Of a DNA stretch of 59,966 nucleotides, positions 1 through 59,966 are shown piece after piece. The translations under genes and the position numbers were made by a program. The stretch is from the IMG/VR virus record IMGVR_UViG_3300020476_000002, positions 1-59,966 of that record. One strand, 5' to 3'. This stretch comes from a virus. How positions within the stretch are numbered: the first letter of the stretch is position 1; each line of letters opens with the position of its first letter. The notes under the pieces were generated by a model. The model ran no database searches. It was not told the DNA's origin and saw only the letters and a list, made by a program, of their open reading frames with translations.

Positions 1-1353
1 GAATGGCATGTCCGTGACCCGTTGACAGCGTATCCGGCAACCCTTCTCGGTGTGGACGATATGCGTCCCCGAGATGTCGTGTTCGCTTACGAACGTCCCC
101 TCGGATATTTGCGTTCCATGTATCCCGAAACTGCTCGCATGTTCCAAGGTGACAGTGGTGCTGGTGAAGACCAGGGCATCGAAATGATCGAATACGTTGA
201 CGGTGAAGAACAAGTCCTCATCGCTATGCGTGGCCCAGTGAAAACCGGGCTGTTTGGTACCGCCCCGAACTCTGACGAAAACATTGTTGTCGAGTTGGAA
301 CGGGCACCGAACCCTCTTGGGGAATGCCCCGTTGTGTGTGCCGAACGAATCAGTCTTGACGATTCGCAAGGACAGTTCGACGGCATCCTCGGCATGTATC
401 AGATGCAAGCCCGTTTGATGGCGCTTGAAGTTATCGCAGTTCAGAAAGGCGTGTTCCCTGACACCTGGCTGATAGGTCGTCAAGGGGAAACCCCCCAAAT
501 TGTGAACCCTGCTGATGGACTCACCGGTGAGGTTGGTGTGATTCGTGGCGGTGAGCTGCGTGACATGCAAATGCAACCCGGTTACATGACGAACCCTGCG
601 ATTGACCGGTTGGAACGTGCCCAACGATTGACGGCTGGTATCCCCCCAGAGTTCGGTGGGGAATCAACAACGAACATTCGTACCGGTCGCCGAGGCGATG
701 CCGTACTTTCCGCAGTTGTTGACTTCCCGGTGCAAGAAGCGCAACGCATCATGGCTCGTTCCTTGCAGGAAGAAAACGAAATCGCTATCAATATGTCAAA
801 AACGTATGCCGGGAACAAAGGCAAATCGTTTTATGTCACAACGAAAAACGCTAAAGGCCGAGTCGATTACGTCCCCAACACCAACTTCGATTCCACAGAC
901 AACGTAGTGGTCTACTCCCAAGCGGGAGCCGACATCAACAACCTTGTCATCGGTGGAGGTCAACGAGTTGGGATGGGCACCATGTCGAAACGCTCATTCA
1001 TGGCTATCGACCCACTGGTCGAAGACCCAGAGTTTGAACATGACGCTGTGGTCGCAGAACAACTTGAACAGGCATTGCTGGCATCTATCCAGCAGCAAGC
1101 CTCCGAAGGTGTTATCCCACCAGCCGATCTTGCTCGCATCATGGAACTGGTTTCCACGAACCAACTCGAATTGGTTGAAGCTGTGGAGAAAGTGCAGAAA
1201 GAGGCACAGGAACGGCAAGCGGAACAAGTTGACGCTGCTGCACCTGAAGCGCAACCCGGTTTGGCTGCACCAGGTATGGGAGCCGAGTCTCGATCAATCG
1301 CTGCACCTCCCGGTGGTGGCGGTGGTTTAGGTGAACTGCTTGGGGCGTTGTGA
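1..1353 (+). CDS. Portal protein (phage X), 5' end outside window
   Basis: The reading frame is open from base 1, so the gene starts upstream of the window. The first residues (EWHVRDPLTAYPATLLG) align with an internal stretch (EWHLRDPLSTYPATMLG) of the complete portal at 36207-37970, so roughly the first 135 residues are missing. The two proteins stay closely similar to the end, including the block around GQFDGILGMYQMQARLMALE and the Pro/Ala/Gly-rich tail. Portals form the ring at one capsid vertex through which terminase packages DNA. The assignment rests on the homologous copy lying directly after a terminase. The gene belongs to the GC-richer left half of module 1. The TTG at base 22 is not a real start. 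Confidence 0.85.
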   Translation, partial: EWHVRDPLTAYPATLLGVDDMRPRDVVFAYERPLGYLRSMYPETARMFQGDSGAGEDQGIEMIEYVDGEEQVLIAMRGPVKTGLFGTAPNSDENIVVELERAPNPLGECPVVCAERISLDDSQGQFDGILGMYQMQARLMALEVIAVQKGVFPDTWLIGRQGETPQIVNPADGLTGEVGVIRGGELRDMQMQPGYMTNPAIDRLERAQRLTAGIPPEFGGESTTNIRTGRRGDAVLSAVVDFPVQEAQRIMARSLQEENEIAINMSKTYAGNKGKSFYVTTKNAKGRVDYVPNTNFDSTDNVVVYSQAGADINNLVIGGGQRVGMGTMSKRSFMAIDPLVEDPEFEHDAVVAEQLEQALLASIQQQASEGVIPPADLARIMELVSTNQLELVEAVEKVQKEAQERQAEQVDAAAPEAQPGLAAPGMGAESRSIAAPPGGGGGLGELLGAL

Positions 1354-1466
1354 TGCCCCGTAAAGGTAAAGGCACGAAAGTCATAAATTTCAAACCTGTC
1401 GCATCTTCTCAGGATTGCGCGGTGTGCGGCTACCCGAAGAAATGGAAGGTCCACAATCATGGCTGA
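1353..1466 (+). CDS. Small CxxC protein (37 aa)
   Basis: The ATG overlaps the portal stop (TGATG), and the stop lies eight bases inside the next gene, so the ORF is packed as translated phage genes usually are. The product begins MPRKGKGTK and ends in a knuckle-like segment, CAVCGYPKKWKVHNHG, with two cysteines and two histidines that could bind zinc. In phage Y the same position holds one 132-aa ORF (37970-38368) with the same MPRKG start but no CxxC. Function unknown; possibly a minor head protein or a small nucleic-acid-binding protein. It is credited on position, overlaps and the shared N-terminus. Confidence 0.6.
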   Translation: MPRKGKGTKVINFKPVASSQDCAVCGYPKKWKVHNHG

Positions 1467-1797
1467 CGCAGGGTACAGGGGACAGGCTTACGGTAAAGCC
1501 AAAGAACAAGAAGAAGCGCTTTCTGCGGTTCCAATGGAAGCCGGTATGGGCGCTGTCCCTCCGGCACCGATAATTCCTGGCGGGGAAGGCGACATGACTC
1601 GCCCTAGTCAATACCCGCAGCAATCAATTATGGCTCCTGCTGCTCCTATGCCTAGATCAGAGCAACCTCAAACCAGTGAAAACGTGGCACGCATTTTGCC
1701 GTCACTTTTACCTCTCGCATCTTCACCTTACGCTTCTCCTTCGACTCGACGCATCGTTCGAGCCATGCAAGCGATGGTCCCTAGACAGGACCAGTAG
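1459..1797 (+). CDS. Hypothetical virion-module protein (112 aa)
   Basis: A Pro/Ala/Met-rich, low-complexity protein lying between portal and giant protein. Its N-terminus (GYRGQAYGKAKEQEEA) resembles residues about 17-30 of the 132-aa phage Y protein (GQEYGSALQQEEAQ), and its C-terminus (SPYASPSTRRIVRAMQAMVP) matches that protein's end (SAYADPDMQDVVRRMEGFVP). It is therefore the orthologue of the main part of that protein, with the N-terminal MPRKG piece split off as the preceding ORF. No catalytic motif is visible. A structural or assembly role is inferred from position only. Confidence 0.7.
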   Translation: MADAGYRGQAYGKAKEQEEALSAVPMEAGMGAVPPAPIIPGGEGDMTRPSQYPQQSIMAPAAPMPRSEQPQTSENVARILPSLLPLASSPYASPSTRRIVRAMQAMVPRQDQ

Positions 1798-1799
1798 TT

Positions 1800-4700
1800 G
1801 TGGGACTGTGGAACTTTATTTACAAAATCAGCAAAGGTGCTTTTAACACTGGTGTCCAAAGTGTTGACTTTGTTACCGACATCGCACAGGAAGCGTTACC
1901 GGGTCGCGACGAATACGAAGGCAGCGGGATAGCTGACACCATTTGGGGATCATTCAACGACAATGTTCTTGGCGAAGGTGGGGTGATGCAGTCCGCTATC
2001 GGACCTGAAGGTGTTGGGGGCACCATCATTGGAGCAATATCTCCCGCAGTACGCAAACCGATAAAAAGTGTGATCGACCCCACTTTTAAGGCTGCCACTA
2101 TTGCCTATAAACACGCGATAGATCGTCCTTTGGGGACGCTTATGACGATTGCTTCTGTTGCTGACAGTTCCGGTGAAGGCACACACAATGAGTACGAATT
2201 TGAAGGTGGATTAAGTAACTGGCTTAACACTGAAACGTGGGCGCATGCTTGGGATATTTCAAACAGTCAATCTCTCGGCCAAGCCTTGTCGCTTGCTGTT
2301 GGAACGAAAGACATTCTCGACAAAGACGAAGTAGACAAGTGGGAGGGCACGTCTATGCACCGTTTGGCGTCGGGGACCACAGACGCATTGTTTACTATTA
2401 TTTACGATCCGTTCTACCAAATAGGTGTCCCCACTAAAGTTTTTGCTCCCGTAATTGGTGACGTTGCGCGACATCATCGTAGGGTGGCTGGTGCAGGAAC
2501 GCATGTCACCGAAAGCGCCGGGTTTGCGCGTTTAACGAAAGACATTGCTGCTATCGCTGATGAAATGGTTGAGGGTCGCACCGCAGCAGCGTCAGGTGCG
2601 GGCCGCACTCTGGCAGCAGGGTTGCGTGCCAGCGCAGACGAAGCCAAAAAGACTCTCCAAAAAGGTGTCGATGAGACTGGTCAAAAATTAGATGGTGCCG
2701 CCAAAGACGAGCTTCAGGGAATAATCGATGAAGCAGATCGTTTAGAGGACTTGGCATCCGCTCCCCTTGGATTCAGCGAAGGCTATTACAAGGGGCTACC
2801 CACACCTGACGACCTAACTCTTATAGACGAGTTAGCGACAAAAGTCCACCAAAAACACAAGCATATAAAGGGTTTCACCCCGGATGTTGCTTACGCTGTA
2901 GCCGCTGCCCCAACACTCGAAGCGCAACAACTGGTGTTTCGTTTAGCGATGGGAAATGCTGAAGCGTTGCAGCAAGTCAGAAACTTGGCTGACGAATGGG
3001 CTGGTTTGATGCAACAAGGTGGCCTTGTGGATCGCATGGTCACTATCCAAAAGCAAATAGATAGCCTGACTGACAGCATCGCTTCGCCTGGGTTGCAACA
3101 AAAGTTGAGAGCAAACCTGAACAGGCAAGTCATGGCTTTAGAAAAAGAAGCCGCTGATCTGTTAAGAGGGATGCCCCAAGGTCTTACCGGTTTAGGCGTT
3201 TTTAACGCTGCTTTCTCAATTAAGGGTCAACGCTTGGCTGCGTTGGCTCCTCGTTTCGCTGATGAAGTAAGCGTTGACGCTGTTGATGCTGCGTGGGGAG
3301 CATTAAACGACTCTCCCCGTCTGGTTTCTGGTGTTGCCGATGAAATCCTTGGACCAATCCTGGCGGAAACAGCGAGTAGCAACCGACTGGTCGTGGGGTC
3401 TTTAAGGGAAGCACCCAAGATAGGTATTGTAAGACATTTGGGGTACGGGGCCGCATCCTTTATGAGCGAAGTGCCAATGCTGGGGCCAGCCGGGTTGCGG
3501 GTGGTCAATGTGTTTCGAGAAAAAACTGCCCAGCAGATGATGATTTGGGATGACGTTGACCAAACCTTCAACCAGTTTGAACGCATGTTGCGTGACGCAA
3601 GTCGAGTCACCCACAAAGGCAGATCTCTTGTAGAAGAAGCCGGTGTCAATGTTGACGAAGTGTTAGGTAACTGGGTTAAATCTTCACAGCATCAACGTAA
3701 GGCCATGTTTGAAAACATTGTTGATGACTTGAATGATGGTGTCATAAAACTTTATGCAGATGAACTTCTTGAGGGTATCGACGCAGACACTTTGAAATCC
3801 CAGCCTTTGAGTCCTAAACGAATGAGGAAAGCGTTGGATGAAGCGGAAGGAGTCTTGCGAGGGCAAGCCGAAAACGCAAGAGTGTATGGCAACCGGGATC
3901 TCCAATTTGATTTAGCTGACACCGATTTCAATATCACTCGACGCTACATAGAAAACTTGACCCCCCAACAGCTTCGCCAAGCGTCACTTGTTCCCCGGTA
4001 TGACGCAATCGCCACAGTGATGAAACACAGCGCTATCCGCAAATTCATGGGGCGAGGCGCTGAATTCGGTGACGAGTTTATGATGGCATGGAAAAAGTCT
4101 GTGCTGCTGCGTCCGGCGTGGCCGATTCGTGTTCTTTCTGACGAACTGTTACGTTCGGCTGCTGCGCTTGGCGGTATGCACACTATGAGGGGAACATTCG
4201 CAGGTTTCAATGATCTTCGTACCGCCTGGTTCAAAAAGAATGGTGAAGATGTGATGGCCCCTGTCATCGCCAAGATGCGGGACGATCTGAAAGTCGGGGA
4301 CGAACTATCTGACGGGGACTTGTATCTCCAGTATGAAGCAAAGCACGGCGCTAAAGCGACAGAAAAGTTGACACGCAACGCCATCAACGACGCTTACGGC
4401 AGGGACCGTATCCGCAGAAGGGGACTCTTTACCACCGGTGTGGGGTTGTTTGCATTAGGCCCAGGTGGGGCGTTGGCTTCCGCAGCTCTTTACAGTTTGT
4501 ATGCTCGACGCACAATGTCTTCTTTGGCTCGCCGGGAAGTTGCTGCACGGTTTTATAGTGAGGTTCGAGGGGTAGCTAAGAAACAATTTGATGAAGCTGA
4601 AGCGGCGATAAGGCAGTCAGTGAAAGAGGGGGTGAGGACTCCTGAAGAAGCCGCCAGGTTGCTTAACAATTTGAAGCATCGGAAAGATCTTGCGGAAACG

Positions 4701-7313
4701 CAAGCTCGTACCCTTAAACAGCAGTTAGAGCATTCTGTTCTTAGAACTCCGAAACGTAAAGACGCAGATCTTACAGAGAAATACGATTTGCCTGAGGAAT
4801 ACTCAGAGATGATTACCAACTTTGATCGAGTTGGTGAACTGATGCACCAAGCCCGTGTCGGCGGATATTACATGGGGGGCTACCAGTTTGCGAACGAGTT
4901 TGGGGACACTCCTTTCGCTGTTCAAATGAACAAGCAAGCATTGTCGTCTAGCCGGTCTACTCGTGGCGCATATGAAACAGTGGGGAGTGCCACAAAAAGA
5001 AACTATGAAAGTCAGATAGTCGGAGGGGAATATCGGCTTCACAAGTTTGACCAAAACAGGAAAGCCTTTGTTGAGGCGTATGACCGCACGGTCAATTACC
5101 AGTTCAAACCGCATTTGCTTGACGACACAATGCCCCAAGAGTTCCAAATGTTTACTCAAATGTTTTGGCAAGGCAGAAGCGATGCTGAAATAATTGCGTG
5201 GCTGAAAACTCGGCAGGGTTCCAAACTCGAAGAAGCCATGCCCCGCCATTTCGGTAAAGAACAAAACATAGAGCAATGGGTAAACGCTGTTCGCACACAA
5301 ATAGACAACTATGTTCCCAACACCCCAGAGTTTGCTTTAGTGCGACAGAAATTGGCTGAAGGTAAAGACATCAGTTGGGTCAACGACATTGTTCCCATCT
5401 TGAACAAGAACTACGGCGGAGTGAATGCTGGTGTCAAAGCAATACACCAGTTAGAAGGTGGTAGATACGCTGAGTTTGGGATAGTCCACGGGGCAAGCGG
5501 GGCAATAGCCGACGCTGTAATAACGAGACAACTTATCCAACGAGCAACCAAACAGATAGATAGCTGGATGGAGTCCCTCGGAACGATGACTGTGGACAAC
5601 CTGTCACGCAGCACCGTGTTCTCAGGGGTTTACCGAAACGAACTTGCCCGGTTAGTGCAAACGTACAGAAGGAGCGACGGCACTTATCGCATAACTGACG
5701 TACAACTGAAAAGCATTGAGAACGCTGCTCGGCGTGTCGCACTTGATGAGACTCGCAAATTGCTTTACGACCTGGCGGAACGCACCCGTTTCGGAGAAAT
5801 GGTCGGAATGCTCATGCCGTTCTACAGCGCATGGCAAGAAGTCATCACCCGCTGGGCCGGACTCGCCGTACAAAACCCCGTGTTCGTGGCGAGGGGTGCC
5901 CGATATTTTCAAGCCATCAAAGGCGAAGACGAAGAAGGCAACTCCAATTTCGTGATCCGTATGCCAGAAGGTCTGCTTGGAGCCGAAATAGCGGGACAAC
6001 CGGTGTTCGGGAAACTCGGCACCCTCGGGTTTACTTCCCTGAAACTGCATCCCGACTCGATTTCAATGATCTCTGCGGGACTACCAGGGTTCGGTCCCAT
6101 CGTCACAATAGCGGCAAGTGAATCTGTTATCGCACAGCCCTCCCTGCAAGAATCTATGGATTGGTTGCTTCCTTACGGCGCATCGGAGGGCACAGGTGTT
6201 TTCCATCGCATGTGGCAGCAGGTTGAGCCGACGTTTCTGCGTCGTATGGAAGGCGCATATTTCGACGTACCGGAACGCCAAAAAATGTTGGCCCAAGTAG
6301 CCATTGACTTGGCAGCAGAATATGAAGGGTTAGGCGAGAAAATCAACACCCCTGAGTTAGAGAAAGAGTTTGTTGACGAAGCGATCCGCCGCACCGAAGA
6401 CATCTTAAAGATTCGGGCACTCGCCGGGTTGGGTGTCCCGTTCGCTTTCCAAGTCCAGTCCCCATATCACGCAGTCATAGAGGACTACCGAAAAGTCACC
6501 GAGGAAGACGGGTTTGATGCTGCAACCACTTGGCTGCTAGCTAATCACCCAGAGTTGTGGGCAATTACGGCTCGACGGACAATGGTGCAAGGTGTTGCGT
6601 CCGCCACATTGGAAGGTGACGCAAAGTATCGGGAACACAAAGACTTCGCTGACGCTCACCCAGAAATAGGGGACTTCATTATCGGCAAGATCGGTGCCGA
6701 CGATGTGCAGTTTGAGTTCAACTATGCGGTCTACAAATCTGAGATAGCCGAAGGTCGTCGGGTGCGTGCCACCCCCCAAGAGATTCTGCGGAAACCACAA
6801 GAGAACAAGGGGTGGGCTGAGTGGCGTGAAGCGAAGAACCTTGTGTATGAGGAACTGGCACGTCGCGAACAAGCGGGTGGTTCAGCCAGTTTGGGGGCGA
6901 AAGCCAACAACGATTTACAGATGCTTATGGATCGAGTGAAGTTGAAAGTAGCTCAGGATAATCCTGGGTGGTGGGAAGCGTACAACGAAACGTATGACCA
7001 GCTTCATCAGGCCAAAGTTATGGACGGTTTCCGTGCTTTGATTAAGTCTGAAGACTTCCAGTATCGCCCCGAAATTCCGTTACTTGACGAGTATTTTGAG
7101 GCTCGTGAACTCATTGAAAAAGAATTAGAACGTCGAGGTAATGCTAGCGGCGAAGCAGATGCGTATTCTTTAGGGTATCGCACTAACGCAGACCTCGAAC
7201 AGTTGTGGGATGCTATAAGGGTGAAGTTGCGTAACAACAATGACTTTATAGAAATCTTTGACCGGTATTTCGAGAATGACACGATTGACAAAAAGACATG
7301 GGTAAGCAGGTAA
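1800..7313 (+). CDS. Giant virion protein, candidate internal/ejection protein (phage X, 1837 aa)
   Basis: GTG start three bases after the previous stop. The protein is homologous to the 2915-aa product at 38365-47112. The N-termini match around GxLGATIxAI and KxAIDRPLGxLxTI. A Gly/Ala-rich hydrophobic hairpin lies near residues 870-905 (TTGVGLFALGPGGALASAAL). A conserved aromatic block near residue 1340 (MPFYSAWQEVITRWAGLAVQ) is followed by matching C-terminal domains. Long helical, charged segments are present. Proteins of this size between portal and capsid in short-tailed phages are often internal virion proteins ejected with DNA, and the hydrophobic hairpin would suit membrane insertion. 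That role is inference. A polyvalent multi-domain protein is an alternative, but no enzyme motif was recognised. Confidence 0.6.
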   Translation: MGLWNFIYKISKGAFNTGVQSVDFVTDIAQEALPGRDEYEGSGIADTIWGSFNDNVLGEGGVMQSAIGPEGVGGTIIGAISPAVRKPIKSVIDPTFKAATIAYKHAIDRPLGTLMTIASVADSSGEGTHNEYEFEGGLSNWLNTETWAHAWDISNSQSLGQALSLAVGTKDILDKDEVDKWEGTSMHRLASGTTDALFTIIYDPFYQIGVPTKVFAPVIGDVARHHRRVAGAGTHVTESAGFARLTKDIAAIADEMVEGRTAAASGAGRTLAAGLRASADEAKKTLQKGVDETGQKLDGAAKDELQGIIDEADRLEDLASAPLGFSEGYYKGLPTPDDLTLIDELATKVHQKHKHIKGFTPDVAYAVAAAPTLEAQQLVFRLAMGNAEALQQVRNLADEWAGLMQQGGLVDRMVTIQKQIDSLTDSIASPGLQQKLRANLNRQVMALEKEAADLLRGMPQGLTGLGVFNAAFSIKGQRLAALAPRFADEVSVDAVDAAWGALNDSPRLVSGVADEILGPILAETASSNRLVVGSLREAPKIGIVRHLGYGAASFMSEVPMLGPAGLRVVNVFREKTAQQMMIWDDVDQTFNQFERMLRDASRVTHKGRSLVEEAGVNVDEVLGNWVKSSQHQRKAMFENIVDDLNDGVIKLYADELLEGIDADTLKSQPLSPKRMRKALDEAEGVLRGQAENARVYGNRDLQFDLADTDFNITRRYIENLTPQQLRQASLVPRYDAIATVMKHSAIRKFMGRGAEFGDEFMMAWKKSVLLRPAWPIRVLSDELLRSAAALGGMHTMRGTFAGFNDLRTAWFKKNGEDVMAPVIAKMRDDLKVGDELSDGDLYLQYEAKHGAKATEKLTRNAINDAYGRDRIRRRGLFTTGVGLFALGPGGALASAALYSLYARRTMSSLARREVAARFYSEVRGVAKKQFDEAEAAIRQSVKEGVRTPEEAARLLNNLKHRKDLAETQARTLKQQLEHSVLRTPKRKDADLTEKYDLPEEYSEMITNFDRVGELMHQARVGGYYMGGYQFANEFGDTPFAVQMNKQALSSSRSTRGAYETVGSATKRNYESQIVGGEYRLHKFDQNRKAFVEAYDRTVNYQFKPHLLDDTMPQEFQMFTQMFWQGRSDAEIIAWLKTRQGSKLEEAMPRHFGKEQNIEQWVNAVRTQIDNYVPNTPEFALVRQKLAEGKDISWVNDIVPILNKNYGGVNAGVKAIHQLEGGRYAEFGIVHGASGAIADAVITRQLIQRATKQIDSWMESLGTMTVDNLSRSTVFSGVYRNELARLVQTYRRSDGTYRITDVQLKSIENAARRVALDETRKLLYDLAERTRFGEMVGMLMPFYSAWQEVITRWAGLAVQNPVFVARGARYFQAIKGEDEEGNSNFVIRMPEGLLGAEIAGQPVFGKLGTLGFTSLKLHPDSISMISAGLPGFGPIVTIAASESVIAQPSLQESMDWLLPYGASEGTGVFHRMWQQVEPTFLRRMEGAYFDVPERQKMLAQVAIDLAAEYEGLGEKINTPELEKEFVDEAIRRTEDILKIRALAGLGVPFAFQVQSPYHAVIEDYRKVTEEDGFDAATTWLLANHPELWAITARRTMVQGVASATLEGDAKYREHKDFADAHPEIGDFIIGKIGADDVQFEFNYAVYKSEIAEGRRVRATPQEILRKPQENKGWAEWREAKNLVYEELARREQAGGSASLGAKANNDLQMLMDRVKLKVAQDNPGWWEAYNETYDQLHQAKVMDGFRALIKSEDFQYRPEIPLLDEYFEARELIEKELERRGNASGEADAYSLGYRTNADLEQLWDAIRVKLRNNNDFIEIFDRYFENDTIDKKTWVSR

Positions 7314-7320
7314 AGCAACG

Positions 7321-8088
7321 ATGGATATAGCCCAACTATTTGCTTCTATGGGGTTGACCGCTAACACCGAAATTGTTAATGGGCAAGTGGTCGTTCTAGG
7401 TGAAGGCCCCATTACTTACGAAACCGGAATGGTAGAAAGCGCCCAAGGTCAAGGCCCTGCCCGTTTTGAAACCGAAATTGAAGTAGCAGGCGACAAGTTC
7501 ACCGAAGACGACCTCCGAGAATACATTGTCGGTTTACAACCCGACGAACTACTCACATTACAGCAGGCACTATTCTCCGAAGGCTACTACGGCACCATCG
7601 AAGACATCACCGAAATAGAAGACCCCATCAAAACCGGTCGAGCGTTGCAAGCAGTTGCCCGCGACGCTGCTCTCACCTACCAGCAGGGTATAACTCCAGG
7701 GATGGAAGGTGTCCCAACTTTAGAAGACCGGTTCGCTGAGTTCACTATCGAAGATCTGAATACAGCTAAAGACGAGTATTTACAAAAAGAGGAACAGCCT
7801 ACGATTCGTGTGATGCCGTCTTCAGCGGTTGACCGTATGGTTGAAGAAACCTGGCGGAAACTTCTTGGCCGTAAACCTACAGCGGAGGAACGTCGAGCTG
7901 CGTTTGGTGCGGTTCGTGCAGCCCAGATCGCTGGTGGTAACGCTATGCAGCAAGGCGGAATTGTTGAGTCGGTTGATGTGACTGGTCTTTTAGCTGGTCA
8001 GGCGGAAGCGGCTGATCCTGCCAGGGCTGAGGCGATGTCGTTGTCAAGTAGTGCGGCGACTCTTAAACGGGTGTTAGGACTCAGGTAA
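7321..8088 (+). CDS. Virion-associated protein, possible peptidoglycan-binding-like segment (255 aa)
   Basis: It follows the giant gene by seven bases and overlaps the next ATG by one base. Residues about 78-92 (LLTLQQALFSEGYYG) look like the first helix of the LQxxLxxxGYY type seen in many phage cell-wall-binding segments. Near residue 177 there is WRKLLGRKPTAEER. The phage Y counterpart is the 499-aa protein at 47114-48613, which shares the corresponding segments (RLIAQGLALGDG and LIGLTGRRN) but carries a long N-terminal extension. A minor head or ejection role is likely from position. The domain call is weak. Confidence 0.5.
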   Translation: MDIAQLFASMGLTANTEIVNGQVVVLGEGPITYETGMVESAQGQGPARFETEIEVAGDKFTEDDLREYIVGLQPDELLTLQQALFSEGYYGTIEDITEIEDPIKTGRALQAVARDAALTYQQGITPGMEGVPTLEDRFAEFTIEDLNTAKDEYLQKEEQPTIRVMPSSAVDRMVEETWRKLLGRKPTAEERRAAFGAVRAAQIAGGNAMQQGGIVESVDVTGLLAGQAEAADPARAEAMSLSSSAATLKRVLGLR

Positions 8089-10664
8089 TGGCAAGTGACG
8101 CAGAAGAAGGAAACGTAGACGGAGGGGCACAGTTTGGAGAATCGTTTGCCCCTGTAGTTAATGCTTTAGAAAGCGCATACAACGCTTGGATGAGGGCAGA
8201 TAAGCAATATAACGATTATGTAAATGAAAAATTCAGTGAAGCTTTTGATTTAATTGCTGACGCTGGTTTAACGGTTGCCGATGTTGTTAAGGGAAGAACG
8301 GCAGCAGCTCTAGGGATTGGTCAAGGGGCATTTAACTGGATTAAAAACCAAGCGTCAGACTTGCTGGAAGGTGAGGACACTCCGGGCAGCGGCAGCGCTC
8401 AAAACTTAGAACGCCTTGAAACTCTCTATGAAGAAGCTAAAGAAGATTTAGAGAAACGTAAAACAACTGATGAGCGTCTTGGAGCGGTAGAGCTTCGGGA
8501 ACGCCAAACTCCGTTTTTGCGGGAGCTAGATCTTTTAGACGGAGAACTTTTAGATCATCAACAAGCGTTACAAGATGCTCAAGGTCGTATCGACAACTCA
8601 GTAAAGGAAGTGCGTTCTTTAACAAATCAGAAGAAACAGGCTGAGGCTTGGCAGCGAGAAGCCCTCCCTTCATTCTTTATCCCGGCTTCTGACAGCGGGA
8701 GAGCAGAACTAGTAAAAGAATGGAATGATGCGGCGAGAGATCTGTTCGGGTTCAGTTTGGTTGACGAAGCCGAATACCTTACTTCGGGGCGTTCGTTAGG
8801 TTCTGAAGCTGAAAACATTAGAGATCTTTTTGCAGAAGAACTTGCCAGACTTGACGACGAAATATCTTCGCAAGAAACTTTTACTGCTGATGGCAGGGAT
8901 GAGCTTTCTGAAATTCAGAGGGATATTAGGTCAACTGAACGTGACATAAATTCAACCAATTTTGAATTAGAGAATCTTTCCGAAACTGATACGCAAGCTT
9001 TTGAAGATCGTTTAGATCAAGCCCCTGATCTTGAAGGGTTGTCATCGCGGGAGAAACAAGAAGCGATTGTTTCTTGGATGATGGACGGAGGGGATAGCGG
9101 TCTTTCTTACGAAAGCGAGTTAGAAGATCTCCTTGAAGATGAAACAGTCTTTAAGGCACCGTTACGCAAACTTGTAGATGACAACAAAGATCGTTTAACT
9201 AGGGAACGTATTTCGTCGGGGGATCGGTTGAGCCGGGACACGACAGGTTCCCCCGAGGCTCGCCGTCGAGCAGCGGTAACAGACCGAGAACGCGAAGTTG
9301 AAGATGTAGATGAACCGTTTTCTCCTGAAGCGGTACGGCGACAAGCAGCCCAAGAAGGAGATCTTCTAACTCGCTACCGTCGTGAACGAGCGGCAGAACG
9401 TGAAAGTTCTTTCATAAATGATCCCAGTCAGCGGGGGCGTACAGATGTGTTCGCTGAAGATACCGAACCGTTTTCCCCTGAGAGGATGCGACAAGCACGC
9501 CCGGACCTGGGTGAACCTATTTCTCGGCGCATGGTTGGCGCTGGTGTTGGTGGCCCGTTAGAAGCAGGGGAGCGTGACAGGTTTACTAGCCCATTTGTAG
9601 AAGAAGAAGAAGAAACTGTTGAGATTGTTGAAGACGAGGGGGATGCCGACACCACCACCACTACTACGGCTACTGATGACGACACCACTACCACCACTAC
9701 GACTACTGATGGCAACGCTGATGCCGACGCTGATGCCGACGCTGATGCTGACCTTACGTCTGATGCGACAGCCACATTCATTCTCGAAAACTTTGGGCTA
9801 ACCAGTTTCTTCCTCGACCGCGACGACATGCTGATCCTCAACCCCGAAACTGGGGAAGAAGTCAACGTCTTGCAATACATTGAGGACACCGGCAAAACAA
9901 ACGACGAAGAAGTCTTAGGGCTAATCTCCCAAACCAAATGGTACCAAGACACCGGACCTACAGCTCGTGCCTTTGAAAGAGAATGGTCAATGGAAGGCGA
10001 GGCTGGCCGTAAAGAACTGCTTGACGAAACGTCTGACATCATTAGCCGTGAAGCTAAAAAGATTGGGTTGACGTTAAGCGAAGAAGATCTTTACGCTTTG
10101 TCGTTTAACGCCAAGATGATGGGGATGGATAGTTACGAGATCCGTCAAGAGTTCGTAGATAACTGGGAGTTGTCGTTCGATTCGGAAGCGGTGCAGTCAG
10201 GCAATATCGCTGCGTTACGCAACAAAGTGAATCAGACTGCCGGGAAATACATGCTTCTTATCGGTGATGACGCTTTAGCTGCTGCCGCTGAGTCACTGTA
10301 TTTAGGGGAAGCGACACTGGATGGAATTGAGGCTGGTTTCCGTAACCAGGCGATTGAGCAGATGCCGGAGCTTGGTGGTCTTATCAAGCAGGGTTATACC
10401 CCCGAAATGTATTTCTCGTCATATAAGACGCAGGCTGAACGGTTGTTGGAACGCAAGATTGATTTCATGGGTGATGACCGCAATATGTTTATCAACCTTA
10501 TGGGCGGCCAGTCGGATGATACTTATATTCAGAAGCCTTTGACGTTGACTCAGGCGAACCGCTATTTCCGTGGTTTGGATGAGTGGAAGTATACGAGGAA
10601 CGCTACTCAGGAGGCGCGTGGTATGGCTGACCAGGTTGGTCGGATGTTTGGAGCGGTGGCGTAA
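8088..10664 (+). CDS. Virion protein with coiled-coil N-terminus and Thr/Asp/Ala linker (858 aa)
   Basis: The first ~350 residues are charged and predicted-helical, with long heptad-like stretches such as QDAQGRIDNSVKEVRSLTNQ. Residues about 520-555 form a low-complexity linker of threonine runs followed by alternating Ala-Asp. The last ~300 residues are a separate domain homologous to the 338-aa phage Y protein at 48613-49629: compare SLYLGEATLDGIEAGF with RIYRGETTLDILATEL, and the shared QMPELGGLIKQGYTPEMYFSSY region. Phage X therefore adds about 500 residues in front of a domain that stands almost alone in phage Y. Role unknown; it may be an internal or cell-contact protein. Confidence 0.6.
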   Translation: MASDAEEGNVDGGAQFGESFAPVVNALESAYNAWMRADKQYNDYVNEKFSEAFDLIADAGLTVADVVKGRTAAALGIGQGAFNWIKNQASDLLEGEDTPGSGSAQNLERLETLYEEAKEDLEKRKTTDERLGAVELRERQTPFLRELDLLDGELLDHQQALQDAQGRIDNSVKEVRSLTNQKKQAEAWQREALPSFFIPASDSGRAELVKEWNDAARDLFGFSLVDEAEYLTSGRSLGSEAENIRDLFAEELARLDDEISSQETFTADGRDELSEIQRDIRSTERDINSTNFELENLSETDTQAFEDRLDQAPDLEGLSSREKQEAIVSWMMDGGDSGLSYESELEDLLEDETVFKAPLRKLVDDNKDRLTRERISSGDRLSRDTTGSPEARRRAAVTDREREVEDVDEPFSPEAVRRQAAQEGDLLTRYRRERAAERESSFINDPSQRGRTDVFAEDTEPFSPERMRQARPDLGEPISRRMVGAGVGGPLEAGERDRFTSPFVEEEEETVEIVEDEGDADTTTTTTATDDDTTTTTTTTDGNADADADADADADLTSDATATFILENFGLTSFFLDRDDMLILNPETGEEVNVLQYIEDTGKTNDEEVLGLISQTKWYQDTGPTARAFEREWSMEGEAGRKELLDETSDIISREAKKIGLTLSEEDLYALSFNAKMMGMDSYEIRQEFVDNWELSFDSEAVQSGNIAALRNKVNQTAGKYMLLIGDDALAAAAESLYLGEATLDGIEAGFRNQAIEQMPELGGLIKQGYTPEMYFSSYKTQAERLLERKIDFMGDDRNMFINLMGGQSDDTYIQKPLTLTQANRYFRGLDEWKYTRNATQEARGMADQVGRMFGAVA
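9649..9751 (+). repeat. Low-complexity ACC/ACT and GAT-GCC-GAC-GCT repeats within the 858-aa gene
   Basis: Runs of threonine codons with interspersed GAT/GAC are followed by tandem GCTGATGCCGAC-type units that encode alternating Ala-Asp. They form an acidic, mucin-like linker between the N-terminal and C-terminal parts of the protein. The phage Y homologue has no equivalent. Confidence 0.85.
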
Positions 10665-11953
10665 TGGTTGTCGAAAACCCAATCAGCGAAGACTTTGCTG
10701 CGAATGTATCTGGTTTGTCTCGTTCGCAGAAGCGTGAGCAGGTCAAACAAGAGCAGCGTGAGCTTAACGTAGCGTTGGCGGCTGCGGGGAAATCGCTGAT
10801 TGCTGTTGATGGCATTGTTGGTCCTGAGACTGAGGGGGCGCGGGTCACAGTTGCTGCGTTAGACGACGGTACTGGTGACGGTACTGGTGACGGTACTGGT
10901 GACGGTACTGGTGACGGCGGGGCACAGAAAGAACCTGCCGACAATGTTCAGGACAAAGAGGGGAATTGGCTTTATATCCAGAACGCTGCGGGGGCTTGGT
11001 ACAACAATCCCGCCTTCATACATGAAGAAGAAGACGAAGAAGAAACTGAAACCGAAAAAGAAACACGGCTGGCATTAGAGGCAGAAAAACAGAAAGCCAT
11101 AAACCTCCAGTTGGAGAACGACGCTTTACGACTCGCAGGCCAAGAAAGCAGCACAGACATACTCGCAGATCTCGTTCAACGCTACGGGCTACCCAGCACC
11201 ATCACTGACTTCCTCACAGAACAAATGATCGCAGGGGAATCAGAACTAGGTATAGCCCAAAAAATTAGGGCACGCCCCGAATACGCTGCCAGGTTCCCCG
11301 CAATGGCAATACGTCGAGGGCTTAACCTTCCCACTATCAGCGAATCCGAATACATCGGGTTGGAACGCAGTTACCGGTCGATCATGCGGGCAGCAAACCT
11401 GCCTGCCAACTTCCATGACGGACCAGAAGACTTTACGAATCTCATTTCTGGGGACGTATCGGCCCAAGAGTTTCAGCAGCGAGTGACGTTGGCTGAGTCG
11501 GCACGCGACACCGCCAACCAAGACATCATCACCGAACTTCAAGACAACTATGGTCTTACCACAGGTGACATTACCGCTTACTATCTTGACCCTAAAGCGG
11601 CACAAAATGTGTTTGAAGACCGCCGCAAGTTTGAAGCAGCGGGACTGTCGGTGGCGGCTACACAAGCAATCGGTGAAGGACTCGAAGTTAAGACTGCAGA
11701 AGCGTTGCAACGTGAAAACATCCAGCGTAGGGAAATCCAGTCACGCCTCGGCCAGCGAGCCGGTCTAACCGAAGACCTCCTCGGCAGCGAAGGCATGAGT
11801 GCCACACAGGTAGCTGAGGCAGAGTTTGGGTTGGATGTGGATGAAGCAACCAGGTTACGTCGCCTCAGAGAAGCACGTTTGGCCCCCATGATGGGTGGCG
11901 GAACTGCCCTCACCACAGCCAAAGGTATTACAGGTTTGGGTGCTGCACAGTAA
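10664..11953 (+). CDS. Virion protein with N-terminal peptidoglycan-binding motif (429 aa)
   Basis: ATG overlaps the preceding stop (TAATG). After a SQKREQVKQEQRELN helix, residues about 46-54 read VDGIVGPET, the signature turn of the PG_binding_1 fold (compare VADGVVGPKTW in the endolysin here). A tandem TGDG linker follows, then an acidic KE-rich segment, and then a helical C-terminal domain shared with the phage Y protein at 49629-51071 (AxFPAMAxRRxxxxxTISESEYIxLxRxY). Binding to the host cell wall during entry or assembly is inferred from the motif and from its place beside the capsid genes. The domain is partial, so enzymatic activity is not expected. Confidence 0.65.
   Translation: MVVENPISEDFAANVSGLSRSQKREQVKQEQRELNVALAAAGKSLIAVDGIVGPETEGARVTVAALDDGTGDGTGDGTGDGTGDGGAQKEPADNVQDKEGNWLYIQNAAGAWYNNPAFIHEEEDEEETETEKETRLALEAEKQKAINLQLENDALRLAGQESSTDILADLVQRYGLPSTITDFLTEQMIAGESELGIAQKIRARPEYAARFPAMAIRRGLNLPTISESEYIGLERSYRSIMRAANLPANFHDGPEDFTNLISGDVSAQEFQQRVTLAESARDTANQDIITELQDNYGLTTGDITAYYLDPKAAQNVFEDRRKFEAAGLSVAATQAIGEGLEVKTAEALQRENIQRREIQSRLGQRAGLTEDLLGSEGMSATQVAEAEFGLDVDEATRLRRLREARLAPMMGGGTALTTAKGITGLGAAQ
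10868..10915 (+). repeat. Four tandem 12-bp units encoding TGDG
   Basis: GGTACTGGTGAC occurs four times in succession with no mismatch, encoding a flexible Gly/Asp linker after the peptidoglycan-binding motif. It is in frame, a multiple of three, and absent from the phage Y homologue, so copy number can vary without breaking the gene. Confidence 0.95.
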
Positions 11954-11957
11954 CCAC

Positions 11958-12020
11958 TGGATTCCCCAGACTCGGTTATGTATAGTGGAAAGCGTTGATC
12001 GGCCCCACGTTGGGCGAGCT
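11958..12020 (+). promoter_or_regulatory. Candidate promoter and conserved leader before scaffold (phage X)
   Basis: A TATAGT hexamer at 11981-11986 has only a poor -35 (TGGATT, 17 bases upstream). The element TCGGCCCCACGTTGGGCGAGCT (11999-12020) recurs in phage Y at 51108-51128 at the same place, in an intergenic stretch that is otherwise poorly conserved. A GGCCC/GGGC pair could form a small stem. The leader runs to the scaffold ATG through a second conserved patch ending GGTGAGTGACAT. A promoter or untranslated-leader role for strong capsid-gene expression is inferred. Confidence 0.4.
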
Positions 12021-12084
12021 GTTTAACACCCCCTCCATCTCCAGTTCCACCGCTGGGATGCGTACCAGGATAGGTGAGTGACAT

Positions 12085-12561
12085 ATGACAGATTCCGACT
12101 CCACTTTCGGTGAAGAAGGTTCTGACAGCCCAACCGAGTCGAAACCGAATTGGCGACGAGACTTAGAGAACCGTGCGAAGGAAGCTGAAAGCCAGCTTGC
12201 GGAAGCGCAATCGAAGTTGAGTGGCTATGAGCGGCGTGACGTTTTTAGGTCAGCAGGACTTGATCTTGAGGACCGGCAAGTAAGCTATTTCGTTAAGGCT
12301 TACGATGGTGAAATGGACGCAGAAGTTATCCGTGCAGAAGCGGAGTCTGCTGGGTTCATTGGATCGAATGCTTCGGCATCCAGTCCTTCACCGATGATGC
12401 GTGACGCACTCGACGCCGAACAGCGTATTGCTGCTGCTGGCGAAGGTGGTGACCCGGTGTCACAAGCCGACCTGAACGCTCGTATAGCGTCAACGAACAA
12501 CCCGGAGGAACTCCGGTCGTTGATGGAGAGTGAAGGTTACCTGTGGGGTGCTGCTCAGTAA
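12085..12561 (+). CDS. Scaffold protein (phage X, 158 aa)
   Basis: A small, highly charged, helical protein directly before the major capsid gene. It has the usual scaffold layout: an acidic disordered start (TDSDSTFGEEGSDSP), a coiled coil (WRRDLENRAKEAESQLAEAQ), a central RDVFRSAGLDL region and a short C-terminal tail that would contact the capsid protein. The 160-aa phage Y protein at 51191-51673 is closely similar throughout. Scaffolds fill the procapsid and leave before DNA packaging. The preceding conserved leader and GTGAGTGACAT region suggest separate expression from the upstream genes. Confidence 0.8.
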   Translation: MTDSDSTFGEEGSDSPTESKPNWRRDLENRAKEAESQLAEAQSKLSGYERRDVFRSAGLDLEDRQVSYFVKAYDGEMDAEVIRAEAESAGFIGSNASASSPSPMMRDALDAEQRIAAAGEGGDPVSQADLNARIASTNNPEELRSLMESEGYLWGAAQ

Positions 12562-12577
12562 TCGGCTAGCTAACAGT

Positions 12578-12600
12578 GGAGTCCCTCACCCTTAGGACTT
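12578..12600 (+). promoter_or_regulatory. Hairpin enclosing the capsid ribosome binding site (phage X)
   Basis: GAGTCC (12579-12584) can pair with GGACTT (12595-12600) using one G-U pair. The likely ribosome binding site AGGA (12594-12597), seven bases before the capsid ATG, lies in the right arm. Phage Y has the same arrangement with a perfect GAGTCC/GGACTC stem (51692-51711). This could tune capsid translation. The structure is small, so this is tentative. Confidence 0.4.
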
Positions 12601-12604
12601 CACA

Positions 12605-13543
12605 ATGGCCTATACAGGCACAGGGGACGTTTCCTCTGATACGGCGGCGTTTCAGCAACTTGCTTATTTCGCTTTCCGTTCCCAACCAGTGTTTGACATG
12701 GTTGCTGATGTGCGCTCAACCGCGCAAACCCATAACGGGGCATCAGTCCAGTTCAACATTTATGACAATATGGCTCAGGCCACTTCAGCTCTGACTGAAA
12801 CGTCTGACGTTACAGCGGTTGCCCTTGGCGACTCGACTGTCGTTGTTACTCTCGCAGAGTACGGCAACGCAGTCATCACCACAGCGAAGCTGCGTGGCAC
12901 ATCATTCTTGAATGTTGATGCTGACGCTGCGAACATCATCGGTTACAACATGGTTGATTCCATGGATAAAGTTGTTTCTGATGTCGCTAACGGTGGCTCT
13001 AACGTCATTTATGGCGGCGATGCTACTGCCCGTAACGAACTTGTGGCGGCAGACGTAATCACCGCAGACTTGGCACGTAAAGCTGTAGCCGAACTTCGTA
13101 CAGCTAGTGCGCCTGGCTTTGAGAATGGCAACTACATGGGCATCGTTCATCCCGATGTCGCTTATGACCTCCGCAGCGAAACCGCAGTAACCGACGTAAT
13201 CGCATTCCAGATCCGTCAAGACAGCGCCGGTGTTCGCAACGGCTCCATTGGCGTGTTCGGTGGTATCGAGTGGATTGAGAACCCGCGTGCGGGTCTTATC
13301 GCAGATGGCGGTGCGGGTACGTGCGACGCATATCAAACTTTGGTTTGTGGTCGCCAAGCTCTTGCCAAAGCGTTCAGTCGTGCTCCTGGCTTCGGGGAAG
13401 ACCCAAGCGTCGTGTTCGGTCCTGTGACCGATACTCTGCGCCGGTTCCACCCGGTTGGCTGGTATCACCTTGTCGGCTATGGCCGATTCCGTGAGGCTTC
13501 GATGCAACGTATCGAAACTTCATCCAGCATCGGGACTAACTAA
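12605..13543 (+). CDS. Major capsid protein (phage X, 312 aa)
   Basis: It lies immediately after the scaffold gene and is conserved along its length with the 329-aa phage Y protein at 51715-52704. Shared blocks include IRGTSFLNVDADAANIIGYN-like, GNYMGIVHPDVAYDLR, and FGPVTDTLRRFxPVGWYHL near the C-terminus. Position after a scaffold, size and strong conservation fit an HK97-fold shell protein. The fold cannot be proven from motifs. ATG at 12605 follows AGGA. The gene is followed by a strong hairpin, as expected for a highly expressed unit. No fused decoration domain is evident. Confidence 0.85.
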   Translation: MAYTGTGDVSSDTAAFQQLAYFAFRSQPVFDMVADVRSTAQTHNGASVQFNIYDNMAQATSALTETSDVTAVALGDSTVVVTLAEYGNAVITTAKLRGTSFLNVDADAANIIGYNMVDSMDKVVSDVANGGSNVIYGGDATARNELVAADVITADLARKAVAELRTASAPGFENGNYMGIVHPDVAYDLRSETAVTDVIAFQIRQDSAGVRNGSIGVFGGIEWIENPRAGLIADGGAGTCDAYQTLVCGRQALAKAFSRAPGFGEDPSVVFGPVTDTLRRFHPVGWYHLVGYGRFREASMQRIETSSSIGTN

Positions 13544-13558
13544 TAGTTAGCGCCTGAA

Positions 13559-13607
13559 GGCTTGGGGGGGTCGGGTTCCCCCTTTCCCCGGCCCCCCCAT
13601 CAAAGCC
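13559..13607 (+). terminator. Strong GC hairpin after the capsid gene (phage X)
   Basis: GGGGGGTCGGG (13565-13575) pairs with CCCGGCCCCCC (13587-13597) over 11 base pairs including one wobble. It is flanked by a GGCTT/AAGCC outer stem. The phage Y hairpin at the same place keeps 11 pairs with different wobble positions. There is no long T-run, so it may be a partial terminator or an RNA-processing or stability element that sets capsid mRNA level. Confidence 0.6.
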
Positions 13608-13635
13608 TGCTACTCTTGCTGTAAAGTGAGGATGT

Positions 13636-13761
13636 ATGCCTAAAGTTGGTTCAAAACATTTCAGTTACTCCACGGCTGGCCGTAAAGCTGCCCGTGCCTA
13701 TGCGTCAAAGACTGGCAAAAAGGTGACGAATACTAAAAAGAAAAAGCGGGGCAAAAAGTAA
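13636..13761 (+). CDS. Small Lys-rich basic protein (41 aa)
   Basis: The product starts MPKVGSKHFSYSTAGRKAAR and ends in a lysine tract (KKKKRGKK). GAGG lies just before the ATG; an ATG four bases upstream is out of frame and stops after two codons. The stop overlaps the next start (TAATG). Phage Y has a 32-aa counterpart at 52788-52886 with the same design (YTAKGKKAAAAARKKK). Such tiny basic proteins may bind DNA inside the capsid; this is inference. It is too short for homology claims, and the support is conserved position and composition. Confidence 0.65.
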   Translation: MPKVGSKHFSYSTAGRKAARAYASKTGKKVTNTKKKKRGKK

Positions 13762-13844
13762 TGGCCGGTAACAGTCAAACCGACGGAAACGTCACGATTC
13801 GGCCCAAACCCATAACTGGGACCGGAGGAGCTAAACGTGGCTAG
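13761..13844 (+). CDS. Conserved micropeptide (27 aa)
   Basis: The peptide is MAGNSQTDGN followed by VTIRPKPITGTGGAKRG. Its start overlaps the basic-protein stop, and its end overlaps the next gene by eight bases. Phage Y encodes a 24-aa version (MQKPNGD, then the same 17 residues) at 52867-52941 although the flanking DNA has diverged. The DNA here also supplies the GGAGGAG ribosome binding site of the next gene, so part of the constraint may be regulatory. Function unknown. Confidence 0.55.
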   Translation: MAGNSQTDGNVTIRPKPITGTGGAKRG

Positions 13845-14280
13845 TGGCCTTTTCTGTTTGCCAATGGAATACAACCTGGAGCAGACAGCGAACTTTAATA
13901 TCGATTTTAATGACACGACTGCTGATCGTTTCAAATGCATGTTGACGACCAGCTCGTACACACCGAACTACAGCACCCATTCGATTAAGTCTGATGTGAC
14001 TAACGAGGTGTCTGGTACCGGTTACACCGCTGGTGGGGAGTCGTTGACTTCTATCACGTTCGCTACGAGTGGGGGAACGATTACTTGGGATGCGGCGGAT
14101 GTCGAGTGGACTTCGAGCACGATTACTGGTGCTCGTTACGCTGTGATTTATGACGACGATCTCACTAATAAGCCTTTGATTTGTGCTATTGACTTCGGTG
14201 GAGATTTCTCTACCACATCTGGTACGTTCAAAATTACTTGGAATGCAAGCGGAATCTTTACGCTTGACTTGACCCCGTAG
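13837..14280 (+). CDS. Virion protein of the SxxTVSGTGYTAGG family (147 aa)
   Basis: GTG start, with GGAGGAG seven bases upstream inside the overlapping micropeptide. The protein is predicted all-beta with motifs typical of a widespread small phage structural family: KCMLTTSSYTPNY near the start, EVSGTGYTAGGESLT in the middle, ARYAVIYDD and FKITWNASGIFTL at the end. Family members usually lie between capsid and fibre genes and are thought to be decoration or fibre-base proteins. The phage Y copy at 52934-53377 has the same length and is very similar. The exact role is not established from sequence. Confidence 0.7.
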   Translation: MASGLFCLPMEYNLEQTANFNIDFNDTTADRFKCMLTTSSYTPNYSTHSIKSDVTNEVSGTGYTAGGESLTSITFATSGGTITWDAADVEWTSSTITGARYAVIYDDDLTNKPLICAIDFGGDFSTTSGTFKITWNASGIFTLDLTP

Positions 14281-14289
14281 GAGTAGATA

Positions 14290-15054
14290 ATGGCAATCCC
14301 CACTTCTGGGTATCCCACCACTCTTGACGACACGAATGCGACACCTGGCGCAACGGTTGAGTTTCCTCAACCAAGTTCGTCAACGGATTTGGATGCAACG
14401 AACGTCGAGCATGATTTGTTGCACACGAATCTTTCTTTGGCAATCGTGGCGTTACAGACGAAACTGGGGATCACTGACTCTAACGCTTCGGCGGATAAAC
14501 TTCTCGTAGGAAGTGGTGCTTCGACTACTGCGTGGACTTCTACGCTTCCCAGTGTCGGTTTCGGCACAGACGGCTCAGGTGTAGACGTAACATTTTATTC
14601 GGCTACCGCAGGCGACTCGATGCTGTGGGACGCTTCGGACGAGAAGCTGGTTATCACTGGTAGCGACGGCCAGAACGCTTTAGAAGTTCCAGATGGCAAT
14701 GTTTCGGTTACCGACCAACTCACAGTCTCCGGTGGGCTGGTTGCACCACTCCAAATTAATGCTCAGACCGGTACGACATATACGTTGGTTATTGGGGATG
14801 CCGGGAAACTGGTTACTTCTTCTAACGGGTCGGCGCAAACTATTACGGTGCCGCCGAACTCGTCGGTAGCGTTTGCTGTTGGCACTCAGATCATTGTTCA
14901 AAACATCGGCTCGGCTAATGCAACGCTGGCTCAGGGGTCTGGTGTCACTATTCAATCTAAGGATTCTAATAAGGAGATTGACGGTCAGTACGCTGCGGCG
15001 ACGCTGATTAAAACGGCAACTGATACTTGGTCGCTTATTGGTGCTCTGAAGTAA
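14290..15054 (+). CDS. Fibre-like protein (phage X, 254 aa)
   Basis: The N-terminal region (residues about 30-58) has the TDLDATNVEHDLLHTNLSLAI...LQTKLGITDS pattern common at the base of phage fibres, where a short trimeric helix precedes beta repeats. The rest is rich in Ser/Thr/Gly beta segments ending SKDSNKEIDGQYAAATLIKT. From codon ~120 the gene lies in the block shared identically with phage Y. The N-terminal third differs between the copies, so the host-contact end was exchanged or homogenised while the virion-attachment end was not. Receptor binding is inferred. Confidence 0.65.
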   Translation: MAIPTSGYPTTLDDTNATPGATVEFPQPSSSTDLDATNVEHDLLHTNLSLAIVALQTKLGITDSNASADKLLVGSGASTTAWTSTLPSVGFGTDGSGVDVTFYSATAGDSMLWDASDEKLVITGSDGQNALEVPDGNVSVTDQLTVSGGLVAPLQINAQTGTTYTLVIGDAGKLVTSSNGSAQTITVPPNSSVAFAVGTQIIVQNIGSANATLAQGSGVTIQSKDSNKEIDGQYAAATLIKTATDTWSLIGALK

Positions 15055-15929
15055 TGCCTGTACGTCCAGTCGATCACGGCATTGTTTCTGCTTCTGGTGC
15101 TGGTGGTGCTGAAATAACGGGAGGTAACAGTTACGACAGCCAAGGTGACGGCTACATATATGAGGAGTTTACTTCGTCGGGAACTGCGACTGTTACTGGT
15201 GATTTGACTGTTGACCTGATTGTTGTTGGCGGCGGTGGCGGTCTTAGCAACAGCGCTCAGTATAATAGAAACTCGTTCAGCGGTGCCGGTGGCGGTGGCG
15301 GTGTTCTTTTAGCCACAGGTTTAGCTGTAACAGCAGGAGATTACACCGTAACTATTGGAGCGCTTGGTTCCAACGGTGCAAGCGCAAGCCAGTATGGGAC
15401 TAATGGGGGTACATCAGTCGTTGAAATTGGTGGCGTTCGGTGGACCGCTTCTGGCGGTGGTTTCGGCGGTTGGGGCGGCGACTATTACGCCGGTAACGGA
15501 AATGCTGGTTCAGCCGCCGACACCTCAAACCCGAACAGTCTGTCGGGAGTCCAAAGCTCTGGCGGCGCTAGCGGTGGCTCTGGTCTATGGTCTGGGTACA
15601 CAGGTGCAACTGCAGGTTCAGGTGCTAGTTCTTACAATACTGGGGGTAATGGGGGAGCAACGGTAACTTTGCATTCTGGCGGTAATGGTGCTGGTACTGA
15701 CTGGTACGGATCACCCGGTGGTGGTGGCTCTGGTACCGGTAATGCCGGTTCTAAACCGGGTGGTGGCGCAGGAGAAACGTGGAATAACTTTGAGTCAGCT
15801 TCTGACGTTTACGGATCAGGTGGAACTGCCACTGGAACAGACAGCGCAGGTACCGGTTACGGTAAAGGCAGTTCTTGGTCGAATGGTAACGGACAAGCAG
15901 GTGTTGTAATTTTTAGGTGGGCTGCATAA
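15054..15929 (+). CDS. Glycine-rich fibre/adhesin protein (291 aa)
   Basis: ATG at 15054 overlaps the fibre stop (TAATG) and is preferred to an in-frame codon 27 bases upstream. After an N-terminal beta segment (YIYEEFTSSGTATVTGDLTV) comes the VDLIVVGGGGG motif that opens glycine-rich phage adhesin domains. A long Gly/Ser/Asn-rich body with repeated GGxGG turns follows, ending GKGSSWSNGNGQAGVVIFRW. Such domains pack as polyglycine helices and bind host receptors in known phage adhesins. It lies wholly in the identical block, so both phages carry the same protein. Receptor binding is the likely role. Confidence 0.75.
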   Translation: MPVRPVDHGIVSASGAGGAEITGGNSYDSQGDGYIYEEFTSSGTATVTGDLTVDLIVVGGGGGLSNSAQYNRNSFSGAGGGGGVLLATGLAVTAGDYTVTIGALGSNGASASQYGTNGGTSVVEIGGVRWTASGGGFGGWGGDYYAGNGNAGSAADTSNPNSLSGVQSSGGASGGSGLWSGYTGATAGSGASSYNTGGNGGATVTLHSGGNGAGTDWYGSPGGGGSGTGNAGSKPGGGAGETWNNFESASDVYGSGGTATGTDSAGTGYGKGSSWSNGNGQAGVVIFRWAA

Positions 15930-16258
15930 TGCGGTTATTCGCTGAAGTTAATTCAGAAAATATTGTTGTTAATGTTGCTCTGTTTGAAGATGATAAAACA
16001 CCTGTCGATTTAGGGTGGACAGGGTGGTATGAAACAGCAGAAAATATCCGTAAAACTGTAGCTGGTCCCGGCTCGACGTTTGTTCCAGAAGCAGACGGTT
16101 ATCCTCTTGGATTGTTTTACCAGCCATGTCCGCACGAAACTTGGGTATTAGACGCTAATTATGATTGGCAACCTCCAACACCCAAACCAGAAGGAAACTA
16201 TATATGGGACGACGAAACTAATAATTGGGTTGAGGTATTTCCTCACGAGGAAGAATGA
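15929..16258 (+). CDS. Fibre-associated protein with C-terminal WxPPxPxPE motif (109 aa)
   Basis: ATG overlaps the previous stop (TAATG), and the end overlaps the endolysin start (ATGA). The product begins MRLFAEVNSENIVVNVALFE and ends with an aromatic, Pro-rich segment (WVLDANYDWQPPTPKPEGNY, then IWDDE), a layout often seen in short phage proteins beside tail fibres, sometimes called fibre assembly or attachment proteins. It is identical in both copies. A chaperone or fibre-tip accessory role is inferred from position. Confidence 0.6.
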   Translation: MRLFAEVNSENIVVNVALFEDDKTPVDLGWTGWYETAENIRKTVAGPGSTFVPEADGYPLGLFYQPCPHETWVLDANYDWQPPTPKPEGNYIWDDETNNWVEVFPHEEE

Positions 16259-17067
16259 ACATCGTTGATGCCCCCGGCAAAATTACTGCCGGACGGCCAC
16301 TCAAACCCTTCGGCATAGTTGTCCACCATACCGCCTCCAACCGCAACGCCGACCCCGACAACGTGATCGCAATGTGTGTACGAGGCGTCAACAAGGTACC
16401 CGGACCTTTATACAACTACCTCATAAAACGTGATGGCACCATTGTCAAGTTGACGGCTGAGAATGTGAAAGCTAACCACGCTGGCCGTGGTTTACAGTCA
16501 GTGTTGACACGAATGCAGCAGAATAAGCCTGTTACGGGTAACGCTTCGAGCGCCGGTAAGATCAGCGCCAACTCTCGTTTAATAGGTGTTTCAATTATTA
16601 ATGACGGGTTAGGGGAAGATGTACCCGAGGCACAGATGGACGCACTTGTAGATTTGTGCGCCTTTCTGTGTGACGGACACAACTGGAACCCCGACTGTGC
16701 TGTGATAGGCCATAAAGAATGGACTTCACGCAAAGTTGACCCCTCGTTTTCTATGCCAGAACTACGTTTAATGGTTCATCGACGCATGATTACATCAGTC
16801 CCAACAATGACTTTACCTAAAGAACCAGAAGACGGACTTGTTCCATTCCCCGGAACACTCCGCAAAGGCTCACGCAGCCAAGCAGTTGTTCATGTTCAAC
16901 GAGTAGTAGGAGCTTTAGCCGACGGAATATTCGGGCGTGGTACACTCGCCAAAGTAAAACAATGGCAGCGAGCTAAAGGGCTTGTTGCAGATGGCGTGGT
17001 TGGTCCAAAAACTTGGGCTGCTATGCAGATACGGAGACAAGAAGTTGTTCAACCAGCGTTTTATTAA
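16255..17067 (+). CDS. Endolysin: N-acetylmuramoyl-L-alanine amidase with peptidoglycan-binding domain (270 aa)
   Basis: Residues about 15-170 form an Amidase_2 domain: IVVHHTAS (His24/25), NHAGRG (His75), IGHKEW (His153) and SRKVDP (Lys160, Asp162) supply the expected zinc ligands and catalytic lysine. Residues about 197-258 form a PG_binding_1 domain (LRKGSRSQAVVHVQRVVG ... ADGVVGPKTW). The enzyme would cut the amide between MurNAc and L-Ala at the end of infection. There is no signal peptide, so it needs the holin encoded just downstream. The codon style becomes AT-rich after the shared block, unlike the GC-richer homologue at 55349-56161. Confidence 0.9.
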   Translation: MNIVDAPGKITAGRPLKPFGIVVHHTASNRNADPDNVIAMCVRGVNKVPGPLYNYLIKRDGTIVKLTAENVKANHAGRGLQSVLTRMQQNKPVTGNASSAGKISANSRLIGVSIINDGLGEDVPEAQMDALVDLCAFLCDGHNWNPDCAVIGHKEWTSRKVDPSFSMPELRLMVHRRMITSVPTMTLPKEPEDGLVPFPGTLRKGSRSQAVVHVQRVVGALADGIFGRGTLAKVKQWQRAKGLVADGVVGPKTWAAMQIRRQEVVQPAFY

Positions 17068-17248
17068 AGATTCATTAGAGCGTGGAATCTCTACCTTTGC
17101 TCAGGCATGGGCTGCAGCTATGGCTGTACCCGGACCTGACTGGGGTGATTCCTTGAAGATCGCCGGAGTTGCGGCGCTTATCGCTATTGCCAAGGCTGTT
17201 GCTGCCAGAAAAGTGGGTGACCCTGAAACGGCATCAGTCACTAGTTAA
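17045..17248 (+). CDS. Putative r1t-type holin (67 aa)
   Basis: The likely start is TTG at 17045, inside the endolysin end, matching the TTG start and 67-aa length of the copy at 56139-56342; a longer upstream reading is not conserved. The sequence FIKDSLERGISTFAQAWAAA, then PDWGDSLKIAGVAALIAIAKAV, follows the r1t holin pattern: a basic amphipathic start, a first hydrophobic segment, a short DW turn, and a second Ala-rich transmembrane segment. Holins open the membrane to release the endolysin. The adjacent amidase supports this. Confidence 0.75.
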   Translation: MFNQRFIKDSLERGISTFAQAWAAAMAVPGPDWGDSLKIAGVAALIAIAKAVAARKVGDPETASVTS

Positions 17249-17264
17249 GAAATGAGGTTGTTCT

Positions 17265-18131
17265 GTGACGCAATATCGTCAGTCGGGGGTTACATATAGG
17301 GAATCGGGTGTCGCTTATGCGTCGCCTACAACTATTACCCCGGCGACGATTGCGGCCACAGCAACCATCCCTACTAATTTCCAGTTTGAGTATCGTCAAT
17401 CTGGGCAGGCTTACAGAAACAGTTACGACTATCGTCAAGCGCTTATATCTGGCAACGTTTATTTAGTTGAAGTTACACCGGCGGCTGTCGCTGTTACTAC
17501 ATCTATTACAGCTACTGGTGGTATACCGATCACGGTTAGTCCGGCAACTATTGCTGCTGTTGCGGCTGTACCCGGCCCCACTTTAACAGTCAACTATGTT
17601 GACATCGATCTAGTAGATGTTCGGGCTTTCGCTGCAGTTCCTTCTCCCACAATCACAACCGGTATCATCCAATACCCAGCAACCATTACGGCTACTGCTG
17701 GAGTTGACCCCATTATTGGTGTCAACATTATTGAGCCAGAGACCATTGCTTGTACCAGCCAAGTACACACTCCGACTCTTATGTCGAATCCTGTTCCGGC
17801 AACAATAACTGTTGACGGCACATGCAACGATGCTCACCAAATGTACAGGTTCTATCCGGGGGCAGAAGCTCTTGTTCCACCTGTCGGGTTACGCAACAAA
17901 CCAACTCCGGCAGCGTACGCATTAGCTCGACATTATTCTCCACGGGACAGGGCACGAAACTTATTTATTATTAATAACACATCAGTACAGGATTATCTTC
18001 CCGTAGATACCACAACCGTTACACGCTGGCTTCTTGGCGGTCACTTCCCACCATCAGACTTGACTCCAAGTGAGATAGCATTACTAGACGCCAGTGGTTT
18101 CCCCATTGACGTAGGAGCAGGAGTTACTTAA
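17265..18131 (+). CDS. Tail/structural protein with YRQSG and PATIA repeats (288 aa)
   Basis: GTG start after AGGTTG. The N-terminus carries short Tyr-rich repeats (YRQSGVTYRESGVAY, then EYRQSGQAYRNSYDYRQ). The middle has repeated beta units of the type TPATIAATATIP. The C-terminal domain (PPVGLRNKPTPAAYALARHY ... TRWLLGGHFPPSDLTPSEIA) is shared with the phage Y-position homologue at 56354-57220. The YRQ-type repeat also appears near the end of the 643-aa tail protein downstream, hinting that the two interact or share origin. Virion role inferred; no enzyme motif. Confidence 0.55.
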   Translation: MTQYRQSGVTYRESGVAYASPTTITPATIAATATIPTNFQFEYRQSGQAYRNSYDYRQALISGNVYLVEVTPAAVAVTTSITATGGIPITVSPATIAAVAAVPGPTLTVNYVDIDLVDVRAFAAVPSPTITTGIIQYPATITATAGVDPIIGVNIIEPETIACTSQVHTPTLMSNPVPATITVDGTCNDAHQMYRFYPGAEALVPPVGLRNKPTPAAYALARHYSPRDRARNLFIINNTSVQDYLPVDTTTVTRWLLGGHFPPSDLTPSEIALLDASGFPIDVGAGVT

Positions 18132-18529
18132 TGCCCATATATGTTTACCGTTGTCTTGACTGTGGATTGGCACATGAGATTCGTCATGGATTTGATGAAA
18201 CTTATAGTGGTCATTGTGATGGTTGTATGGGAGTTGTCCGTAAATATTTTGGTGAAGTGCACATATCTGCATCAGCTACACCTACTCGTGGGGTGCATGA
18301 TGGAAAAGAAATCGATTGGGCTGGGACTAAAACTAAAGAACGAGAAAAAGAAAAAGATATGGAAGCCTATAAACGACTCCGATCTGAAGGTCTTCACCCC
18401 CCGTCTATTGACGGTGCTGCGAACCTCGAATCTCGTGCCGGTAACAAATGGGAAGTTAAAGCAGGGCATATCATTAACGATAAGAATCGCAAAAAGGCTG
18501 AATCGCAGATACAGGAGATTCTCGAATGA
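18131..18529 (+). CDS. FmdB-type zinc-ribbon protein (132 aa)
   Basis: The first ~45 residues match the FmdB/putative regulatory zinc-ribbon pattern: MPIYVYRCLDCG, a F(D)E turn, then CDGCMGVVRKYFG. The two CxxC pairs would bind one zinc. The remainder is charged and helical (KEREKEKDMEAYKRLRSEGL). The ATG overlaps the preceding stop, and the end overlaps the next start. In bacteria these proteins are thought to be regulators; in phage they often sit among tail genes, where the function is unknown. The copy at 57221-57610 keeps all four cysteines. Confidence 0.75.
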   Translation: MPIYVYRCLDCGLAHEIRHGFDETYSGHCDGCMGVVRKYFGEVHISASATPTRGVHDGKEIDWAGTKTKEREKEKDMEAYKRLRSEGLHPPSIDGAANLESRAGNKWEVKAGHIINDKNRKKAESQIQEILE

Positions 18530-19473
18530 GCACACAAGTATGGGTTGATGAAGTTCGTGACATGCTTCTTTCGGGTTATGTGGAAGACTTAGACGTTATT
18601 ACTGGAGACGTTTTGGTAGGAGCTTCACAAATATTTGTTCAAGGCTATGCGTCTTCTATTGTTAAGGGTGTTGTTATAGAAGTAAATGCTGAGTTGATGT
18701 ATGTTCTTCAGGTTACTTCGACAACTATTGACGTATTGCGTGGTTATGGTGGATCAACAGCAGCGGCTCATACCGCTAACGACATTGTTCGTGTGTCACC
18801 CAAGTTCCCGACACACCGTATTGTTTCCTCAATCAATGATGATCTGGCAGATATTTCGTCACCGGCTCATGGTATGTTCCAGATACGTACCACTACCTTT
18901 ACTTACAACGGTGGGGTAGCTGGCTACAACTTGGATACAAGTGACGGTGATGGTGGCTATTATCCTGTTGATTCTATTTATGAAGTAACACATGCAGCAG
19001 TTGGTGTGTTAGCCAATGAACCTGAAATAATTTCGTGGCGACTGAAACGAGATCGAGCTACTGGTTCGTTTGCTAGCGGTAATGCTTTGATTCTTTATGA
19101 TGGTGCAGTACCCGGCAGAACAGTAAGAGTTCTATACAAGTCTCCCCTCACACCGGTAGATACCACAGATCTGACAAAGGATCGTTCCCTTACAGGGCTA
19201 CCAACTACCGCCTATGATCTACCAACACTTGGTGCAGCTATGGCGTTGATGACCACACGTCCCATCAGACGTGAGTTCCTCGACGCACAGGGCACGTCAC
19301 GCATGGCCGAAGAGGTACCCCCCGGAGCTATCTCAGCGTCCTTCAGGGACCTTATGGGGCGGCGTAAGGAAAGACTGGAATCTGAGTCTGCACGGTTAGC
19401 TGCCCAATACCCACAACAATGGCCTCGTCATTCGGCTGTTCGTAGCCACCAATGGGGCTATGCACCGAGATGA
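18526..19473 (+). CDS. Conserved virion protein, possible connector/adaptor (315 aa)
   Basis: The N-terminal region (QVWVDEVRDMLLSGYVEDLD, then VITGDV) is followed by beta-rich segments with VLRGYGGSTAAAHT. A conserved C-terminal helix-rich end contains RREFLDAQGTSRMAEEVPPG. The copy at 57610-58542 is highly similar. The position just before a large beta-rich tail protein, with no tube or sheath genes nearby, would suit a head-tail adaptor of a short-tailed phage, but no family was recognised with certainty. Confidence 0.5.
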   Translation: MSTQVWVDEVRDMLLSGYVEDLDVITGDVLVGASQIFVQGYASSIVKGVVIEVNAELMYVLQVTSTTIDVLRGYGGSTAAAHTANDIVRVSPKFPTHRIVSSINDDLADISSPAHGMFQIRTTTFTYNGGVAGYNLDTSDGDGGYYPVDSIYEVTHAAVGVLANEPEIISWRLKRDRATGSFASGNALILYDGAVPGRTVRVLYKSPLTPVDTTDLTKDRSLTGLPTTAYDLPTLGAAMALMTTRPIRREFLDAQGTSRMAEEVPPGAISASFRDLMGRRKERLESESARLAAQYPQQWPRHSAVRSHQWGYAPR

Positions 19474-21401
19474 GTTTCAACGCCGAGTCGTTGCCGATTG
19501 AATTAAACGGCGTTTCTTATCTTGTAGATACGGCTGAGTATCGACGAACAACTGTTCCTGTTTCACGTCAACAACGAGACAACAGCAGGGAACCCGGCGA
19601 AAATACTTTAGATACAACAGGTGCATGGGTACGTTCCCAAACCGATTGGTCTTATGGGGCTGGTCAACTCTATTTAGATAACGAAGACTCAGACCGGCGA
19701 CGATTCTATGAATCTGTTGGTGTTGATATTTGGACTCGGGGACAAATCACGTTGCTTCCTATCGCTGAAACCCCCGGCGCATTACCGGCAACATCATTTA
19801 TTGCAGGTGAAATACTTGTTCACCGAGTAGTTCAGGATTCTACTGGCACAGAATATTTGTATGTTGCTAACGGCACAACACTTTCTCACACCTCTGATCC
19901 GTTAGCTGGGAGTCCTACTTGGACCAGCATCACTGTTGGAGGGACCACGACCAGCATTACGAGTGATGGTACAAACATTTATCTTGGTTTCGACGGTGTT
20001 ATCGTTGCAGAAAAATCTGTGATCGGTAGTAGCTCAACTGCGACTTTCGGTTCACTCGATCCGAACATTATTAAAGTTGCGGCAGGACGTTTAATCGCTG
20101 CAGAAGGCAACACTATTTATGAATTGGATGCCGCCGGAGCGAAAGCCGCATCATCTTTAGATTATTCTTTGCCGTTGGCTTCAAGTGTGTGGGTAGATGT
20201 GGACGCATGTCCCAACGGTATCTATGCTGCAGCAAACACAGACAACACAGGAACCGTATATTTTATTAGCGTCAACTCAACCGACGGCACACTAGTCACC
20301 CCAATAGTTGCAGGTTCTCTACCTCGTAACGAATCCATTAACGCAATCCTTTCTTATGGACCTGTTCTTTGTTTAGCAACATCACAAGGATTTCGTACTG
20401 CTCTTATCGATGTTGAATCTGGTGGTGTAACAATCGGTTCAGTTATAGACACAGGTGGAGAAGCATACTCACTTGAAGCTGATGGTCGTTTCGTTTGGTG
20501 GGGTGGTGCTTACGGAAATCTTTTTCGTGCTGACCTTACCCGGTTCACTGACACTCTTGTCCCTGCTTATGCTTCGGATCTTGTATCTTCTGTGTCTGCT
20601 ACAGCTACAGATTTGGTTGGCAGCATGACCCGTGTCAATAATGCTGGTAACCCTAAAATGTTTTTTGGTGTAAAGAAAGCATCCGCCGCTGCCATATTAC
20701 AAAACGAATCTAAAGACAATACAAGAGTCGCAAGTGGGACCATGAACGCAGGTGAAATAACTTGGTCAACAGTAGCCCCCAAACTTTTACGTTCAGGTGT
20801 TATCGATCTTGACCGTTCCCAATTCGAACGGTCATCAATTGACTACAGACAGACAGGTATTGCTTATGATCAAACTGGTTACGAATACAGATTTGGTGTC
20901 CCCACATCTGAAGCTGCCGGTGAGATCCGTTTAACTGCCACAAATAATGCTGACGTTAGTGCAACTCTTTTAGACATGGCGACCCAAGTACCACAAACAT
21001 TTGATTTCGGTACAAGCACAGATACAGCTATCTCGTTTGACCTTACAGTCACACTGGTACGGGGAACAAGTGACGCTACAATAGCCCCAATCCTTCACGA
21101 CTGGCAGCTAACTGCAGTTGCAGTACCCCGACGCATTGACGAAATAATTATTCCCATAGTTCTTCGACGAGATCTTCTTACCTCTCGCAATTCAGGTGCC
21201 CCAATTTCTTTAGTAGCAGGCAACACCTTTTCTAATCTTCGAACACTAATGGAGAACGGTACTGCTGTTAGTTATAAAGAAGGAACACGAACAGATACTG
21301 TCACCATTGAAAGATTAGAAATGCAACCTGAACGTCTATCCGACGATGGATCATGGTGGGAAGGTACTCTATTGGCAAGGCTACTTACTGTTCCAGTTTG
21401 A
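19470..21401 (+). CDS. Large beta-rich tail protein, possible nozzle/beta-propeller (643 aa)
   Basis: The start at ATG 19470 (MSFNAESLPIELNGVSYLVD) overlaps the previous stop and matches the GTG start of the partial copy at 58539. Early motif SQTDWSYGAGQLYLDNEDSD. The middle consists of repeated beta blades (GTNIYLGFDGVIVAE, YELDAAGAKA, YSLEADGRFVWWGG). The C-terminal YRQTGIAYDQTGYEYR repeat precedes a beta sandwich. Repeated blades suggest a propeller such as a short-tail nozzle. This is inference from layout; a baseplate or receptor-binding protein is an alternative. Confidence 0.5.
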   Translation: MSFNAESLPIELNGVSYLVDTAEYRRTTVPVSRQQRDNSREPGENTLDTTGAWVRSQTDWSYGAGQLYLDNEDSDRRRFYESVGVDIWTRGQITLLPIAETPGALPATSFIAGEILVHRVVQDSTGTEYLYVANGTTLSHTSDPLAGSPTWTSITVGGTTTSITSDGTNIYLGFDGVIVAEKSVIGSSSTATFGSLDPNIIKVAAGRLIAAEGNTIYELDAAGAKAASSLDYSLPLASSVWVDVDACPNGIYAAANTDNTGTVYFISVNSTDGTLVTPIVAGSLPRNESINAILSYGPVLCLATSQGFRTALIDVESGGVTIGSVIDTGGEAYSLEADGRFVWWGGAYGNLFRADLTRFTDTLVPAYASDLVSSVSATATDLVGSMTRVNNAGNPKMFFGVKKASAAAILQNESKDNTRVASGTMNAGEITWSTVAPKLLRSGVIDLDRSQFERSSIDYRQTGIAYDQTGYEYRFGVPTSEAAGEIRLTATNNADVSATLLDMATQVPQTFDFGTSTDTAISFDLTVTLVRGTSDATIAPILHDWQLTAVAVPRRIDEIIIPIVLRRDLLTSRNSGAPISLVAGNTFSNLRTLMENGTAVSYKEGTRTDTVTIERLEMQPERLSDDGSWWEGTLLARLLTVPV

Positions 21402-21410
21402 TAAGGGTGT

Positions 21411-22166
21411 ATGGCTAAGATTCTTTTCTTCGACATTGAAACTGCACCCAACATGTCTTACGTGTGGGGTCAATGGCAACAAGATGTTATCGACCACGTA
21501 CAAGAGTGGTACATACTGTGCTTCTCTTACAAATGGGAAGGCCAAAAGAAAACACACGTAGTTTCACTCAACGACTTTGATCTCTACTCCGAAGATTTAG
21601 AAAATGATTTCAATGTTGTCCACAAACTCTGGGAACTATTAGACGAAGCTGACATCGTTATTGGCCACAACTCAGACGCATTCGATATAAAGAAAGCTAA
21701 CGCACGATTCGTCTACCATGATTTCGGTCCTCCGAGCCATTACCACACCGTTGATACATTAAAGATCGCACGACGACATTTCAAATTTAATAGCAATAGA
21801 CTTGGACATCTCGGAGAACACCTTGGACTTGGGGGTAAAGAAGTCACAGGAGGATTTCAAACATGGGCAGGATGCATGAGAGGTGACGCTAAAGCATGGG
21901 CAACCATGAAAAAATATGCTAAACAAGATGTCGATTTACTTGTCGATGTTTATGAACGATTGCGTCCTTGGGCTACAAACCACCCAAATAGAAACGTCAT
22001 CGACCAAACCACGTTCGCTTGCCCAACGTGCGGCAGCAACAGGCTGCATAAGCGTGGTGTTAGGCAGACACGCACACTGACCTACCAGCAATACCAATGC
22101 CACCGCTGTAAAGCGTACTGTAGAGAGCGGTTGGCGCAACAAGTTGAACGACCTGAAGTTGTTTAA
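21411..22166 (+). CDS. DEDDy 3'-5' exonuclease with C-terminal zinc ribbon (251 aa)
   Basis: RNase H-like exonuclease motifs are complete: FFDIET (Asp8, Glu10), IGHNSDAFD (Asp89, Asp92) and YAKQDVDLL (Tyr169, Asp173). A zinc ribbon follows at residues about 204-237 (CPTCGSNRLHKRG ... QCHRCKAYC). The domain resembles proofreading exonucleases, but no polymerase is fused or nearby. Likely roles are DNA end processing or nucleotide recycling. It is the last rightward gene and overlaps tail-to-tail by four bases with a leftward gene. Confidence 0.85.
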   Translation: MAKILFFDIETAPNMSYVWGQWQQDVIDHVQEWYILCFSYKWEGQKKTHVVSLNDFDLYSEDLENDFNVVHKLWELLDEADIVIGHNSDAFDIKKANARFVYHDFGPPSHYHTVDTLKIARRHFKFNSNRLGHLGEHLGLGGKEVTGGFQTWAGCMRGDAKAWATMKKYAKQDVDLLVDVYERLRPWATNHPNRNVIDQTTFACPTCGSNRLHKRGVRQTRTLTYQQYQCHRCKAYCRERLAQQVERPEVV

Positions 22167-22330
22167 TATCCGTTGTACCTAGCAGGTAATGTGCGTTCCA
22201 TATCTGGTGCAAGAATACGTTTCTTACATTTACGGCAACGACATTCACCAACAACATACTTAGCTATAGTGCCGTGCTTTTTGAAGTCTTTCTTTTCCCA
22301 ACGGATGTGACCAAGGTCATCAGTAAACAT
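22163..22330 (-). CDS. Small zinc-ribbon-like protein (55 aa)
   Basis: The product MFTDDLGHIRWEKKDFKKHG, then TIAKYVVGECRCRKCKKRIL, contains a CxCxxC cluster that could hold one metal ion, and it is strongly basic. ATG overlaps the upstream gene's stop (TGATG). It is the last gene of the leftward operon. Function unknown; a nucleic-acid-binding regulator is plausible. Confidence 0.65.
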   Translation of the reverse strand: MFTDDLGHIRWEKKDFKKHGTIAKYVVGECRCRKCKKRILAPDMERTLPARYNGY

Positions 22331-22500
22331 CAGTAATCTTCAGGATTAGAAGCATCGTCCTTAAATAGATGGGCTACACGATCGGCTTCCTCTTTGCTAC
22401 GGAACCATTCCCGTATTTGTCTATCGCATAGAACTGCATACCCTCTAACTGTTGGGCCTCCAACAATTCGAGCAGGTATTTCTTCGACTGTTATTTTCAT
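22330..22500 (-). CDS. Hypothetical protein (56 aa)
   Basis: MKITVEEIPARIVGGPTVRG, then YAVLCDRQIREWFRSKEEAD, ending SNPEDY. AGGAG lies five bases before the ATG and the stop is coupled to the next start, so translation is well supported. The EWFRSKEEADRVA stretch resembles small phage proteins of unknown function. It lies after the hairpin at 22559-22603 and may therefore be expressed at a lower level than upstream genes. Confidence 0.7.
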   Translation of the reverse strand: MKITVEEIPARIVGGPTVRGYAVLCDRQIREWFRSKEEADRVAHLFKDDASNPEDY

Positions 22501-22558
22501 GGCTACTCCTAACCACGTTCCCTTAATTTTATTTTACCACGCTTAGTGAGTATTAGGG

Positions 22559-22603
22559 CAGGATGCTGAGGGAAGAAAGGAGAGAAACACCCCCAGCATC
22601 CTG
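22559..22603 (-). terminator. Hairpin in the leftward operon
   Basis: CAGGATGCTG (22559-22568) and CAGCATCCTG (22594-22603) form a perfect 10-bp stem, extended by GGG/CCC after a one-base bulge, with a purine-rich loop. It lies ten bases past the stop of the 22613-23020 gene. No T-run follows on the minus strand, so it may attenuate or protect the transcript rather than fully terminate it. Confidence 0.6.
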
Positions 22604-22612
22604 TTACCGGGT

Positions 22613-23020
22613 CTATTGAACCGGCTTGCCCTTACTTCTGTACTGTGTTTTCAGTTCTCTCATTCTTTCAGCGTTCTCTTTTATAGATAACGATTCTCTC
22701 TTCGCTAACTCTAGTGCATCACTAGTTGCTGAGATGGAAGCAATGTTAGTGGTTTGTTTCTCTGTTTCCTCATGCTTCTCTTTAATTTTTCTGAGTGCTG
22801 TTTCAAACGCTGCTTCACTGAAAGCCCAAGTCACATCTAACGCTTCGTAACATTCCTCTAAGGTCCAGCCAGCATGATGAGCTATCTCTACCACGTGCCG
22901 TATTTTGGCTGGCTTGGCTAACGGTTTTTTCTCCTGTTCTTTCCACCACTGATTGAGCATTTGGGTGGTGTCAGTAAAAGCTGGTTGTTTTTTCACATTC
23001 AGTTTGATTACTTCCCCCAT
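22613..23020 (-). CDS. Hypothetical phage protein (135 aa)
   Basis: The protein is charged and helical, with a central WWKEQEKKPLAKPAKIRHVV, then EIAHHAGWTLEECYEALDVT, and a basic C-terminus (LKTQYRSKGKPVQ). GGAGAG precedes the ATG. The first 50 bases overlap the end of the resolvase-like gene in another frame. It occupies a slot where phages often encode replication or recombination accessory proteins, but no family was recognised. Confidence 0.7.
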   Translation of the reverse strand: MGEVIKLNVKKQPAFTDTTQMLNQWWKEQEKKPLAKPAKIRHVVEIAHHAGWTLEECYEALDVTWAFSEAAFETALRKIKEKHEETEKQTTNIASISATSDALELAKRESLSIKENAERMRELKTQYRSKGKPVQ

Positions 23021-23360
23021 GTATTCTCTCCTTAATTAGTTGGGCGAAACTGTGTAACTCCATTACAACATAAGCACCACCGGTTCCAAAGTTCCGGCGC
23101 TTCACTAAAGCTGCACCAAATTTTGCGTCTGCATTAATCCTTTCCTGTTCTGTTTCTTTCATTATTTCAGATAAGGACGAGAGGGCATCCTTCCTGTTTT
23201 TGCATTCGAATACAAACTCAGGTAAGTCAACGCATCGGATGTCCCCCACGTCCTTAATTCCGACAAGAGGTAGGCGCATAAACTCTGAACCTATGTAGCG
23301 TTGAAGATACCGAACGCATTCAGTTTCCCACGCAGTCCCCTTCTGTTTGGATTTACTCAC
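22971..23360 (-). CDS. PD-(D/E)XK nuclease, Holliday-junction resolvase-like (129 aa)
   Basis: KGTAWETECVRYL supplies the N-terminal helix glutamate (Glu13), DVGDIRC the aspartate (Asp40) and FVFECKNRK the E-x-K pair (Glu52, Lys54), which is the PD-(D/E)XK catalytic layout of archaeal-type Hjc and phage resolvases. Size fits the family. It would cut branched recombination or replication intermediates before packaging. Neighbouring SSB, annealing and Cas4-like genes support a recombination module. A VSR-like or other small nuclease is the alternative. Confidence 0.75.
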   Translation of the reverse strand: MSKSKQKGTAWETECVRYLQRYIGSEFMRLPLVGIKDVGDIRCVDLPEFVFECKNRKDALSSLSEIMKETEQERINADAKFGAALVKRRNFGTGGAYVVMELHSFAQLIKERIHGGSNQTECEKTTSFY

Positions 23361-23641
23361 TGATCACTAATCTCCGGTGGGAGTTCGAAGCCAAGGTAAG
23401 GTTCTTCTACGTGTTCTTGATAGAAATCAAAACTTGTTTGAAGAAGAAATGACATTGCTTGCATCAACTTATTGTTCTCATCCATTTGTCGTTCCGAAGG
23501 ATGATGTTCAAAAGATTCAATGATTTGTGCTGCTCGCATTTCAAACCTAGTAGAAAAATCAGTAGGTACAACGACAGTTATTATTGATAGTTGATTATCC
23601 AACACTGGAACTATAACGCTTGGAAGGTTTTCTTCATCCAT
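23357..23641 (-). CDS. Hypothetical protein (94 aa)
   Basis: MDEENLPSVIVPVLDNQLSI, then a beta-rich stretch followed by a helical half (RAAQIIESFEHHPSERQMDE). It is acidic overall. The start overlaps the SSB stop by one base (TAATG) and the end overlaps the nuclease start by four, so it is cotranslated with them. No recognised family. Confidence 0.7.
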   Translation of the reverse strand: MDEENLPSVIVPVLDNQLSIITVVVPTDFSTRFEMRAAQIIESFEHHPSERQMDENNKLMQAMSFLLQTSFDFYQEHVEEPYLGFELPPEISDQ

Positions 23642-24033
23642 TAAAATGGTTCCTCATCGTCAGCAAATGCAGCTTGAACAGTTTCAACTGCTTGTGCTGC
23701 CACATTACCACGATCATTTCCTTTCGGATACCAACGATATGATGGGCCACCTTCGTCTGCGTAAAGACAAAGTTTGCTGCGTTTCTCACCTTCTTTTGAT
23801 TCCCACTTGTCTTGTTTCATGCGACCAATAAACATGACACGACTACCCTTAGGTATCTCAGCCATACGTTCGGCTAGATCACCGAAACATTTCACATCAA
23901 ACCAGTGAGTTTCTTTCGTGTCATCACGCCCCGTTGTTACAGCTACTGGAACAGTAATGAATGCGTTACCTGACTTGGCGTAACGCAACACCAAATCCGT
24001 ACCAACATTACCTGCTATAGATATATTACTCAT
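23641..24033 (-). CDS. ssb: Single-stranded DNA-binding protein (130 aa)
   Basis: The OB-fold pattern of bacterial and phage SSB is clear: SNISIAGNVGTDLVLRYAKS at the start, THWFDVKCFGDLAERMAE in the middle, then GSRVMFIGRMKQDKW. The acidic tail ends DDEEPF, like the DDDIPF tip that recruits partner proteins. The start is set at ATG 24033, which gives the standard SSB N-terminus; an upstream in-frame codon would add 18 atypical residues. It coats single strands during replication and recombination. Confidence 0.93.
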   Translation of the reverse strand: MSNISIAGNVGTDLVLRYAKSGNAFITVPVAVTTGRDDTKETHWFDVKCFGDLAERMAEIPKGSRVMFIGRMKQDKWESKEGEKRSKLCLYADEGGPSYRWYPKGNDRGNVAAQAVETVQAAFADDEEPF

Positions 24034-24448
24034 TGCTTTCTTCCTCTCTCTTTTCGAGAATATCTGCGAGAACATAGTTCCCGTCATGTTTATGCCAGAG
24101 ATGCAGACCTAAGCCCAACCTCATCGCACATCTTTTAATACCGTCCGACGCACACGCCTTCAGCCTTGCTCCATCCGTCTTCCAATTGTTCGGATTCTCG
24201 CACTCACCAACCTCTTGTATCGAGGTAGTTCGTCCATCAACATCAACAGTAAGAGTGCAGAGGCAACCAGTAAGAGTACCGTCAGCATCCCGAACAAGAG
24301 TGTCAATAGCAAAATCATGTGGACCTACTATTCCTAATAAGAATTGCGACACAATACCGTGTGGTACATAGGATGCCGCAAATTTTCCCGGTTTAGTTTC
24401 AATGAACTTCTCCGAGAATGGTGTTGCTAACTTACTTAACTGACTCAT
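24026..24448 (-). CDS. Possible Rad52-like single-strand annealing protein (140 aa)
   Basis: A compact alpha/beta protein with ATFSEKFIETKPG-type start and a C-terminal signature (WKTDGARLKACASDGIKRCA, then MRLGLGLHLW) that resembles the conserved helix of Rad52/Sak-type annealing proteins (xALKRAxRxxGLGLxLW). It sits between SSB and a Cas4-like nuclease, the usual exonuclease-annealase arrangement of phage recombination systems. The match is by eye only. Another DNA-binding replication accessory is possible. Confidence 0.5.
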   Translation of the reverse strand: MSQLSKLATPFSEKFIETKPGKFAASYVPHGIVSQFLLGIVGPHDFAIDTLVRDADGTLTGCLCTLTVDVDGRTTSIQEVGECENPNNWKTDGARLKACASDGIKRCAMRLGLGLHLWHKHDGNYVLADILEKREEESNE

Positions 24449-25262
24449 CAGTCTCCTTTATTACTAAATCGATAATGTCTAATATGTTTACGTCGCCATG
24501 CTGTTCACAGATATCAAAGTGAGGACAGTAATTACATTCCCACGGAATCTCTGTGCTCCACCATGATCTCAACCCTTCAGGTATTACACCACTAGTCAAA
24601 TAGTTCTTAGCCATTTGAGCGTGCTGCTCCAAGAAATAAGTAGTAGCAACAGAAATAGATGTGTCGCTCTCATCAATTGGATCGTAGATACTGTAATACC
24701 ATTCAACCATGTCACCGGCACGAGCACTATCTTTCCAACGAGAAGGCGTCGCATCAGTACAGACATACACAAGATGTATCTCTGTCAGCCCCAGCGCTAT
24801 GGCATATGCACACGCTTGGAATAGATGCTCTTCCTTCGGGCCTTCCCTTCTCGCTTTACGGAACCCGTAGTTACGCATGGTTTTAATTTCTAAGACAGTT
24901 CCTTCACGACGACTTGGGTTGTTATGAGATGCATGATAAACACCATCAGCATGACCTGAAGTCATAACGTCAGGCATACTTACAGGCACTTCGCATTCAA
25001 AGTTAGGCACCTTGTCATTGAATGCCTGTTGTATGTGGTCATGCATTGTGTTGCCAAACTCTCTAGCAACATACCCATTGACAGCGTTCTCCCCAGCATC
25101 AACCCGAGGCACACCCATCCCATCGAACACCTGTTTCCTATCACACGTGGTGATATTAGATATTCTCAGGAACGATCCGTCTGCCGTTGGCTTGTTCTCT
25201 GGGTGCCGTATGTATTCACGAAGAGCTAGCTCCGCTGGACCCCGGCCCGTTTCGTACTGCAT
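24432..25262 (-). CDS. Cas4/RecB-like PD-(D/E)XK exonuclease with Fe-S cysteines (276 aa)
   Basis: Start at ATG 25262, with GGGAG six bases before it. Nuclease motifs: HDHI (His74/76), SGHADG (Asp106), VLEIKT (Glu125, Lys127) and QACAYAIAL (Gln149, Tyr153). Cys40 plus the C-terminal Cys243, Cys246 and Cys252 (WECNYCPHFDIC) give the four-cysteine iron-sulfur arrangement of Cas4/AddB nucleases. It would resect DNA ends for the adjacent annealing protein and SSB. No cas genes or CRISPR are present, so a recombination role is favoured. Confidence 0.85.
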   Translation of the reverse strand: MQYETGRGPAELALREYIRHPENKPTADGSFLRISNITTCDRKQVFDGMGVPRVDAGENAVNGYVAREFGNTMHDHIQQAFNDKVPNFECEVPVSMPDVMTSGHADGVYHASHNNPSRREGTVLEIKTMRNYGFRKARREGPKEEHLFQACAYAIALGLTEIHLVYVCTDATPSRWKDSARAGDMVEWYYSIYDPIDESDTSISVATTYFLEQHAQMAKNYLTSGVIPEGLRSWWSTEIPWECNYCPHFDICEQHGDVNILDIIDLVIKETDESVK

Positions 25263-25288
25263 TGTTCTCCCTTTCAAGGTTCAGTTTA

Positions 25289-25438
25289 TCAGTTCCCTCG
25301 GGCCTCATCAATGCGGCGATCCCAATAATCTGATTCAGCAATCGCTCTAGCTTCCTCGATTTCCTCATCAGTGTGCTCATCATCCCAATCTGGTGGTTCC
25401 ATTGCATCATACTGGGCCTCTGCCATTTCAAAACTCAT
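25289..25438 (-). CDS. Small acidic protein (49 aa)
   Basis: MSFEMAEAQYDAMEPPDWDD, then EHTDEEIEEARAIAESDYWD, ending RRIDEARGN. GGAGGAG lies six bases upstream and the ATG overlaps the preceding stop, so expression is well supported. It is strongly acidic with a Trp-containing centre. Function unknown; small acidic phage proteins can act as DNA mimics or inhibitors of host factors, but nothing specific points to this. Confidence 0.7.
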   Translation of the reverse strand: MSFEMAEAQYDAMEPPDWDDEHTDEEIEEARAIAESDYWDRRIDEARGN

Positions 25439-25857
25439 CCTTCTCCTCCTATTTCTCGGTCAGGAACATAAAGCATTTCCTCTTCATCATGCTCCCAATA
25501 TTGGTGATAATACTCAGCGGTTGAACGCCACATATACTGCGGACCAGCATGACGTTCCTTTCTTCTTGACAACCGAGTCTCTTGCCTATTGCATGATCCA
25601 CACACAACAGGTTCAATCATCCCGGCTTTTTGTGCTCGCTTCATTAATGGACCTAAGAGTCGAGCATTATCTAACTTGACTCCCATCTTTTCCAATTCAA
25701 TGTGAACTTCATCAGTGGTCCATGCTTGCCACGGCCCATTTTTGATTACACATTTCTTGATTGCCATTTTTGCAGCACGCTTCTGGGATGGACGGGCAGA
25801 AGTTTCTACCCGTGCCATCCCTATGTCACGTTGCTGCTGTCCCTCATTCCCCGACAT
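25435..25857 (-). CDS. Putative winged-helix protein (140 aa)
   Basis: After a basic start (RPSQKRAAKMAIKKCVIKNG) comes a helical region (WTTDEVHIELEKMGVKLDNA, then RLLGPLMKRAQKAGMIEP) with the spacing of a winged-helix DNA-binding fold. A CGSCNRQ pair and an aromatic C-terminus follow. Similar phage proteins lie in replication modules and may load replication proteins or regulate transcription. The fold is inferred from pattern only. Confidence 0.55.
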   Translation of the reverse strand: MSGNEGQQQRDIGMARVETSARPSQKRAAKMAIKKCVIKNGPWQAWTTDEVHIELEKMGVKLDNARLLGPLMKRAQKAGMIEPVVCGSCNRQETRLSRRKERHAGPQYMWRSTAEYYHQYWEHDEEEMLYVPDREIGGEG

Positions 25858-26110
25858 AGCTGCGAGCCATATTGTACAAGGCTTTAGCTACAGCGTTAAT
25901 GAAAGCATCATCATCAGGGTCAACAACTGCTGACTCTGCATATTCCTTGATGTAATGCTCGATATCGTTTTCTATAACAGTGGTAACGATATGTTCTACC
26001 TCACCACTGTCTCGGATTACATCAGCACAGATATCACCCACGATGTCACAAAAAGTTCCATCGTTAGCAAAATCGTGTGTGTTTATTTCTACTGTTGCTT
26101 CTATACTCAT
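25844..26110 (-). CDS. Hypothetical acidic protein (88 aa)
   Basis: MSIEATVEINTHDFANDGTF, then helices with DDDAFINAVAKALYNMARSY at the end. The start is preceded by a GGAG-type site, and the end overlaps the next gene by 14 bases. No family recognised; its position in a tightly packed operon supports translation. Confidence 0.7.
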   Translation of the reverse strand: MSIEATVEINTHDFANDGTFCDIVGDICADVIRDSGEVEHIVTTVIENDIEHYIKEYAESAVVDPDDDAFINAVAKALYNMARSYVGE

Positions 26111-26122
26111 TTTCTTTCTCCT

Positions 26123-26338
26123 TTATTTATTTCTTGCTTGAAGTATTTGCTCCCGAGTAAATGCATCATGTTCCACCATTGGAGTATCACGCTTTGTTCC
26201 TCTCTTATTTTTTGTTGCCTTATCTTCTTTCCTGAAAACACGCCAAGCTTCACGGCAACCAGCGCACCGGCACCCATTGCTATAAAAATTTGCTGACGGT
26301 TTCCCTTTACAAGAAGCTCTTTGATTAGCCAAAGTCAC
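26123..26338 (-). CDS. Small Cys-motif protein (71 aa)
   Basis: Contains SNGCRCAGCREAWRVFRKED, the YxNGCRCxxCxxAxxxY pattern found in many short proteins of actinobacterial phages. Together with the earlier Cys10 it could bind zinc. The rest is basic. Probably a nucleic-acid-binding accessory; the true function is unknown. It gives weak support for an actinobacterial host. Confidence 0.65.
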   Translation of the reverse strand: MTLANQRASCKGKPSANFYSNGCRCAGCREAWRVFRKEDKATKNKRGTKRDTPMVEHDAFTREQILQARNK

Positions 26339-26341
26339 ACC

Positions 26342-26575
26342 TCATTGGTCCATCAAATCCTTTATCATGCTGTCAAGATCACCTTCAACATGTGTCAACA
26401 ACTCATGCACTTCGTGAAGACGACCCTTTAAGATTGTTAGGGGAACGTGAAGATACAGTTCACCCTCGACTTGCTCCTCCGTATACTCTTTCTCTAACTC
26501 ATCACGCCGAGCTTGAAGGTACGCCATAATATTTTCAGCAGTAATCAAATCGTGATTACCAATTGTCTTATTCAC
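26342..26575 (-). CDS. Hypothetical protein (77 aa)
   Basis: Mostly helical and acidic: AENIMAYLQARRDELEKEYT, then a segment ending LTHVEGDLDSMIKDLMDQ. The start overlaps the DUF932 gene stop by four bases, so the two are translationally coupled. No family recognised. The heptad-like spacing suggests a short coiled coil. Confidence 0.7.
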   Translation of the reverse strand: MNKTIGNHDLITAENIMAYLQARRDELEKEYTEEQVEGELYLHVPLTILKGRLHEVHELLTHVEGDLDSMIKDLMDQ

Positions 26576-27582
26576 GACTGCTCTCCTACCAAAATCTTGG
26601 CAGCCTTCTCAGTCATCGGTAACTTCCCGAACATCACATTGGCATCATGCCTACGGGCACGTTCCATGCTGCTATTCACACCCTTAACTGATTTATCTTT
26701 CTGCTCCCATGCTTGAACAGCCATGAGTGCACCCCACTTGGTGTTACGCACACTAGCTATATCCTCGTCACGACGGAATCTGTGATTCAAGTCTGATTTC
26801 ACGTTACGCCAACGAGTTAACTGATTGTAATAGCCCTGATGTGATTGAGTATTGCTTCTCCACCACGGCTCTTCAGGTCCACTACCAATGAGATTGATAA
26901 CTAATCCATCCCATTGTTCATCAACGAACTCTTCGTTAGCCATACGTTCAATCTGTTGCTTGTATGTTTCATGTCTTTCATAGCTATCACACAATGCTTG
27001 AACAGCTTCTTGCATCATGCCTTGGGGATCACCCATCTTCTTAAACTTGAAGATAGCGTTCTTATCCAAGATGTTTAGCTTGAAAGTATTCGCACACACA
27101 ACAGCCCGTGCAGACTGAGTAGCAATTAACGGAATACTTTTGTCATGTCCGTTACCAATGTTGAACATCGATTCAACTCTTGACCAACCGGGAATTTCTA
27201 TATCTTCCTTGAACTTCAGAGACACATAACCAACAGCACCATGATCATAGGTACCAACTGATTCGATAGCCTCTACCAGTCCAGTATCGATAAGCAATCC
27301 AGTTAATTCATCAGCCATAAACCGATGTTGAACTATTCGGTATCGATTACTTACTTCAGCATGAGCATATGGATAGTTGACCATCTTTAAGACCTGTCGA
27401 TCCGAAAGTAATTCAGCTACTCCATGATGCTCAATGAGTATCGGTGTACGTTCAACCTCAGACCAGTCAAAGGCTTCACGAGCTTTCTCCCAATCAATAG
27501 GTCCAACGGTACCCATTCCATGCCAAGCAGCCTTACGATATAAGGCATGTTCAGCATCTAATTTTGTCATCCTATGTGACAT
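26572..27582 (-). CDS. DUF932 / phage-plasmid-like protein (336 aa)
   Basis: The N-terminal region AAWHGMGTVGPIDWEKAREA, then the central ANRYRIVQHR-like segment (VSNRYRIVQHRFMADELTGL), and MFNIGNGHDKSIPLIATQSA followed by RAVVCANTFKL, are hallmarks of DUF932, a family spread among phages and plasmids. Length fits. The molecular role is unestablished; its usual place beside SSB and recombination genes suggests a DNA metabolism function. The start overlaps the upstream gene by 11 bases. Confidence 0.85.
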   Translation of the reverse strand: MSHRMTKLDAEHALYRKAAWHGMGTVGPIDWEKAREAFDWSEVERTPILIEHHGVAELLSDRQVLKMVNYPYAHAEVSNRYRIVQHRFMADELTGLLIDTGLVEAIESVGTYDHGAVGYVSLKFKEDIEIPGWSRVESMFNIGNGHDKSIPLIATQSARAVVCANTFKLNILDKNAIFKFKKMGDPQGMMQEAVQALCDSYERHETYKQQIERMANEEFVDEQWDGLVINLIGSGPEEPWWRSNTQSHQGYYNQLTRWRNVKSDLNHRFRRDEDIASVRNTKWGALMAVQAWEQKDKSVKGVNSSMERARRHDANVMFGKLPMTEKAAKILVGEQS

Positions 27583-27850
27583 CTAATTCCCCTTGTTTAT
27601 TGTTAGCTATTTGTTCTTCAACTTGTTTATTTATTTTGGCCCAATCTTTTTCTCCGATATTGCTGATTGTTAAATTGCCAAAAGATACAGTCCATGTTTT
27701 GTCACTATCAAAATAACTAGCCCAAACATAAGACTCTTTGTCTGGATGCATCGCAACAGACACAGTTAATTTACTGTCGTTGTAAAGATATTCTCTGCGT
27801 TCTTCGCACGCATCATTAACAACAGTTGTACTTATCCTAACATTTTTCAT
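27572..27850 (-). CDS. Hypothetical protein (92 aa)
   Basis: The start is placed at ATG 27850 (MKNVRISTTVVNDACEERRE), preceded by AAGGGAAA. An in-frame TTG 60 bases upstream would add 20 residues that look non-conserved. The product is beta-rich with SYVWASYFDSDKTWTVSFGN in the middle. It is the first gene behind the promoter at 27951-27956. No family recognised. Confidence 0.65.
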   Translation of the reverse strand: MKNVRISTTVVNDACEERREYLYNDSKLTVSVAMHPDKESYVWASYFDSDKTWTVSFGNLTISNIGEKDWAKINKQVEEQIANNKQGELDVT

Positions 27851-27950
27851 TACTTTCCCTTTCAATTTGAGATCTTCAGGAGAGGGGATGGTGCCCCATA
27901 TCTGAGACAATCCTTATCCCCTCTCCCTTTCTTGCGACCTTTCAGGAAAT

Positions 27951-27959
27951 ATTATACCA
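27951..27959 (-). promoter_or_regulatory. Extended -10 promoter for the leftward operon
   Basis: Read on the minus strand the site is TGGTATAAT, an exact extended -10 (TGnTATAAT). No good -35 is present, which is normal for this class. It lies about 100 bases upstream of the ATG at 27850 and faces the leftward genes down to 22163, including SSB and the nucleases. Confidence 0.6.
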
Positions 27960-28243
27960 GCAATAAATACCAAACCCCTTCGGGCTTGTATTTAACACAG
28001 GATTAAGCTTCCAAAAGGTCACGTTTTCGGTCACCATAACAGGCTGACCTTGGCCCTGAGCACCAATACGATACGTTGCTGCCTAGACTTTCCGGTGCTG
28101 CCACTGAGTGACACTCCCCACCACGCCCAAGCTGGGCATTCCGCGACACTCCCCACCTTTCCGGTGCTGCCATGACGCTGCCTACCGCAGGAGACCCTAG
28201 CTTTCCGCACTATGCCCAAGCCCGCCCTTCCGTGTCCTATATT
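27960..28243. repeat. Non-coding gap with a GC-rich imperfect repeat cluster
   Basis: There is no credible gene here. CTTTCCGGTGCTGCCA occurs at 28088-28103 and 28157-28172, GACACTCCCCACC at 28110-28122 and 28145-28157, and GCCCAAGC at about 28125 and 28214. A related CCTAG-CTTTCCG start recurs near 28084 and 28196. The order of the elements is partly shuffled, so this is not a CRISPR array. Iteron-like replication sites, operator sites or a structured RNA are possible. The remainder of the gap holds the promoter region. Confidence 0.6.
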
Positions 28244-28687
28244 TTATAACTCGTCTATAGCTAGACGCACATTCTCAAACTCATCGAATGCGGTTACTCG
28301 ATCACTCAAATTACGGAACCGAGTCTTATACATTGCAACAACCTGAGCACGCTGATCCGTGTCATTCATTGCAACCTCGACAGATACATACCCTTTTTCT
28401 TTTACGGGCTGCACCATCGCAGGAATTTTTACTTTCTTTATCCCATTACTAGGATGATCGTAAGTAACAGTAATTTTATAGTTAGCAATCAACGCACGAG
28501 CTTGCTGCAACCTGTACTTATCTGCTGCTGATGTATTATCCCAATCAAAATGCTTATGTAACACATGCTTAGGATCACGAGCAACTTCAACCACTGTCTC
28601 TGGTTGAACCGTCCCATACGTTGATTCAATATCTTCTAAAGCTATAAGAGTTTCAGAAGGATTCGTTTTAACTATCGAATGTTCCAT
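28244..28687 (-). CDS. Conserved phage hypothetical (147 aa)
   Basis: The segment VVEVARDPKHVLHKHFDWDN, then TSAADKYRLQQARALI, matches a pattern shared by many phage proteins of unknown function (PexxLHxxFxWDDxxAAxxyRLxQAR). A beta-rich part follows. The stop is 12 bases past the repeat cluster, and the start touches the next gene's end. A DNA-related early function is assumed from its neighbours. Confidence 0.7.
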   Translation of the reverse strand: MEHSIVKTNPSETLIALEDIESTYGTVQPETVVEVARDPKHVLHKHFDWDNTSAADKYRLQQARALIANYKITVTYDHPSNGIKKVKIPAMVQPVKEKGYVSVEVAMNDTDQRAQVVAMYKTRFRNLSDRVTAFDEFENVRLAIDEL

Positions 28688-29380
28688 TTATATTTCCTCA
28701 TATTTCGCTGGATCTAATGTGAATTGACCATACATACCAGTGTTCGACTGCGGTGAAGCTGGCCTCCATTCACCAACACCTCCCATACCTGCTGCTTCAA
28801 CAAGAGTATGGATACCTTCGAAATCAATTTGTGTAGGAATATATCTGACAGTCAATGTCGCTGACCATTCAGGATATGTAGCTCTCCATCGCAGATCAGC
28901 AGTTCCTTGCCCAACCCGAACAACATCTTCTCTACTTTCAGGCACCCCAATGATAGGTACAAGCTGATTCTGACCGAAGCCTTCAACGTAAAGCGCCGTT
29001 CTTAAACCGACCAACGTCACTTCCTTACCAAACAAACGGGAAGCACCAACAATCGCAGCCTTGAATCCAACAGCAGGGAAACCATCAGTTACCCCACTGG
29101 CCTTCTGAATATCGTCATCCAAAATATATCGAGAATCATTAAACGATTTCTCTGGATTACGAGGTGGTTTCTTTGTCTTAACACCCGGTGTTGTCATTAA
29201 CGCAGCCTTATTAGCAAACCGATTAACAATCAAAGGCGTAACACCTTTAATATAAATATCAACCGACGCCCGAGTAATCTTTTTCAAGCTCATCGCAGGC
29301 AATTCATGCTCAATAACAACTGGCTCAGGTTGTTTCACCTCAACTATTTTTTTCGTTGAAGTTGCTTTCTTTGTAGCCAT
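28688..29380 (-). CDS. Conserved phage hypothetical (230 aa)
   Basis: The basic N-terminus (MATKKATSTKKIVEVKQPEP) is followed by a beta-rich body with IKGVTPLIVNRFANKAALMT, GFPAVGFKAAIVGASRLFGK, and a C-terminal GMGGVGEWRPASPQSNTGMY motif. Proteins with a WPxxGFKxA core and a GxGEWRP end are common in actinobacterial and other phages next to early genes, with no established function. It forms a pair with the downstream 147-aa gene. Confidence 0.7.
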   Translation of the reverse strand: MATKKATSTKKIVEVKQPEPVVIEHELPAMSLKKITRASVDIYIKGVTPLIVNRFANKAALMTTPGVKTKKPPRNPEKSFNDSRYILDDDIQKASGVTDGFPAVGFKAAIVGASRLFGKEVTLVGLRTALYVEGFGQNQLVPIIGVPESREDVVRVGQGTADLRWRATYPEWSATLTVRYIPTQIDFEGIHTLVEAAGMGGVGEWRPASPQSNTGMYGQFTLDPAKYEEI

Positions 29381-29472
29381 AACTTTCTCCTTTATTTCAT
29401 TTAAGATCTATAAACGTCGCACCATTATTGGATACAACAACAAGCTAAAGACGGGTGTCGATACCGGTTTGT

Positions 29473-29598
29473 GGTAGATCGAACGTGTCTACCTAGCAGA
29501 TCTCTATGAGTGCTGGTCGCTTTAATCACTCAGCAAATCCAGTATCGAATCCCAAGGAACCACACCAGTCTGGAAGGTGACTGATGTGGAACCTTTGG
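29473..29598 (-). ncRNA. Structured intergenic RNA candidate (three hairpins)
   Basis: The 225-base gap between two leftward genes holds GGTAGA/TCTACC (29473-29493), TGAGTG/CACTCA (29507-29532) and a long stem, CCAAGGAACCACACCAGTC with GACTGATGTGGAACCTTTGG (29552-29598). The long stem makes 6+5+4 pairs with two symmetric internal loops. It begins eight bases past the stop of the 29606-30214 gene, so it could be a terminator or stabiliser. No T-run or tRNA fold was found. Confidence 0.4.
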
Positions 29599-29605
29599 AC
29601 TCGAC

Positions 29606-30214
29606 CTAGGCGTAAAGCCCTTCTGAACGGTCGATTACCAATGCGTTCGTAGACATGTTCTCTACGGTACGGTTAATGTGTGCATCCAAGAGAACGCTTG
29701 CCTTGTTTTCACGCAACGCAATCTCTGTAGCCTTCTGATTTTCAAGACGTGAGAATGCCATCAACTCCCAATTCACCATCGGGCGACCAACATTACCACC
29801 ACGTGAGTAGTACTGAAGATCTGACGTAACGATGTCACCAATAGCGTTCTCAACTCGACGCCATGCTTCAACGTTGCTGTGATCTCGAACCCAAACTGTG
29901 TGATCCCACACGCCCTTCGCAGTCTCAGTCTTACCAACTGGGAACAGGACGATGCGATACTCAATAGACTCTGGGTTACGAACCTCAATGCCATTCTCTT
30001 TGCATGTCTCAATGTATTCTTTAGACACGGCCTTATCGTTAGCCCTGAACCACGTAGGTAGTGCAGTACTATCGTTGTAAGATGCGCTGAACTCTTGGAT
30101 CAGAGTGTCTGCGAGCACCATGTCACGCCAACCATCAGTCATCAATCCAAGATTGGATTCACGAACGAAGTTAACTATGTCGTTGCCGAGTAGCTCGGCT
30201 TTAGTTGCAGCCAT
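29606..30214 (-). CDS. Hypothetical phage protein (202 aa)
   Basis: A soluble, mixed alpha/beta protein. It starts MAATKAELLGNDIVNFVRES, has SIEYRIVLFPVGKTETAKGV in the middle and ends VENMSTNALVIDRSEGLYA. No catalytic motif was recognised. The start lies inside the end of a 48-aa gene, and the long hairpin follows its stop, so it may be the last or most abundant product of the first leftward transcript. Confidence 0.7.
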   Translation of the reverse strand: MAATKAELLGNDIVNFVRESNLGLMTDGWRDMVLADTLIQEFSASYNDSTALPTWFRANDKAVSKEYIETCKENGIEVRNPESIEYRIVLFPVGKTETAKGVWDHTVWVRDHSNVEAWRRVENAIGDIVTSDLQYYSRGGNVGRPMVNWELMAFSRLENQKATEIALRENKASVLLDAHINRTVENMSTNALVIDRSEGLYA

Positions 30215-30347
30215 TACTGGCCTCTCTTTCTTTGTTTAAGCGACGTATCGCAGCAATATTTGCTAAGCCACGTCGCACTGTTTCTGGATCTAATCGCCAG
30301 ATTTGTTGTTTGTAGACCTCACGGACTACACGATCTCGTCTCGGCAT
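30201..30347 (-). CDS. Small basic protein (48 aa)
   Basis: MPRRDRVVREVYKQQIWRLD, then PETVRRGLANIAAIRRLNKE, ending SNGCN. The ATG overlaps the TGA of the upstream frame (TGATG), and the end overlaps the 202-aa gene by 14 bases. Coupling of this kind implies that ribosomes finish at 30347, which supports translation of the frame just upstream. Basic helical design; function unknown. Confidence 0.65.
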   Translation of the reverse strand: MPRRDRVVREVYKQQIWRLDPETVRRGLANIAAIRRLNKEREASNGCN

Positions 30348-30565
30348 CAGAAGTGGCTCCCGTGTAGGGAGCAAGCGGCTTCGTCTTCCTCGGTGATTGG
30401 CAGGTCGTTCTCTAGGCAGCGCCGCAGCTTGTAGCAGGTGCAGTCAAGCTGGTAGGCGAAGCCGCTCTCTTCTTCTGAGCGGTAGCTTTGGGGGTCGCCC
30501 CAAACTGTGATCCAGAAGAGTTCTTCTGTTCTGGTAGCGAGCCGCTGTAGGTCGCGGCTTATGCT
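30347..30565 (-). CDS. Frameshift extension (72 aa) of the 30559-30807 gene
   Basis: This frame is open from the slip site to TGA at 30347 and encodes SISRDLQRLATRTEELFWIT, then VWGDPQSYRSEEESGFAYQL, then a Cys-bearing tail. It has no ATG, GTG or TTG of its own after the upstream stop, yet its TGA is coupled to the next ATG. It would be reached by a -1 shift at CCCAAAA (30565-30571), giving a 153-aa fusion. The alternatives are one inserted or deleted base in the sequence, or a start at the ATG codons near 30712-30733 that overlap the upstream gene. Confidence 0.5.
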   Translation of the reverse strand, partial: SISRDLQRLATRTEELFWITVWGDPQSYRSEEESGFAYQLDCTCYKLRRCLENDLPITEEDEAACSLHGSHF

Positions 30566-30807
30566 TTTGGGTCTGCGTCCAAGTCTCGGTAAACGATCGT
30601 GGTCTTGATCGAGCCGTAGTGAACGTTGTTTTCGTAGTTTGGAGTGTCGCCGTAGCTCTCGCGGAGCTTCCTTTGCAGTTCCGCAGTTTTCTTGCGGCCA
30701 CTCTCGTCGCATTTTGTGATGCGGGCCTTCCATGAGACCTGAAGTTCGGAAAATCCCTTCAGTTCAATCCATTCGGCCCATTCGGTCCGAAGCATTTTGG
30801 TTCTCAT
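30559..30807 (-). CDS. Hypothetical early protein with terminal slippery site (82 aa)
   Basis: ATG at 30807 follows AGGAGG perfectly. The product MRTKMLRTEWAEWIELKGFS, then ELQVSWKARITKCDESGRKK, continues to IVYRDLDADPKA and stops at 30559. Just before the stop is C-CCA-AAA, the canonical X-XXY-YYZ heptamer for -1 frameshifting, two codons ahead of TAA. It is the first gene of the leftward half, next to the inverted-repeat region. The function of either form is unknown. Confidence 0.7.
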   Translation of the reverse strand: MRTKMLRTEWAEWIELKGFSELQVSWKARITKCDESGRKKTAELQRKLRESYGDTPNYENNVHYGSIKTTIVYRDLDADPKA

Positions 30808-31904
30808 GTGGTCCCTCCTTTCTCGTTGACAAGAGGTGGATAACATGAGCCAGAGCCTTTAGGCCGAAGCCGGAAACCAACCGTGGGGAAGAAAGTTTCC
30901 AAAAATTCATGCGTTTGGGACAACCCGAATACTTGGAGGGTTGGCCCGAAATTTTGGAAAGTTTCAGGGGTCCCCCGGTTTGTTTTCGGGATGGCTCATG
31001 TTAAGCGAACGCTAACGCAAGCGAGGTTTCCCGAGGCTTCAGCCGACAGGAAACCCGGTGAAGTCGAGAGCGTGCTGGCTCTGGGCAACGAGATGGAGGG
31101 GCCACGAAGAACAAATGCGAGGCCAGAATGGGACAATGGATCAGAACGGGAGGGACCGGACTCAGGCCGAATGGAAGGCCACGCTACAAAATGTGACGGT
31201 GGCCCAAGAAAACCGCGAGAACAGCAAGCACAGCCTGCCTTGTCCTCGTACACAGAGCCGGCGACTCCAAACCGAAACAACGCACACGGAACGACGACCA
31301 TGATCGCCGAGACTAGCGACGCAGCACAAAGCAAAGCCGAACCTTCTGGATCACAGTCAGGGCTACCGCTACTTGGGCCACGGCACAAAGACGGCGTGAC
31401 CGGCACAACACCAAACAACAAACAAGACGTGTATGTCTGGCTGGGTGTGTGTGGGGGGGTGTGGTGTGTGGTCTTAGGCCCCTCGCCTCGTGTAGCAGGC
31501 GCACGAGCGAAGCGAGGCGATGTCTGCGACAGCAGGCAGCGCTACCCCCGAAGAATGAGGGGGGCGCCTGCGGTTGTTTGTACTGCAGATCAGTAGACGG
31601 TAAGGGGTGATGTGCCGAGACACCCGTCTTTACATAGATGATTATCGGTGTTTTGGTGTGTTTGGTTCAGTTGTTGTGCTGTGGGTGGTTTTGTCCTTGG
31701 TGTCCTCCGAGTGTTGGGGCCTCTCTTGCCTTGACCTAGCCTCGCTGTGCTGGTCGCTCTATGCCCCCCTGTGGTGTGGGCCGTCGTGTCTGGACATAGA
31801 GTCAGATGCCCCTCTGACGGGCGATCGGACCGGTGTTAGCGGCGAGTGCATTTGTACTGTATCATGTCGGGACGGGGGATCGAACCTATTTTGGAGATAA
31901 TGTA
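30808..31904. other. 1.1-kb non-coding divergent region
   Basis: The region separates leftward early genes from rightward genes. Long ORFs here (30883-31596 and 31607-31900) have odd composition and no ribosome binding site and are not accepted. Features seen: the large inverted repeat at 30841-31003; a TCGCCTCG/CGAGGCGA pair around 31483-31520; a hairpin near 31594-31632 (AGAC...GGGTG with CACCC-GTCT); CTCTATG/CATAGAG (31757-31763 and 31795-31801); GTCAGA/TCTGAC (31801-31818); and a G/T-rich tract near 31440-31470. Promoters must lie here but none is convincing. Origin, packaging site or control region are all possible. Confidence 0.6.
30841..31003. repeat. Large imperfect inverted repeat
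   Basis: Outer arms TAACATGAGCC (30841-30851) and GGCTCATGTTA (30993-31003) match perfectly over 11 bases. Inner arms TTTCCAAAAATT (30896-30907) and AAATTTTGGAAA (30949-30960) match over nearly 12. Between them the arms share further patches (AAACxAACCG with GGGGA). The whole forms arms of about 60 bases around a 40-base centre, just upstream of the first leftward gene. Confidence 0.75.
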
Positions 31905-32342
31905 ATGGCAAAACTAGATAGAAGAAGTCCTAGCGCAGGTCCGGGTGATAATCGGCCACGTGGTGACGACGTAGTAGAGATTCCGGGGGATACTAATTAT
32001 CTTTTTGCGCTTTTCCCTCATCCAGCGACAGAAACTCGTACAGAACGTAGTGAACGGTTGTATGGGACTACGCTGCGACATGAAAACACTGGGCCTTACC
32101 GAAGTTCAGATCCCGGTCACTTTTATCAGGAAGGCCCCGGTAGGGGTAAGGGGAAGATAGTGAGTTCCACTAGTTCTCCGGCTGGCAAGTTTTCTATGCG
32201 TCACAAGTATCAGGCAAAAATCCAAAACGAGTTACGGGAAACGTATGGGGCGAGAGATTCGATTGGTGGGTCTTTACGGAAAAGTGGGCATGGAGTACAC
32301 GAAGGTGATGTGTCCATGAATAATCCACCCGAGTACAGGTAA
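31905..32342 (+). CDS. Hypothetical protein (145 aa)
   Basis: ATG at 31905 has GGAG eight bases upstream and is preferred to an in-frame codon 72 bases earlier. The product MAKLDRRSPSAGPGDNRPRG is basic and disordered at first. Its middle is TRTERSERLYGTTLRHENTG, and it ends GVHEGDVSMNNPPEYR. The DVSMNN tail recurs in the next gene. It is the first rightward gene after the control region. Function unknown. Confidence 0.65.
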   Translation: MAKLDRRSPSAGPGDNRPRGDDVVEIPGDTNYLFALFPHPATETRTERSERLYGTTLRHENTGPYRSSDPGHFYQEGPGRGKGKIVSSTSSPAGKFSMRHKYQAKIQNELRETYGARDSIGGSLRKSGHGVHEGDVSMNNPPEYR

Positions 32343-32346
32343 GATT

Positions 32347-32640
32347 ATGGCTAGAGGAAGAAAAGCACCTTCTCCATATAAACTCCCTCAGGGGAGTGAT
32401 TACGAGGTCTTCGATCTTGAATTCCTTATGTATGGGAATCAGGCTTTGGCTAAAGGCCATTCTTTGAGTGGTATCGCAGCGCATAATAAACGGCTTGCCG
32501 AGCAAGGTTTTACCCGTGGGGTTAACGCTGCTGATGTTTCTATGAATAATGCTCCTCACCCGAGGGTAGATACTCCTGTGAGTAGAGGGAGAGGATCGAA
32601 GAAAAGGGCAACAAAAAATACGAAAGGTAAAAGACCCTAA
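32347..32640 (+). CDS. Hypothetical basic protein (97 aa)
   Basis: MARGRKAPSPYKLPQGSDYE, then a helical centre (LAKGHSLSGIAAHNKRLAEQ), DVSMNNAPHPR, and a Lys/Arg-rich tail (SRGRGSKKRATKNTKGKRP). It shares the DVSMNNxP motif with its upstream neighbour. The basic tail suggests nucleic-acid binding. The stop overlaps the next ATG (TAATG). Confidence 0.65.
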   Translation: MARGRKAPSPYKLPQGSDYEVFDLEFLMYGNQALAKGHSLSGIAAHNKRLAEQGFTRGVNAADVSMNNAPHPRVDTPVSRGRGSKKRATKNTKGKRP

Positions 32641-32780
32641 TGGCTTTTGACGAACTTGACGATAATGAAGAAGCTGCACGTATACGGATGCAAGAAGAAG
32701 CCACCGACCATATTTTTCGGTTGATGGACGGTGACGGCAACCAGTCCCGTATCAACGATGGGCAACCATCGGCCTCTTAA
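32640..32780 (+). CDS. Small acidic protein (46 aa)
   Basis: MAFDELDDNEEAARIRMQEE, then ATDHIFRLMDGDGNQSRIND and GQPSAS. The start overlaps the previous stop. Acidic helix with a Gly-Asp turn. Function unknown; support is gene packing. Confidence 0.6.
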   Translation: MAFDELDDNEEAARIRMQEEATDHIFRLMDGDGNQSRINDGQPSAS

Positions 32781-32786
32781 TTTACG

Positions 32787-33065
32787 ATGACAATCGAAGA
32801 TGTAGCTGAAAGAGCAGATGTTTGGTCTGAGGCAATCAAAAAGATTGTGAAATCTATTGCTGCTGCTGGTGTTGCGCTTGCGACCGGCATCGCAGCCCTT
32901 TTAGCGTGGTGGCCTTCGGGGGATTCCTCTGAAGAAACTCCGCCTTTGTTACAAGGAACAGGATATGGTCCACAGTGTTCTCAGCTTTACAATACAATCG
33001 ACCATAACTGGACTGAACAACAATGGTCGGTGTGGGAAAAACTACGAAAAGATTTAGGTTGCTAG
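32787..33065 (+). CDS. Single-span membrane protein (92 aa)
   Basis: A helical N-terminus (TIEDVAERADVWSEAIKKIV) leads into one clear transmembrane helix near residues 26-46 (IAAAGVALATGIAALLAWWP). A Ser/Glu-rich part and a C-terminal domain with two cysteines (GPQCSQLYN ... LGC) follow. It could be a second lysis protein or a membrane anchor. The neighbouring 147-aa gene is also membrane-anchored. Confidence 0.65.
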   Translation: MTIEDVAERADVWSEAIKKIVKSIAAAGVALATGIAALLAWWPSGDSSEETPPLLQGTGYGPQCSQLYNTIDHNWTEQQWSVWEKLRKDLGC

Positions 33066-33074
33066 GAGGGAATT

Positions 33075-33281
33075 ATGCCAAATTCAGAATGCCCGAATTG
33101 CAATTGTGAATCATGCCCATGCAGTTGTAATCATTGCGACTGTTGTGGACATATGGACGGTTTGGAAAAAAAATTCAAACTTTCGATGTGTGCAGGACAA
33201 GGATTCAAGATTCGTCCTATCGTTAGAACATACCGATACGAAAAATATCATGTTTTACCGAAAGAAAGAGTTTTTAAGTAA
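33075..33281 (+). CDS. Metallothionein-like Cys-rich protein (68 aa)
   Basis: AGGAGGG precedes the ATG. Residues 6-24 hold nine cysteines in CxxC and CxC steps (CPNCNCESCPCSCNHCDCC), with His20 and His26 nearby. The C-terminal half is basic and cysteine-poor (FKIRPIVRTYRYEKYHVLPK). That density suggests a bound metal cluster, as in metallothioneins or multi-zinc knuckles. Homology to a named family is not claimed. It stands two genes before a ferredoxin. Confidence 0.65.
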   Translation: MPNSECPNCNCESCPCSCNHCDCCGHMDGLEKKFKLSMCAGQGFKIRPIVRTYRYEKYHVLPKERVFK

Positions 33282-33724
33282 TGGCTGACGACCTTGAACA
33301 AGACTTCAAACAAATAAAAATAAGTCGGCTCACCCTCGGACTCATAATGTCTGTAGCAGTTACTTCTGGCGTCATCGTGTGGAACGCCGCCCAAGTAGCA
33401 GGCCGAATAGGAGAACTTGAAGACACAGTAAACCGAGTCGAACAAGACATGGGAGAGTTGCAAATCGAAACCGACCCCACAATCCTCCTCAGACTCGACT
33501 CATTAGAAGAAAAAATCGACGAGCTTGCCGATATGGACCACAATGTGGAACTTACGTCCCGTATCGTGGAACTCGAAGACTGGATTGAAGAACTTGACCG
33601 TGACAACGGTGAAGAACTGCGCTGGGAATTAGATGATTTGCATCATCGGTCGTGGGCTTTCGAAGAAACACTTCGTAGTCGCACATGGGGGGACGAGATG
33701 TTGCGAGAATTCTTAGGGTGGTAA
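33281..33724 (+). CDS. Membrane-anchored coiled-coil protein (147 aa)
   Basis: One N-terminal transmembrane helix at about residues 17-38 (LTLGLIMSVAVTSGVIVWNA) is followed by a long acidic coiled coil (RIGELEDTVNRVEQDMGELQ, then LRLDSLEEKIDELADM) and a Trp-rich end. The layout resembles phage membrane-linked rods such as spanins or lysis regulators. A Gram-positive host would not need a spanin, so the role stays open. Confidence 0.65.
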   Translation: MADDLEQDFKQIKISRLTLGLIMSVAVTSGVIVWNAAQVAGRIGELEDTVNRVEQDMGELQIETDPTILLRLDSLEEKIDELADMDHNVELTSRIVELEDWIEELDRDNGEELRWELDDLHHRSWAFEETLRSRTWGDEMLREFLGW

Positions 33725-33727
33725 CCC

Positions 33728-33970
33728 GTGAAGGTCTGGATCGACCAAGATCTTTGTACCGGTGACGGACTGTGTGCAGAAATATGTCCTGAAGTTTTCG
33801 TTATGCGAGATGACGGGCTTGCCTATGTGCAAGAAAACGGTCACGTGTTCGACGATCCGGGGGGTGCGTTTGGGTTAGCGAACTTCAAAGAAAGTGAATT
33901 AGAAGCTGTTATCGAATCAGCAGAAGAGTGTCCGGGGGAATGCATATATATTGAAGTAAGTTCTGGATAA
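33728..33970 (+). CDS. Ferredoxin (80 aa)
   Basis: GTG start. The product VWIDQDLCTGDGLCAEICPE, then VF, and a C-terminal ECPGECIYIEV match small [3Fe-4S]/[4Fe-4S] ferredoxins of actinobacterial and archaeal type. Cluster residues would be Cys10, Asp13, Cys16 and Cys68, with Cys20 also present. The CxxDxxC pattern is the one in Pyrococcus furiosus ferredoxin, where Asp replaces the second cysteine. A one-electron carrier for a host redox enzyme is likely. No phage-encoded partner is visible. Confidence 0.85.
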   Translation: MKVWIDQDLCTGDGLCAEICPEVFVMRDDGLAYVQENGHVFDDPGGAFGLANFKESELEAVIESAEECPGECIYIEVSSG

Positions 33971-34263
33971 TGGTTATTTACGGTTGCAATTGTGAAGAAG
34001 AAGAATGCATTTGTCACTTCTACCATTACGACTGTGCTTGCGATCATTGCCCTGACTGTGCAGACGACTGTTTCTGTTTCGATTATGCAGAAGAAATAGC
34101 CGGATCAGACGATATAGAACCTATGACTCTTATGGAAATTTTTGAACAACACCCCGAATTGTTAGGGGAACGTTTAGATGAAGTGTTACTTGATCCTTTC
34201 GAGGATGACGAAATAATTGAATGTGATTTAGAGAACCCAGATATTTGTGAATCGTGCCAATAA
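33970..34263 (+). CDS. Cys-rich acidic protein (97 aa)
   Basis: ATG overlaps the ferredoxin stop (TAATG). Ten cysteines fall in the first 36 residues (YGCNCEEEECICHFYHYDCA, then CDHCPDCADDCFC) with two histidines. An acidic helical part and a CDLENPDICESC end follow. It may bind several metal ions or assist iron-sulfur assembly for the coupled ferredoxin. No named family; translation is strongly implied by the overlap. Confidence 0.65.
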   Translation: MVIYGCNCEEEECICHFYHYDCACDHCPDCADDCFCFDYAEEIAGSDDIEPMTLMEIFEQHPELLGERLDEVLLDPFEDDEIIECDLENPDICESCQ

Positions 34264-34272
34264 GGGGCCACA

Positions 34273-36204
34273 ATGCCATCAGGTAAAGCAACAACTGTAG
34301 AAAAATGGGCTGACTATCAGGCGTTTCGCCGTCAAGGTAAGTCTTTGTATGCTTCAGCCAAAGAATGCAATCTTTCCTATCATGCGTGTCGAGATGCCGA
34401 AAACGGTAAAGCCCCAAGAAACTATATTGCCGCCCAAGAAGCACTCGGCAAAACAATTCAACCGGAGGTACCCCAATATGATGACCTTTGTCCCGAAGCG
34501 CAGGCTGCTTACGATAATATCGAAATCTTTGCGAAAAGGTATTTTGGGATTATTTTACAACCATGGCAAATTGAAGCAACAGAACGGATCATGGCTCTTA
34601 TCGAAACAGAATACGAAGAGTATGCCGTAATAAACGCCCCACCCGGATCAGGTAAATCAACTTTCTTTGCCAAAGTTCTGCCTGCATGGGCAACTGTACG
34701 CAATCGTGCCATCCGTGGCATGATCGGATCTTCCACACAACGACTAGCTGAATGGTATGCACGCCGATTACGAGCCGAACTTGACCGAACGCACCCAGTT
34801 TTAGCTGAACTTAATGATGTCCGACTTGGATTAGCTGTTGATGCTGAAGCCACACTCCAAGATGACTTCGGAATGTTCAAACCAGACTCATCAGAGATTT
34901 GGCGTGCCGAAGCGTTCACCGTTTTACAAGCCAACGACCAGCCACTTTCCCAGAAAGAACCCACATGGTCTGCGTTTGGAATGGACTCAGGGTTCCTTGG
35001 TGGTAGATTTGATCTTGTAATCTGGGACGACGTGTACGACCCACGCAAAATGCGTAACGCTGAAGCCCGTGAAGATATGCGAAGATGGTGGGATGAAGTT
35101 GCAGAAACGAGACTTGAACCCGGAGGACTCCTTGTTCTCCAAGGACAACGTATGTCCGCTGACGACATTTACCGGTACGCACTCGATAAGGTCGCGCCCC
35201 CCGACGAAATTGAGTTGGAAGATTTTGATCCCGAAGATGCTCCTGAAGAGTGGCGCAAATATAGTCACATCAAATATAAAGCGCATTATGAAGAACTATG
35301 CACGGGCGATCCCGAAAACCACAAGCCCAGTGGGGAACCTTGGCCCAGAGGATGCCTACTATACCCACGGCGTTTACCTTGGCGACGATTACGTCACATT
35401 AAAGCACAAACACCAGACCGATTCGAAGTCTTATTCCAACAAGAAGATGTAAACCCTGCGAATGCGTTAGTAGATCCCCTTTGGGTTAGTGGCGGAACAG
35501 GTAACGACGGTGTAGAACACCCCGGTTGTTGGGATAACGACCGAGGGTTATGGGAATTACCCCAAAACGTGAGCGGCGACATGTTTGTTGTCGCCACAGC
35601 AGACCCTTCTCCTGCGAATTATTGGGCAATTCAATGCTGGGCCTACAATCCTGAAACCGAATTCCGGTATTTGTTGGAATCATATCGACGCAAAATGGAT
35701 GCCCCCAGTTTCCTTGACTGGAACCACGAAAATCAAATGTTTACTGGTATAGCCGAAGAATGGTGGCAAATCAGTTACGAAATGGGTCGCCCCATCACCC
35801 ATTGGGTCATAGAAGCAAACGCTGCACAAAAATTTATTTTGCAATATGATCATTTTAGAAGATGGTCTGCATTAAGAAATGTTCAACTTGTTCCGCATTA
35901 CACACACTCTCGCAACAAAGGCGACCCCAAATATGGGGTGCAGATGCTTGCGCCGTTATGGCGTGTTGGCCGAGTGCGTTTGCCGGGTAGACAAAACAGT
36001 GAAGCACGCCCCCATTCGCTACTTTTGGTCAACGAAGTAACTCGTTGGAACCCTGAAGGTACTGGTGCACGCACAGATGACTGTGTTATGGCACAATGGT
36101 TCCTAGAACATAACTTAGAGAAGTTGTTTACACCTAGTATTATCAATAGTCGTCAGTGGCGTCCATCGTGGATGTCTGCTGAAGCTGAATCAGTTTTGAG
36201 GTAA
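34273..36204 (+). CDS. terL: Terminase large subunit (phage Y, 643 aa)
   Basis: Residues about 22-46 form a helix-turn-helix-like DNA-binding start. The ATPase has Walker A NAPPGSGKST (121-130), Walker B FDLVIWDD (246-253) and coupling motif LLVLQGQRMS (286-295). The C-terminal nuclease shows VVATADPSPANYWAI, HWVIEANAAQ and GARTDDCVMAQWFLEHNL, carrying the expected acidic residues. It cuts concatemers and drives DNA through the portal encoded two bases downstream. No separate small subunit was recognised; the N-terminal extension or a nearby small gene may do that job. Confidence 0.93.
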   Translation: MPSGKATTVEKWADYQAFRRQGKSLYASAKECNLSYHACRDAENGKAPRNYIAAQEALGKTIQPEVPQYDDLCPEAQAAYDNIEIFAKRYFGIILQPWQIEATERIMALIETEYEEYAVINAPPGSGKSTFFAKVLPAWATVRNRAIRGMIGSSTQRLAEWYARRLRAELDRTHPVLAELNDVRLGLAVDAEATLQDDFGMFKPDSSEIWRAEAFTVLQANDQPLSQKEPTWSAFGMDSGFLGGRFDLVIWDDVYDPRKMRNAEAREDMRRWWDEVAETRLEPGGLLVLQGQRMSADDIYRYALDKVAPPDEIELEDFDPEDAPEEWRKYSHIKYKAHYEELCTGDPENHKPSGEPWPRGCLLYPRRLPWRRLRHIKAQTPDRFEVLFQQEDVNPANALVDPLWVSGGTGNDGVEHPGCWDNDRGLWELPQNVSGDMFVVATADPSPANYWAIQCWAYNPETEFRYLLESYRRKMDAPSFLDWNHENQMFTGIAEEWWQISYEMGRPITHWVIEANAAQKFILQYDHFRRWSALRNVQLVPHYTHSRNKGDPKYGVQMLAPLWRVGRVRLPGRQNSEARPHSLLLVNEVTRWNPEGTGARTDDCVMAQWFLEHNLEKLFTPSIINSRQWRPSWMSAEAESVLR

Positions 36205-36206
36205 AA

Positions 36207-37970
36207 GTGAAAACGGTCGAAGAAATTATATCTTTATACACGACACGTTCACGGGTCAACGATAGTGCAAAACAAAAAATGCGTGAAATCCGAGACTACT
36301 ACAACGGCGATGTTGTCGTACCTCTCCCCGAACTTGATACTGATGAACGATCTGCGGTAGCAAACCTTCTTTCACAAGGTTTAGATCAAACAGCGATGCG
36401 GATTGCGTCAACGAGTCCCGATATTTATTGTCCTCCCACAGATCCCCGAACAAAAAAAGCACGAGACAACGCCAACATTCGGCGTCAAGCATTATTCGGA
36501 TGGTGGGAACACAGCCGAATGGATCTCCAATTGTCGAAACGTGCCCGACATCTCATCGGGTTTGCCCATACCTGTGTCCAGTTACGATTCAACCGTCAAC
36601 TCGGTGCACCCGAATGGCATCTGCGTGATCCTCTTTCCACATATCCGGCAACAATGCTCGGCGTTGACGACATGCGTCCCCGAGACATTATTTTTGCTTA
36701 CAGCCGACAACTTGGTTGGCTACGCCAAATGTATCCAGAAGCTGCACAAAAATTTAGTGGAGATGGTACTGCAACCGAAGACGAACCAATCGATCTTATC
36801 GAATACATAGACGGCGAAGAACAAGTTCTTATAGGGATGAGAGCACCAGTCCAAACAACCATGTGGGCTGTACCCAAACCCACAGAAAACAAGGCGCTAG
36901 TCGTTGAACTTGAACGGGTTCCCAATTTTTTAGGAGAAACACCCGTAGTTTGTGCTCAACGCATCAGTCTCGACGGATCACAAGGCCAATTCGACGGCAT
37001 TCTCGGCATGTATCAAATGCAGGCCCGACTTATGGCTCTCGAAGTTATCGCTGTACAAAAAGGTGTGTTCCCAGATACGTGGCTTGTGGGGCGTGCCGGA
37101 GAAACCCCCCAAATAGTGAATCCTTCCGATGGACTTACCGGCGAAGTTGGCATAATCCGAGGCGGCGATCTGAAAGACATGCAAATGCAACCCGGATACA
37201 TGACAAATCCGGCAATTGACCGGTTAGAACGGGCGCAACGTCTTACCGCTGGAATCCCACAAGAATTCGGTGGGGAATCCACTTCCAATATTCGGACAGG
37301 TCGCCGAGGTGACGCCGTGTTGTCTGCAGTTGTGGATTTCACTGTCCAAGAATCTCAACGAATCATGGCACGATCACTCCAAGAAGAAAACAAATTAGCG
37401 ATCAGCATGTCGAAAGCATATGCCGGTTCACGTAAACGCAGTTTTTATGTCAGCACCAAAAATGCGAAAGGTCGAGTAGATTATCGACCAAATGAAAACT
37501 TTGATTCGACTGACAATGTGGTTTCTTACTCGCATCCGGGTGCTGATATTAACAACCTTGTCATTGGGGGCGGTCAGCGTGTTGGTATGGGTACTATGTC
37601 GAAGCGTTCGTTTATGGCTCTCGACCCATTGGTCGATGACCCAGAATTCGAACATGACACAGTAATCGGTGAACAACTAGAACAAGCATTGCTTTCTTCT
37701 GTGCAACAACAAGCAGCAGAAGGAGTGATTCCTCCCGGCGACCTTGCCAGAATCATGGACCTTGTTATGCACAACAAAATGGAATTAGCTGGGGCTGTAG
37801 AAAAAGTTCAGTTAGAAGCACAAGAACGCCAAGCCGAACTCGTTCCGGCAGGTGCACCAGCAGCCCAACCCGGATTAGCTGTACCCGGTGCAGGTGCAGA
37901 ATCACCAGAAATGTTACCCCCGGCTGCACCACCTGAACCTAGTCTCGACGAACTATTGGCAGGTCTATAA
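36207..37970 (+). CDS. Portal protein (phage Y, complete, 587 aa)
   Basis: GTG start two bases after the terminase stop. Size, position and the mix of an N-terminal helical part (SRVNDSAKQKMREIRDYYNG), a wing domain and a C-terminal Pro/Ala tail suit a phage portal. The conserved segment GQFDGILGMYQMQARLMALE and the IDRLERAQRLTAGIP helix match the partial phage X gene at the left edge almost residue for residue. Twelve copies normally form the packaging vertex. It is AT-richer than the phage X copy. Confidence 0.9.
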   Translation: MKTVEEIISLYTTRSRVNDSAKQKMREIRDYYNGDVVVPLPELDTDERSAVANLLSQGLDQTAMRIASTSPDIYCPPTDPRTKKARDNANIRRQALFGWWEHSRMDLQLSKRARHLIGFAHTCVQLRFNRQLGAPEWHLRDPLSTYPATMLGVDDMRPRDIIFAYSRQLGWLRQMYPEAAQKFSGDGTATEDEPIDLIEYIDGEEQVLIGMRAPVQTTMWAVPKPTENKALVVELERVPNFLGETPVVCAQRISLDGSQGQFDGILGMYQMQARLMALEVIAVQKGVFPDTWLVGRAGETPQIVNPSDGLTGEVGIIRGGDLKDMQMQPGYMTNPAIDRLERAQRLTAGIPQEFGGESTSNIRTGRRGDAVLSAVVDFTVQESQRIMARSLQEENKLAISMSKAYAGSRKRSFYVSTKNAKGRVDYRPNENFDSTDNVVSYSHPGADINNLVIGGGQRVGMGTMSKRSFMALDPLVDDPEFEHDTVIGEQLEQALLSSVQQQAAEGVIPPGDLARIMDLVMHNKMELAGAVEKVQLEAQERQAELVPAGAPAAQPGLAVPGAGAESPEMLPPAAPPEPSLDELLAGL

Positions 37971-38368
37971 TGCCACGCAAAGGCCGAGGATCAAAAACTC
38001 AACCTGTTCAAACGGAAACGGGACAAGAATATGGGAGTGCGCTTCAACAAGAAGAAGCGCAGATGGTTCAACCACTCCCGTTAAACGTTGACCCAGCGGC
38101 CCGAGAATTCGGTCCAAGGCGGCCTCGCCCAACTGCCGGTCAAGCAGGTGACCCGTTTCGGAGGACAGATCGTCCCGGTCAACCAATCGCTACACTTCCA
38201 TCATCAGGTGTTGCACCACCGTTGCCACCGGAACGTGCCCGTGCTCTTCCCCCCGTTTTACATATTTTTTATGCGATGGCTAATAGTGCTTACGCAGATC
38301 CAGACATGCAGGACGTGGTTCGTCGAATGGAAGGCTTCGTTCCTACAAAATATGATCAAACGCTATGA
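37970..38368 (+). CDS. Hypothetical virion-module protein (132 aa)
   Basis: ATG overlaps the portal stop. The start MPRKGRGSKTQ equals that of the 37-aa phage X ORF, and the rest (GQEYGSALQQEEAQ ... SAYADPDMQDVVRRMEGFVP) equals the 112-aa phage X protein, so one gene here corresponds to two there. Pro/Arg-rich middle, no CxxC. It overlaps the giant gene by four bases. Assembly role inferred from position. Confidence 0.75.
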   Translation: MPRKGRGSKTQPVQTETGQEYGSALQQEEAQMVQPLPLNVDPAAREFGPRRPRPTAGQAGDPFRRTDRPGQPIATLPSSGVAPPLPPERARALPPVLHIFYAMANSAYADPDMQDVVRRMEGFVPTKYDQTL

Positions 38369-41300
38369 GTATCGGCAGTCGCTTCTATGAGATTGCGCGA
38401 ACCCCGTTTGTTTTTACATCGAAAGCCGTCGATTTTTTTGCTGATGGTTTAACCCATATACCCGAAACATACAGACAGAGTGAGGGTTCTTCGTTAGAAC
38501 GAATGACGTATGCGCCGATTCGTTCATGGTTCGAATCGTTCAAAGACAATGTTGCTGGGCAAGCGTCAGTAACGAACGACATGACACCGGGCGACAGTAT
38601 GTTCGGTATGGTCATGGGACCCAAAGGTCTTATCGGAGCGACCGTTGAAGCCATCCCTGAATGGGTTGGCCCGATTCCGGTACGAAAAGTTGGTGGGGTT
38701 ATTTGGACTCCGTTTCTTGAAAATATGCAACGGGTGTACAAATACGGGATTGATCGTCCGCTTGGGTTTTTAGCAACTATAGGTAATGTGTGGGGACTTG
38801 AAACTCAGGGCGAAACAGAAGACAGCGGATTCAATTTGCCTTTCACTGGAGGAGTGGTAGGACAAATTCCGGGTGTTAGAAACGTGTTTCAGGGAAAACC
38901 AGAGGACGCACCGCAACGTCTAGCAAATATGATTCCGGGTAACTGGCAACAAGACGACTATGACGCCGTGACACTCAACTTGGACACATACAAAGATGTG
39001 TGGGATGTCACCGAATCTCGAAGCGCTGGGCAAGCAATAATTTTGTCGCAACAAAACATAGACATTTTTGATCCGGTATCGGTACAAGATTTCGAAGGCA
39101 CTCTTTACTATCAGATGGCTTCAGGTACTATTGACTTGTATCTCAACTTGGCAGGCGACCCCGGTTATCTTGCAGTTAAAGGTGTGAAGCTGGGTTACGG
39201 ACTTAGACAAGCCCGATTACAGTATGCTCAAACTGGTGAATTTCGGTTGCCGCCGAACACGGTACGGGCACCGTTTTCGTTGTCGGATGTTCGTGGGAAA
39301 CGACGTAACGCTCGTGACCGTGACGAAGCTGCATACCAAAACTTGGGTTGGACTCCTAAATGGTTGAAGAGTCCTGCCAGTAATGCGTCTGTTCAAGAAG
39401 TAGCGACACAGCGTCCTTACTTGGAAGTTAAACAAGCTGTTCAAGATCTTGTGTATCGAACACGTGAGGAGCTTGGTTACGGTGTTCGTGGCGTTGATGA
39501 GGCACAACCTCAATATGTCGCTAATGAAATAGGCGTATTCTATGATAGACGTTCAGGACACGTAGGAAAGTCGAGAGAAGCTAGACGTGCCGAATTGGAA
39601 GGGAGCCGCAAAAATGAGGTAAGAGATACTGCGGAACGCTTAGAAGAAAACACAGATTACAATCTTCACCTAGACCGTCAGCTTTATGAAATTGGAGAAG
39701 GCTCCCGACCAAAATCTAAACTTCCAAAAAAGATGACGAAAGCTCAACTCATTGATTGGATACTTGACAGAGAATTCAGAGTTGAAAAAGGCCCCAGAAT
39801 TCTGTCCGATGTAGAGGACCTTGACCCTGTTTATTTGACAAGCGGCGAAGGAGCAGTAACCGAATTAGCTGCTCTACCTGACGACCCAATTATGATGACC
39901 GGACAAATCGATCAGCTTATGGTTCGTATCGGTGAAGAACTTGATGCGTTGCAAAAAGAATTCGGTAGTTTTGATAGAGATCAAGTTATAGCAAATATTT
40001 TAGAGGACACTCCTTACAACACTCTTGACGATATTGCTGACGCATTAGATGACCTTTGGGATCGTCGTCAGTCTGGAGGAGTGGACTCCGAAATTGATTC
40101 GGGGCAAATGCCTTTAGAGGAATTATATGAGGCGCTTGAACTAACAAGATTTGGAGACAGCCCAGATTTCCCAAACACTTTTTTCTTGGACGACGAAGCG
40201 ATACGGGGATTAGGTCTTGATCCTGCAGACGGTCCTGTACCGGTTACTGCGTCGATGAACACTCCAAGTGAATTATTTGACACTCAGGGGTCCCCCGGAA
40301 TAATTTTTGCCGACGAGGCTGACAGAATACCGGCATTACTTGATTATCTAGGTATGGATGGCGCTGCCGCAATAAGCAACTTTGATCGGATTACAGGAAA
40401 TGTTGGAGGAGGACAGAAATTAGTAAACTGGGTGGAACGTGTTTTAGATCTGGAAGACGCTAGATATGCAGACCCGGAGGGTCAAGAATTTCGTGCTGCA
40501 CAACAAAGAGTAGATGCAGCCCGCGGAGAACTTGAAGAACTAGTCGAACCAATATCTCGACGCATCGACGACTGGGATCAGTTCGACGATTTCGCTGATA
40601 TGACTAGTGCGGCTGAAGCCAATTATGTTGACATCAATCAATACCCACTTTTCTGGTTAGACAATCTTTTGAACCAGATCGAACGTCCTCTAAGTACCCG
40701 AGAAGGTTGGGCACGTCCACGGTTCGATCAGTATTTTGCTTTCTGGGGCGTGGGTTTAGATTCGCCAACGATACAACGAATCTTAAAAGAAAAAAGAATT
40801 ATTGAGCTTGAACGTCTCCAAGGAACTGTCACCCAAAAACTCGCAGCTTTCGACCAAGCCACTGTCCGTGTCATGGAACTCAAACAAGATCCGCTTCTAC
40901 TTGGTGGAACAGCAGACAACCCTGTTTTCGTACCACCAACAAAAACCCCAACAGAAAAATTTATTGACGTACTCGCATTAAAGATAATGAATGCAGGAAA
41001 AGCAGGAAAACTGGGACAGAAATGGCGCAGGATGCCTCACGATCAGGCATACCAGCGTGCAAAAATATGGGCGACGTTAGCGAATACTGGTCCTGTTGAT
41101 TCAACGTCGTGGCTGCCGTTCGACAATTTTTTGAAATTAGAAGTTGGTGCGCCTGCAGCTAGACAAGCAATGGAAAGCCAAGCACATTTTTTGGCGGCGA
41201 TGTTTGGCGGTGGAGACTTCCAAGGTTTCAAGTTTTATCTTCGCCGCTATGCGACAGTGAACGAATCGATTAAACAGATACAACGTGCTCTTGCTTTTTA

Positions 41301-44300
41301 TGGTGACCCGGAGTTGCGTGCACATGCAGTTCCTTCACCTGAAGACATACAAAATCCACGTTATGTTGATGGCCCTATTGAGGTGACAGAGGCAGGCGAG
41401 TGGAGTACCGCATATACGACACCGGAACAACAGTTAACAGAACTGGCTACTGTCCCCTTCGAAAATATTGAAAGCTACAAACAACTCGGTGAATACAAGA
41501 TCCGTGTATTACAACAAGAACTCGCCTTTCTGAATCGAAAGTTTCAGGCAGAAATTTCGTCCATGTCAACGAAAATGCGTGCCTATTTCGATGAATTCGA
41601 TCCAGAGTTAGATACCGAGTGGCATTTCAGAGACGACATTGAAGCCAACCAAGGATCACAACCTTCAATCGGGTTTGAAGACATAGAAGATTTTGTTGTT
41701 CCTCAAATGGGAACTCCCGAGTTTGACAACTTCATTTCCCAACTCAACCAACTTGACCAAATGCCGTGGAACGCAATTCTCAACGTCAAAGAAGATTTAC
41801 TGAAAACACTTATCGAAGAGCAACCTCAACTGTTCTCTGGACCAGACAAAATTCCGGGGACTGTTCCGAAGTATCAGGAAGTAGTGAAAGGTTCAGAAAG
41901 TCTTATCCAAGTAACAACCGACCAGATTTTGGATATGACTGGTATTCCGCTGTCACCAACTGGGATGCTTCCTTATCTTGGTGCCCCTAACCGTCTTGGG
42001 TTTAGCGCACGTACTTTTGTAGAAAGATCTGAACGTTACAACAACTTTGCACGTTCACGTGCTGTGCGTGTCATTGTTGACAAAGTTGCCCAAGGACTTG
42101 TTGACTGGCGTAATCCTTCTCACGCTTACATTCAGGTTGAGCGAATGATGCGAGATTTTGAACGTCTTGCAGATAAGGATGGTGTTCCTTTAACTGAGAA
42201 GTTGAGAGAATATTATCGGATAGGTTGGCAAGAAACTGATGTTGAGGCAATAGCTAGAGGAGCACCGGAAGGTGTACCGAATGCTTACGATGGTTTTGTA
42301 ATAGACGAAGTTTTGGCTGAACTGTTAAACAAAACTGATGACCCGATAGCGATGCGTCACCTTTTCGAAGACGTGTCTCAACGAATGCTTGACATAGTTG
42401 TTGATGCTTACGCAGATATTCGTGATCCGATAACAGGTAAACGAATTATTGATAACCACAAAGTTGTCCAAATTTTGCGTGGCGATATGTCTGCGGCAGA
42501 CGATCTATTGAAAACGTCGGCTGAACGTCAAGACCGAATGTTCGGAAACGGTGATGTTACAACAGTCGAATGGATTAACGACGGCGAAAACATTAGACGC
42601 CATATCCCGATTATGCCATCCCAAGTCCAACACACATCAATCGTTCCACGATTCGACATGTTCCAACGCCTCGTCAACATTGTTGGTGATGACTACAAAA
42701 CAATTCTTGATGCCGATGGAAATCCGCAACGTATCCATCTTGGGAAATCTCGTGCACAGGTTCGGGTTGCTCGCCGGTTTATGTCAACAGCGTGGAAGCG
42801 TGGGGTGCTGCTAACTCCTCGTTGGCAGATGGTTGTCAATATTGATTCGATGTTGCGGACAATGGCTCATGTTGGGACTGCGGCAACGGTTGGCCGTTTG
42901 GGTAATCGTATGGATACGTTGCAGGCACGTTGGTTGCGTAAGAGTGGAGTTGATGTTACTCGTCTTGTAGCTGACGAAGTTGCTGCCCGAATTGACGCAG
43001 ATGGGATTTTAACCCCAGAGCGAGTTTTAGGTGAAATAGAACGTAGGTATCCAGAATTAGAATATTTAGAAGGTGGTTCAATTACTGATTTGGCTAATGA
43101 TCCATTAATCCGTGACATGATTACTAAGCCTGAAGACGCGATTAATAGTATGCGTTTACAAATAGAATATGATGCGGGTAATCCGAAATATTTTGTAAGA
43201 AATCTGAAAAGAGAATTATCTGAGGAACAACTTGACGAATGGGGCGCAAATGTTATCGAAGAATTAGAAAAGCGAGAAAGAGGGGAAACTCCTCAGCCTG
43301 TTGAAGTTGATCGTACTGTTTCAGTAATGAATTTGATTGACGAGGTTTTAGATGAATTCCTAATGGGGTATAGTCGGGAATTCGGGACACGGGGAAGATC
43401 GTCTTATAAAGAACCTGAGGCAATACATATGGATGCCAAAGGTGGTGTCAAACTACCTGAAGGTACTCAGCCAGATGTGATGAGTTTGGAATTAGATGAT
43501 GCTTTCCGCAGAATGGAAATGGGGGGAATGAATTATGACAAATGGATCAGCGCTGATTCCCGTATGGGTCGTTCTCGGGGTTCTCAATTCGTAGAAAACG
43601 TTCAACAATATAACCGTTTAAGAGAATTTGCACCTGACCATCCGGCGCTAAAAGAAACTTTTGATGAACTCGTTGAAGGTGTCATCGACAGTGAATACGC
43701 TCGTGGTCGAAGGATGCGTCGAATTGGGTTAACAACCGGTGTCGGACTTTTCTTTGGCGGTCCAGTCGGAGCCGCAGTCGCCGGACTCGCATACAGCAAA
43801 TATTCACGTAACAGTTTGCAGGCGTTAGCCCGACGCACAATCGCAAACGATTATGCACAAGCTCTCAGACTTGAAGCCTACGACAGTTTGAATCGTTTAG
43901 AAAAACTGGACGAAGCTGTGCTTCGTGGCTATATGCCCGAAGATTTTCGGATTCGTGACTTCGAAGCGCTTACCCCTGACGAACTAATGATGTTAGACAT
44001 GGGGTATGAAGTCGCTGAAGTTCTCGGACAAGCCGCAAAAGACAGACGTGAAGCTGCACGACTCATCTCTACTCGTGCCGATTTCATAGATGATTATCAA
44101 CGAAACGTTGTTGACGCTTTCCGAGCAGACCAACCAGAACTCGCTGGACGTTTCGACGAAGCTGCAGAAATACTTGGCGACGCAGGATACGGTCAAACAC
44201 AATTCGGAAACGTTTCTATCGACAATGCGTGGGGCGACATACCACAATTACAAGAAGTTTGGGAACGTGTTAATAGCGCTAACGCTACAGCCCGTTCAGT

Positions 44301-47112
44301 TTGGGCTGAAGAAACAGCAGCGATTCGACGTTCAGAACGTAGCCACGCAACACAACAATACGACGTGGAAGTTATTTACGAACAGGAAGCGTTTGTTGCT
44401 TCTTGGAATGAATACATAGCTCACCACGCACAACCCCAAGGTCCAGCTTCAGGTATCCCTCATCGTGATTTTATGCGTCCTTTTTGGGAAGGAAAAAGCG
44501 ACGGCGAAATTTTTGGTTGGTTGCAGCGTGAAGGAGCAGATGTTCTTGAACGGTTACCAGAACAGTGGCAGACACCTGAAGGTATGCGGCAACTTATAGA
44601 GAGTGTGCGTTATGAAACAGACACTCTTGTACCTAACTTGCCTGAGTTTGTTGAGGTTCGAGCGAAGCTAGCTAGGGGTGAGTCTGTTCGCTGGGATGCT
44701 GATATGGCTCCTGTTTTGGAACGATTGAAACGGGATCAAGATGAATATTTAGATATTAGTCCCGGTGGTTTAGATCCAAAAGCCTTAGAAGCTGACTTAG
44801 CTGAAACAATAAAGTTACGGGACGAACATAACCAGCTATGGGAAGACGTTGAAGCTGGTAGGCGAGAAATGCCTGACTTCGAAGATGGCTCTTGGACGAA
44901 CGTAGCAGCAAATCTTGATCAAGCTATTGACAATATTCAACGGAATTTAGAAGAAATTGCAGCAGGCGGAACAAGAATGACAGACCGTCTGAGTTTAGAA
45001 GAGTTTGCTGAAGGAGTCCCTCCAATGGGGGCACGGTACAGCGAACAAGGCGGACTTTTTGCTACTCGATACCAACTTGAAAAAGAATTCCCGAATGCTA
45101 CTGGTATCGAAATAAATAGACGCATACGACAAATGTCAATGATTGAACGTTTACGCATAGCAGGAAAAGCCCAACTGTCACGCGAAGTTCTTGAAGCTAA
45201 CGGACCCGGTATTGGAAACAGTTATTGGAACTCGCTAGTTGACTTTGGTAAAAGTATCGGTACCTCCGACTACATGGACGCCATACAAGAAATATCAATG
45301 CGGAAACGTGCAGTCCAACTCATCGACAACTTCGTTACCGACAGATTCGAAAACCTGACAATGGTAGAAGATGTGATATCACGTGGCACCATGTTCGAAG
45401 CAGTATACGAACGAACAATGGCCGAATACCTCCAACGACACCGCAACCCAGACGGCACCTACACAATCAACGGCAACCAACTCGCAACAATCACAGAAAA
45501 GTCACGACAACAAGCCCTATTCGAAACAAAAAATGTTCTCTACGACTTAGCGGAACGTTCACGTTTCGAAGAACTCATGGTCGAATTGATGCCATTCCTC
45601 GGCGCATGGCAAGAAGTTGCCTCTCGTTGGGTGGGCCTCGCCGCAGCCAACCCCGTGTTCGTTGCACGTGCCCTTCGTCCTTGGTATCTACTCACCTCAG
45701 AAGACGAGCATGGTCAAACCAAATTGGTGTTCAAACTTCCTCCAGTGTTTGACACAAGTGTCGCCGGATTCAAACTCTTCGGTCCCATCTCGATGCTCAC
45801 CAAAGAAAACGTTGACCTGAAACTTTCGTCTGCTTCGATGATTGGTGCGCTACCCGGTACTGGTCCACTGTTCTCGTTCCTAACAACTGAACTTGTTATA
45901 CAGGTTCCAGAAATGTCTGAGTTTGTTGACTGGGCATTACCATACGGTTACGCCGAAGGCGGCAACGCTGTCTCTAGGTTCCTTAACGTTCACGCACCTT
46001 CATGGGTGCGAAGCGGACTGCAGCAAGCCGGGATGGATACGAATAGTCGGGCAGCGACAGCAGCCCGAGTCACTCTTGACTATCTTTCCGAACTACACGA
46101 GAACGGTGTCATGGTTGGTGATAGTGCTGCTGAACGACGTGCACTTGACGAAGAAGTTGAACGTCGAGTCAAAATGATATATGGCATGAGAATGTTCCGG
46201 TCTTTAGCAGTCCCAGTTTCATTCAGGCAACAGTCACCTTATTGGGCAATCATCTCAGAGTTCCACAAAATGGAAGATGAGCATGGTGCCGAGATCGCAG
46301 ACTACTGGTTGTTAGAAAACCATCCCGATCTTTGGGCATACACCGGACGCAAATATGCTACCAATGGTGTTGTCGCAGGAACTCTTGAAGGTCACCAAAA
46401 ATATTTGGCGCATCAAGAATTCGCTGATCGTTACCCAGAAGTAGGTGGATTTGTTACTGGTGCAGTTGGGGCGATAGATGTCCAGTTTGAATACAATCGT
46501 GCTGTTCGTGATGAAGAAATTCGGTCAGGGCGTAAAGAGTATTTAGATCCGGGGGGAATTCTTACCGAATCATCGGAGTCTATTGGTTGGCGTGAGTATC
46601 GGGTATTCAGAAACTCTCTTGATGCTGAACTTCGTTTGCGTGCAGATTCTGGTGGGTCAGCAAGTCTAAACGCTAATTCTAATTTTGATTTAAAAACAAA
46701 GAAAGATCAGTTTGTCGCTGAGTTAAGTAGACTCAATCCGATTTGGGCATCCGAATTCAATGACATCGGAAACTTCCAAACACAAGGCAGAATCCTTCAA
46801 GCGTTCAGAGAAATAGTGGCTAGCGAAGATTTTGCTTATCGACCTGAAATTCCTGTTATCGAAATGTTCCTTACCTTGCATGACGGTATCGGCCAAGAGA
46901 TGGTTACTCGTGCCAACATTGAATCCAACTCCAATTACCTTCTTCTTTCATACAAAAAGAATGATGATCTGAGACAACGCTGGGAAATTGGGGTGTTGAG
47001 TATTCTTCGGTACCCAGACTTTGGTCCGATCTATGATAGGTATTTTAGTAAGATGGAAAGTATATCTACCCAAAATCTCCCACGCCGACTTGAATTAGTG
47101 GAAGCGACTTAG
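38365..47112 (+). CDS. Giant virion protein, candidate internal/ejection protein (phage Y, 2915 aa)
   Basis: At 8.7 kb it takes up over a fifth of the phage Y genome. It is homologous to the 1837-aa phage X protein at the N-terminus, around a hydrophobic Gly/Ala hairpin at about 1780-1820 (GLTTGVGLFFGGPVGAAVAG) and near residue 2411 (PFLGAWQEVASRWVGLAAAN) to the end. Most of the ~1,080 extra residues lie before the hairpin and are charged and helical, with a KKMTKAQLIDWILDREF helix. Internal virion role is inferred. No protease, transglycosylase or ADP-ribosyltransferase motif was recognised. Confidence 0.6.
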   Translation: MSIGSRFYEIARTPFVFTSKAVDFFADGLTHIPETYRQSEGSSLERMTYAPIRSWFESFKDNVAGQASVTNDMTPGDSMFGMVMGPKGLIGATVEAIPEWVGPIPVRKVGGVIWTPFLENMQRVYKYGIDRPLGFLATIGNVWGLETQGETEDSGFNLPFTGGVVGQIPGVRNVFQGKPEDAPQRLANMIPGNWQQDDYDAVTLNLDTYKDVWDVTESRSAGQAIILSQQNIDIFDPVSVQDFEGTLYYQMASGTIDLYLNLAGDPGYLAVKGVKLGYGLRQARLQYAQTGEFRLPPNTVRAPFSLSDVRGKRRNARDRDEAAYQNLGWTPKWLKSPASNASVQEVATQRPYLEVKQAVQDLVYRTREELGYGVRGVDEAQPQYVANEIGVFYDRRSGHVGKSREARRAELEGSRKNEVRDTAERLEENTDYNLHLDRQLYEIGEGSRPKSKLPKKMTKAQLIDWILDREFRVEKGPRILSDVEDLDPVYLTSGEGAVTELAALPDDPIMMTGQIDQLMVRIGEELDALQKEFGSFDRDQVIANILEDTPYNTLDDIADALDDLWDRRQSGGVDSEIDSGQMPLEELYEALELTRFGDSPDFPNTFFLDDEAIRGLGLDPADGPVPVTASMNTPSELFDTQGSPGIIFADEADRIPALLDYLGMDGAAAISNFDRITGNVGGGQKLVNWVERVLDLEDARYADPEGQEFRAAQQRVDAARGELEELVEPISRRIDDWDQFDDFADMTSAAEANYVDINQYPLFWLDNLLNQIERPLSTREGWARPRFDQYFAFWGVGLDSPTIQRILKEKRIIELERLQGTVTQKLAAFDQATVRVMELKQDPLLLGGTADNPVFVPPTKTPTEKFIDVLALKIMNAGKAGKLGQKWRRMPHDQAYQRAKIWATLANTGPVDSTSWLPFDNFLKLEVGAPAARQAMESQAHFLAAMFGGGDFQGFKFYLRRYATVNESIKQIQRALAFYGDPELRAHAVPSPEDIQNPRYVDGPIEVTEAGEWSTAYTTPEQQLTELATVPFENIESYKQLGEYKIRVLQQELAFLNRKFQAEISSMSTKMRAYFDEFDPELDTEWHFRDDIEANQGSQPSIGFEDIEDFVVPQMGTPEFDNFISQLNQLDQMPWNAILNVKEDLLKTLIEEQPQLFSGPDKIPGTVPKYQEVVKGSESLIQVTTDQILDMTGIPLSPTGMLPYLGAPNRLGFSARTFVERSERYNNFARSRAVRVIVDKVAQGLVDWRNPSHAYIQVERMMRDFERLADKDGVPLTEKLREYYRIGWQETDVEAIARGAPEGVPNAYDGFVIDEVLAELLNKTDDPIAMRHLFEDVSQRMLDIVVDAYADIRDPITGKRIIDNHKVVQILRGDMSAADDLLKTSAERQDRMFGNGDVTTVEWINDGENIRRHIPIMPSQVQHTSIVPRFDMFQRLVNIVGDDYKTILDADGNPQRIHLGKSRAQVRVARRFMSTAWKRGVLLTPRWQMVVNIDSMLRTMAHVGTAATVGRLGNRMDTLQARWLRKSGVDVTRLVADEVAARIDADGILTPERVLGEIERRYPELEYLEGGSITDLANDPLIRDMITKPEDAINSMRLQIEYDAGNPKYFVRNLKRELSEEQLDEWGANVIEELEKRERGETPQPVEVDRTVSVMNLIDEVLDEFLMGYSREFGTRGRSSYKEPEAIHMDAKGGVKLPEGTQPDVMSLELDDAFRRMEMGGMNYDKWISADSRMGRSRGSQFVENVQQYNRLREFAPDHPALKETFDELVEGVIDSEYARGRRMRRIGLTTGVGLFFGGPVGAAVAGLAYSKYSRNSLQALARRTIANDYAQALRLEAYDSLNRLEKLDEAVLRGYMPEDFRIRDFEALTPDELMMLDMGYEVAEVLGQAAKDRREAARLISTRADFIDDYQRNVVDAFRADQPELAGRFDEAAEILGDAGYGQTQFGNVSIDNAWGDIPQLQEVWERVNSANATARSVWAEETAAIRRSERSHATQQYDVEVIYEQEAFVASWNEYIAHHAQPQGPASGIPHRDFMRPFWEGKSDGEIFGWLQREGADVLERLPEQWQTPEGMRQLIESVRYETDTLVPNLPEFVEVRAKLARGESVRWDADMAPVLERLKRDQDEYLDISPGGLDPKALEADLAETIKLRDEHNQLWEDVEAGRREMPDFEDGSWTNVAANLDQAIDNIQRNLEEIAAGGTRMTDRLSLEEFAEGVPPMGARYSEQGGLFATRYQLEKEFPNATGIEINRRIRQMSMIERLRIAGKAQLSREVLEANGPGIGNSYWNSLVDFGKSIGTSDYMDAIQEISMRKRAVQLIDNFVTDRFENLTMVEDVISRGTMFEAVYERTMAEYLQRHRNPDGTYTINGNQLATITEKSRQQALFETKNVLYDLAERSRFEELMVELMPFLGAWQEVASRWVGLAAANPVFVARALRPWYLLTSEDEHGQTKLVFKLPPVFDTSVAGFKLFGPISMLTKENVDLKLSSASMIGALPGTGPLFSFLTTELVIQVPEMSEFVDWALPYGYAEGGNAVSRFLNVHAPSWVRSGLQQAGMDTNSRAATAARVTLDYLSELHENGVMVGDSAAERRALDEEVERRVKMIYGMRMFRSLAVPVSFRQQSPYWAIISEFHKMEDEHGAEIADYWLLENHPDLWAYTGRKYATNGVVAGTLEGHQKYLAHQEFADRYPEVGGFVTGAVGAIDVQFEYNRAVRDEEIRSGRKEYLDPGGILTESSESIGWREYRVFRNSLDAELRLRADSGGSASLNANSNFDLKTKKDQFVAELSRLNPIWASEFNDIGNFQTQGRILQAFREIVASEDFAYRPEIPVIEMFLTLHDGIGQEMVTRANIESNSNYLLLSYKKNDDLRQRWEIGVLSILRYPDFGPIYDRYFSKMESISTQNLPRRLELVEAT

Positions 47113-47113
47113 T

Positions 47114-48613
47114 ATGGCCGACCCTGAAGAAACAGAAGTTGATGCAGAAACTAAAGAGGCTTTAGCAGACGAGTTGCTTTACGGCCAAGTAGCAACTGAT
47201 AATGAAAGGTTACGTGGTATTGAAGCAGAAATTCAGGCAGAAATAGCAGGTTTCGGACTTGACATGGAAGCAGTTTTCAGTGTGGAAACAGCTATTAGTT
47301 TAGCTATTACTGCTGCCTCAGCTATTTGGGGACCAAAGTGGGCATTAGTTGTAAGTGCCGCGACGTTGGGGGGAATGGTTCTTAACTGGTTTGGCCTAGA
47401 TCATGAAATGTCTGCAGGAGAAATAGTCAATCAAGAGAAAGACGATAGTGAACCTGCAGCCGCAATCCCAGTGGCGAATGCAGCCCAAGCAGAAGTAGCG
47501 ACCAGAAGCGAAGCAGGCACTCTCAAAAATGCAGACGATCTTGCGGCAGCATACCGTGATGTAGCAACTAAAGCAGGGGTAACGGAAGAAGAAGCTCAAT
47601 TCGAAGTTCAACAAGCCTTGTCACAACAGGTAGGCGAAATGCAATACGGTCAAGACGACCCGAGAGGCAGCACAACATCGCTTCTTAATGACGCTTTCGT
47701 GATGAACACAATGAAACCCGGCACGTTTGCTTTTAACACCGCATATCTTCCCTACGATAAAGGCGGTGTGCGACGTACACGCATAAACAAATTTGATCTT
47801 CCCGGTATGTTAGGTACCGAAGATATGGCGTTCTATGCTTACCGTCCCCTAGTTATGCCGGGTACCGGACTTCCTCGATCCTCAAAATTTGAGGATGTGG
47901 ATGTGTTAGGATTTCGTTGGGAAGTTGATCCCAATCTCCAAAAACAAGGATTCGAATTCAATCGAATAGTTGAGCAAGATGTTCCCGTCACTGTGTCCGA
48001 TGTCATGGCGATTTACGATGAACAGCCCGAAGAGTCGCAGCGTCTTATCGCTCAGGGTTTAGCTTTGGGTGATGGGATAACGTCGTGGACATACGGGATT
48101 CTTGGTGACCGAATGTATACAGATCCTGATGCAATATATGATCGGGATGTGGTCCAAAGATCTTTAATGAATATGTCTGATGCTGCCATATACCAAGCAT
48201 CAAGACTTGTCGGAGGGTTCTCTGAACTTGATGACCGTTTTATTCCTAAGGGTTTAGATGCCCCGGTTCCGATTGAAAATTTCCAAAATGATTTATTCGA
48301 TCAAGCAGTTAAGGCTGGTCGTGTTGCCCAAATCAATAGGGATCATGGTCGTCAAATGGCTCGGGATGTGTTGATTGGGTTGACTGGGCGACGCAATGTG
48401 GGTGGTTTTATGAATATGGTCGATCAATGGACTAAAGAAATCCAGTTGGAAAACATCGGGGTAAATATTACGGGAGCAGAATTTGAGGCTGGTATAACGG
48501 CTCGTGCTTTGGAAGCTGTAGATGAAGGCGAGTTACCTGAAGTTGAAGCTGGGATAGCTGCGGTTGATAAAGCTACTGCTGGTGCAATATTGGCGAGAGC
48601 GATGGCCCAATAA
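47114..48613 (+). CDS. Virion-associated membrane-active candidate (499 aa)
   Basis: Residues about 55-100 form a hydrophobic hairpin (ETAISLAITAASAIWGPKWA, then LVVSAATLGGMVLNWFGL) that could cross a membrane. The second half corresponds to the 255-aa phage X protein (RLIAQGLALGDG and LIGLTGRRN segments), so the membrane part is an N-terminal addition here. Its place after the giant gene suggests an ejection or head-interior role. Confidence 0.55.
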   Translation: MADPEETEVDAETKEALADELLYGQVATDNERLRGIEAEIQAEIAGFGLDMEAVFSVETAISLAITAASAIWGPKWALVVSAATLGGMVLNWFGLDHEMSAGEIVNQEKDDSEPAAAIPVANAAQAEVATRSEAGTLKNADDLAAAYRDVATKAGVTEEEAQFEVQQALSQQVGEMQYGQDDPRGSTTSLLNDAFVMNTMKPGTFAFNTAYLPYDKGGVRRTRINKFDLPGMLGTEDMAFYAYRPLVMPGTGLPRSSKFEDVDVLGFRWEVDPNLQKQGFEFNRIVEQDVPVTVSDVMAIYDEQPEESQRLIAQGLALGDGITSWTYGILGDRMYTDPDAIYDRDVVQRSLMNMSDAAIYQASRLVGGFSELDDRFIPKGLDAPVPIENFQNDLFDQAVKAGRVAQINRDHGRQMARDVLIGLTGRRNVGGFMNMVDQWTKEIQLENIGVNITGAEFEAGITARALEAVDEGELPEVEAGIAAVDKATAGAILARAMAQ

Positions 48614-49629
48614 TGGTTAATGTAGGCGAAATTCCGGGCACTATTGAACAAGAAATTGATCAGACAATGGTCGAATCTTTGAAAGATCGTCCTCTCGAAC
48701 CTGATCTTGTTACTTTTGGTTTCGAATCGCTGATTGGTGATCCGACTGCCCGAGTTGAATTTGGTGGTCAGAAATGGAATATCTACGATCTTGTTCTTGC
48801 TAATCCTTACGAGTTTGATCTGAAAAGTGATAGTGGGATTCAGTCAATGCAGTTGTGGGTTAACAAACTTTATGCCAGCACAGAGCATTACCGCAATAGT
48901 GAGCAAGGACGTGCGCTTCGTAAAGAAGAATGGTATAAAGCTGGCGATGACAGCGACGAATTAACGACACGCCAAAAAGATCTCATCTCAGATCTTGTTG
49001 AAAAGGTCGAAGAAATTGCTGCGTTAAGCAACCTTGGTTGGGGCGAAGACGAGATCAACGAATTTGCTTTAGATGCTTGGCTAGCTGGTTGGACTGAAAC
49101 AGATGTAGATAAAATTAGGGATCTGATTAGCGAAGACGATGATCTGGAATTCGGGATTGATGCACGACCGGGTAGCGACATCGCCGCAAACGTAGCCAAT
49201 ATCAATGAAAAATTACGGCAACACCTTATGGACCCATCCCAAATGGATGAAGGCTGGGTTGAAGATGCGTCACGCCGCATATATCGGGGTGAAACTACTT
49301 TAGATATTTTGGCAACAGAGTTAGCTGAACAATCAGCAACTCTTTACCCCAACTTCGCTGACCGTATCCGTGCAGGGGTTGCCCCAACAACTATTCTTAG
49401 CAGCTATAACCCTATCTTTAGAAACGTGTTCGGGTATACCCCATCGTGGGATGGTTCGGAACGTGAAATGGGAATGACTTTAGGTAACGATCCGGCTGTT
49501 CTTTCTGGCGCGAACTTCGCTCATTATCTTCGTACTACCGATAAGTACGATAGATCTGAGGCTGGTCTTAATAGAGGATATGATTTGATGCAGACTATGG
49601 GCAAGGCTTTAGGACTGGTGGCACCGTAA
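48613..49629 (+). CDS. Virion protein (338 aa), homologue of the C-terminal half of the phage X 858-aa protein
   Basis: ATG overlaps the previous stop. The sequence is charged and helical, with EDEINEFALDAWLAGWTETD, RIYRGETTLDILATELAEQS and a C-terminal FAHYLRTTDKYDRSEAGLNR. It aligns to roughly the last 300 residues of the 858-aa protein and lacks the coiled-coil and Thr/Ala-Asp linker. Structural role inferred from order. Confidence 0.6.
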   Translation: MVNVGEIPGTIEQEIDQTMVESLKDRPLEPDLVTFGFESLIGDPTARVEFGGQKWNIYDLVLANPYEFDLKSDSGIQSMQLWVNKLYASTEHYRNSEQGRALRKEEWYKAGDDSDELTTRQKDLISDLVEKVEEIAALSNLGWGEDEINEFALDAWLAGWTETDVDKIRDLISEDDDLEFGIDARPGSDIAANVANINEKLRQHLMDPSQMDEGWVEDASRRIYRGETTLDILATELAEQSATLYPNFADRIRAGVAPTTILSSYNPIFRNVFGYTPSWDGSEREMGMTLGNDPAVLSGANFAHYLRTTDKYDRSEAGLNRGYDLMQTMGKALGLVAP

Positions 49630-51071
49630 TGGCTTTGGAAGATCCAGTAAATTGGGCTGCAAACGAAGCTGGGTTGTCTACCTCCCAGAAGCGTGCAGCT
49701 GCACGTGAAGTAATAAAACAAGAGCAACGTGACCTTAACGAAGCCAATGCAGGCAAAGTTGATGCGGATGGGAACGTTTACGTTCCTTTGGTTGTTGACG
49801 GTATCGTTGGTCCAAAGACTCAGGGCGCTAGAGATTTTGTCCCTGTTGAGACACCGAGTAGCACCGACGGTCCTTCGCAGACAGAAGGGATACCGGAATA
49901 CGCTAAGGCTCGCGAAATTTTAGGGATGACCGACGAACAAATTATTGCCGGTATCCATGACGGAAGCCTGCACCCCGATCAAAAAAATTATCCCGGCGTA
50001 CCCAATCATCCGCTAACTGGACCGCAACCGGGTCCGGGGCAGATATGGAACTTCAACCCTAATGCTACAAACCCAGAAGATTATTGGCAAATAATCGACG
50101 AGTACGGTCCCGGTAAAGACGGTAAAGGCGATGAAGATAATGAAGATGATCGTGGGGAAAATGCTTGGTTGTCGTACCAAAAAGAAAGAGGTATCGCTAG
50201 TACGAAAGCTATGATGCGAGGCTTTCTCAACCAGTTCGGGCTTGGTGGTGCAGTCAATCCAGACGGTAGCGTAAACCCAGACTTAACTAAATGGGCGTTA
50301 GGTATGTCCGAAACAGGGCTTGATGGTGACGCAATCGTTTTCGAAATGCGATACGGAACCGATCCAACAGTTCGAGCCGCTTATGACAGTGTATTTCCGG
50401 CAATGGCAGAACGACGCAAGAACGGTTACTCGGCTATCACCGAAGCAGAGTACATAAACCTTACCCGTGGCTACACTCAGATTGCTACAGCAGCAGGTAT
50501 AGATCCCGATTTCTTAGCTGGGGAAGGTAAAACGGTTGCCGCTGACGGTATTACTGCGTTAATAGCAGGCGATGTGTCTCTCGCAGAATGGCGTGACCGG
50601 GTAGATCTTGCAGAATGGTCAGTAACTACTGTAGATCCCAATGTTAAAGGCATTCTCCAAACAACTTATGGGTACACAGATCAGGATTTAGTGATGCATT
50701 TCCTTAATCCGAAACTTGCAGCGAGTGTTAAGAAAGCACAACAAGATGTTGGTGGTGCAAAAATTATTTCTGCTGGGGTAACTGCGATTGGTGATACGTT
50801 GAGCCGGTCTTTCGCTGACTACGCATACGGGCAAGACATCCAAGGACGTGAAGTTACTGCTGGACTTAGCCCATATGGGGCGTTGACAGGTAGCACTCTT
50901 TATGAAGAAGGAATGACCGCAGACGAAATTGCTTGGGGGCATTTCGGAGATTCCGAACAACGTGACGTATTGCGACGTGAAAGAGCACGACGTTCATCTC
51001 CGTTCCAAGGTGCCGGTGGTTTAGCTGCCACATCTGAAGGTATTATTGGTGCTGGCGCTGTCAGTAATTGA
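49629..51071 (+). CDS. Virion protein with peptidoglycan-binding motif (480 aa)
   Basis: After LSTSQKRAAAREVIKQEQRD comes VDGIVGPKTQGAR, the PG_binding_1 turn. An acidic Gly-rich segment (GPGKDGKGDEDNEDDRGEN) and a helical C-terminal domain shared with the 429-aa phage X protein follow. The TGDG linker is missing. The stop codon overlaps the candidate promoter for the scaffold. Cell-wall contact during entry is inferred. Confidence 0.65.
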   Translation: MALEDPVNWAANEAGLSTSQKRAAAREVIKQEQRDLNEANAGKVDADGNVYVPLVVDGIVGPKTQGARDFVPVETPSSTDGPSQTEGIPEYAKAREILGMTDEQIIAGIHDGSLHPDQKNYPGVPNHPLTGPQPGPGQIWNFNPNATNPEDYWQIIDEYGPGKDGKGDEDNEDDRGENAWLSYQKERGIASTKAMMRGFLNQFGLGGAVNPDGSVNPDLTKWALGMSETGLDGDAIVFEMRYGTDPTVRAAYDSVFPAMAERRKNGYSAITEAEYINLTRGYTQIATAAGIDPDFLAGEGKTVAADGITALIAGDVSLAEWRDRVDLAEWSVTTVDPNVKGILQTTYGYTDQDLVMHFLNPKLAASVKKAQQDVGGAKIISAGVTAIGDTLSRSFADYAYGQDIQGREVTAGLSPYGALTGSTLYEEGMTADEIAWGHFGDSEQRDVLRRERARRSSPFQGAGGLAATSEGIIGAGAVSN

Positions 51072-51128
51072 CACAAACATAGCGGTATGCAATAATTGGT
51101 TTGTTGGTCGGCCCCGTATGGGCGAGCT
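51068..51128 (+). promoter_or_regulatory. Candidate sigma70-type promoter and conserved leader before scaffold (phage Y)
   Basis: TTGACA at 51068-51073, a 17-base spacer and AATAAT at 51091-51096 make a good match to the bacterial consensus, beginning in the stop of the upstream gene. The conserved TCGGCCCC-GTAT-GGGCGAGCT (51108-51128) follows, as in phage X. The expected product is the scaffold-capsid transcript. Confidence 0.6.
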
Positions 51129-51190
51129 AGCCACAAAATTTCCATCCAAAGTACCACCGCTGAGGATGCGTTTACATAGGTGAGTGACAT

Positions 51191-51673
51191 ATGACAGACA
51201 ATGACTCCATTGGAAACAATGTAAGTGATTCTGGCAGTTCAACCGAATCGAAACCAAACTGGCGACGAGATCTGGAAAATCGTGCTAAAGAAGCAGAAGA
51301 TAAAGCTGCGGCTTTAGAAGATCAGCTTTCGTCTATTCAGCGACGTGATACGTTTCGTTCAGCAGGACTTGATCTTGATGACGCACGTACCAAGTATTTC
51401 GTGAAGGGCTATGAAGGTGAACTCGATGTTGAAGCTATCCGTCAGGAAGCTACAGCAGCAGGGTTCTTGGGTGCTGCTGATGCTGCACCGACAGCCCAAA
51501 ATGCTGCGTTTAACGACATGTTAATTGCAGAGCAGCGAATACAAGCGGCTGGTGAAGGCGGAGATCCGGTGTTACCACCTGATTTAGACGCTCAGATTAG
51601 ATCAACAGAAAACGAAGATGAACTTCGTGCGTTGTTAGAGTCGAATGGTATTATGTGGGGCGCAGCTACCTAA
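51191..51673 (+). CDS. Scaffold protein (phage Y, 160 aa)
   Basis: It has the same layout as the phage X scaffold: acidic start (NDSIGNNVSDSGSSTESKPN), coiled coil (WRRDLENRAKEAEDKAAALE), RRDTFRSAGLDLDDARTKYF centre and short tail ending GIMWGAAT. It lies directly before the capsid gene and after a conserved leader. It would guide procapsid assembly. Confidence 0.8.
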   Translation: MTDNDSIGNNVSDSGSSTESKPNWRRDLENRAKEAEDKAAALEDQLSSIQRRDTFRSAGLDLDDARTKYFVKGYEGELDVEAIRQEATAAGFLGAADAAPTAQNAAFNDMLIAEQRIQAAGEGGDPVLPPDLDAQIRSTENEDELRALLESNGIMWGAAT

Positions 51674-51691
51674 TCCTTTTTTGAATCTGTG

Positions 51692-51711
51692 GAGTCCCAA
51701 ACATTGGACTC
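51692..51711 (+). promoter_or_regulatory. Hairpin before the capsid start (phage Y)
   Basis: GAGTCC (51692-51697) pairs perfectly with GGACTC (51706-51711), three bases before the GTG. The only Shine-Dalgarno-like bases (GGA) lie in the right arm. The matching phage X hairpin keeps pairing through a G-U change. Confidence 0.4.
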
Positions 51712-51714
51712 ACA

Positions 51715-52704
51715 GTGGCTTATACACCACCACTTTCTTTAACTAACCCGACCGGAACCGGTCAACTAACGAACCAAGTAACTACGGCTTTCGAACAGAT
51801 TGCTTATTTTGCTTTGCGTTCACAGCCTCTTTACGAGATGATTTGTGATGTTCGTTCAACTGCACAGAGCCACAATGCGGCAACTGTTCAGTTCACGTTC
51901 TATCCAAACATGGATCAGGTTACTGGGACGCTTACTGAAGCTACAGACGTTACGCCTGTTGCTCTTAGTGACTCCAAAGTAGATGTTGCGTTGAACGAGT
52001 ATGGTAGCTCGGTCATCACGACTGCTTTGATTCGTGGCACATCATTCTTGAATGTTGATGCTGACGCCGCCAACATCATTGGTTACAACATGGTCGATTC
52101 AATCGACAAAGTTGTTTCTAATGTGCTTATGGCTGGCACTAACGTCTTGTATTCCAAAGGAACACAGGCAACACGCCCAACTTCTCGTGTAACAGTCGGG
52201 GATGATGCAACATTTGATGCTAATGTAGGTCGTGAAGCTGTAGCAGCGCTTCGTGGCGATTCTGCTCCCGGTTGGGAAAACGGAAACTACATGGCGATCA
52301 TTCACCCGGATGTTTCCTACGATCTTCGTGGAGACACAGCGGTAACTGACGTTATCCAATACCAACTGTACCAAGACGGTGCACCGATTCGTGCAGGCTC
52401 GATCGGCACATTCAACGGCATCAACTATATTGAGAACCCTCGTGCTCCCATATTGGATGATGCTGGTGTTGGTGGTGCAACCAACGTTTACCAGACTCTT
52501 ATCTGTGGTCGCCAAGCTGCGGCGAAGGCTTTCAGCCGTGCGCCGGGATTTGGTGAGCAACCAAGCATTGTGTTCGGTCCTGTGACTGACACGCTGCGCC
52601 GGTTCAACCCTGTGGGCTGGTATCACCTTGCTGGATGGTCAATCTTCCGGCAGGAATGTATGCGACGAGTTGAATCGTCGTCATCTATAGGCGACAACAC
52701 CTGA
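51715..52704 (+). CDS. Major capsid protein (phage Y, 329 aa)
   Basis: GTG start at the position matching the phage X ATG. It is conserved with the 312-aa phage X protein, including GTSFLNVDADAANIIGYNMV, GNYMAIIHPDVSYDLRGDTA and VTDTLRRFNPVGWYHLAGW. Differences concentrate in a longer segment near residues 140-165 (SKGTQATRPTSRVTVGDDAT), a likely surface loop. It is the main shell subunit. Confidence 0.85.
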   Translation: MAYTPPLSLTNPTGTGQLTNQVTTAFEQIAYFALRSQPLYEMICDVRSTAQSHNAATVQFTFYPNMDQVTGTLTEATDVTPVALSDSKVDVALNEYGSSVITTALIRGTSFLNVDADAANIIGYNMVDSIDKVVSNVLMAGTNVLYSKGTQATRPTSRVTVGDDATFDANVGREAVAALRGDSAPGWENGNYMAIIHPDVSYDLRGDTAVTDVIQYQLYQDGAPIRAGSIGTFNGINYIENPRAPILDDAGVGGATNVYQTLICGRQAAAKAFSRAPGFGEQPSIVFGPVTDTLRRFNPVGWYHLAGWSIFRQECMRRVESSSSIGDNT

Positions 52705-52727
52705 TAGTTGTTGCTCACTGAGGTGTA

Positions 52728-52762
52728 GGGGGGTCGGGTTTTCCCCCTTTCCCCGGCTCCCC
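52728..52762 (+). terminator. Strong GC hairpin after the capsid gene (phage Y)
   Basis: GGGGGGTCGGG (52728-52738) pairs with CCCGGCTCCCC (52752-52762) across 11 pairs with two wobbles. It is the counterpart of the 13565-13597 hairpin. It is not followed by a T-run, so its role may be partial termination or transcript processing. Confidence 0.6.
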
Positions 52763-52787
52763 TGCTTCCTCTGCTATCATTTCAACC

Positions 52788-52886
52788 ATGCCTGTCGTTA
52801 ACGGAAAAAAGTATCCTTATACCGCTAAAGGTAAAAAGGCTGCTGCTGCAGCAAGAAAGAAAAAGAATGCAAAAGCCAAACGGTGA
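52788..52886 (+). CDS. Small Lys-rich basic protein (32 aa)
   Basis: MPVVNGKKYPYTAKGKKAAA, then AARKKKNAKAKR. It is the counterpart of the 41-aa phage X protein at the same place after the capsid hairpin. No clear ribosome binding site is visible. It overlaps the following micropeptide ORF by 20 bases in another frame. DNA binding in the virion is possible. Confidence 0.55.
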   Translation: MPVVNGKKYPYTAKGKKAAAAARKKKNAKAKR

Positions 52887-52941
52887 TGTAACGATTCGGC
52901 CCAAACCCATAACTGGGACCGGAGGAGCTAAACGTGGCTAG
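52867..52941 (+). CDS. Conserved micropeptide (24 aa)
   Basis: The ORF reads MQKPNGD followed by VTIRPKPITGTGGAKRG, the same 17 residues as in phage X. It begins inside the basic-protein gene and ends eight bases inside the next gene. About 60 bases of DNA here are the same in both phages, and they also contain the next gene's ribosome binding site. Confidence 0.5.
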   Translation: MQKPNGDVTIRPKPITGTGGAKRG

Positions 52942-53377
52942 TGGCCTTTACTGCCTGTCAATGGAACAAAACTTAGAACAGGTAACTAATTTTCAAATTG
53001 ATTTTAATGATACGACTGCTGATCGTTTCAAATGCATGTTGTCTACAGCTTCGTGGACACCGGCTTACAGCACAATGTCAGTTAAGTCTGATGTGACTCA
53101 CGAGGTGTCTGGTGCCGGGTATACCGCTGGTGGGGAGTCGTTGACTTCTGTCACGTTCGCTACGAGTGGGGGAACGATTACTTGGGATGCAGCGGATGTG
53201 GAGTGGGCTTCGAGCACGATTACTGATGCTCGTTACGCCACCATTTATGACGACACGCTCACTAATGATCCTTTGATTTGTACTATTGATTTTGGTGGAG
53301 ATTTTTCTACTGTGTCTGGTACGTTCAAAATTACTTGGAATGCAAGCGGTATCTTTACGCTTGACTTGACCCCGTAG
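52934..53377 (+). CDS. Virion protein of the VSGTGYTAGG family (phage Y, 147 aa)
   Basis: It has the same length and motifs as the phage X copy: KCMLSTASWTPAYSTMSVKS, EVSGAGYTAGGESLTSVTFA, DARYATIYDD and FKITWNASGIFTLDLTP. Divergence from the other copy is concentrated in the first third. Decoration or fibre-base role as for its homologue. Confidence 0.7.
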   Translation: MASGLYCLSMEQNLEQVTNFQIDFNDTTADRFKCMLSTASWTPAYSTMSVKSDVTHEVSGAGYTAGGESLTSVTFATSGGTITWDAADVEWASSTITDARYATIYDDTLTNDPLICTIDFGGDFSTVSGTFKITWNASGIFTLDLTP

Positions 53378-53386
53378 GAGTAAATA

Positions 53387-54148
53387 ATGGCAATCCCAGC
53401 TACCGGGTATCCCACAACTCTTGATGACACGAATGCTACGCCTAGCGCAACGGTTGAGTTTCCTCAACCGAGTTCGTCAACGGATTTGGATGCAACCAAC
53501 GTCGAACACGACATTTTGCATACGAATCTGTCGAAGGCCATTGTCGCTCTCCAGACGAAACTGGGGATCACCGACTCTGATCCCTCTTCTGGAACAATAT
53601 TGCAGGGTACGGGTTCTGGGTCTGAGTGGTCTTCTACACTCCCCAGTGTCGGTTTCGGCACAGACGGCTCAGGTGTAGACGTAACATTTTATTCGGCTAC
53701 CGCAGGCGACACGATGCTGTGGGACGCTTCGGACGAGAAGCTAGTTATCACTGGTAGCGACGGCCAGAACGCTTTAGAAGTTCCAGATGGCAATGTTTCG
53801 GTTACCGACCAACTCACAGTCTCCGGTGGGCTGGTTGCACCACTCCAAATTAATGCTCAGACCGGTACGACATATACGTTGGTTATTGGGGATGCCGGGA
53901 AACTGGTTACTTCTTCTAACGGGTCGGCGCAAACTATTACGGTGCCGCCGAACTCGTCGGTAGCGTTTGCTGTTGGCACTCAGATCATTGTTCAAAACAT
54001 CGGCTCGGCTAATGCAACGCTGGCTCAGGGGTCTGGTGTCACTATTCAATCTAAGGATTCTAATAAGGAGATTGACGGTCAGTACGCTGCGGCGACGCTG
54101 ATTAAAACGGCAACTGATACTTGGTCGCTTATTGGTGCTCTGAAGTAA
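53387..54148 (+). CDS. Fibre-like protein (phage Y, 253 aa)
   Basis: The N-terminal part (TDLDATNVEHDILHTNLSKA, then IVALQTKLGITDS) differs from phage X at many bases. From about 53645 it becomes nearly identical, and from 53744 fully identical. The gene is one codon shorter in the region around GTILQGTGSGSEW. The sharp change from diverged to identical marks a recombination edge. Confidence 0.65.
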   Translation: MAIPATGYPTTLDDTNATPSATVEFPQPSSSTDLDATNVEHDILHTNLSKAIVALQTKLGITDSDPSSGTILQGTGSGSEWSSTLPSVGFGTDGSGVDVTFYSATAGDTMLWDASDEKLVITGSDGQNALEVPDGNVSVTDQLTVSGGLVAPLQINAQTGTTYTLVIGDAGKLVTSSNGSAQTITVPPNSSVAFAVGTQIIVQNIGSANATLAQGSGVTIQSKDSNKEIDGQYAAATLIKTATDTWSLIGALK

Positions 54149-55023
54149 TGCCTGTACGTCCAGTCGATCACGGCATTGTTTCTGCTTCTGGTGCTGGTGG
54201 TGCTGAAATAACGGGAGGTAACAGTTACGACAGCCAAGGTGACGGCTACATATATGAGGAGTTTACTTCGTCGGGAACTGCGACTGTTACTGGTGATTTG
54301 ACTGTTGACCTGATTGTTGTTGGCGGCGGTGGCGGTCTTAGCAACAGCGCTCAGTATAATAGAAACTCGTTCAGCGGTGCCGGTGGCGGTGGCGGTGTTC
54401 TTTTAGCCACAGGTTTAGCTGTAACAGCAGGAGATTACACCGTAACTATTGGAGCGCTTGGTTCCAACGGTGCAAGCGCAAGCCAGTATGGGACTAATGG
54501 GGGTACATCAGTCGTTGAAATTGGTGGCGTTCGGTGGACCGCTTCTGGCGGTGGTTTCGGCGGTTGGGGCGGCGACTATTACGCCGGTAACGGAAATGCT
54601 GGTTCAGCCGCCGACACCTCAAACCCGAACAGTCTGTCGGGAGTCCAAAGCTCTGGCGGCGCTAGCGGTGGCTCTGGTCTATGGTCTGGGTACACAGGTG
54701 CAACTGCAGGTTCAGGTGCTAGTTCTTACAATACTGGGGGTAATGGGGGAGCAACGGTAACTTTGCATTCTGGCGGTAATGGTGCTGGTACTGACTGGTA
54801 CGGATCACCCGGTGGTGGTGGCTCTGGTACCGGTAATGCCGGTTCTAAACCGGGTGGTGGCGCAGGAGAAACGTGGAATAACTTTGAGTCAGCTTCTGAC
54901 GTTTACGGATCAGGTGGAACTGCCACTGGAACAGACAGCGCAGGTACCGGTTACGGTAAAGGCAGTTCTTGGTCGAATGGTAACGGACAAGCAGGTGTTG
55001 TAATTTTTAGGTGGGCTGCATAA
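54148..55023 (+). CDS. Glycine-rich fibre/adhesin protein, second copy (291 aa)
   Basis: The protein is identical to that at 15054-15929, with the same ATG overlapping the fibre stop. It carries the VDLIVVGGGGG opening and a Gly/Ser/Asn body. The presence of one unchanged adhesin in two otherwise diverged modules suggests a shared receptor, or that one locus is represented twice. Confidence 0.75.
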   Translation: MPVRPVDHGIVSASGAGGAEITGGNSYDSQGDGYIYEEFTSSGTATVTGDLTVDLIVVGGGGGLSNSAQYNRNSFSGAGGGGGVLLATGLAVTAGDYTVTIGALGSNGASASQYGTNGGTSVVEIGGVRWTASGGGFGGWGGDYYAGNGNAGSAADTSNPNSLSGVQSSGGASGGSGLWSGYTGATAGSGASSYNTGGNGGATVTLHSGGNGAGTDWYGSPGGGGSGTGNAGSKPGGGAGETWNNFESASDVYGSGGTATGTDSAGTGYGKGSSWSNGNGQAGVVIFRWAA

Positions 55024-55352
55024 TGCGGTTATTCGCTGAAGTTAATTCAGAAAATATTGTTGTTAATGTTGCTCTGTTTGAAGATGATAAAACACCTGTC
55101 GATTTAGGGTGGACAGGGTGGTATGAAACAGCAGAAAATATCCGTAAAACTGTAGCTGGTCCCGGCTCGACGTTTGTTCCAGAAGCAGACGGTTATCCTC
55201 TTGGATTGTTTTACCAGCCATGTCCGCACGAAACTTGGGTATTAGACGCTAATTATGATTGGCAACCTCCAACACCCAAACCAGAAGGAAACTATATATG
55301 GGACGACGAAACTAATAATTGGGTTGAGGTATTTCCTCACGAGGAAGAATGA
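55023..55352 (+). CDS. Fibre-associated protein, second copy (109 aa)
   Basis: Identical to 15929-16258, beginning MRLFAEVNSEN and ending with the DWQPPTPKPEGNYIWDDE region. It overlaps the endolysin ATG by four bases. Likely fibre accessory or assembly protein. Confidence 0.6.
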   Translation: MRLFAEVNSENIVVNVALFEDDKTPVDLGWTGWYETAENIRKTVAGPGSTFVPEADGYPLGLFYQPCPHETWVLDANYDWQPPTPKPEGNYIWDDETNNWVEVFPHEEE

Positions 55353-56161
55353 ACATCGTTGATGCCCCCGGCAAAATCACTACCGGACGGCCACTCAAAC
55401 CCTTCGGCATAGTCGTACACCACACCGCCTCCAACCGCAACGCCGACCCCGACAACGTAGTCGCCATGTGTATACGTGGAGTCAACAAAGTCCCTGGTCC
55501 TCTCTACAACTATTTGATTAAACGTGACGGCACGATTATGAAACTCACGGCTGGCAACATCAAAGCCAACCACGCAGGCCGAGGCTTACAGTCCGTCCTG
55601 ACTCGTGTCCAGAAAAACCTTCCCGTGACAGGCAACGCAGCCGCACCAGGAAAGATCAGCGCGAACTCCCGCTTCATTGGGGTGTCAATTATTAACGACG
55701 GTTTGGGTGAAGATGTGCCCGAAACACAGATGGACGCATTGATTGATTTGTGCGCCTTTCTGTGCGACGGACATAAATGGAACCCGGACGCAGCGGTGAT
55801 AGGACACAAGGAATGGACTTCTAGGAAAGTCGATCCCTCGTTCTCGATGCCTGAGCTGCGGGTAATGATCCGTCGCCGCATGGTTACGTCTGTTCCCACA
55901 ATGGTTTTACCGAAAGAACCTGATGACGGCTTGGTGCCGTTTCCTGGGACACTTCGGAAGGGGTCACGTTCGGCTGCTGTAAAGTTTATGCAGGAACGCA
56001 TAGGTGCAACAGCGGATGGTATTTTTGGACGAAACACGAAAGCACAATTAATTAGATGGCAGCGAGCCAACGGGCTTGTTGCCGACGGCATATGCGGCCC
56101 CCAGACGTGGGGTCGTCTTCAACTGAAAAGGAACGACATTGTTCAACCAGCGTTTTATTAA
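55349..56161 (+). CDS. Endolysin, Amidase_2 plus peptidoglycan-binding domain (270 aa)
   Basis: Same domain order and ligand positions as the first copy (His24/25, His75, His153, Lys160, Asp162). Its binding domain (KGSRSAAVKFMQERIGATAD ... GICGPQTWGRLQ) has diverged much more than the catalytic part. After the first codons the gene is outside the identical block and is GC-richer than the other copy, fitting phage X. Confidence 0.9.
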   Translation: MNIVDAPGKITTGRPLKPFGIVVHHTASNRNADPDNVVAMCIRGVNKVPGPLYNYLIKRDGTIMKLTAGNIKANHAGRGLQSVLTRVQKNLPVTGNAAAPGKISANSRFIGVSIINDGLGEDVPETQMDALIDLCAFLCDGHKWNPDAAVIGHKEWTSRKVDPSFSMPELRVMIRRRMVTSVPTMVLPKEPDDGLVPFPGTLRKGSRSAAVKFMQERIGATADGIFGRNTKAQLIRWQRANGLVADGICGPQTWGRLQLKRNDIVQPAFY

Positions 56162-56342
56162 AGACTCTTTAGAGCGTGGAGTATCCACGTTCGCACAAGC
56201 ATGGGCCGCAGCTATGGCTGTACCCGGACCTGACTGGGGTGACTCCCTAAAAATTGCGGGGGTCGCTGCTCTCATCGCTATCGCTAAAGCTGTTGCTGCT
56301 ACACGGGTAGGGGACTCCGAATCGGCATCTCTTAGCAGCTAG
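56139..56342 (+). CDS. Putative r1t-type holin (67 aa)
   Basis: TTG start inside the endolysin end. FIKDSLERGVSTFAQAWAAA, then PDWGDSLKIAGVAALIAIAK. It is nearly identical to the first copy except for the polar tail (TRVGDSESASLSS). Two hydrophobic segments with a short DW turn. Confidence 0.75.
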   Translation: MFNQRFIKDSLERGVSTFAQAWAAAMAVPGPDWGDSLKIAGVAALIAIAKAVAATRVGDSESASLSS

Positions 56343-56353
56343 GGAGATGGGTT

Positions 56354-57220
56354 GTGGCAACGCAATATCGTCAATCAGGAGTTGTATATAGGGCATCGGG
56401 CGTCGCTTATGGGACGCCTACAACTATTACCCCTGCCACCATTGCGGCCACAGCAACCATCCCCACCGATTTCGAGTTTGAGTATCGCCAAACTGGGCAA
56501 GCGTACCGAAACAGTTACGACTATCGTCAAGCCCTAATTTCAGGCAACGTCTATCTGGTTGTTGCTACCCCGGCCACGGTCGCTGCCACCACTTCGATCA
56601 CGGCGACCGGTGGAATACCGATCACGGTATCTGTTTCAACTATTGCTGGTGTAGCAGCGTTACCTGGCCCCAGTGTAACAGCCAACTATGTAGACGTTGA
56701 AGAAGTAGACCTTAGCGCTGTAGCAGCGTTACCTGCCCCCACGATTCTGACTGGGGCGTTAATGACTCCAGCCACGATTGCTGGGGTCGCAGCGTTACCC
56801 GCCCCCACCCCCGAAGTCGAGGTGATCGCCAACCATGTCAGTGGCACCGGCGCTGTCCCAGAGCCGACACGGGAATGGCATGTCCTCCCAGGCACTATTA
56901 CTTGCACCACCACGATGGGTGAAGAACAGGTTTACACGCTCCTCGAAATGCCGTTCACAATGACCCTTCCCCCTGTCGGTTTACGGCAGGACGCTACCCC
57001 TGCGGCGTATGCGTTACGACGCCACTACGCCCAGGAGAAGAAGGGAACGAACCTGATAATTGTCAACGGCACTTCCATTCAGACGTTCCCTCCAGCGGAC
57101 TGGTCAACTGTGACAAGATGGATATATGGGGGACATGCGTCCCCGAAGGACTTAACGTCCTCTGAAATAGCGTTGTTGATTGCTAACGGATATTCGATTG
57201 ATGTTGGAGCTGGAGCCTAA
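56354..57220 (+). CDS. Tail/structural protein with YRQSG and PATIAxVAALP repeats (288 aa)
   Basis: GTG start (MATQYRQSGVVYRASGVAYG). The central repeat is more regular than in the other copy: VSTIAGVAALPGP, VDLSAVAALPAP and PATIAGVAALPAP recur, encoded partly by repeated GTAGCAGCGTTACC-type DNA. The C-terminal domain matches the first copy. Virion role inferred. Confidence 0.55.
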   Translation: MATQYRQSGVVYRASGVAYGTPTTITPATIAATATIPTDFEFEYRQTGQAYRNSYDYRQALISGNVYLVVATPATVAATTSITATGGIPITVSVSTIAGVAALPGPSVTANYVDVEEVDLSAVAALPAPTILTGALMTPATIAGVAALPAPTPEVEVIANHVSGTGAVPEPTREWHVLPGTITCTTTMGEEQVYTLLEMPFTMTLPPVGLRQDATPAAYALRRHYAQEKKGTNLIIVNGTSIQTFPPADWSTVTRWIYGGHASPKDLTSSEIALLIANGYSIDVGAGA

Positions 57221-57610
57221 ATGCCTGTTTATGTTTACCGTTGTTTAGATTGCGGCCTCACTGTTGATGTACGCCACAGTTTCGATGAAACGTATGGCGG
57301 TGTGTGTGAAGGATGCGACGGACCTGTTCGCAAGTATTTCGGCAATGTCCAGTTCGCACCATCGGCTACTCCTAGCCGGGGAAACATTGACTGGGGAGTA
57401 TCGAAACGTAATGAAAAAAACAAAGACGCAGACATGGCCGCGTATAAGCGACTCCGCTCTGAGGGCTTGCAGCCCCGTTCTATTAACGGGTCTTCCCATC
57501 TTGAGAAACATGCAGGAACAGCGCATGAGATCACAGCAGGCCAAGTCCTCTCTGAAGACGGACGGAAACGTAAAGAGGCGGCCCTCAACGAAGTTCTTGG
57601 GAGCACCTGA
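57221..57610 (+). CDS. FmdB-type zinc-ribbon protein (129 aa)
   Basis: MPVYVYRCLDCGLTVDVRHS, then CEGCDGPVRKYFG keeps both CxxC pairs of the zinc ribbon. The helical tail (NKDADMAAYKRLRSEGL) matches the first copy. A hand count of the first ~120 bases gives about 51% G+C here against about 41% in the homologue at 18131, illustrating the composition swap. Confidence 0.75.
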   Translation: MPVYVYRCLDCGLTVDVRHSFDETYGGVCEGCDGPVRKYFGNVQFAPSATPSRGNIDWGVSKRNEKNKDADMAAYKRLRSEGLQPRSINGSSHLEKHAGTAHEITAGQVLSEDGRKRKEAALNEVLGST

Positions 57611-58542
57611 TGACAGCACAAGTATGGATTGATTCGACAAGAGACATGCTTTTGTCGGGCTACGTCGAGGAACTTGACGTTATTACTGGAGACGTTTCAG
57701 CAGGAGCTTCAGAAATAATTGTTCAAGGCTACGCATCTTCTATCGTTAAAGGTGTTGTCATCGAGATCAATGCCGAGCTGATGTATGTTCTTCAGGTCGC
57801 TTCAACAACCATTTCAGTATTGCGTGGCTACGGTGGCTCTACTGCAGCGGCTCATACCGCTAACGACATTGTTCGTGTGTCCCCCAAGTTCCCCACTAAC
57901 CGCATCATTTCTTCACTCAACGACGATCTCGCTGACCTGTCAGCCCCAGGTCAAGGGTTGTTCCAAATGAAAACCACGAGCTTCACATACAACGCTGGGG
58001 TGGATGGCTACGATTTGACGGGGTTGACTTCCGCTGAGATCGACTCGATCTATTCGGTGACGTATGCCGACATTGGGACTGAAGCTGCGGAGCCTGATGT
58101 GTCGTCGTGGCGGCTTCGCCGTAACCGTGACACCGCTTCGTTTTCTAGTGGGCTTGCTTTGATTCTTTACACTGGTGCGTGGCCGGGACAAAAAATAACG
58201 GTCATGTATAAGTCGCCGTTCACTTCTATCACTGACGGCACTACTGCCCGTTCCACTGTGGGGTTGGCTACCACCGCCTACGATCTTCCCCCTCTTGGGG
58301 CTGCGATGGCTTTGATGACGACCACACCGATACGTCGAGAGTTCCTTGACGCTCAAGGCACGTCCCGTATGGCAGACGAGGTGCCTCCTGGCGCTATCTC
58401 TGCGTCGTTCCGTGATCTGATGGGGCGGCGGCGTGCCCGTGTCGAAGCTGAAGCGTCACGTCTTGTTTCCCAGTATCCACAGTTGTGGACTCGTAACTCA
58501 GCTATGCGTCCGACCGCTCAATGGAGCGGGTTCACGTCGTGA
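57610..58542 (+). CDS. Conserved virion protein, possible connector/adaptor (310 aa)
   Basis: Starts MTAQVWIDSTRDMLLSGYVE, with the same VLRGYGGSTAAAHTANDIVR and RREFLDAQGTSRMADEVPPG blocks as the copy at 18526-19473. The central region, where sugar or partner contacts might vary, is less alike (DLTGLTSAEIDSIYSVTYAD). Adaptor role inferred. Confidence 0.5.
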   Translation: MTAQVWIDSTRDMLLSGYVEELDVITGDVSAGASEIIVQGYASSIVKGVVIEINAELMYVLQVASTTISVLRGYGGSTAAAHTANDIVRVSPKFPTNRIISSLNDDLADLSAPGQGLFQMKTTSFTYNAGVDGYDLTGLTSAEIDSIYSVTYADIGTEAAEPDVSSWRLRRNRDTASFSSGLALILYTGAWPGQKITVMYKSPFTSITDGTTARSTVGLATTAYDLPPLGAAMALMTTTPIRREFLDAQGTSRMADEVPPGAISASFRDLMGRRRARVEAEASRLVSQYPQLWTRNSAMRPTAQWSGFTS

Positions 58543-59966
58543 GTTTTAATGCCGAATCGTTGCCAGTTGAACTGGATGGTGTGTCCTATCTTGTGGACGC
58601 ACGCCAGTATGGGCGCACTACGGTTCCGGCGTTACGTGAACAGCGTGACACGAGTGGCGAAGCCGGTGAGAACGCTTTAGATACGAGCGGTGCGTGGACT
58701 CGCTCTCAAACAGATTGGAGTTACGGTGCTGGTCAAACGCATTTTGATTTGGCTGACAGTGATCGTCGCAGGTTCAACACTTCTGTGGGCGTTGATGTCT
58801 GGACGAAAGGCGAAGCCACACTTCTCCCCATCACCGAAACAGGGGCCAACACCCCGACATTCACGACGGGTGACATAATCACTGAACGGGTAACGAACGC
58901 TGCTGGCACCGAATACTTGTATGTTGCCAACGGCACAAGTCTTTACCTTTCCTCCAACCCGGCGGCTGCGAGTCCCACCTGGACCACCATTACTGTCGGG
59001 GGGACCACGACCAGTATCACGAGTGACGGCACGAACGTCTATCTCGGTTTTGACGGCGTTATCGTCGCAGAACAATCCGTGATCGGTAGCAGTTCAACTT
59101 CGGCTTTCGGTTCACTCGATCCGAACCTCATCAAAATTGTTGCCGGTCGTGTCATCGCAGCAGACGACAACGCTATCTATGAACTGGATGCTGCCGGAGC
59201 GAAAGCCACTTCTTCTCTCGACTATTCTCTGCCGTTGGCTTCAAGTGTGTGGGTGGATGTGGACGCTGGACCGGGCGGTATTTATGCGGCAGCGAACACT
59301 GAAGAAACTGGAGCCGTGTATCACATTGGGGTTAGTTCCACTGACGGTACTCTCACCACTCCCACTATTGCCGGTGAACTTCCTCGCGGTGAAAAGATTA
59401 ACGCCATCCTGGTGTATGGTCCTGTGCTGTGTATTGCCACGAACAAGGGGTTTCGTACAGCTCTGATTGATACGAACTCAAATGGGGTAACGATTGGTCC
59501 GGTGATCGAAACTGGTGGGGAAGCCTACGAGTTGGAGGCTGATGGACAGTTTGTTTGGTGGGGATCAGGGTACGGTAATACTTTTCGTGCAGATTTGACT
59601 CGGTTCACTGACACTCTCGTCCCTGCTTACGCCTCAGATCTCATCAGCGCCGCCTCAGCGAGCGCCGCAGATCTCGTTAAGGGGGTTACCCGTCTAAACA
59701 ATGGCGGTTCGCCTAAGCTCTTTCTGGGCGTTGTGAGCGGAGGTGCGGCAGTCCTGCAGCGTGAGTCTCGTACTGGTGTGAAAGTTGCTAGTGGGACACT
59801 CAACATTGGTGAATGTTCGTGGTCAACTGTGGCACCGAAACTGTTGCGTTCCGTCACTGTCCGCCAAGACCGCGCCCAATACACATTCGGGGAAGTGGAC
59901 TACCGGGCAACAGGCATAGACTACCGTCACTCCACCTACGAATATCGAGGCGACCCTCTTTCAAGT
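58539..59966 (+). CDS. Large beta-rich tail protein, 3' end outside window
   Basis: GTG start overlapping the previous stop. The frame stays open to the last base, so about 476 residues are seen. MSFNAESLPVELDGVSYLVD, SQTDWSYGAGQTHFD, and later VDYRATGIDYRHSTYEYRGD parallel the 643-aa homologue at 19470-21401, which would place the missing part at roughly 165 residues. Possible nozzle or baseplate protein. Confidence 0.5.
   Translation, partial: MSFNAESLPVELDGVSYLVDARQYGRTTVPALREQRDTSGEAGENALDTSGAWTRSQTDWSYGAGQTHFDLADSDRRRFNTSVGVDVWTKGEATLLPITETGANTPTFTTGDIITERVTNAAGTEYLYVANGTSLYLSSNPAAASPTWTTITVGGTTTSITSDGTNVYLGFDGVIVAEQSVIGSSSTSAFGSLDPNLIKIVAGRVIAADDNAIYELDAAGAKATSSLDYSLPLASSVWVDVDAGPGGIYAAANTEETGAVYHIGVSSTDGTLTTPTIAGELPRGEKINAILVYGPVLCIATNKGFRTALIDTNSNGVTIGPVIETGGEAYELEADGQFVWWGSGYGNTFRADLTRFTDTLVPAYASDLISAASASAADLVKGVTRLNNGGSPKLFLGVVSGGAAVLQRESRTGVKVASGTLNIGECSWSTVAPKLLRSVTVRQDRAQYTFGEVDYRATGIDYRHSTYEYRGDPLSS

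Follow-up and report, generated by a model that had tools for sequence, protein, structure and literature searches.

Two related phages within one record

The sequence studied was the whole virus record IMGVR_UViG_3300020476_000002, a single IMG/VR contig of 59,966 bp that we refer to as the window. Its first 14,649 positions (1-14649, plus strand, annotated with PHROGs) form the left arm of a phage that we call A, and encode a portal protein left incomplete by the window edge, a 112-aa protein, a giant 1837-aa protein, proteins of 255, 858 and 429 aa, a scaffold protein, the major capsid protein (12605-13543), a 147-aa protein and the N-terminus of a fibre. A plus-strand block (14650-16283) with a Gly_rich_2 match follows, and an identical copy of it lies on the same strand at 53744-55377. 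The sequence between the copies (16284-53743, no single strand assigned) is the unique part of a second phage, B, and runs from an endolysin gene to a fibre N-terminus. The right arm of A (55378-59966, plus strand) then encodes an endolysin, proteins of 288, 129 and 310 aa, and the 5' part of a ~650-aa gene that the window edge truncates.

The genes of B include endolysin, tail proteins, exonuclease, SSB, a Rad52-like protein, PD-(D/E)XK nucleases, terminase, portal, capsid and fibre, the virion genes having been identified by alignment to the A proteins. Its landmarks are the one terminase (34273-36204), the portal (36207-37970), a giant 2915-aa protein (38365-47112) and the capsid (51715-52704). 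Between A and B, amino acid identity was 78% for the portal, 65% for the capsid, 71% for the tail protein and 82% for the endolysin. The giant protein encoded after the portal gene is 1,837 aa long in A (1800-7313) and 2,915 aa long in B, and a Pfam scan of the A version gave no match. A DUF932 protein is encoded at 26572-27582, in the minus-strand recombination/replication module, near the SSB, Rad52-like and Cas4-like nuclease genes.

An earlier note on this DNA had proposed that a full gene set lies between the block copies and that the outer arms are the matching parts of a second phage. Both proposals were borne out: the genes from endolysin to fibre are present and close circularly, and the arms carry homologous portal, capsid, tail and endolysin genes. 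The inter-copy DNA is one full, circularly closing phage genome, B, 39,094 bp round. Of phage A, which has a higher G+C than B, a 20.9-kb fragment is present (1-16283 and 55378-59966). No tRNA, no recognisable host DNA and, among the genes scanned, no convincing integrase were found in the arms or the inner part, and a search of a bacterial and archaeal genome collection found no capsid relatives. All of this speaks against nested prophages in a host chromosome, an arrangement for which the nesting itself is the one argument and which we consider extremely improbable.

An exact repeat in diverged flanks

The direct repeat is exact over 1,634 bp (14650-16283 = 53744-55377), its copies lying 39,094 bp apart, as the earlier note had described for a block shared by two diverged virion modules, and this exact duplication covers 2.7% of the contig. 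The 102 bases before the block differ only at 14617 and 14649, with a 69-bp exact run at 14548-14616; the whole recently shared cassette, block plus these 102 bases with their two mismatches, thus spans 14548-16283 on the plus strand. To the left of 14547 the A and B copies diverge, and on the right side the nearest mismatches are at 16284 and 16288. Mean blastn identity was 88% across 13783-17653, a value in which the block itself is counted, and 66-73% further out. The flank homology is colinear through the virion genes, with nucleotide identities of 73% in the portal, 66% in the capsid region and 69% in the tail region. A chance origin of the block identity is excluded at any divergence found in the flanks, because, even at 2% divergence, the computed probability of 1,634 bp without a mismatch is ~1e-14.

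Base composition swaps at the block, a claim of the earlier note with which both matched genes and regional values agree. G+C was 51.1% and 53.7% in the arms and 46.6% in the inner part. In matched A/B genes it was higher in A every time, by 1.6 to 8.7 points (capsid gene, 53.8% in A vs 49.4% in B; 129/132-aa gene, 51.5% vs 43.1%). The values counted by hand in that note (49, 45, 41 and 51%) fall within a few points of those that we obtained for the 60-bp samples (48, 43, 40 and 48%). Tetranucleotide patterns gave 0.714 for the A-A pair and 0.718 for the B-B pair, against 0.597 and 0.618 for the mixed pairs, so that A-left pairs with A-right, and B-left with B-right, better than either does in mixed combination.

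The shared block as a fibre-tip cassette

The block holds the C-terminus of the fibre (to 15054), a glycine-rich protein (15054-15929) with the Gly_rich_2 match, a 113-aa protein (15917-16258) and the start (29 bases) of the endolysin gene. Most relatives carry unrelated or largely unrelated DNA between ~14547 and ~16254, set between the same two anchors, and relatives differ in the whole distance separating the 147-aa gene from the endolysin (1.9 to 4.6 kb). Five pairs of contigs share near-identical cassettes or large parts of them, with capsid genes only 70 to 86% identical. In L029/L065 the cassette is 93.9% identical over 1,861 bp and the capsid genes 70%; in L082/L112 the values are 99.5% over 3,880 bp and 84%. 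The further pairs are L033/L078 (93.5%), L045/L147 (92.5%) and L069/L070 (99.6%). These comparisons indicate that fibre-tip cassettes, located after a conserved fibre N-terminus and before the start of the endolysin, are exchanged among diverged members of the uncultured marine family.

In L161, an A-like contig, a related set of fibre, glycine-rich and 105-aa genes is joined to an A-type endolysin, which argues that such a cassette is natural for phage A. The glycine-rich protein of L161 is partly similar to that of the block, for which a pattern search of IMG/VR returned no close relatives. No solved structures resembling the glycine-rich protein by sequence were found, and its structure model was of low confidence (mean pLDDT 38). 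Position and family point to a putative receptor-binding role for the cassette.

Size, copy number and ends of related genomes

IMG/VR was scanned with the portal, capsid, endolysin, terminase and tail protein, yielding at least ~200 related contigs. Among those listed none exceeds 40,660 bp, compared with 59,966 bp for the record. One capsid gene was counted in 51 of 55 related records and none in the other 4. Two related contigs have exact terminal repeats and differing start genes (G009, 37,923 bp, repeat of 117 bp; G011, 36,604 bp, repeat of 99 bp). The relatives form a family of marine tailed phages whose genomes, ~36-40 kb long, are circularly permuted or terminally redundant and have circular maps; these sizes and terminal repeats make 39,094 bp one genome length.

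Two near-complete relatives, G008 (37,870 bp) and G004 (36,459 bp), show imperfect self-overlaps close to the cassette. The overlap at the ends is 196 bp at 99% in G008 (L185 1-196 with the end of L186) and 230 bp at 97.8% in G004 (L193 1-230 with the end of L194), and these ends look as if the assemblies had broken there.

Among named phages, the block DNA had no match and the portal and capsid had distant matches only (portal, 23%). The nearest named relatives of the two capsids (12605-13543 and 51715-52704) are those of Streptomyces phages, at ~38% aa, which may faintly hint at an actinobacterial host.

Junctions in independent contigs

If A and B are separate phages, each should have its own arms joined in other strains. 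In four contigs (L028, L158, L159 and L161) the left arm of A runs straight into its right arm, from 55348 onward, at 87-94% nucleotide identity, and in L114 (G039) B-left (45.2-53.6 kb) is joined to B-right (16.25-24.3 kb) at 90-96%. These junction contigs are relatives, at 87-96% to A or B, and represent other strains. The cassette at the proper junctions differs or, in L161, is merely related, and the exact block occurs in none of these contigs. Across contigs that carry the capsid and the downstream tail genes, likeness on the left predicts likeness on the right: the well-resolved cases were 9 A-like, 2 B-like and 0 mixed. The joins of the record itself (A-left/B-right and B-left/A-right) were sought in related contigs spanning capsid and tail genes and were absent. 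For the endolysin and the 147-aa gene, which adjoin the cassette, lineages separate less cleanly, in keeping with recombination in this neighbourhood. G038 and L028 come from one metagenome, and G038 was examined as a candidate for the rest of A; it proved to be a different relative with its own right-arm genes and was rejected.

We give hardly any credence to a stable phage with two virion modules in one genome. The record as deposited has that form, but every relative with a capsid match has a single capsid gene, B is complete alone with its ends joined in L114, and both G+C and tetranucleotide pattern separate the arms from the inner part. The earlier note had named two virion modules in related phages as an observation that would favour such a phage, and none of the 55 related records has a second capsid. 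Its picture of one phage nested inside another likewise found no support, given relatives of ~36-40 kb with a single capsid and A and B junctions that appear separately in independent contigs.

A probable assembly path through the shared block

The record is very probably an assembly chimera of two co-occurring related phages, A and B, a reading drawn from its topology and its relatives. We modelled a B circle and A arms joined through the block as a de Bruijn graph. At k of 77, 99 and 127, exactly four unitigs were obtained, of ~37.6, 14.7 and 4.7 kb and of exactly 1,634 bp. The record equals the path A-left, block, B, block, A-right through this model, using all four unitigs and the 1,634-bp one twice. 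The identical 1,634 bp in both genomes collapse to one graph edge; A and B would have come to share them after a recent swap of the putative receptor-binding (fibre tip) cassette. The assembler may then have entered the block edge from A, left it into B, circled B, reused the edge and left it into A. With one edge used twice, the block copies are identical by construction.

Removal of graph bubbles may also have wiped out the few remaining differences within the block. The residual cassette differences at 14617 and 14649 follow 69 and 31 identical bases, respectively, after the preceding difference, and would have stayed unsmoothed because a difference so near the preceding one cannot yield a bubble of its own at k of 77 to 127. 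This pattern suggests that smoothing removed differences standing alone within the block. As a counterpoint, the 1,634-bp repeat exceeds the usual short-read insert, and many assemblers would halt there and not walk through.

The same topology is the product of a single crossover, and a real A-B co-integrate could have arisen in a doubly infected host cell through crossing over in the fibre-tip cassette that the two exchanged, the sequenced molecule being a concatemer or a replication intermediate. The recombination module of B, which includes SSB, Rad52-like and nuclease genes, speaks for this reading, and a true co-integrate would represent a cassette swap frozen at the stage of an unresolved single crossover. 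We nevertheless judge it quite unlikely. No related contig listed exceeds 40.7 kb, a second capsid occurs in none of those checked, and the relatives offer no precedent. A joined genome of ~75 kb would be expected to overfill a capsid that loads about one genome length, and a rare intermediate is unlikely to dominate an assembly. The other possibility raised in the earlier note, that the assembly path went round a circular genome by way of a shared repeat, fits the junctions, sizes, copy number and graph alike.

Comparison with known cases and significance

IMG/VR contigs with a repeated genome have been reported as probable artefacts in the CheckV work (PMC8116208). The record resembles them in that an assembler seems to have rounded a circular genome, giving more than one genome length per contig. 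In the CheckV cases one genome occurs several times, and detection relies on k-mer frequency or on a duplication that covers at least 20% of the contig (PMC8116208), whereas here two different phages are joined and 2.7% is exactly duplicated, so the CheckV repeat filter would probably not detect it. According to the Phables paper, repeat regions are among the causes of chimerism in phage contigs (PMC10563150). As in the Phables and vClean chimeras, a module common to co-occurring phages would have led to the wrong join, and duplicated single-copy genes reveal it (PMC10563150, PMC11704788); vClean treats multi-contig bins, whereas this mix sits within one contig (PMC11704788).

Host-recognition genomic islands of marine phages were described by Mizuno 2014, as cited in PMC6487183. 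Like those, the cassette is a variable tail-fibre region with conserved flanking genes, and regions of this type cause short-read assemblies to break. Unlike those islands, this one lies between a fibre N-terminus and an endolysin in an uncultured family, and was recognised by contig comparison rather than read recruitment.

Taken at face value, the deposited record would make the genomes of this family look larger than they are and imply a two-capsid phage. It exemplifies a kind of chimera in which different phages are joined via one short shared cassette; a repeated-k-mer test is likely to miss it, and a check for duplicate single-copy virion genes exposes it immediately. The sharing of the tail-tip block by A and B is probably real and recent. 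What is left is modest: two diverged marine phages in one sample with an identical fibre-tip block, which is evidence that genes with a presumed part in host recognition are exchanged rapidly.

Follow-up and report, generated by a model that had tools for sequence, protein, structure and literature searches.

We put at about even the chance that the cysteine-rich genes around the ferredoxin of this virus are two side-by-side things: a metallothionein-like micro-peptide, Cys27, that is co-translated with the ferredoxin and guards it, and a separate Cys-rich protein of the terminase locus, C97. The DNA analysed, referred to here as the window, is the IMG/VR virus record IMGVR_UViG_3300020476_000002 over its full length of 59,966 bases. 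Its relevant features are:

32787 to 33065, plus strand: open reading frame for p92, a 92-residue protein with one hydrophobic segment
33075 to 33161, plus strand: Cys27 module with nine Cys, the N-terminus of a 68-residue protein; a stand-alone gene in 12 other contigs
33162 to 33281, plus strand: P60 module, the C-terminal part of the 68-residue protein, and stop codon; a separate small gene in relatives
33281 to 33724, plus strand: open reading frame for a 147-residue membrane/coiled-coil protein, with weak PHROG matches that are mostly of unknown function
33728 to 33970, plus strand: ferredoxin, 80 residues, GTG start, Fer4_15 match
33970 to 34263, plus strand: C97, a 97-residue protein, the gene next upstream of the terminase large subunit (TerL)
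33985 to 34077, plus strand: N-terminal domain of C97, with 10 Cys and 2 His, all invariant
34120 to 34260, plus strand: acidic C-terminal domain of C97, which occurs alone elsewhere
34273 to 36204, plus strand: TerL (phrog_38, E = 1.5e-50)

The 68-residue frame (33075-33281) has Cys at positions 6, 9, 11, 14, 16, 18, 21, 23 and 24, with another at 39, and the 97-residue frame has Cys at 6, 8, 13, 15, 22, 24, 27, 30, 34 and 36, followed by C85, C93 and C96. A sequence-only reading of this DNA had counted nine Cys within residues 6-24 of the first and ten within residues 6-36 of the second; both counts and both frames are correct. The frames are also beyond what chance would produce, as both recur in other contigs with their Cys kept and with pN/pS values of 0.05 (Cys27, nine distinct sequences) and 0.10 (the N-terminal domain of C97). 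The same reading had the two genes flanking the ferredoxin and the second translationally coupled to it. C97 does touch the ferredoxin, its start overlapping the ferredoxin stop as TAATG at 33968-33972, and coupling is what this overlap suggests; the 68-residue gene, on the other hand, is separated from the ferredoxin by the gene for the 147-residue protein. The latter protein has one hydrophobic segment and a coiled coil, its gene shares a TAATG overlap with the 68-residue gene, and in relatives it lies directly 5' of C97 or Cys27.

The ferredoxin matches Fer4_15 with E = 5e-18 and 66 bits (curated cut-off 22.4), and the nearest solved sequence is that of Pyrococcus furiosus ferredoxin. Its putative ligands follow the pattern C10-x2-D13-x2-C16 ... 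C68-P, with Asp in the second ligand position; C10, D13, C16 and C68 are invariant in 27 sequences, and C20 varies, as would be expected if C20 is not a ligand. In the P. furiosus protein, Asp14 binds one iron, which is easily lost. A structural model of the phage protein (pLDDT 81) matches both this ferredoxin and the CYP (P450)-associated [3Fe-4S] ferredoxins, with Foldseek scores of TMt 0.80 for 1siz and TMt 0.92 for 4id8. Judged by sequence and model, the phage ferredoxin is of the single-cluster type and is predicted to hold a [4Fe-4S] or [3Fe-4S] cluster. It resembles these Fer4_15 proteins in sequence, in the C-x2-D-x2-C...C-P arrangement and in fold, and differs from them in being about 15 residues longer and phage-encoded. 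More than 580 relatives are present in aquatic viral contigs, where phage ferredoxins are common, whereas neither INPHARED phages nor BFVD gave a match. Virus-encoded ferredoxin has been reported in Nitrospirota viruses of Lake Baikal, a freshwater setting (PMC7678222), and ferredoxin genes have also been reported in cyanophages; these are likewise virus accessory genes, compared here by description only, and the parts of those accounts consulted describe no Cys-rich companion.

In the nearest relatives of the window, the Cys-rich part of the 68-residue protein is a gene of its own, of 27-28 codons (e.g., MTKCPNCNCESCPCSCNHCDCCGHMDG), whose stop codon shares bases with the ferredoxin start codon; the overlap reads TGATG in most of them and TAATG in L004. 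The peptide of 27-28 residues contains nine Cys (33%), two His, and no Phe, Trp or Tyr. A Cys share of one third combined with a lack of aromatics resembles the composition of metallothioneins, and the beta domain of vertebrate metallothioneins also has nine Cys. Indeed, Cys27 has all the compositional features by which metallothioneins are recognized: low mass, Cys at ~20-33%, C-x-C, C-x2-C and C-C motifs, and few or no aromatics (for a general description of the class, see PMC7558416). Like bacterial SmtA/BmtA, mycobacterial MymT, the small fungal Cu-metallothioneins and a single beta domain, it is very short and about one-third Cys, with the same clustered motifs; unlike them, it is phage-encoded from a gene that overlaps a ferredoxin gene, and it is half the size of the bacterial ones. 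Neither it nor the 68-residue protein matched any Pfam, NCBIfam or PHROG profile, a search in which a 27-residue query has little power. As there is no profile match and metal binding is a prediction, we class Cys27 for working purposes as metallothionein-like and keep it outside the known metallothionein families.

All nine Cys of Cys27 are invariant across nine distinct sequences, and the non-Cys residues N, S, P, N, H, D, G, H, M, D and G are equally fixed, with synonymous change saturated. Between the window and L002, L014 and L017 there are 11, 11 and 15 synonymous differences, respectively, and no non-synonymous ones over 24 codons. These comparisons show strong selection on the peptide. 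In the window, Cys27 is displaced from the ferredoxin and fused to P60, and yet its peptide sequence is unchanged.

This pattern bears on an alternative in which Cys27 is a leader: ribosomes would pause at its cysteine codons under cysteine shortage, altering translation of the overlapping ferredoxin gene. A very short frame with one third Cys codons and a stop overlapping the ferredoxin start would be suited to this. Polycysteine leaders are known in actinobacteria (PMC9094748, citing Canestrari et al. 2020), and TerL and capsid are nearest to those of Streptomyces phages; the mycobacterial leader frames are, like Cys27, short, Cys-rich and upstream of an operon gene. However, an attenuator would show selection on Cys codons and position rather than on the whole peptide, and Cys27 does not: its other residues are as fixed as its Cys despite the saturated synonymous change. 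Furthermore, the window frame is unaltered although fused and separated from the ferredoxin by the 147-residue gene, and in a third lineage described below a Cys-rich peptide lies downstream of the ferredoxin instead. Since the whole peptide is conserved even when displaced, a pure leader role is disfavoured, and we regard this explanation as quite improbable.

The P60 module, the remaining 40 residues of the 68-residue protein, has its counterpart in a separate short gene (FKLSxCAGQxFKIxPIV...). This gene precedes Cys27 in L004 and L008, follows the ferredoxin in L014 and is also present in L148, at a locus without ferredoxin. The junction between Cys27 and P60 was found in no other viral contig searched and is known from the window record alone. 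Either a rearrangement private to this contig or a join made in assembly could explain the fusion, the latter being conceivable because the window contig holds two diverged copies of a late region. A zinc-ribbon, uS14-like match of the 68-residue protein (E = 0.42) was discarded as chance, as the C-terminal half is a separate gene.

The co-occurrence of Cys27 with the ferredoxin is close. A pattern scan of viral contigs for Cys27 returned 12 contigs, and the ferredoxin is directly downstream, overlapping, in 12 of 12. Among the 17 loci nearest by ferredoxin (the window and L002-L017), Cys27 is present in 13 and absent from four (L010, L011, L013 and L016); L002/L003 and L004/L005/L006 are near-identical, so that there are fewer independent cases than contigs. 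The pair sits on two backbones. The first has the window's terminase; in the second (L009, L012, L014, L015 and L017), a small terminase subunit is present and the large subunit is another one (phrog_5989/phrog_38407), such that a p92-Cys27-ferredoxin block stands upstream of a terminase unrelated to that of the window. Matches to p92 by phmmer lie 5' of Cys27/ferredoxin in most of L002-L017, so that p92 is conserved next to the pair in two lineages. In the third lineage (L189, L190 and L192; TerL 64% identity), the ferredoxin is followed by a different peptide, MSCECGCPPDCGCTEESNCGCKCWE..., of 26-29 residues with 8 Cys; its ATG and the stop codon of the ferredoxin overlap as TGATG, and a membrane protein and then TerL come next. 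The pattern of this 8-Cys peptide was found in five contigs, and in L188, which carries it, the contig begins just upstream so that the ferredoxin position falls outside. On sequence, the 8-Cys peptide and the ferredoxin appear to be an independent second pairing, a common ancestry with Cys27 not being readable at such length. The carriers of the ferredoxin-peptide pair are uncultured, mostly marine phages.

Both peptides have so far been found solely with the ferredoxin, and the reverse is not so. In a set of 104 distinct ferredoxins drawn from marine and freshwater contigs, roughly twelve adjoin either peptide and ~90 have no Cys-rich neighbour, which indicates that the ferredoxin does not need the peptide. 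Ferredoxin relatives devoid of Cys-rich genes had been named in the sequence-only reading as grounds for abandoning the metal-handling set; such relatives are the majority, yet the pairing with a peptide recurs in some. A six-frame count over 2.2 Mb covered open reading frames of 20-45 residues that contain seven or more Cys and have a Cys content of 20% or higher. The two peptide families found beside the ferredoxin account for all of these except a handful of non-coding frames that were single or of low complexity; the loci in this set were chosen partly for ferredoxin, and the background is biased to that extent.

The link between Cys27 and the ferredoxin may in part be shared ancestry of a gene block. 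A stronger form of this argument is that small accessory genes near the terminase are co-inherited without any joint function, the peptide detoxifying metal or serving some other end. The neighbouring p92, P60 and C-terminal domain of C97 are likewise shared and shuffled, and most ferredoxins have no peptide, as such passive inheritance would have it, but it does not readily explain why, in another lineage, the same ferredoxin overlaps with a Cys-rich peptide of a different kind, and we consider the explanation unlikely. The functional unit of Cys27 and ferredoxin is favoured by the complete linkage in the 12 contigs, the unchanged sequence of the displaced copy, the independent 8-Cys pairing and the occurrence of the block beside an unrelated terminase; the many ferredoxins with no Cys-rich neighbour and the four close loci without Cys27 count against it, and the lack of a metallothionein family match counts against a metallothionein-like peptide.

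In such a unit, Cys27 and the ferredoxin would be expressed from overlapping frames in the late (packaging) operon of the relatives. The peptide would most likely fold around one small metal-thiolate cluster; nine thiolates would be the right number for three divalent ions, Zn(II) for example, or for roughly six Cu(I), like a single metallothionein beta domain. Most likely it would then hold or buffer soft metal ions in late infection, and this buffering would allow the phage ferredoxin, with its labile Asp-ligated iron, to be made and to stay intact. We infer the binding of Zn(II) or Cu(I), and the protection or assembly of the ferredoxin's exposed cluster, from composition, size and joint production. 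Alternatively, Cys27 could be a small Fe-S protein or an iron-sulfur donor from which the ferredoxin is loaded; the strict pairing with the ferredoxin and the existence of two different peptide forms would be apt for this. From general knowledge, however, clustered C-x-C, C-C and C-x2-C motifs at 33% Cys are nearer to metal-thiolate peptides than to Fe-S scaffolds, and no scaffold family was matched; this alternative seems to us improbable.

Returning to the metallothionein-like reading, a broader proposal is that phages have repeatedly paired a ferredoxin with co-translated micro-metallothioneins of 26-29 residues that guard or supply its metal cluster in late infection. We advance this tentatively, with a likelihood clearly short of even. 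If true, metal-thiolate peptides would be an addition to the accessory genes known from phages, and these micro-metallothioneins would be among the smallest known and would constitute a phage-made metal-buffering system. A Cys-rich peptide that overlaps the ferredoxin gene in two forms offers a direct handle on the integrity of the phage ferredoxin cluster, and genes of fewer than 30 codons, missed by ordinary annotation, can be real and informative. The first impression that no described phage cassette is of this make-up held up in INPHARED phages, Pfam, PHROGs and NCBIfam, where none was found. Our search of the open-access literature found no paper on phage metallothioneins or on a Cys-peptide/ferredoxin pair, which is not proof of absence.

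C97 has different associations. It is directly upstream of TerL in 31 of 31 contigs (30 from a scan and the window), of which 8 contain ferredoxin and Cys27 and 23 are without ferredoxin, 2 of the latter ending close upstream; in the contigs without ferredoxin, C97 usually follows the 147-residue gene. These counts overturn the earlier suggestion that the two Cys-rich genes and the ferredoxin form a three-gene metal-handling set, with metal storage, Fe-S donation or sensing as its candidate roles. The three-gene unit was rejected since C97 accompanies TerL and not the ferredoxin, and of the expected co-occurrence in relatives only the pair of Cys-rich peptide and ferredoxin survives. The Cys domain of C97 follows the motif C-x-C-x4-C-x-C-H-x2-H-x2-C-x-C-x2-C-x2-C-x3-C-x-C, in which 10 Cys and 2 His are invariant (26 sequences). 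Other lineages have the acidic domain, ending C-x-LENP-x2-C-x2-CQ, on its own at their packaging loci. We found no match for C97 in Pfam, NCBIfam or PHROG families. The AlphaFold model (pLDDT 54) leaves residues 1-39 without confident structure and places short helices at 54-65; the missing structure in the Cys region is weakly suggestive of metal-dependent folding. We take C97 to be a protein of the terminase locus with a probable metal-binding domain, zinc being the probable metal, and its overlap with the ferredoxin to be positional. A more specific role, compatible with the main reading, is that of a Zn-binding terminase accessory (adaptor- or small-subunit-like) whose acidic domain touches the motor. 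The invariable position next to TerL and the recurrence of the C-terminal domain in packaging loci across several lineages speak for this role, the low model confidence and the lack of a family match speak against it, and we see it as possible, at a little under an even chance.

Upstream of the same terminase, by ~2.4 kb, a conserved non-coding element at 31740-31880 (plus strand) has an invariant core, GCCCCTYTRACGGGCGA, that is kept in 20 of 20 aligned phages with TerL identity down to about 62-64%. It contains a hairpin, GCCC...GGGC, followed by another short one in which compensatory changes are seen at two pairs; the element had no Rfam match and is a candidate structured RNA or packaging site. 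At 24432-25277 (minus strand), within a minus-strand region, the window carries a Cas4-like/RecE-like exonuclease gene (phrog_1706, phrog_1990).

Two further sets of Cys-rich frames were noted near ferredoxin relatives. In freshwater phages, a conserved C-x-C-x2-C-x-C frame (SECQCAHCGCETRC...; SECQCAHCGCE...) lies ~500-740 nt upstream of a ferredoxin relative (L018, 3459-3617; L075, 4335-4505; L077, 403-573) and overlaps the frame of a lipoprotein gene; it is a candidate gene. A possible Cys-rich frame of 15-21 codons (TCECQECKCDPCEC) with a TTG start is located at 1037-1100 of L262, ~340 nt after the ferredoxin, and also in L267, L269 and L278. As a further pairing this micro-frame (TCECQECKCDPCECC) was rejected as too weak, given its TTG start and its shortening in the other three contigs.

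The two copies of the late region in the window are portal-capsid-amidase regions at 1-21400 and 36200-59966, with 66-88% nucleotide identity over blocks and some stretches identical. As the contig amounts to ~1.65 phage genome lengths and holds two diverged copies, it may join two related phages. L122 (MAG contig PARV01000048.1) and L287 place the same phage type in a MAG labelled Gammaproteobacteria; another contig of this MAG encodes, beside a phage-like gene, a ferredoxin with 60% identity. The host cues conflict, this Gammaproteobacteria label standing against the Streptomyces-phage-like TerL and capsid.
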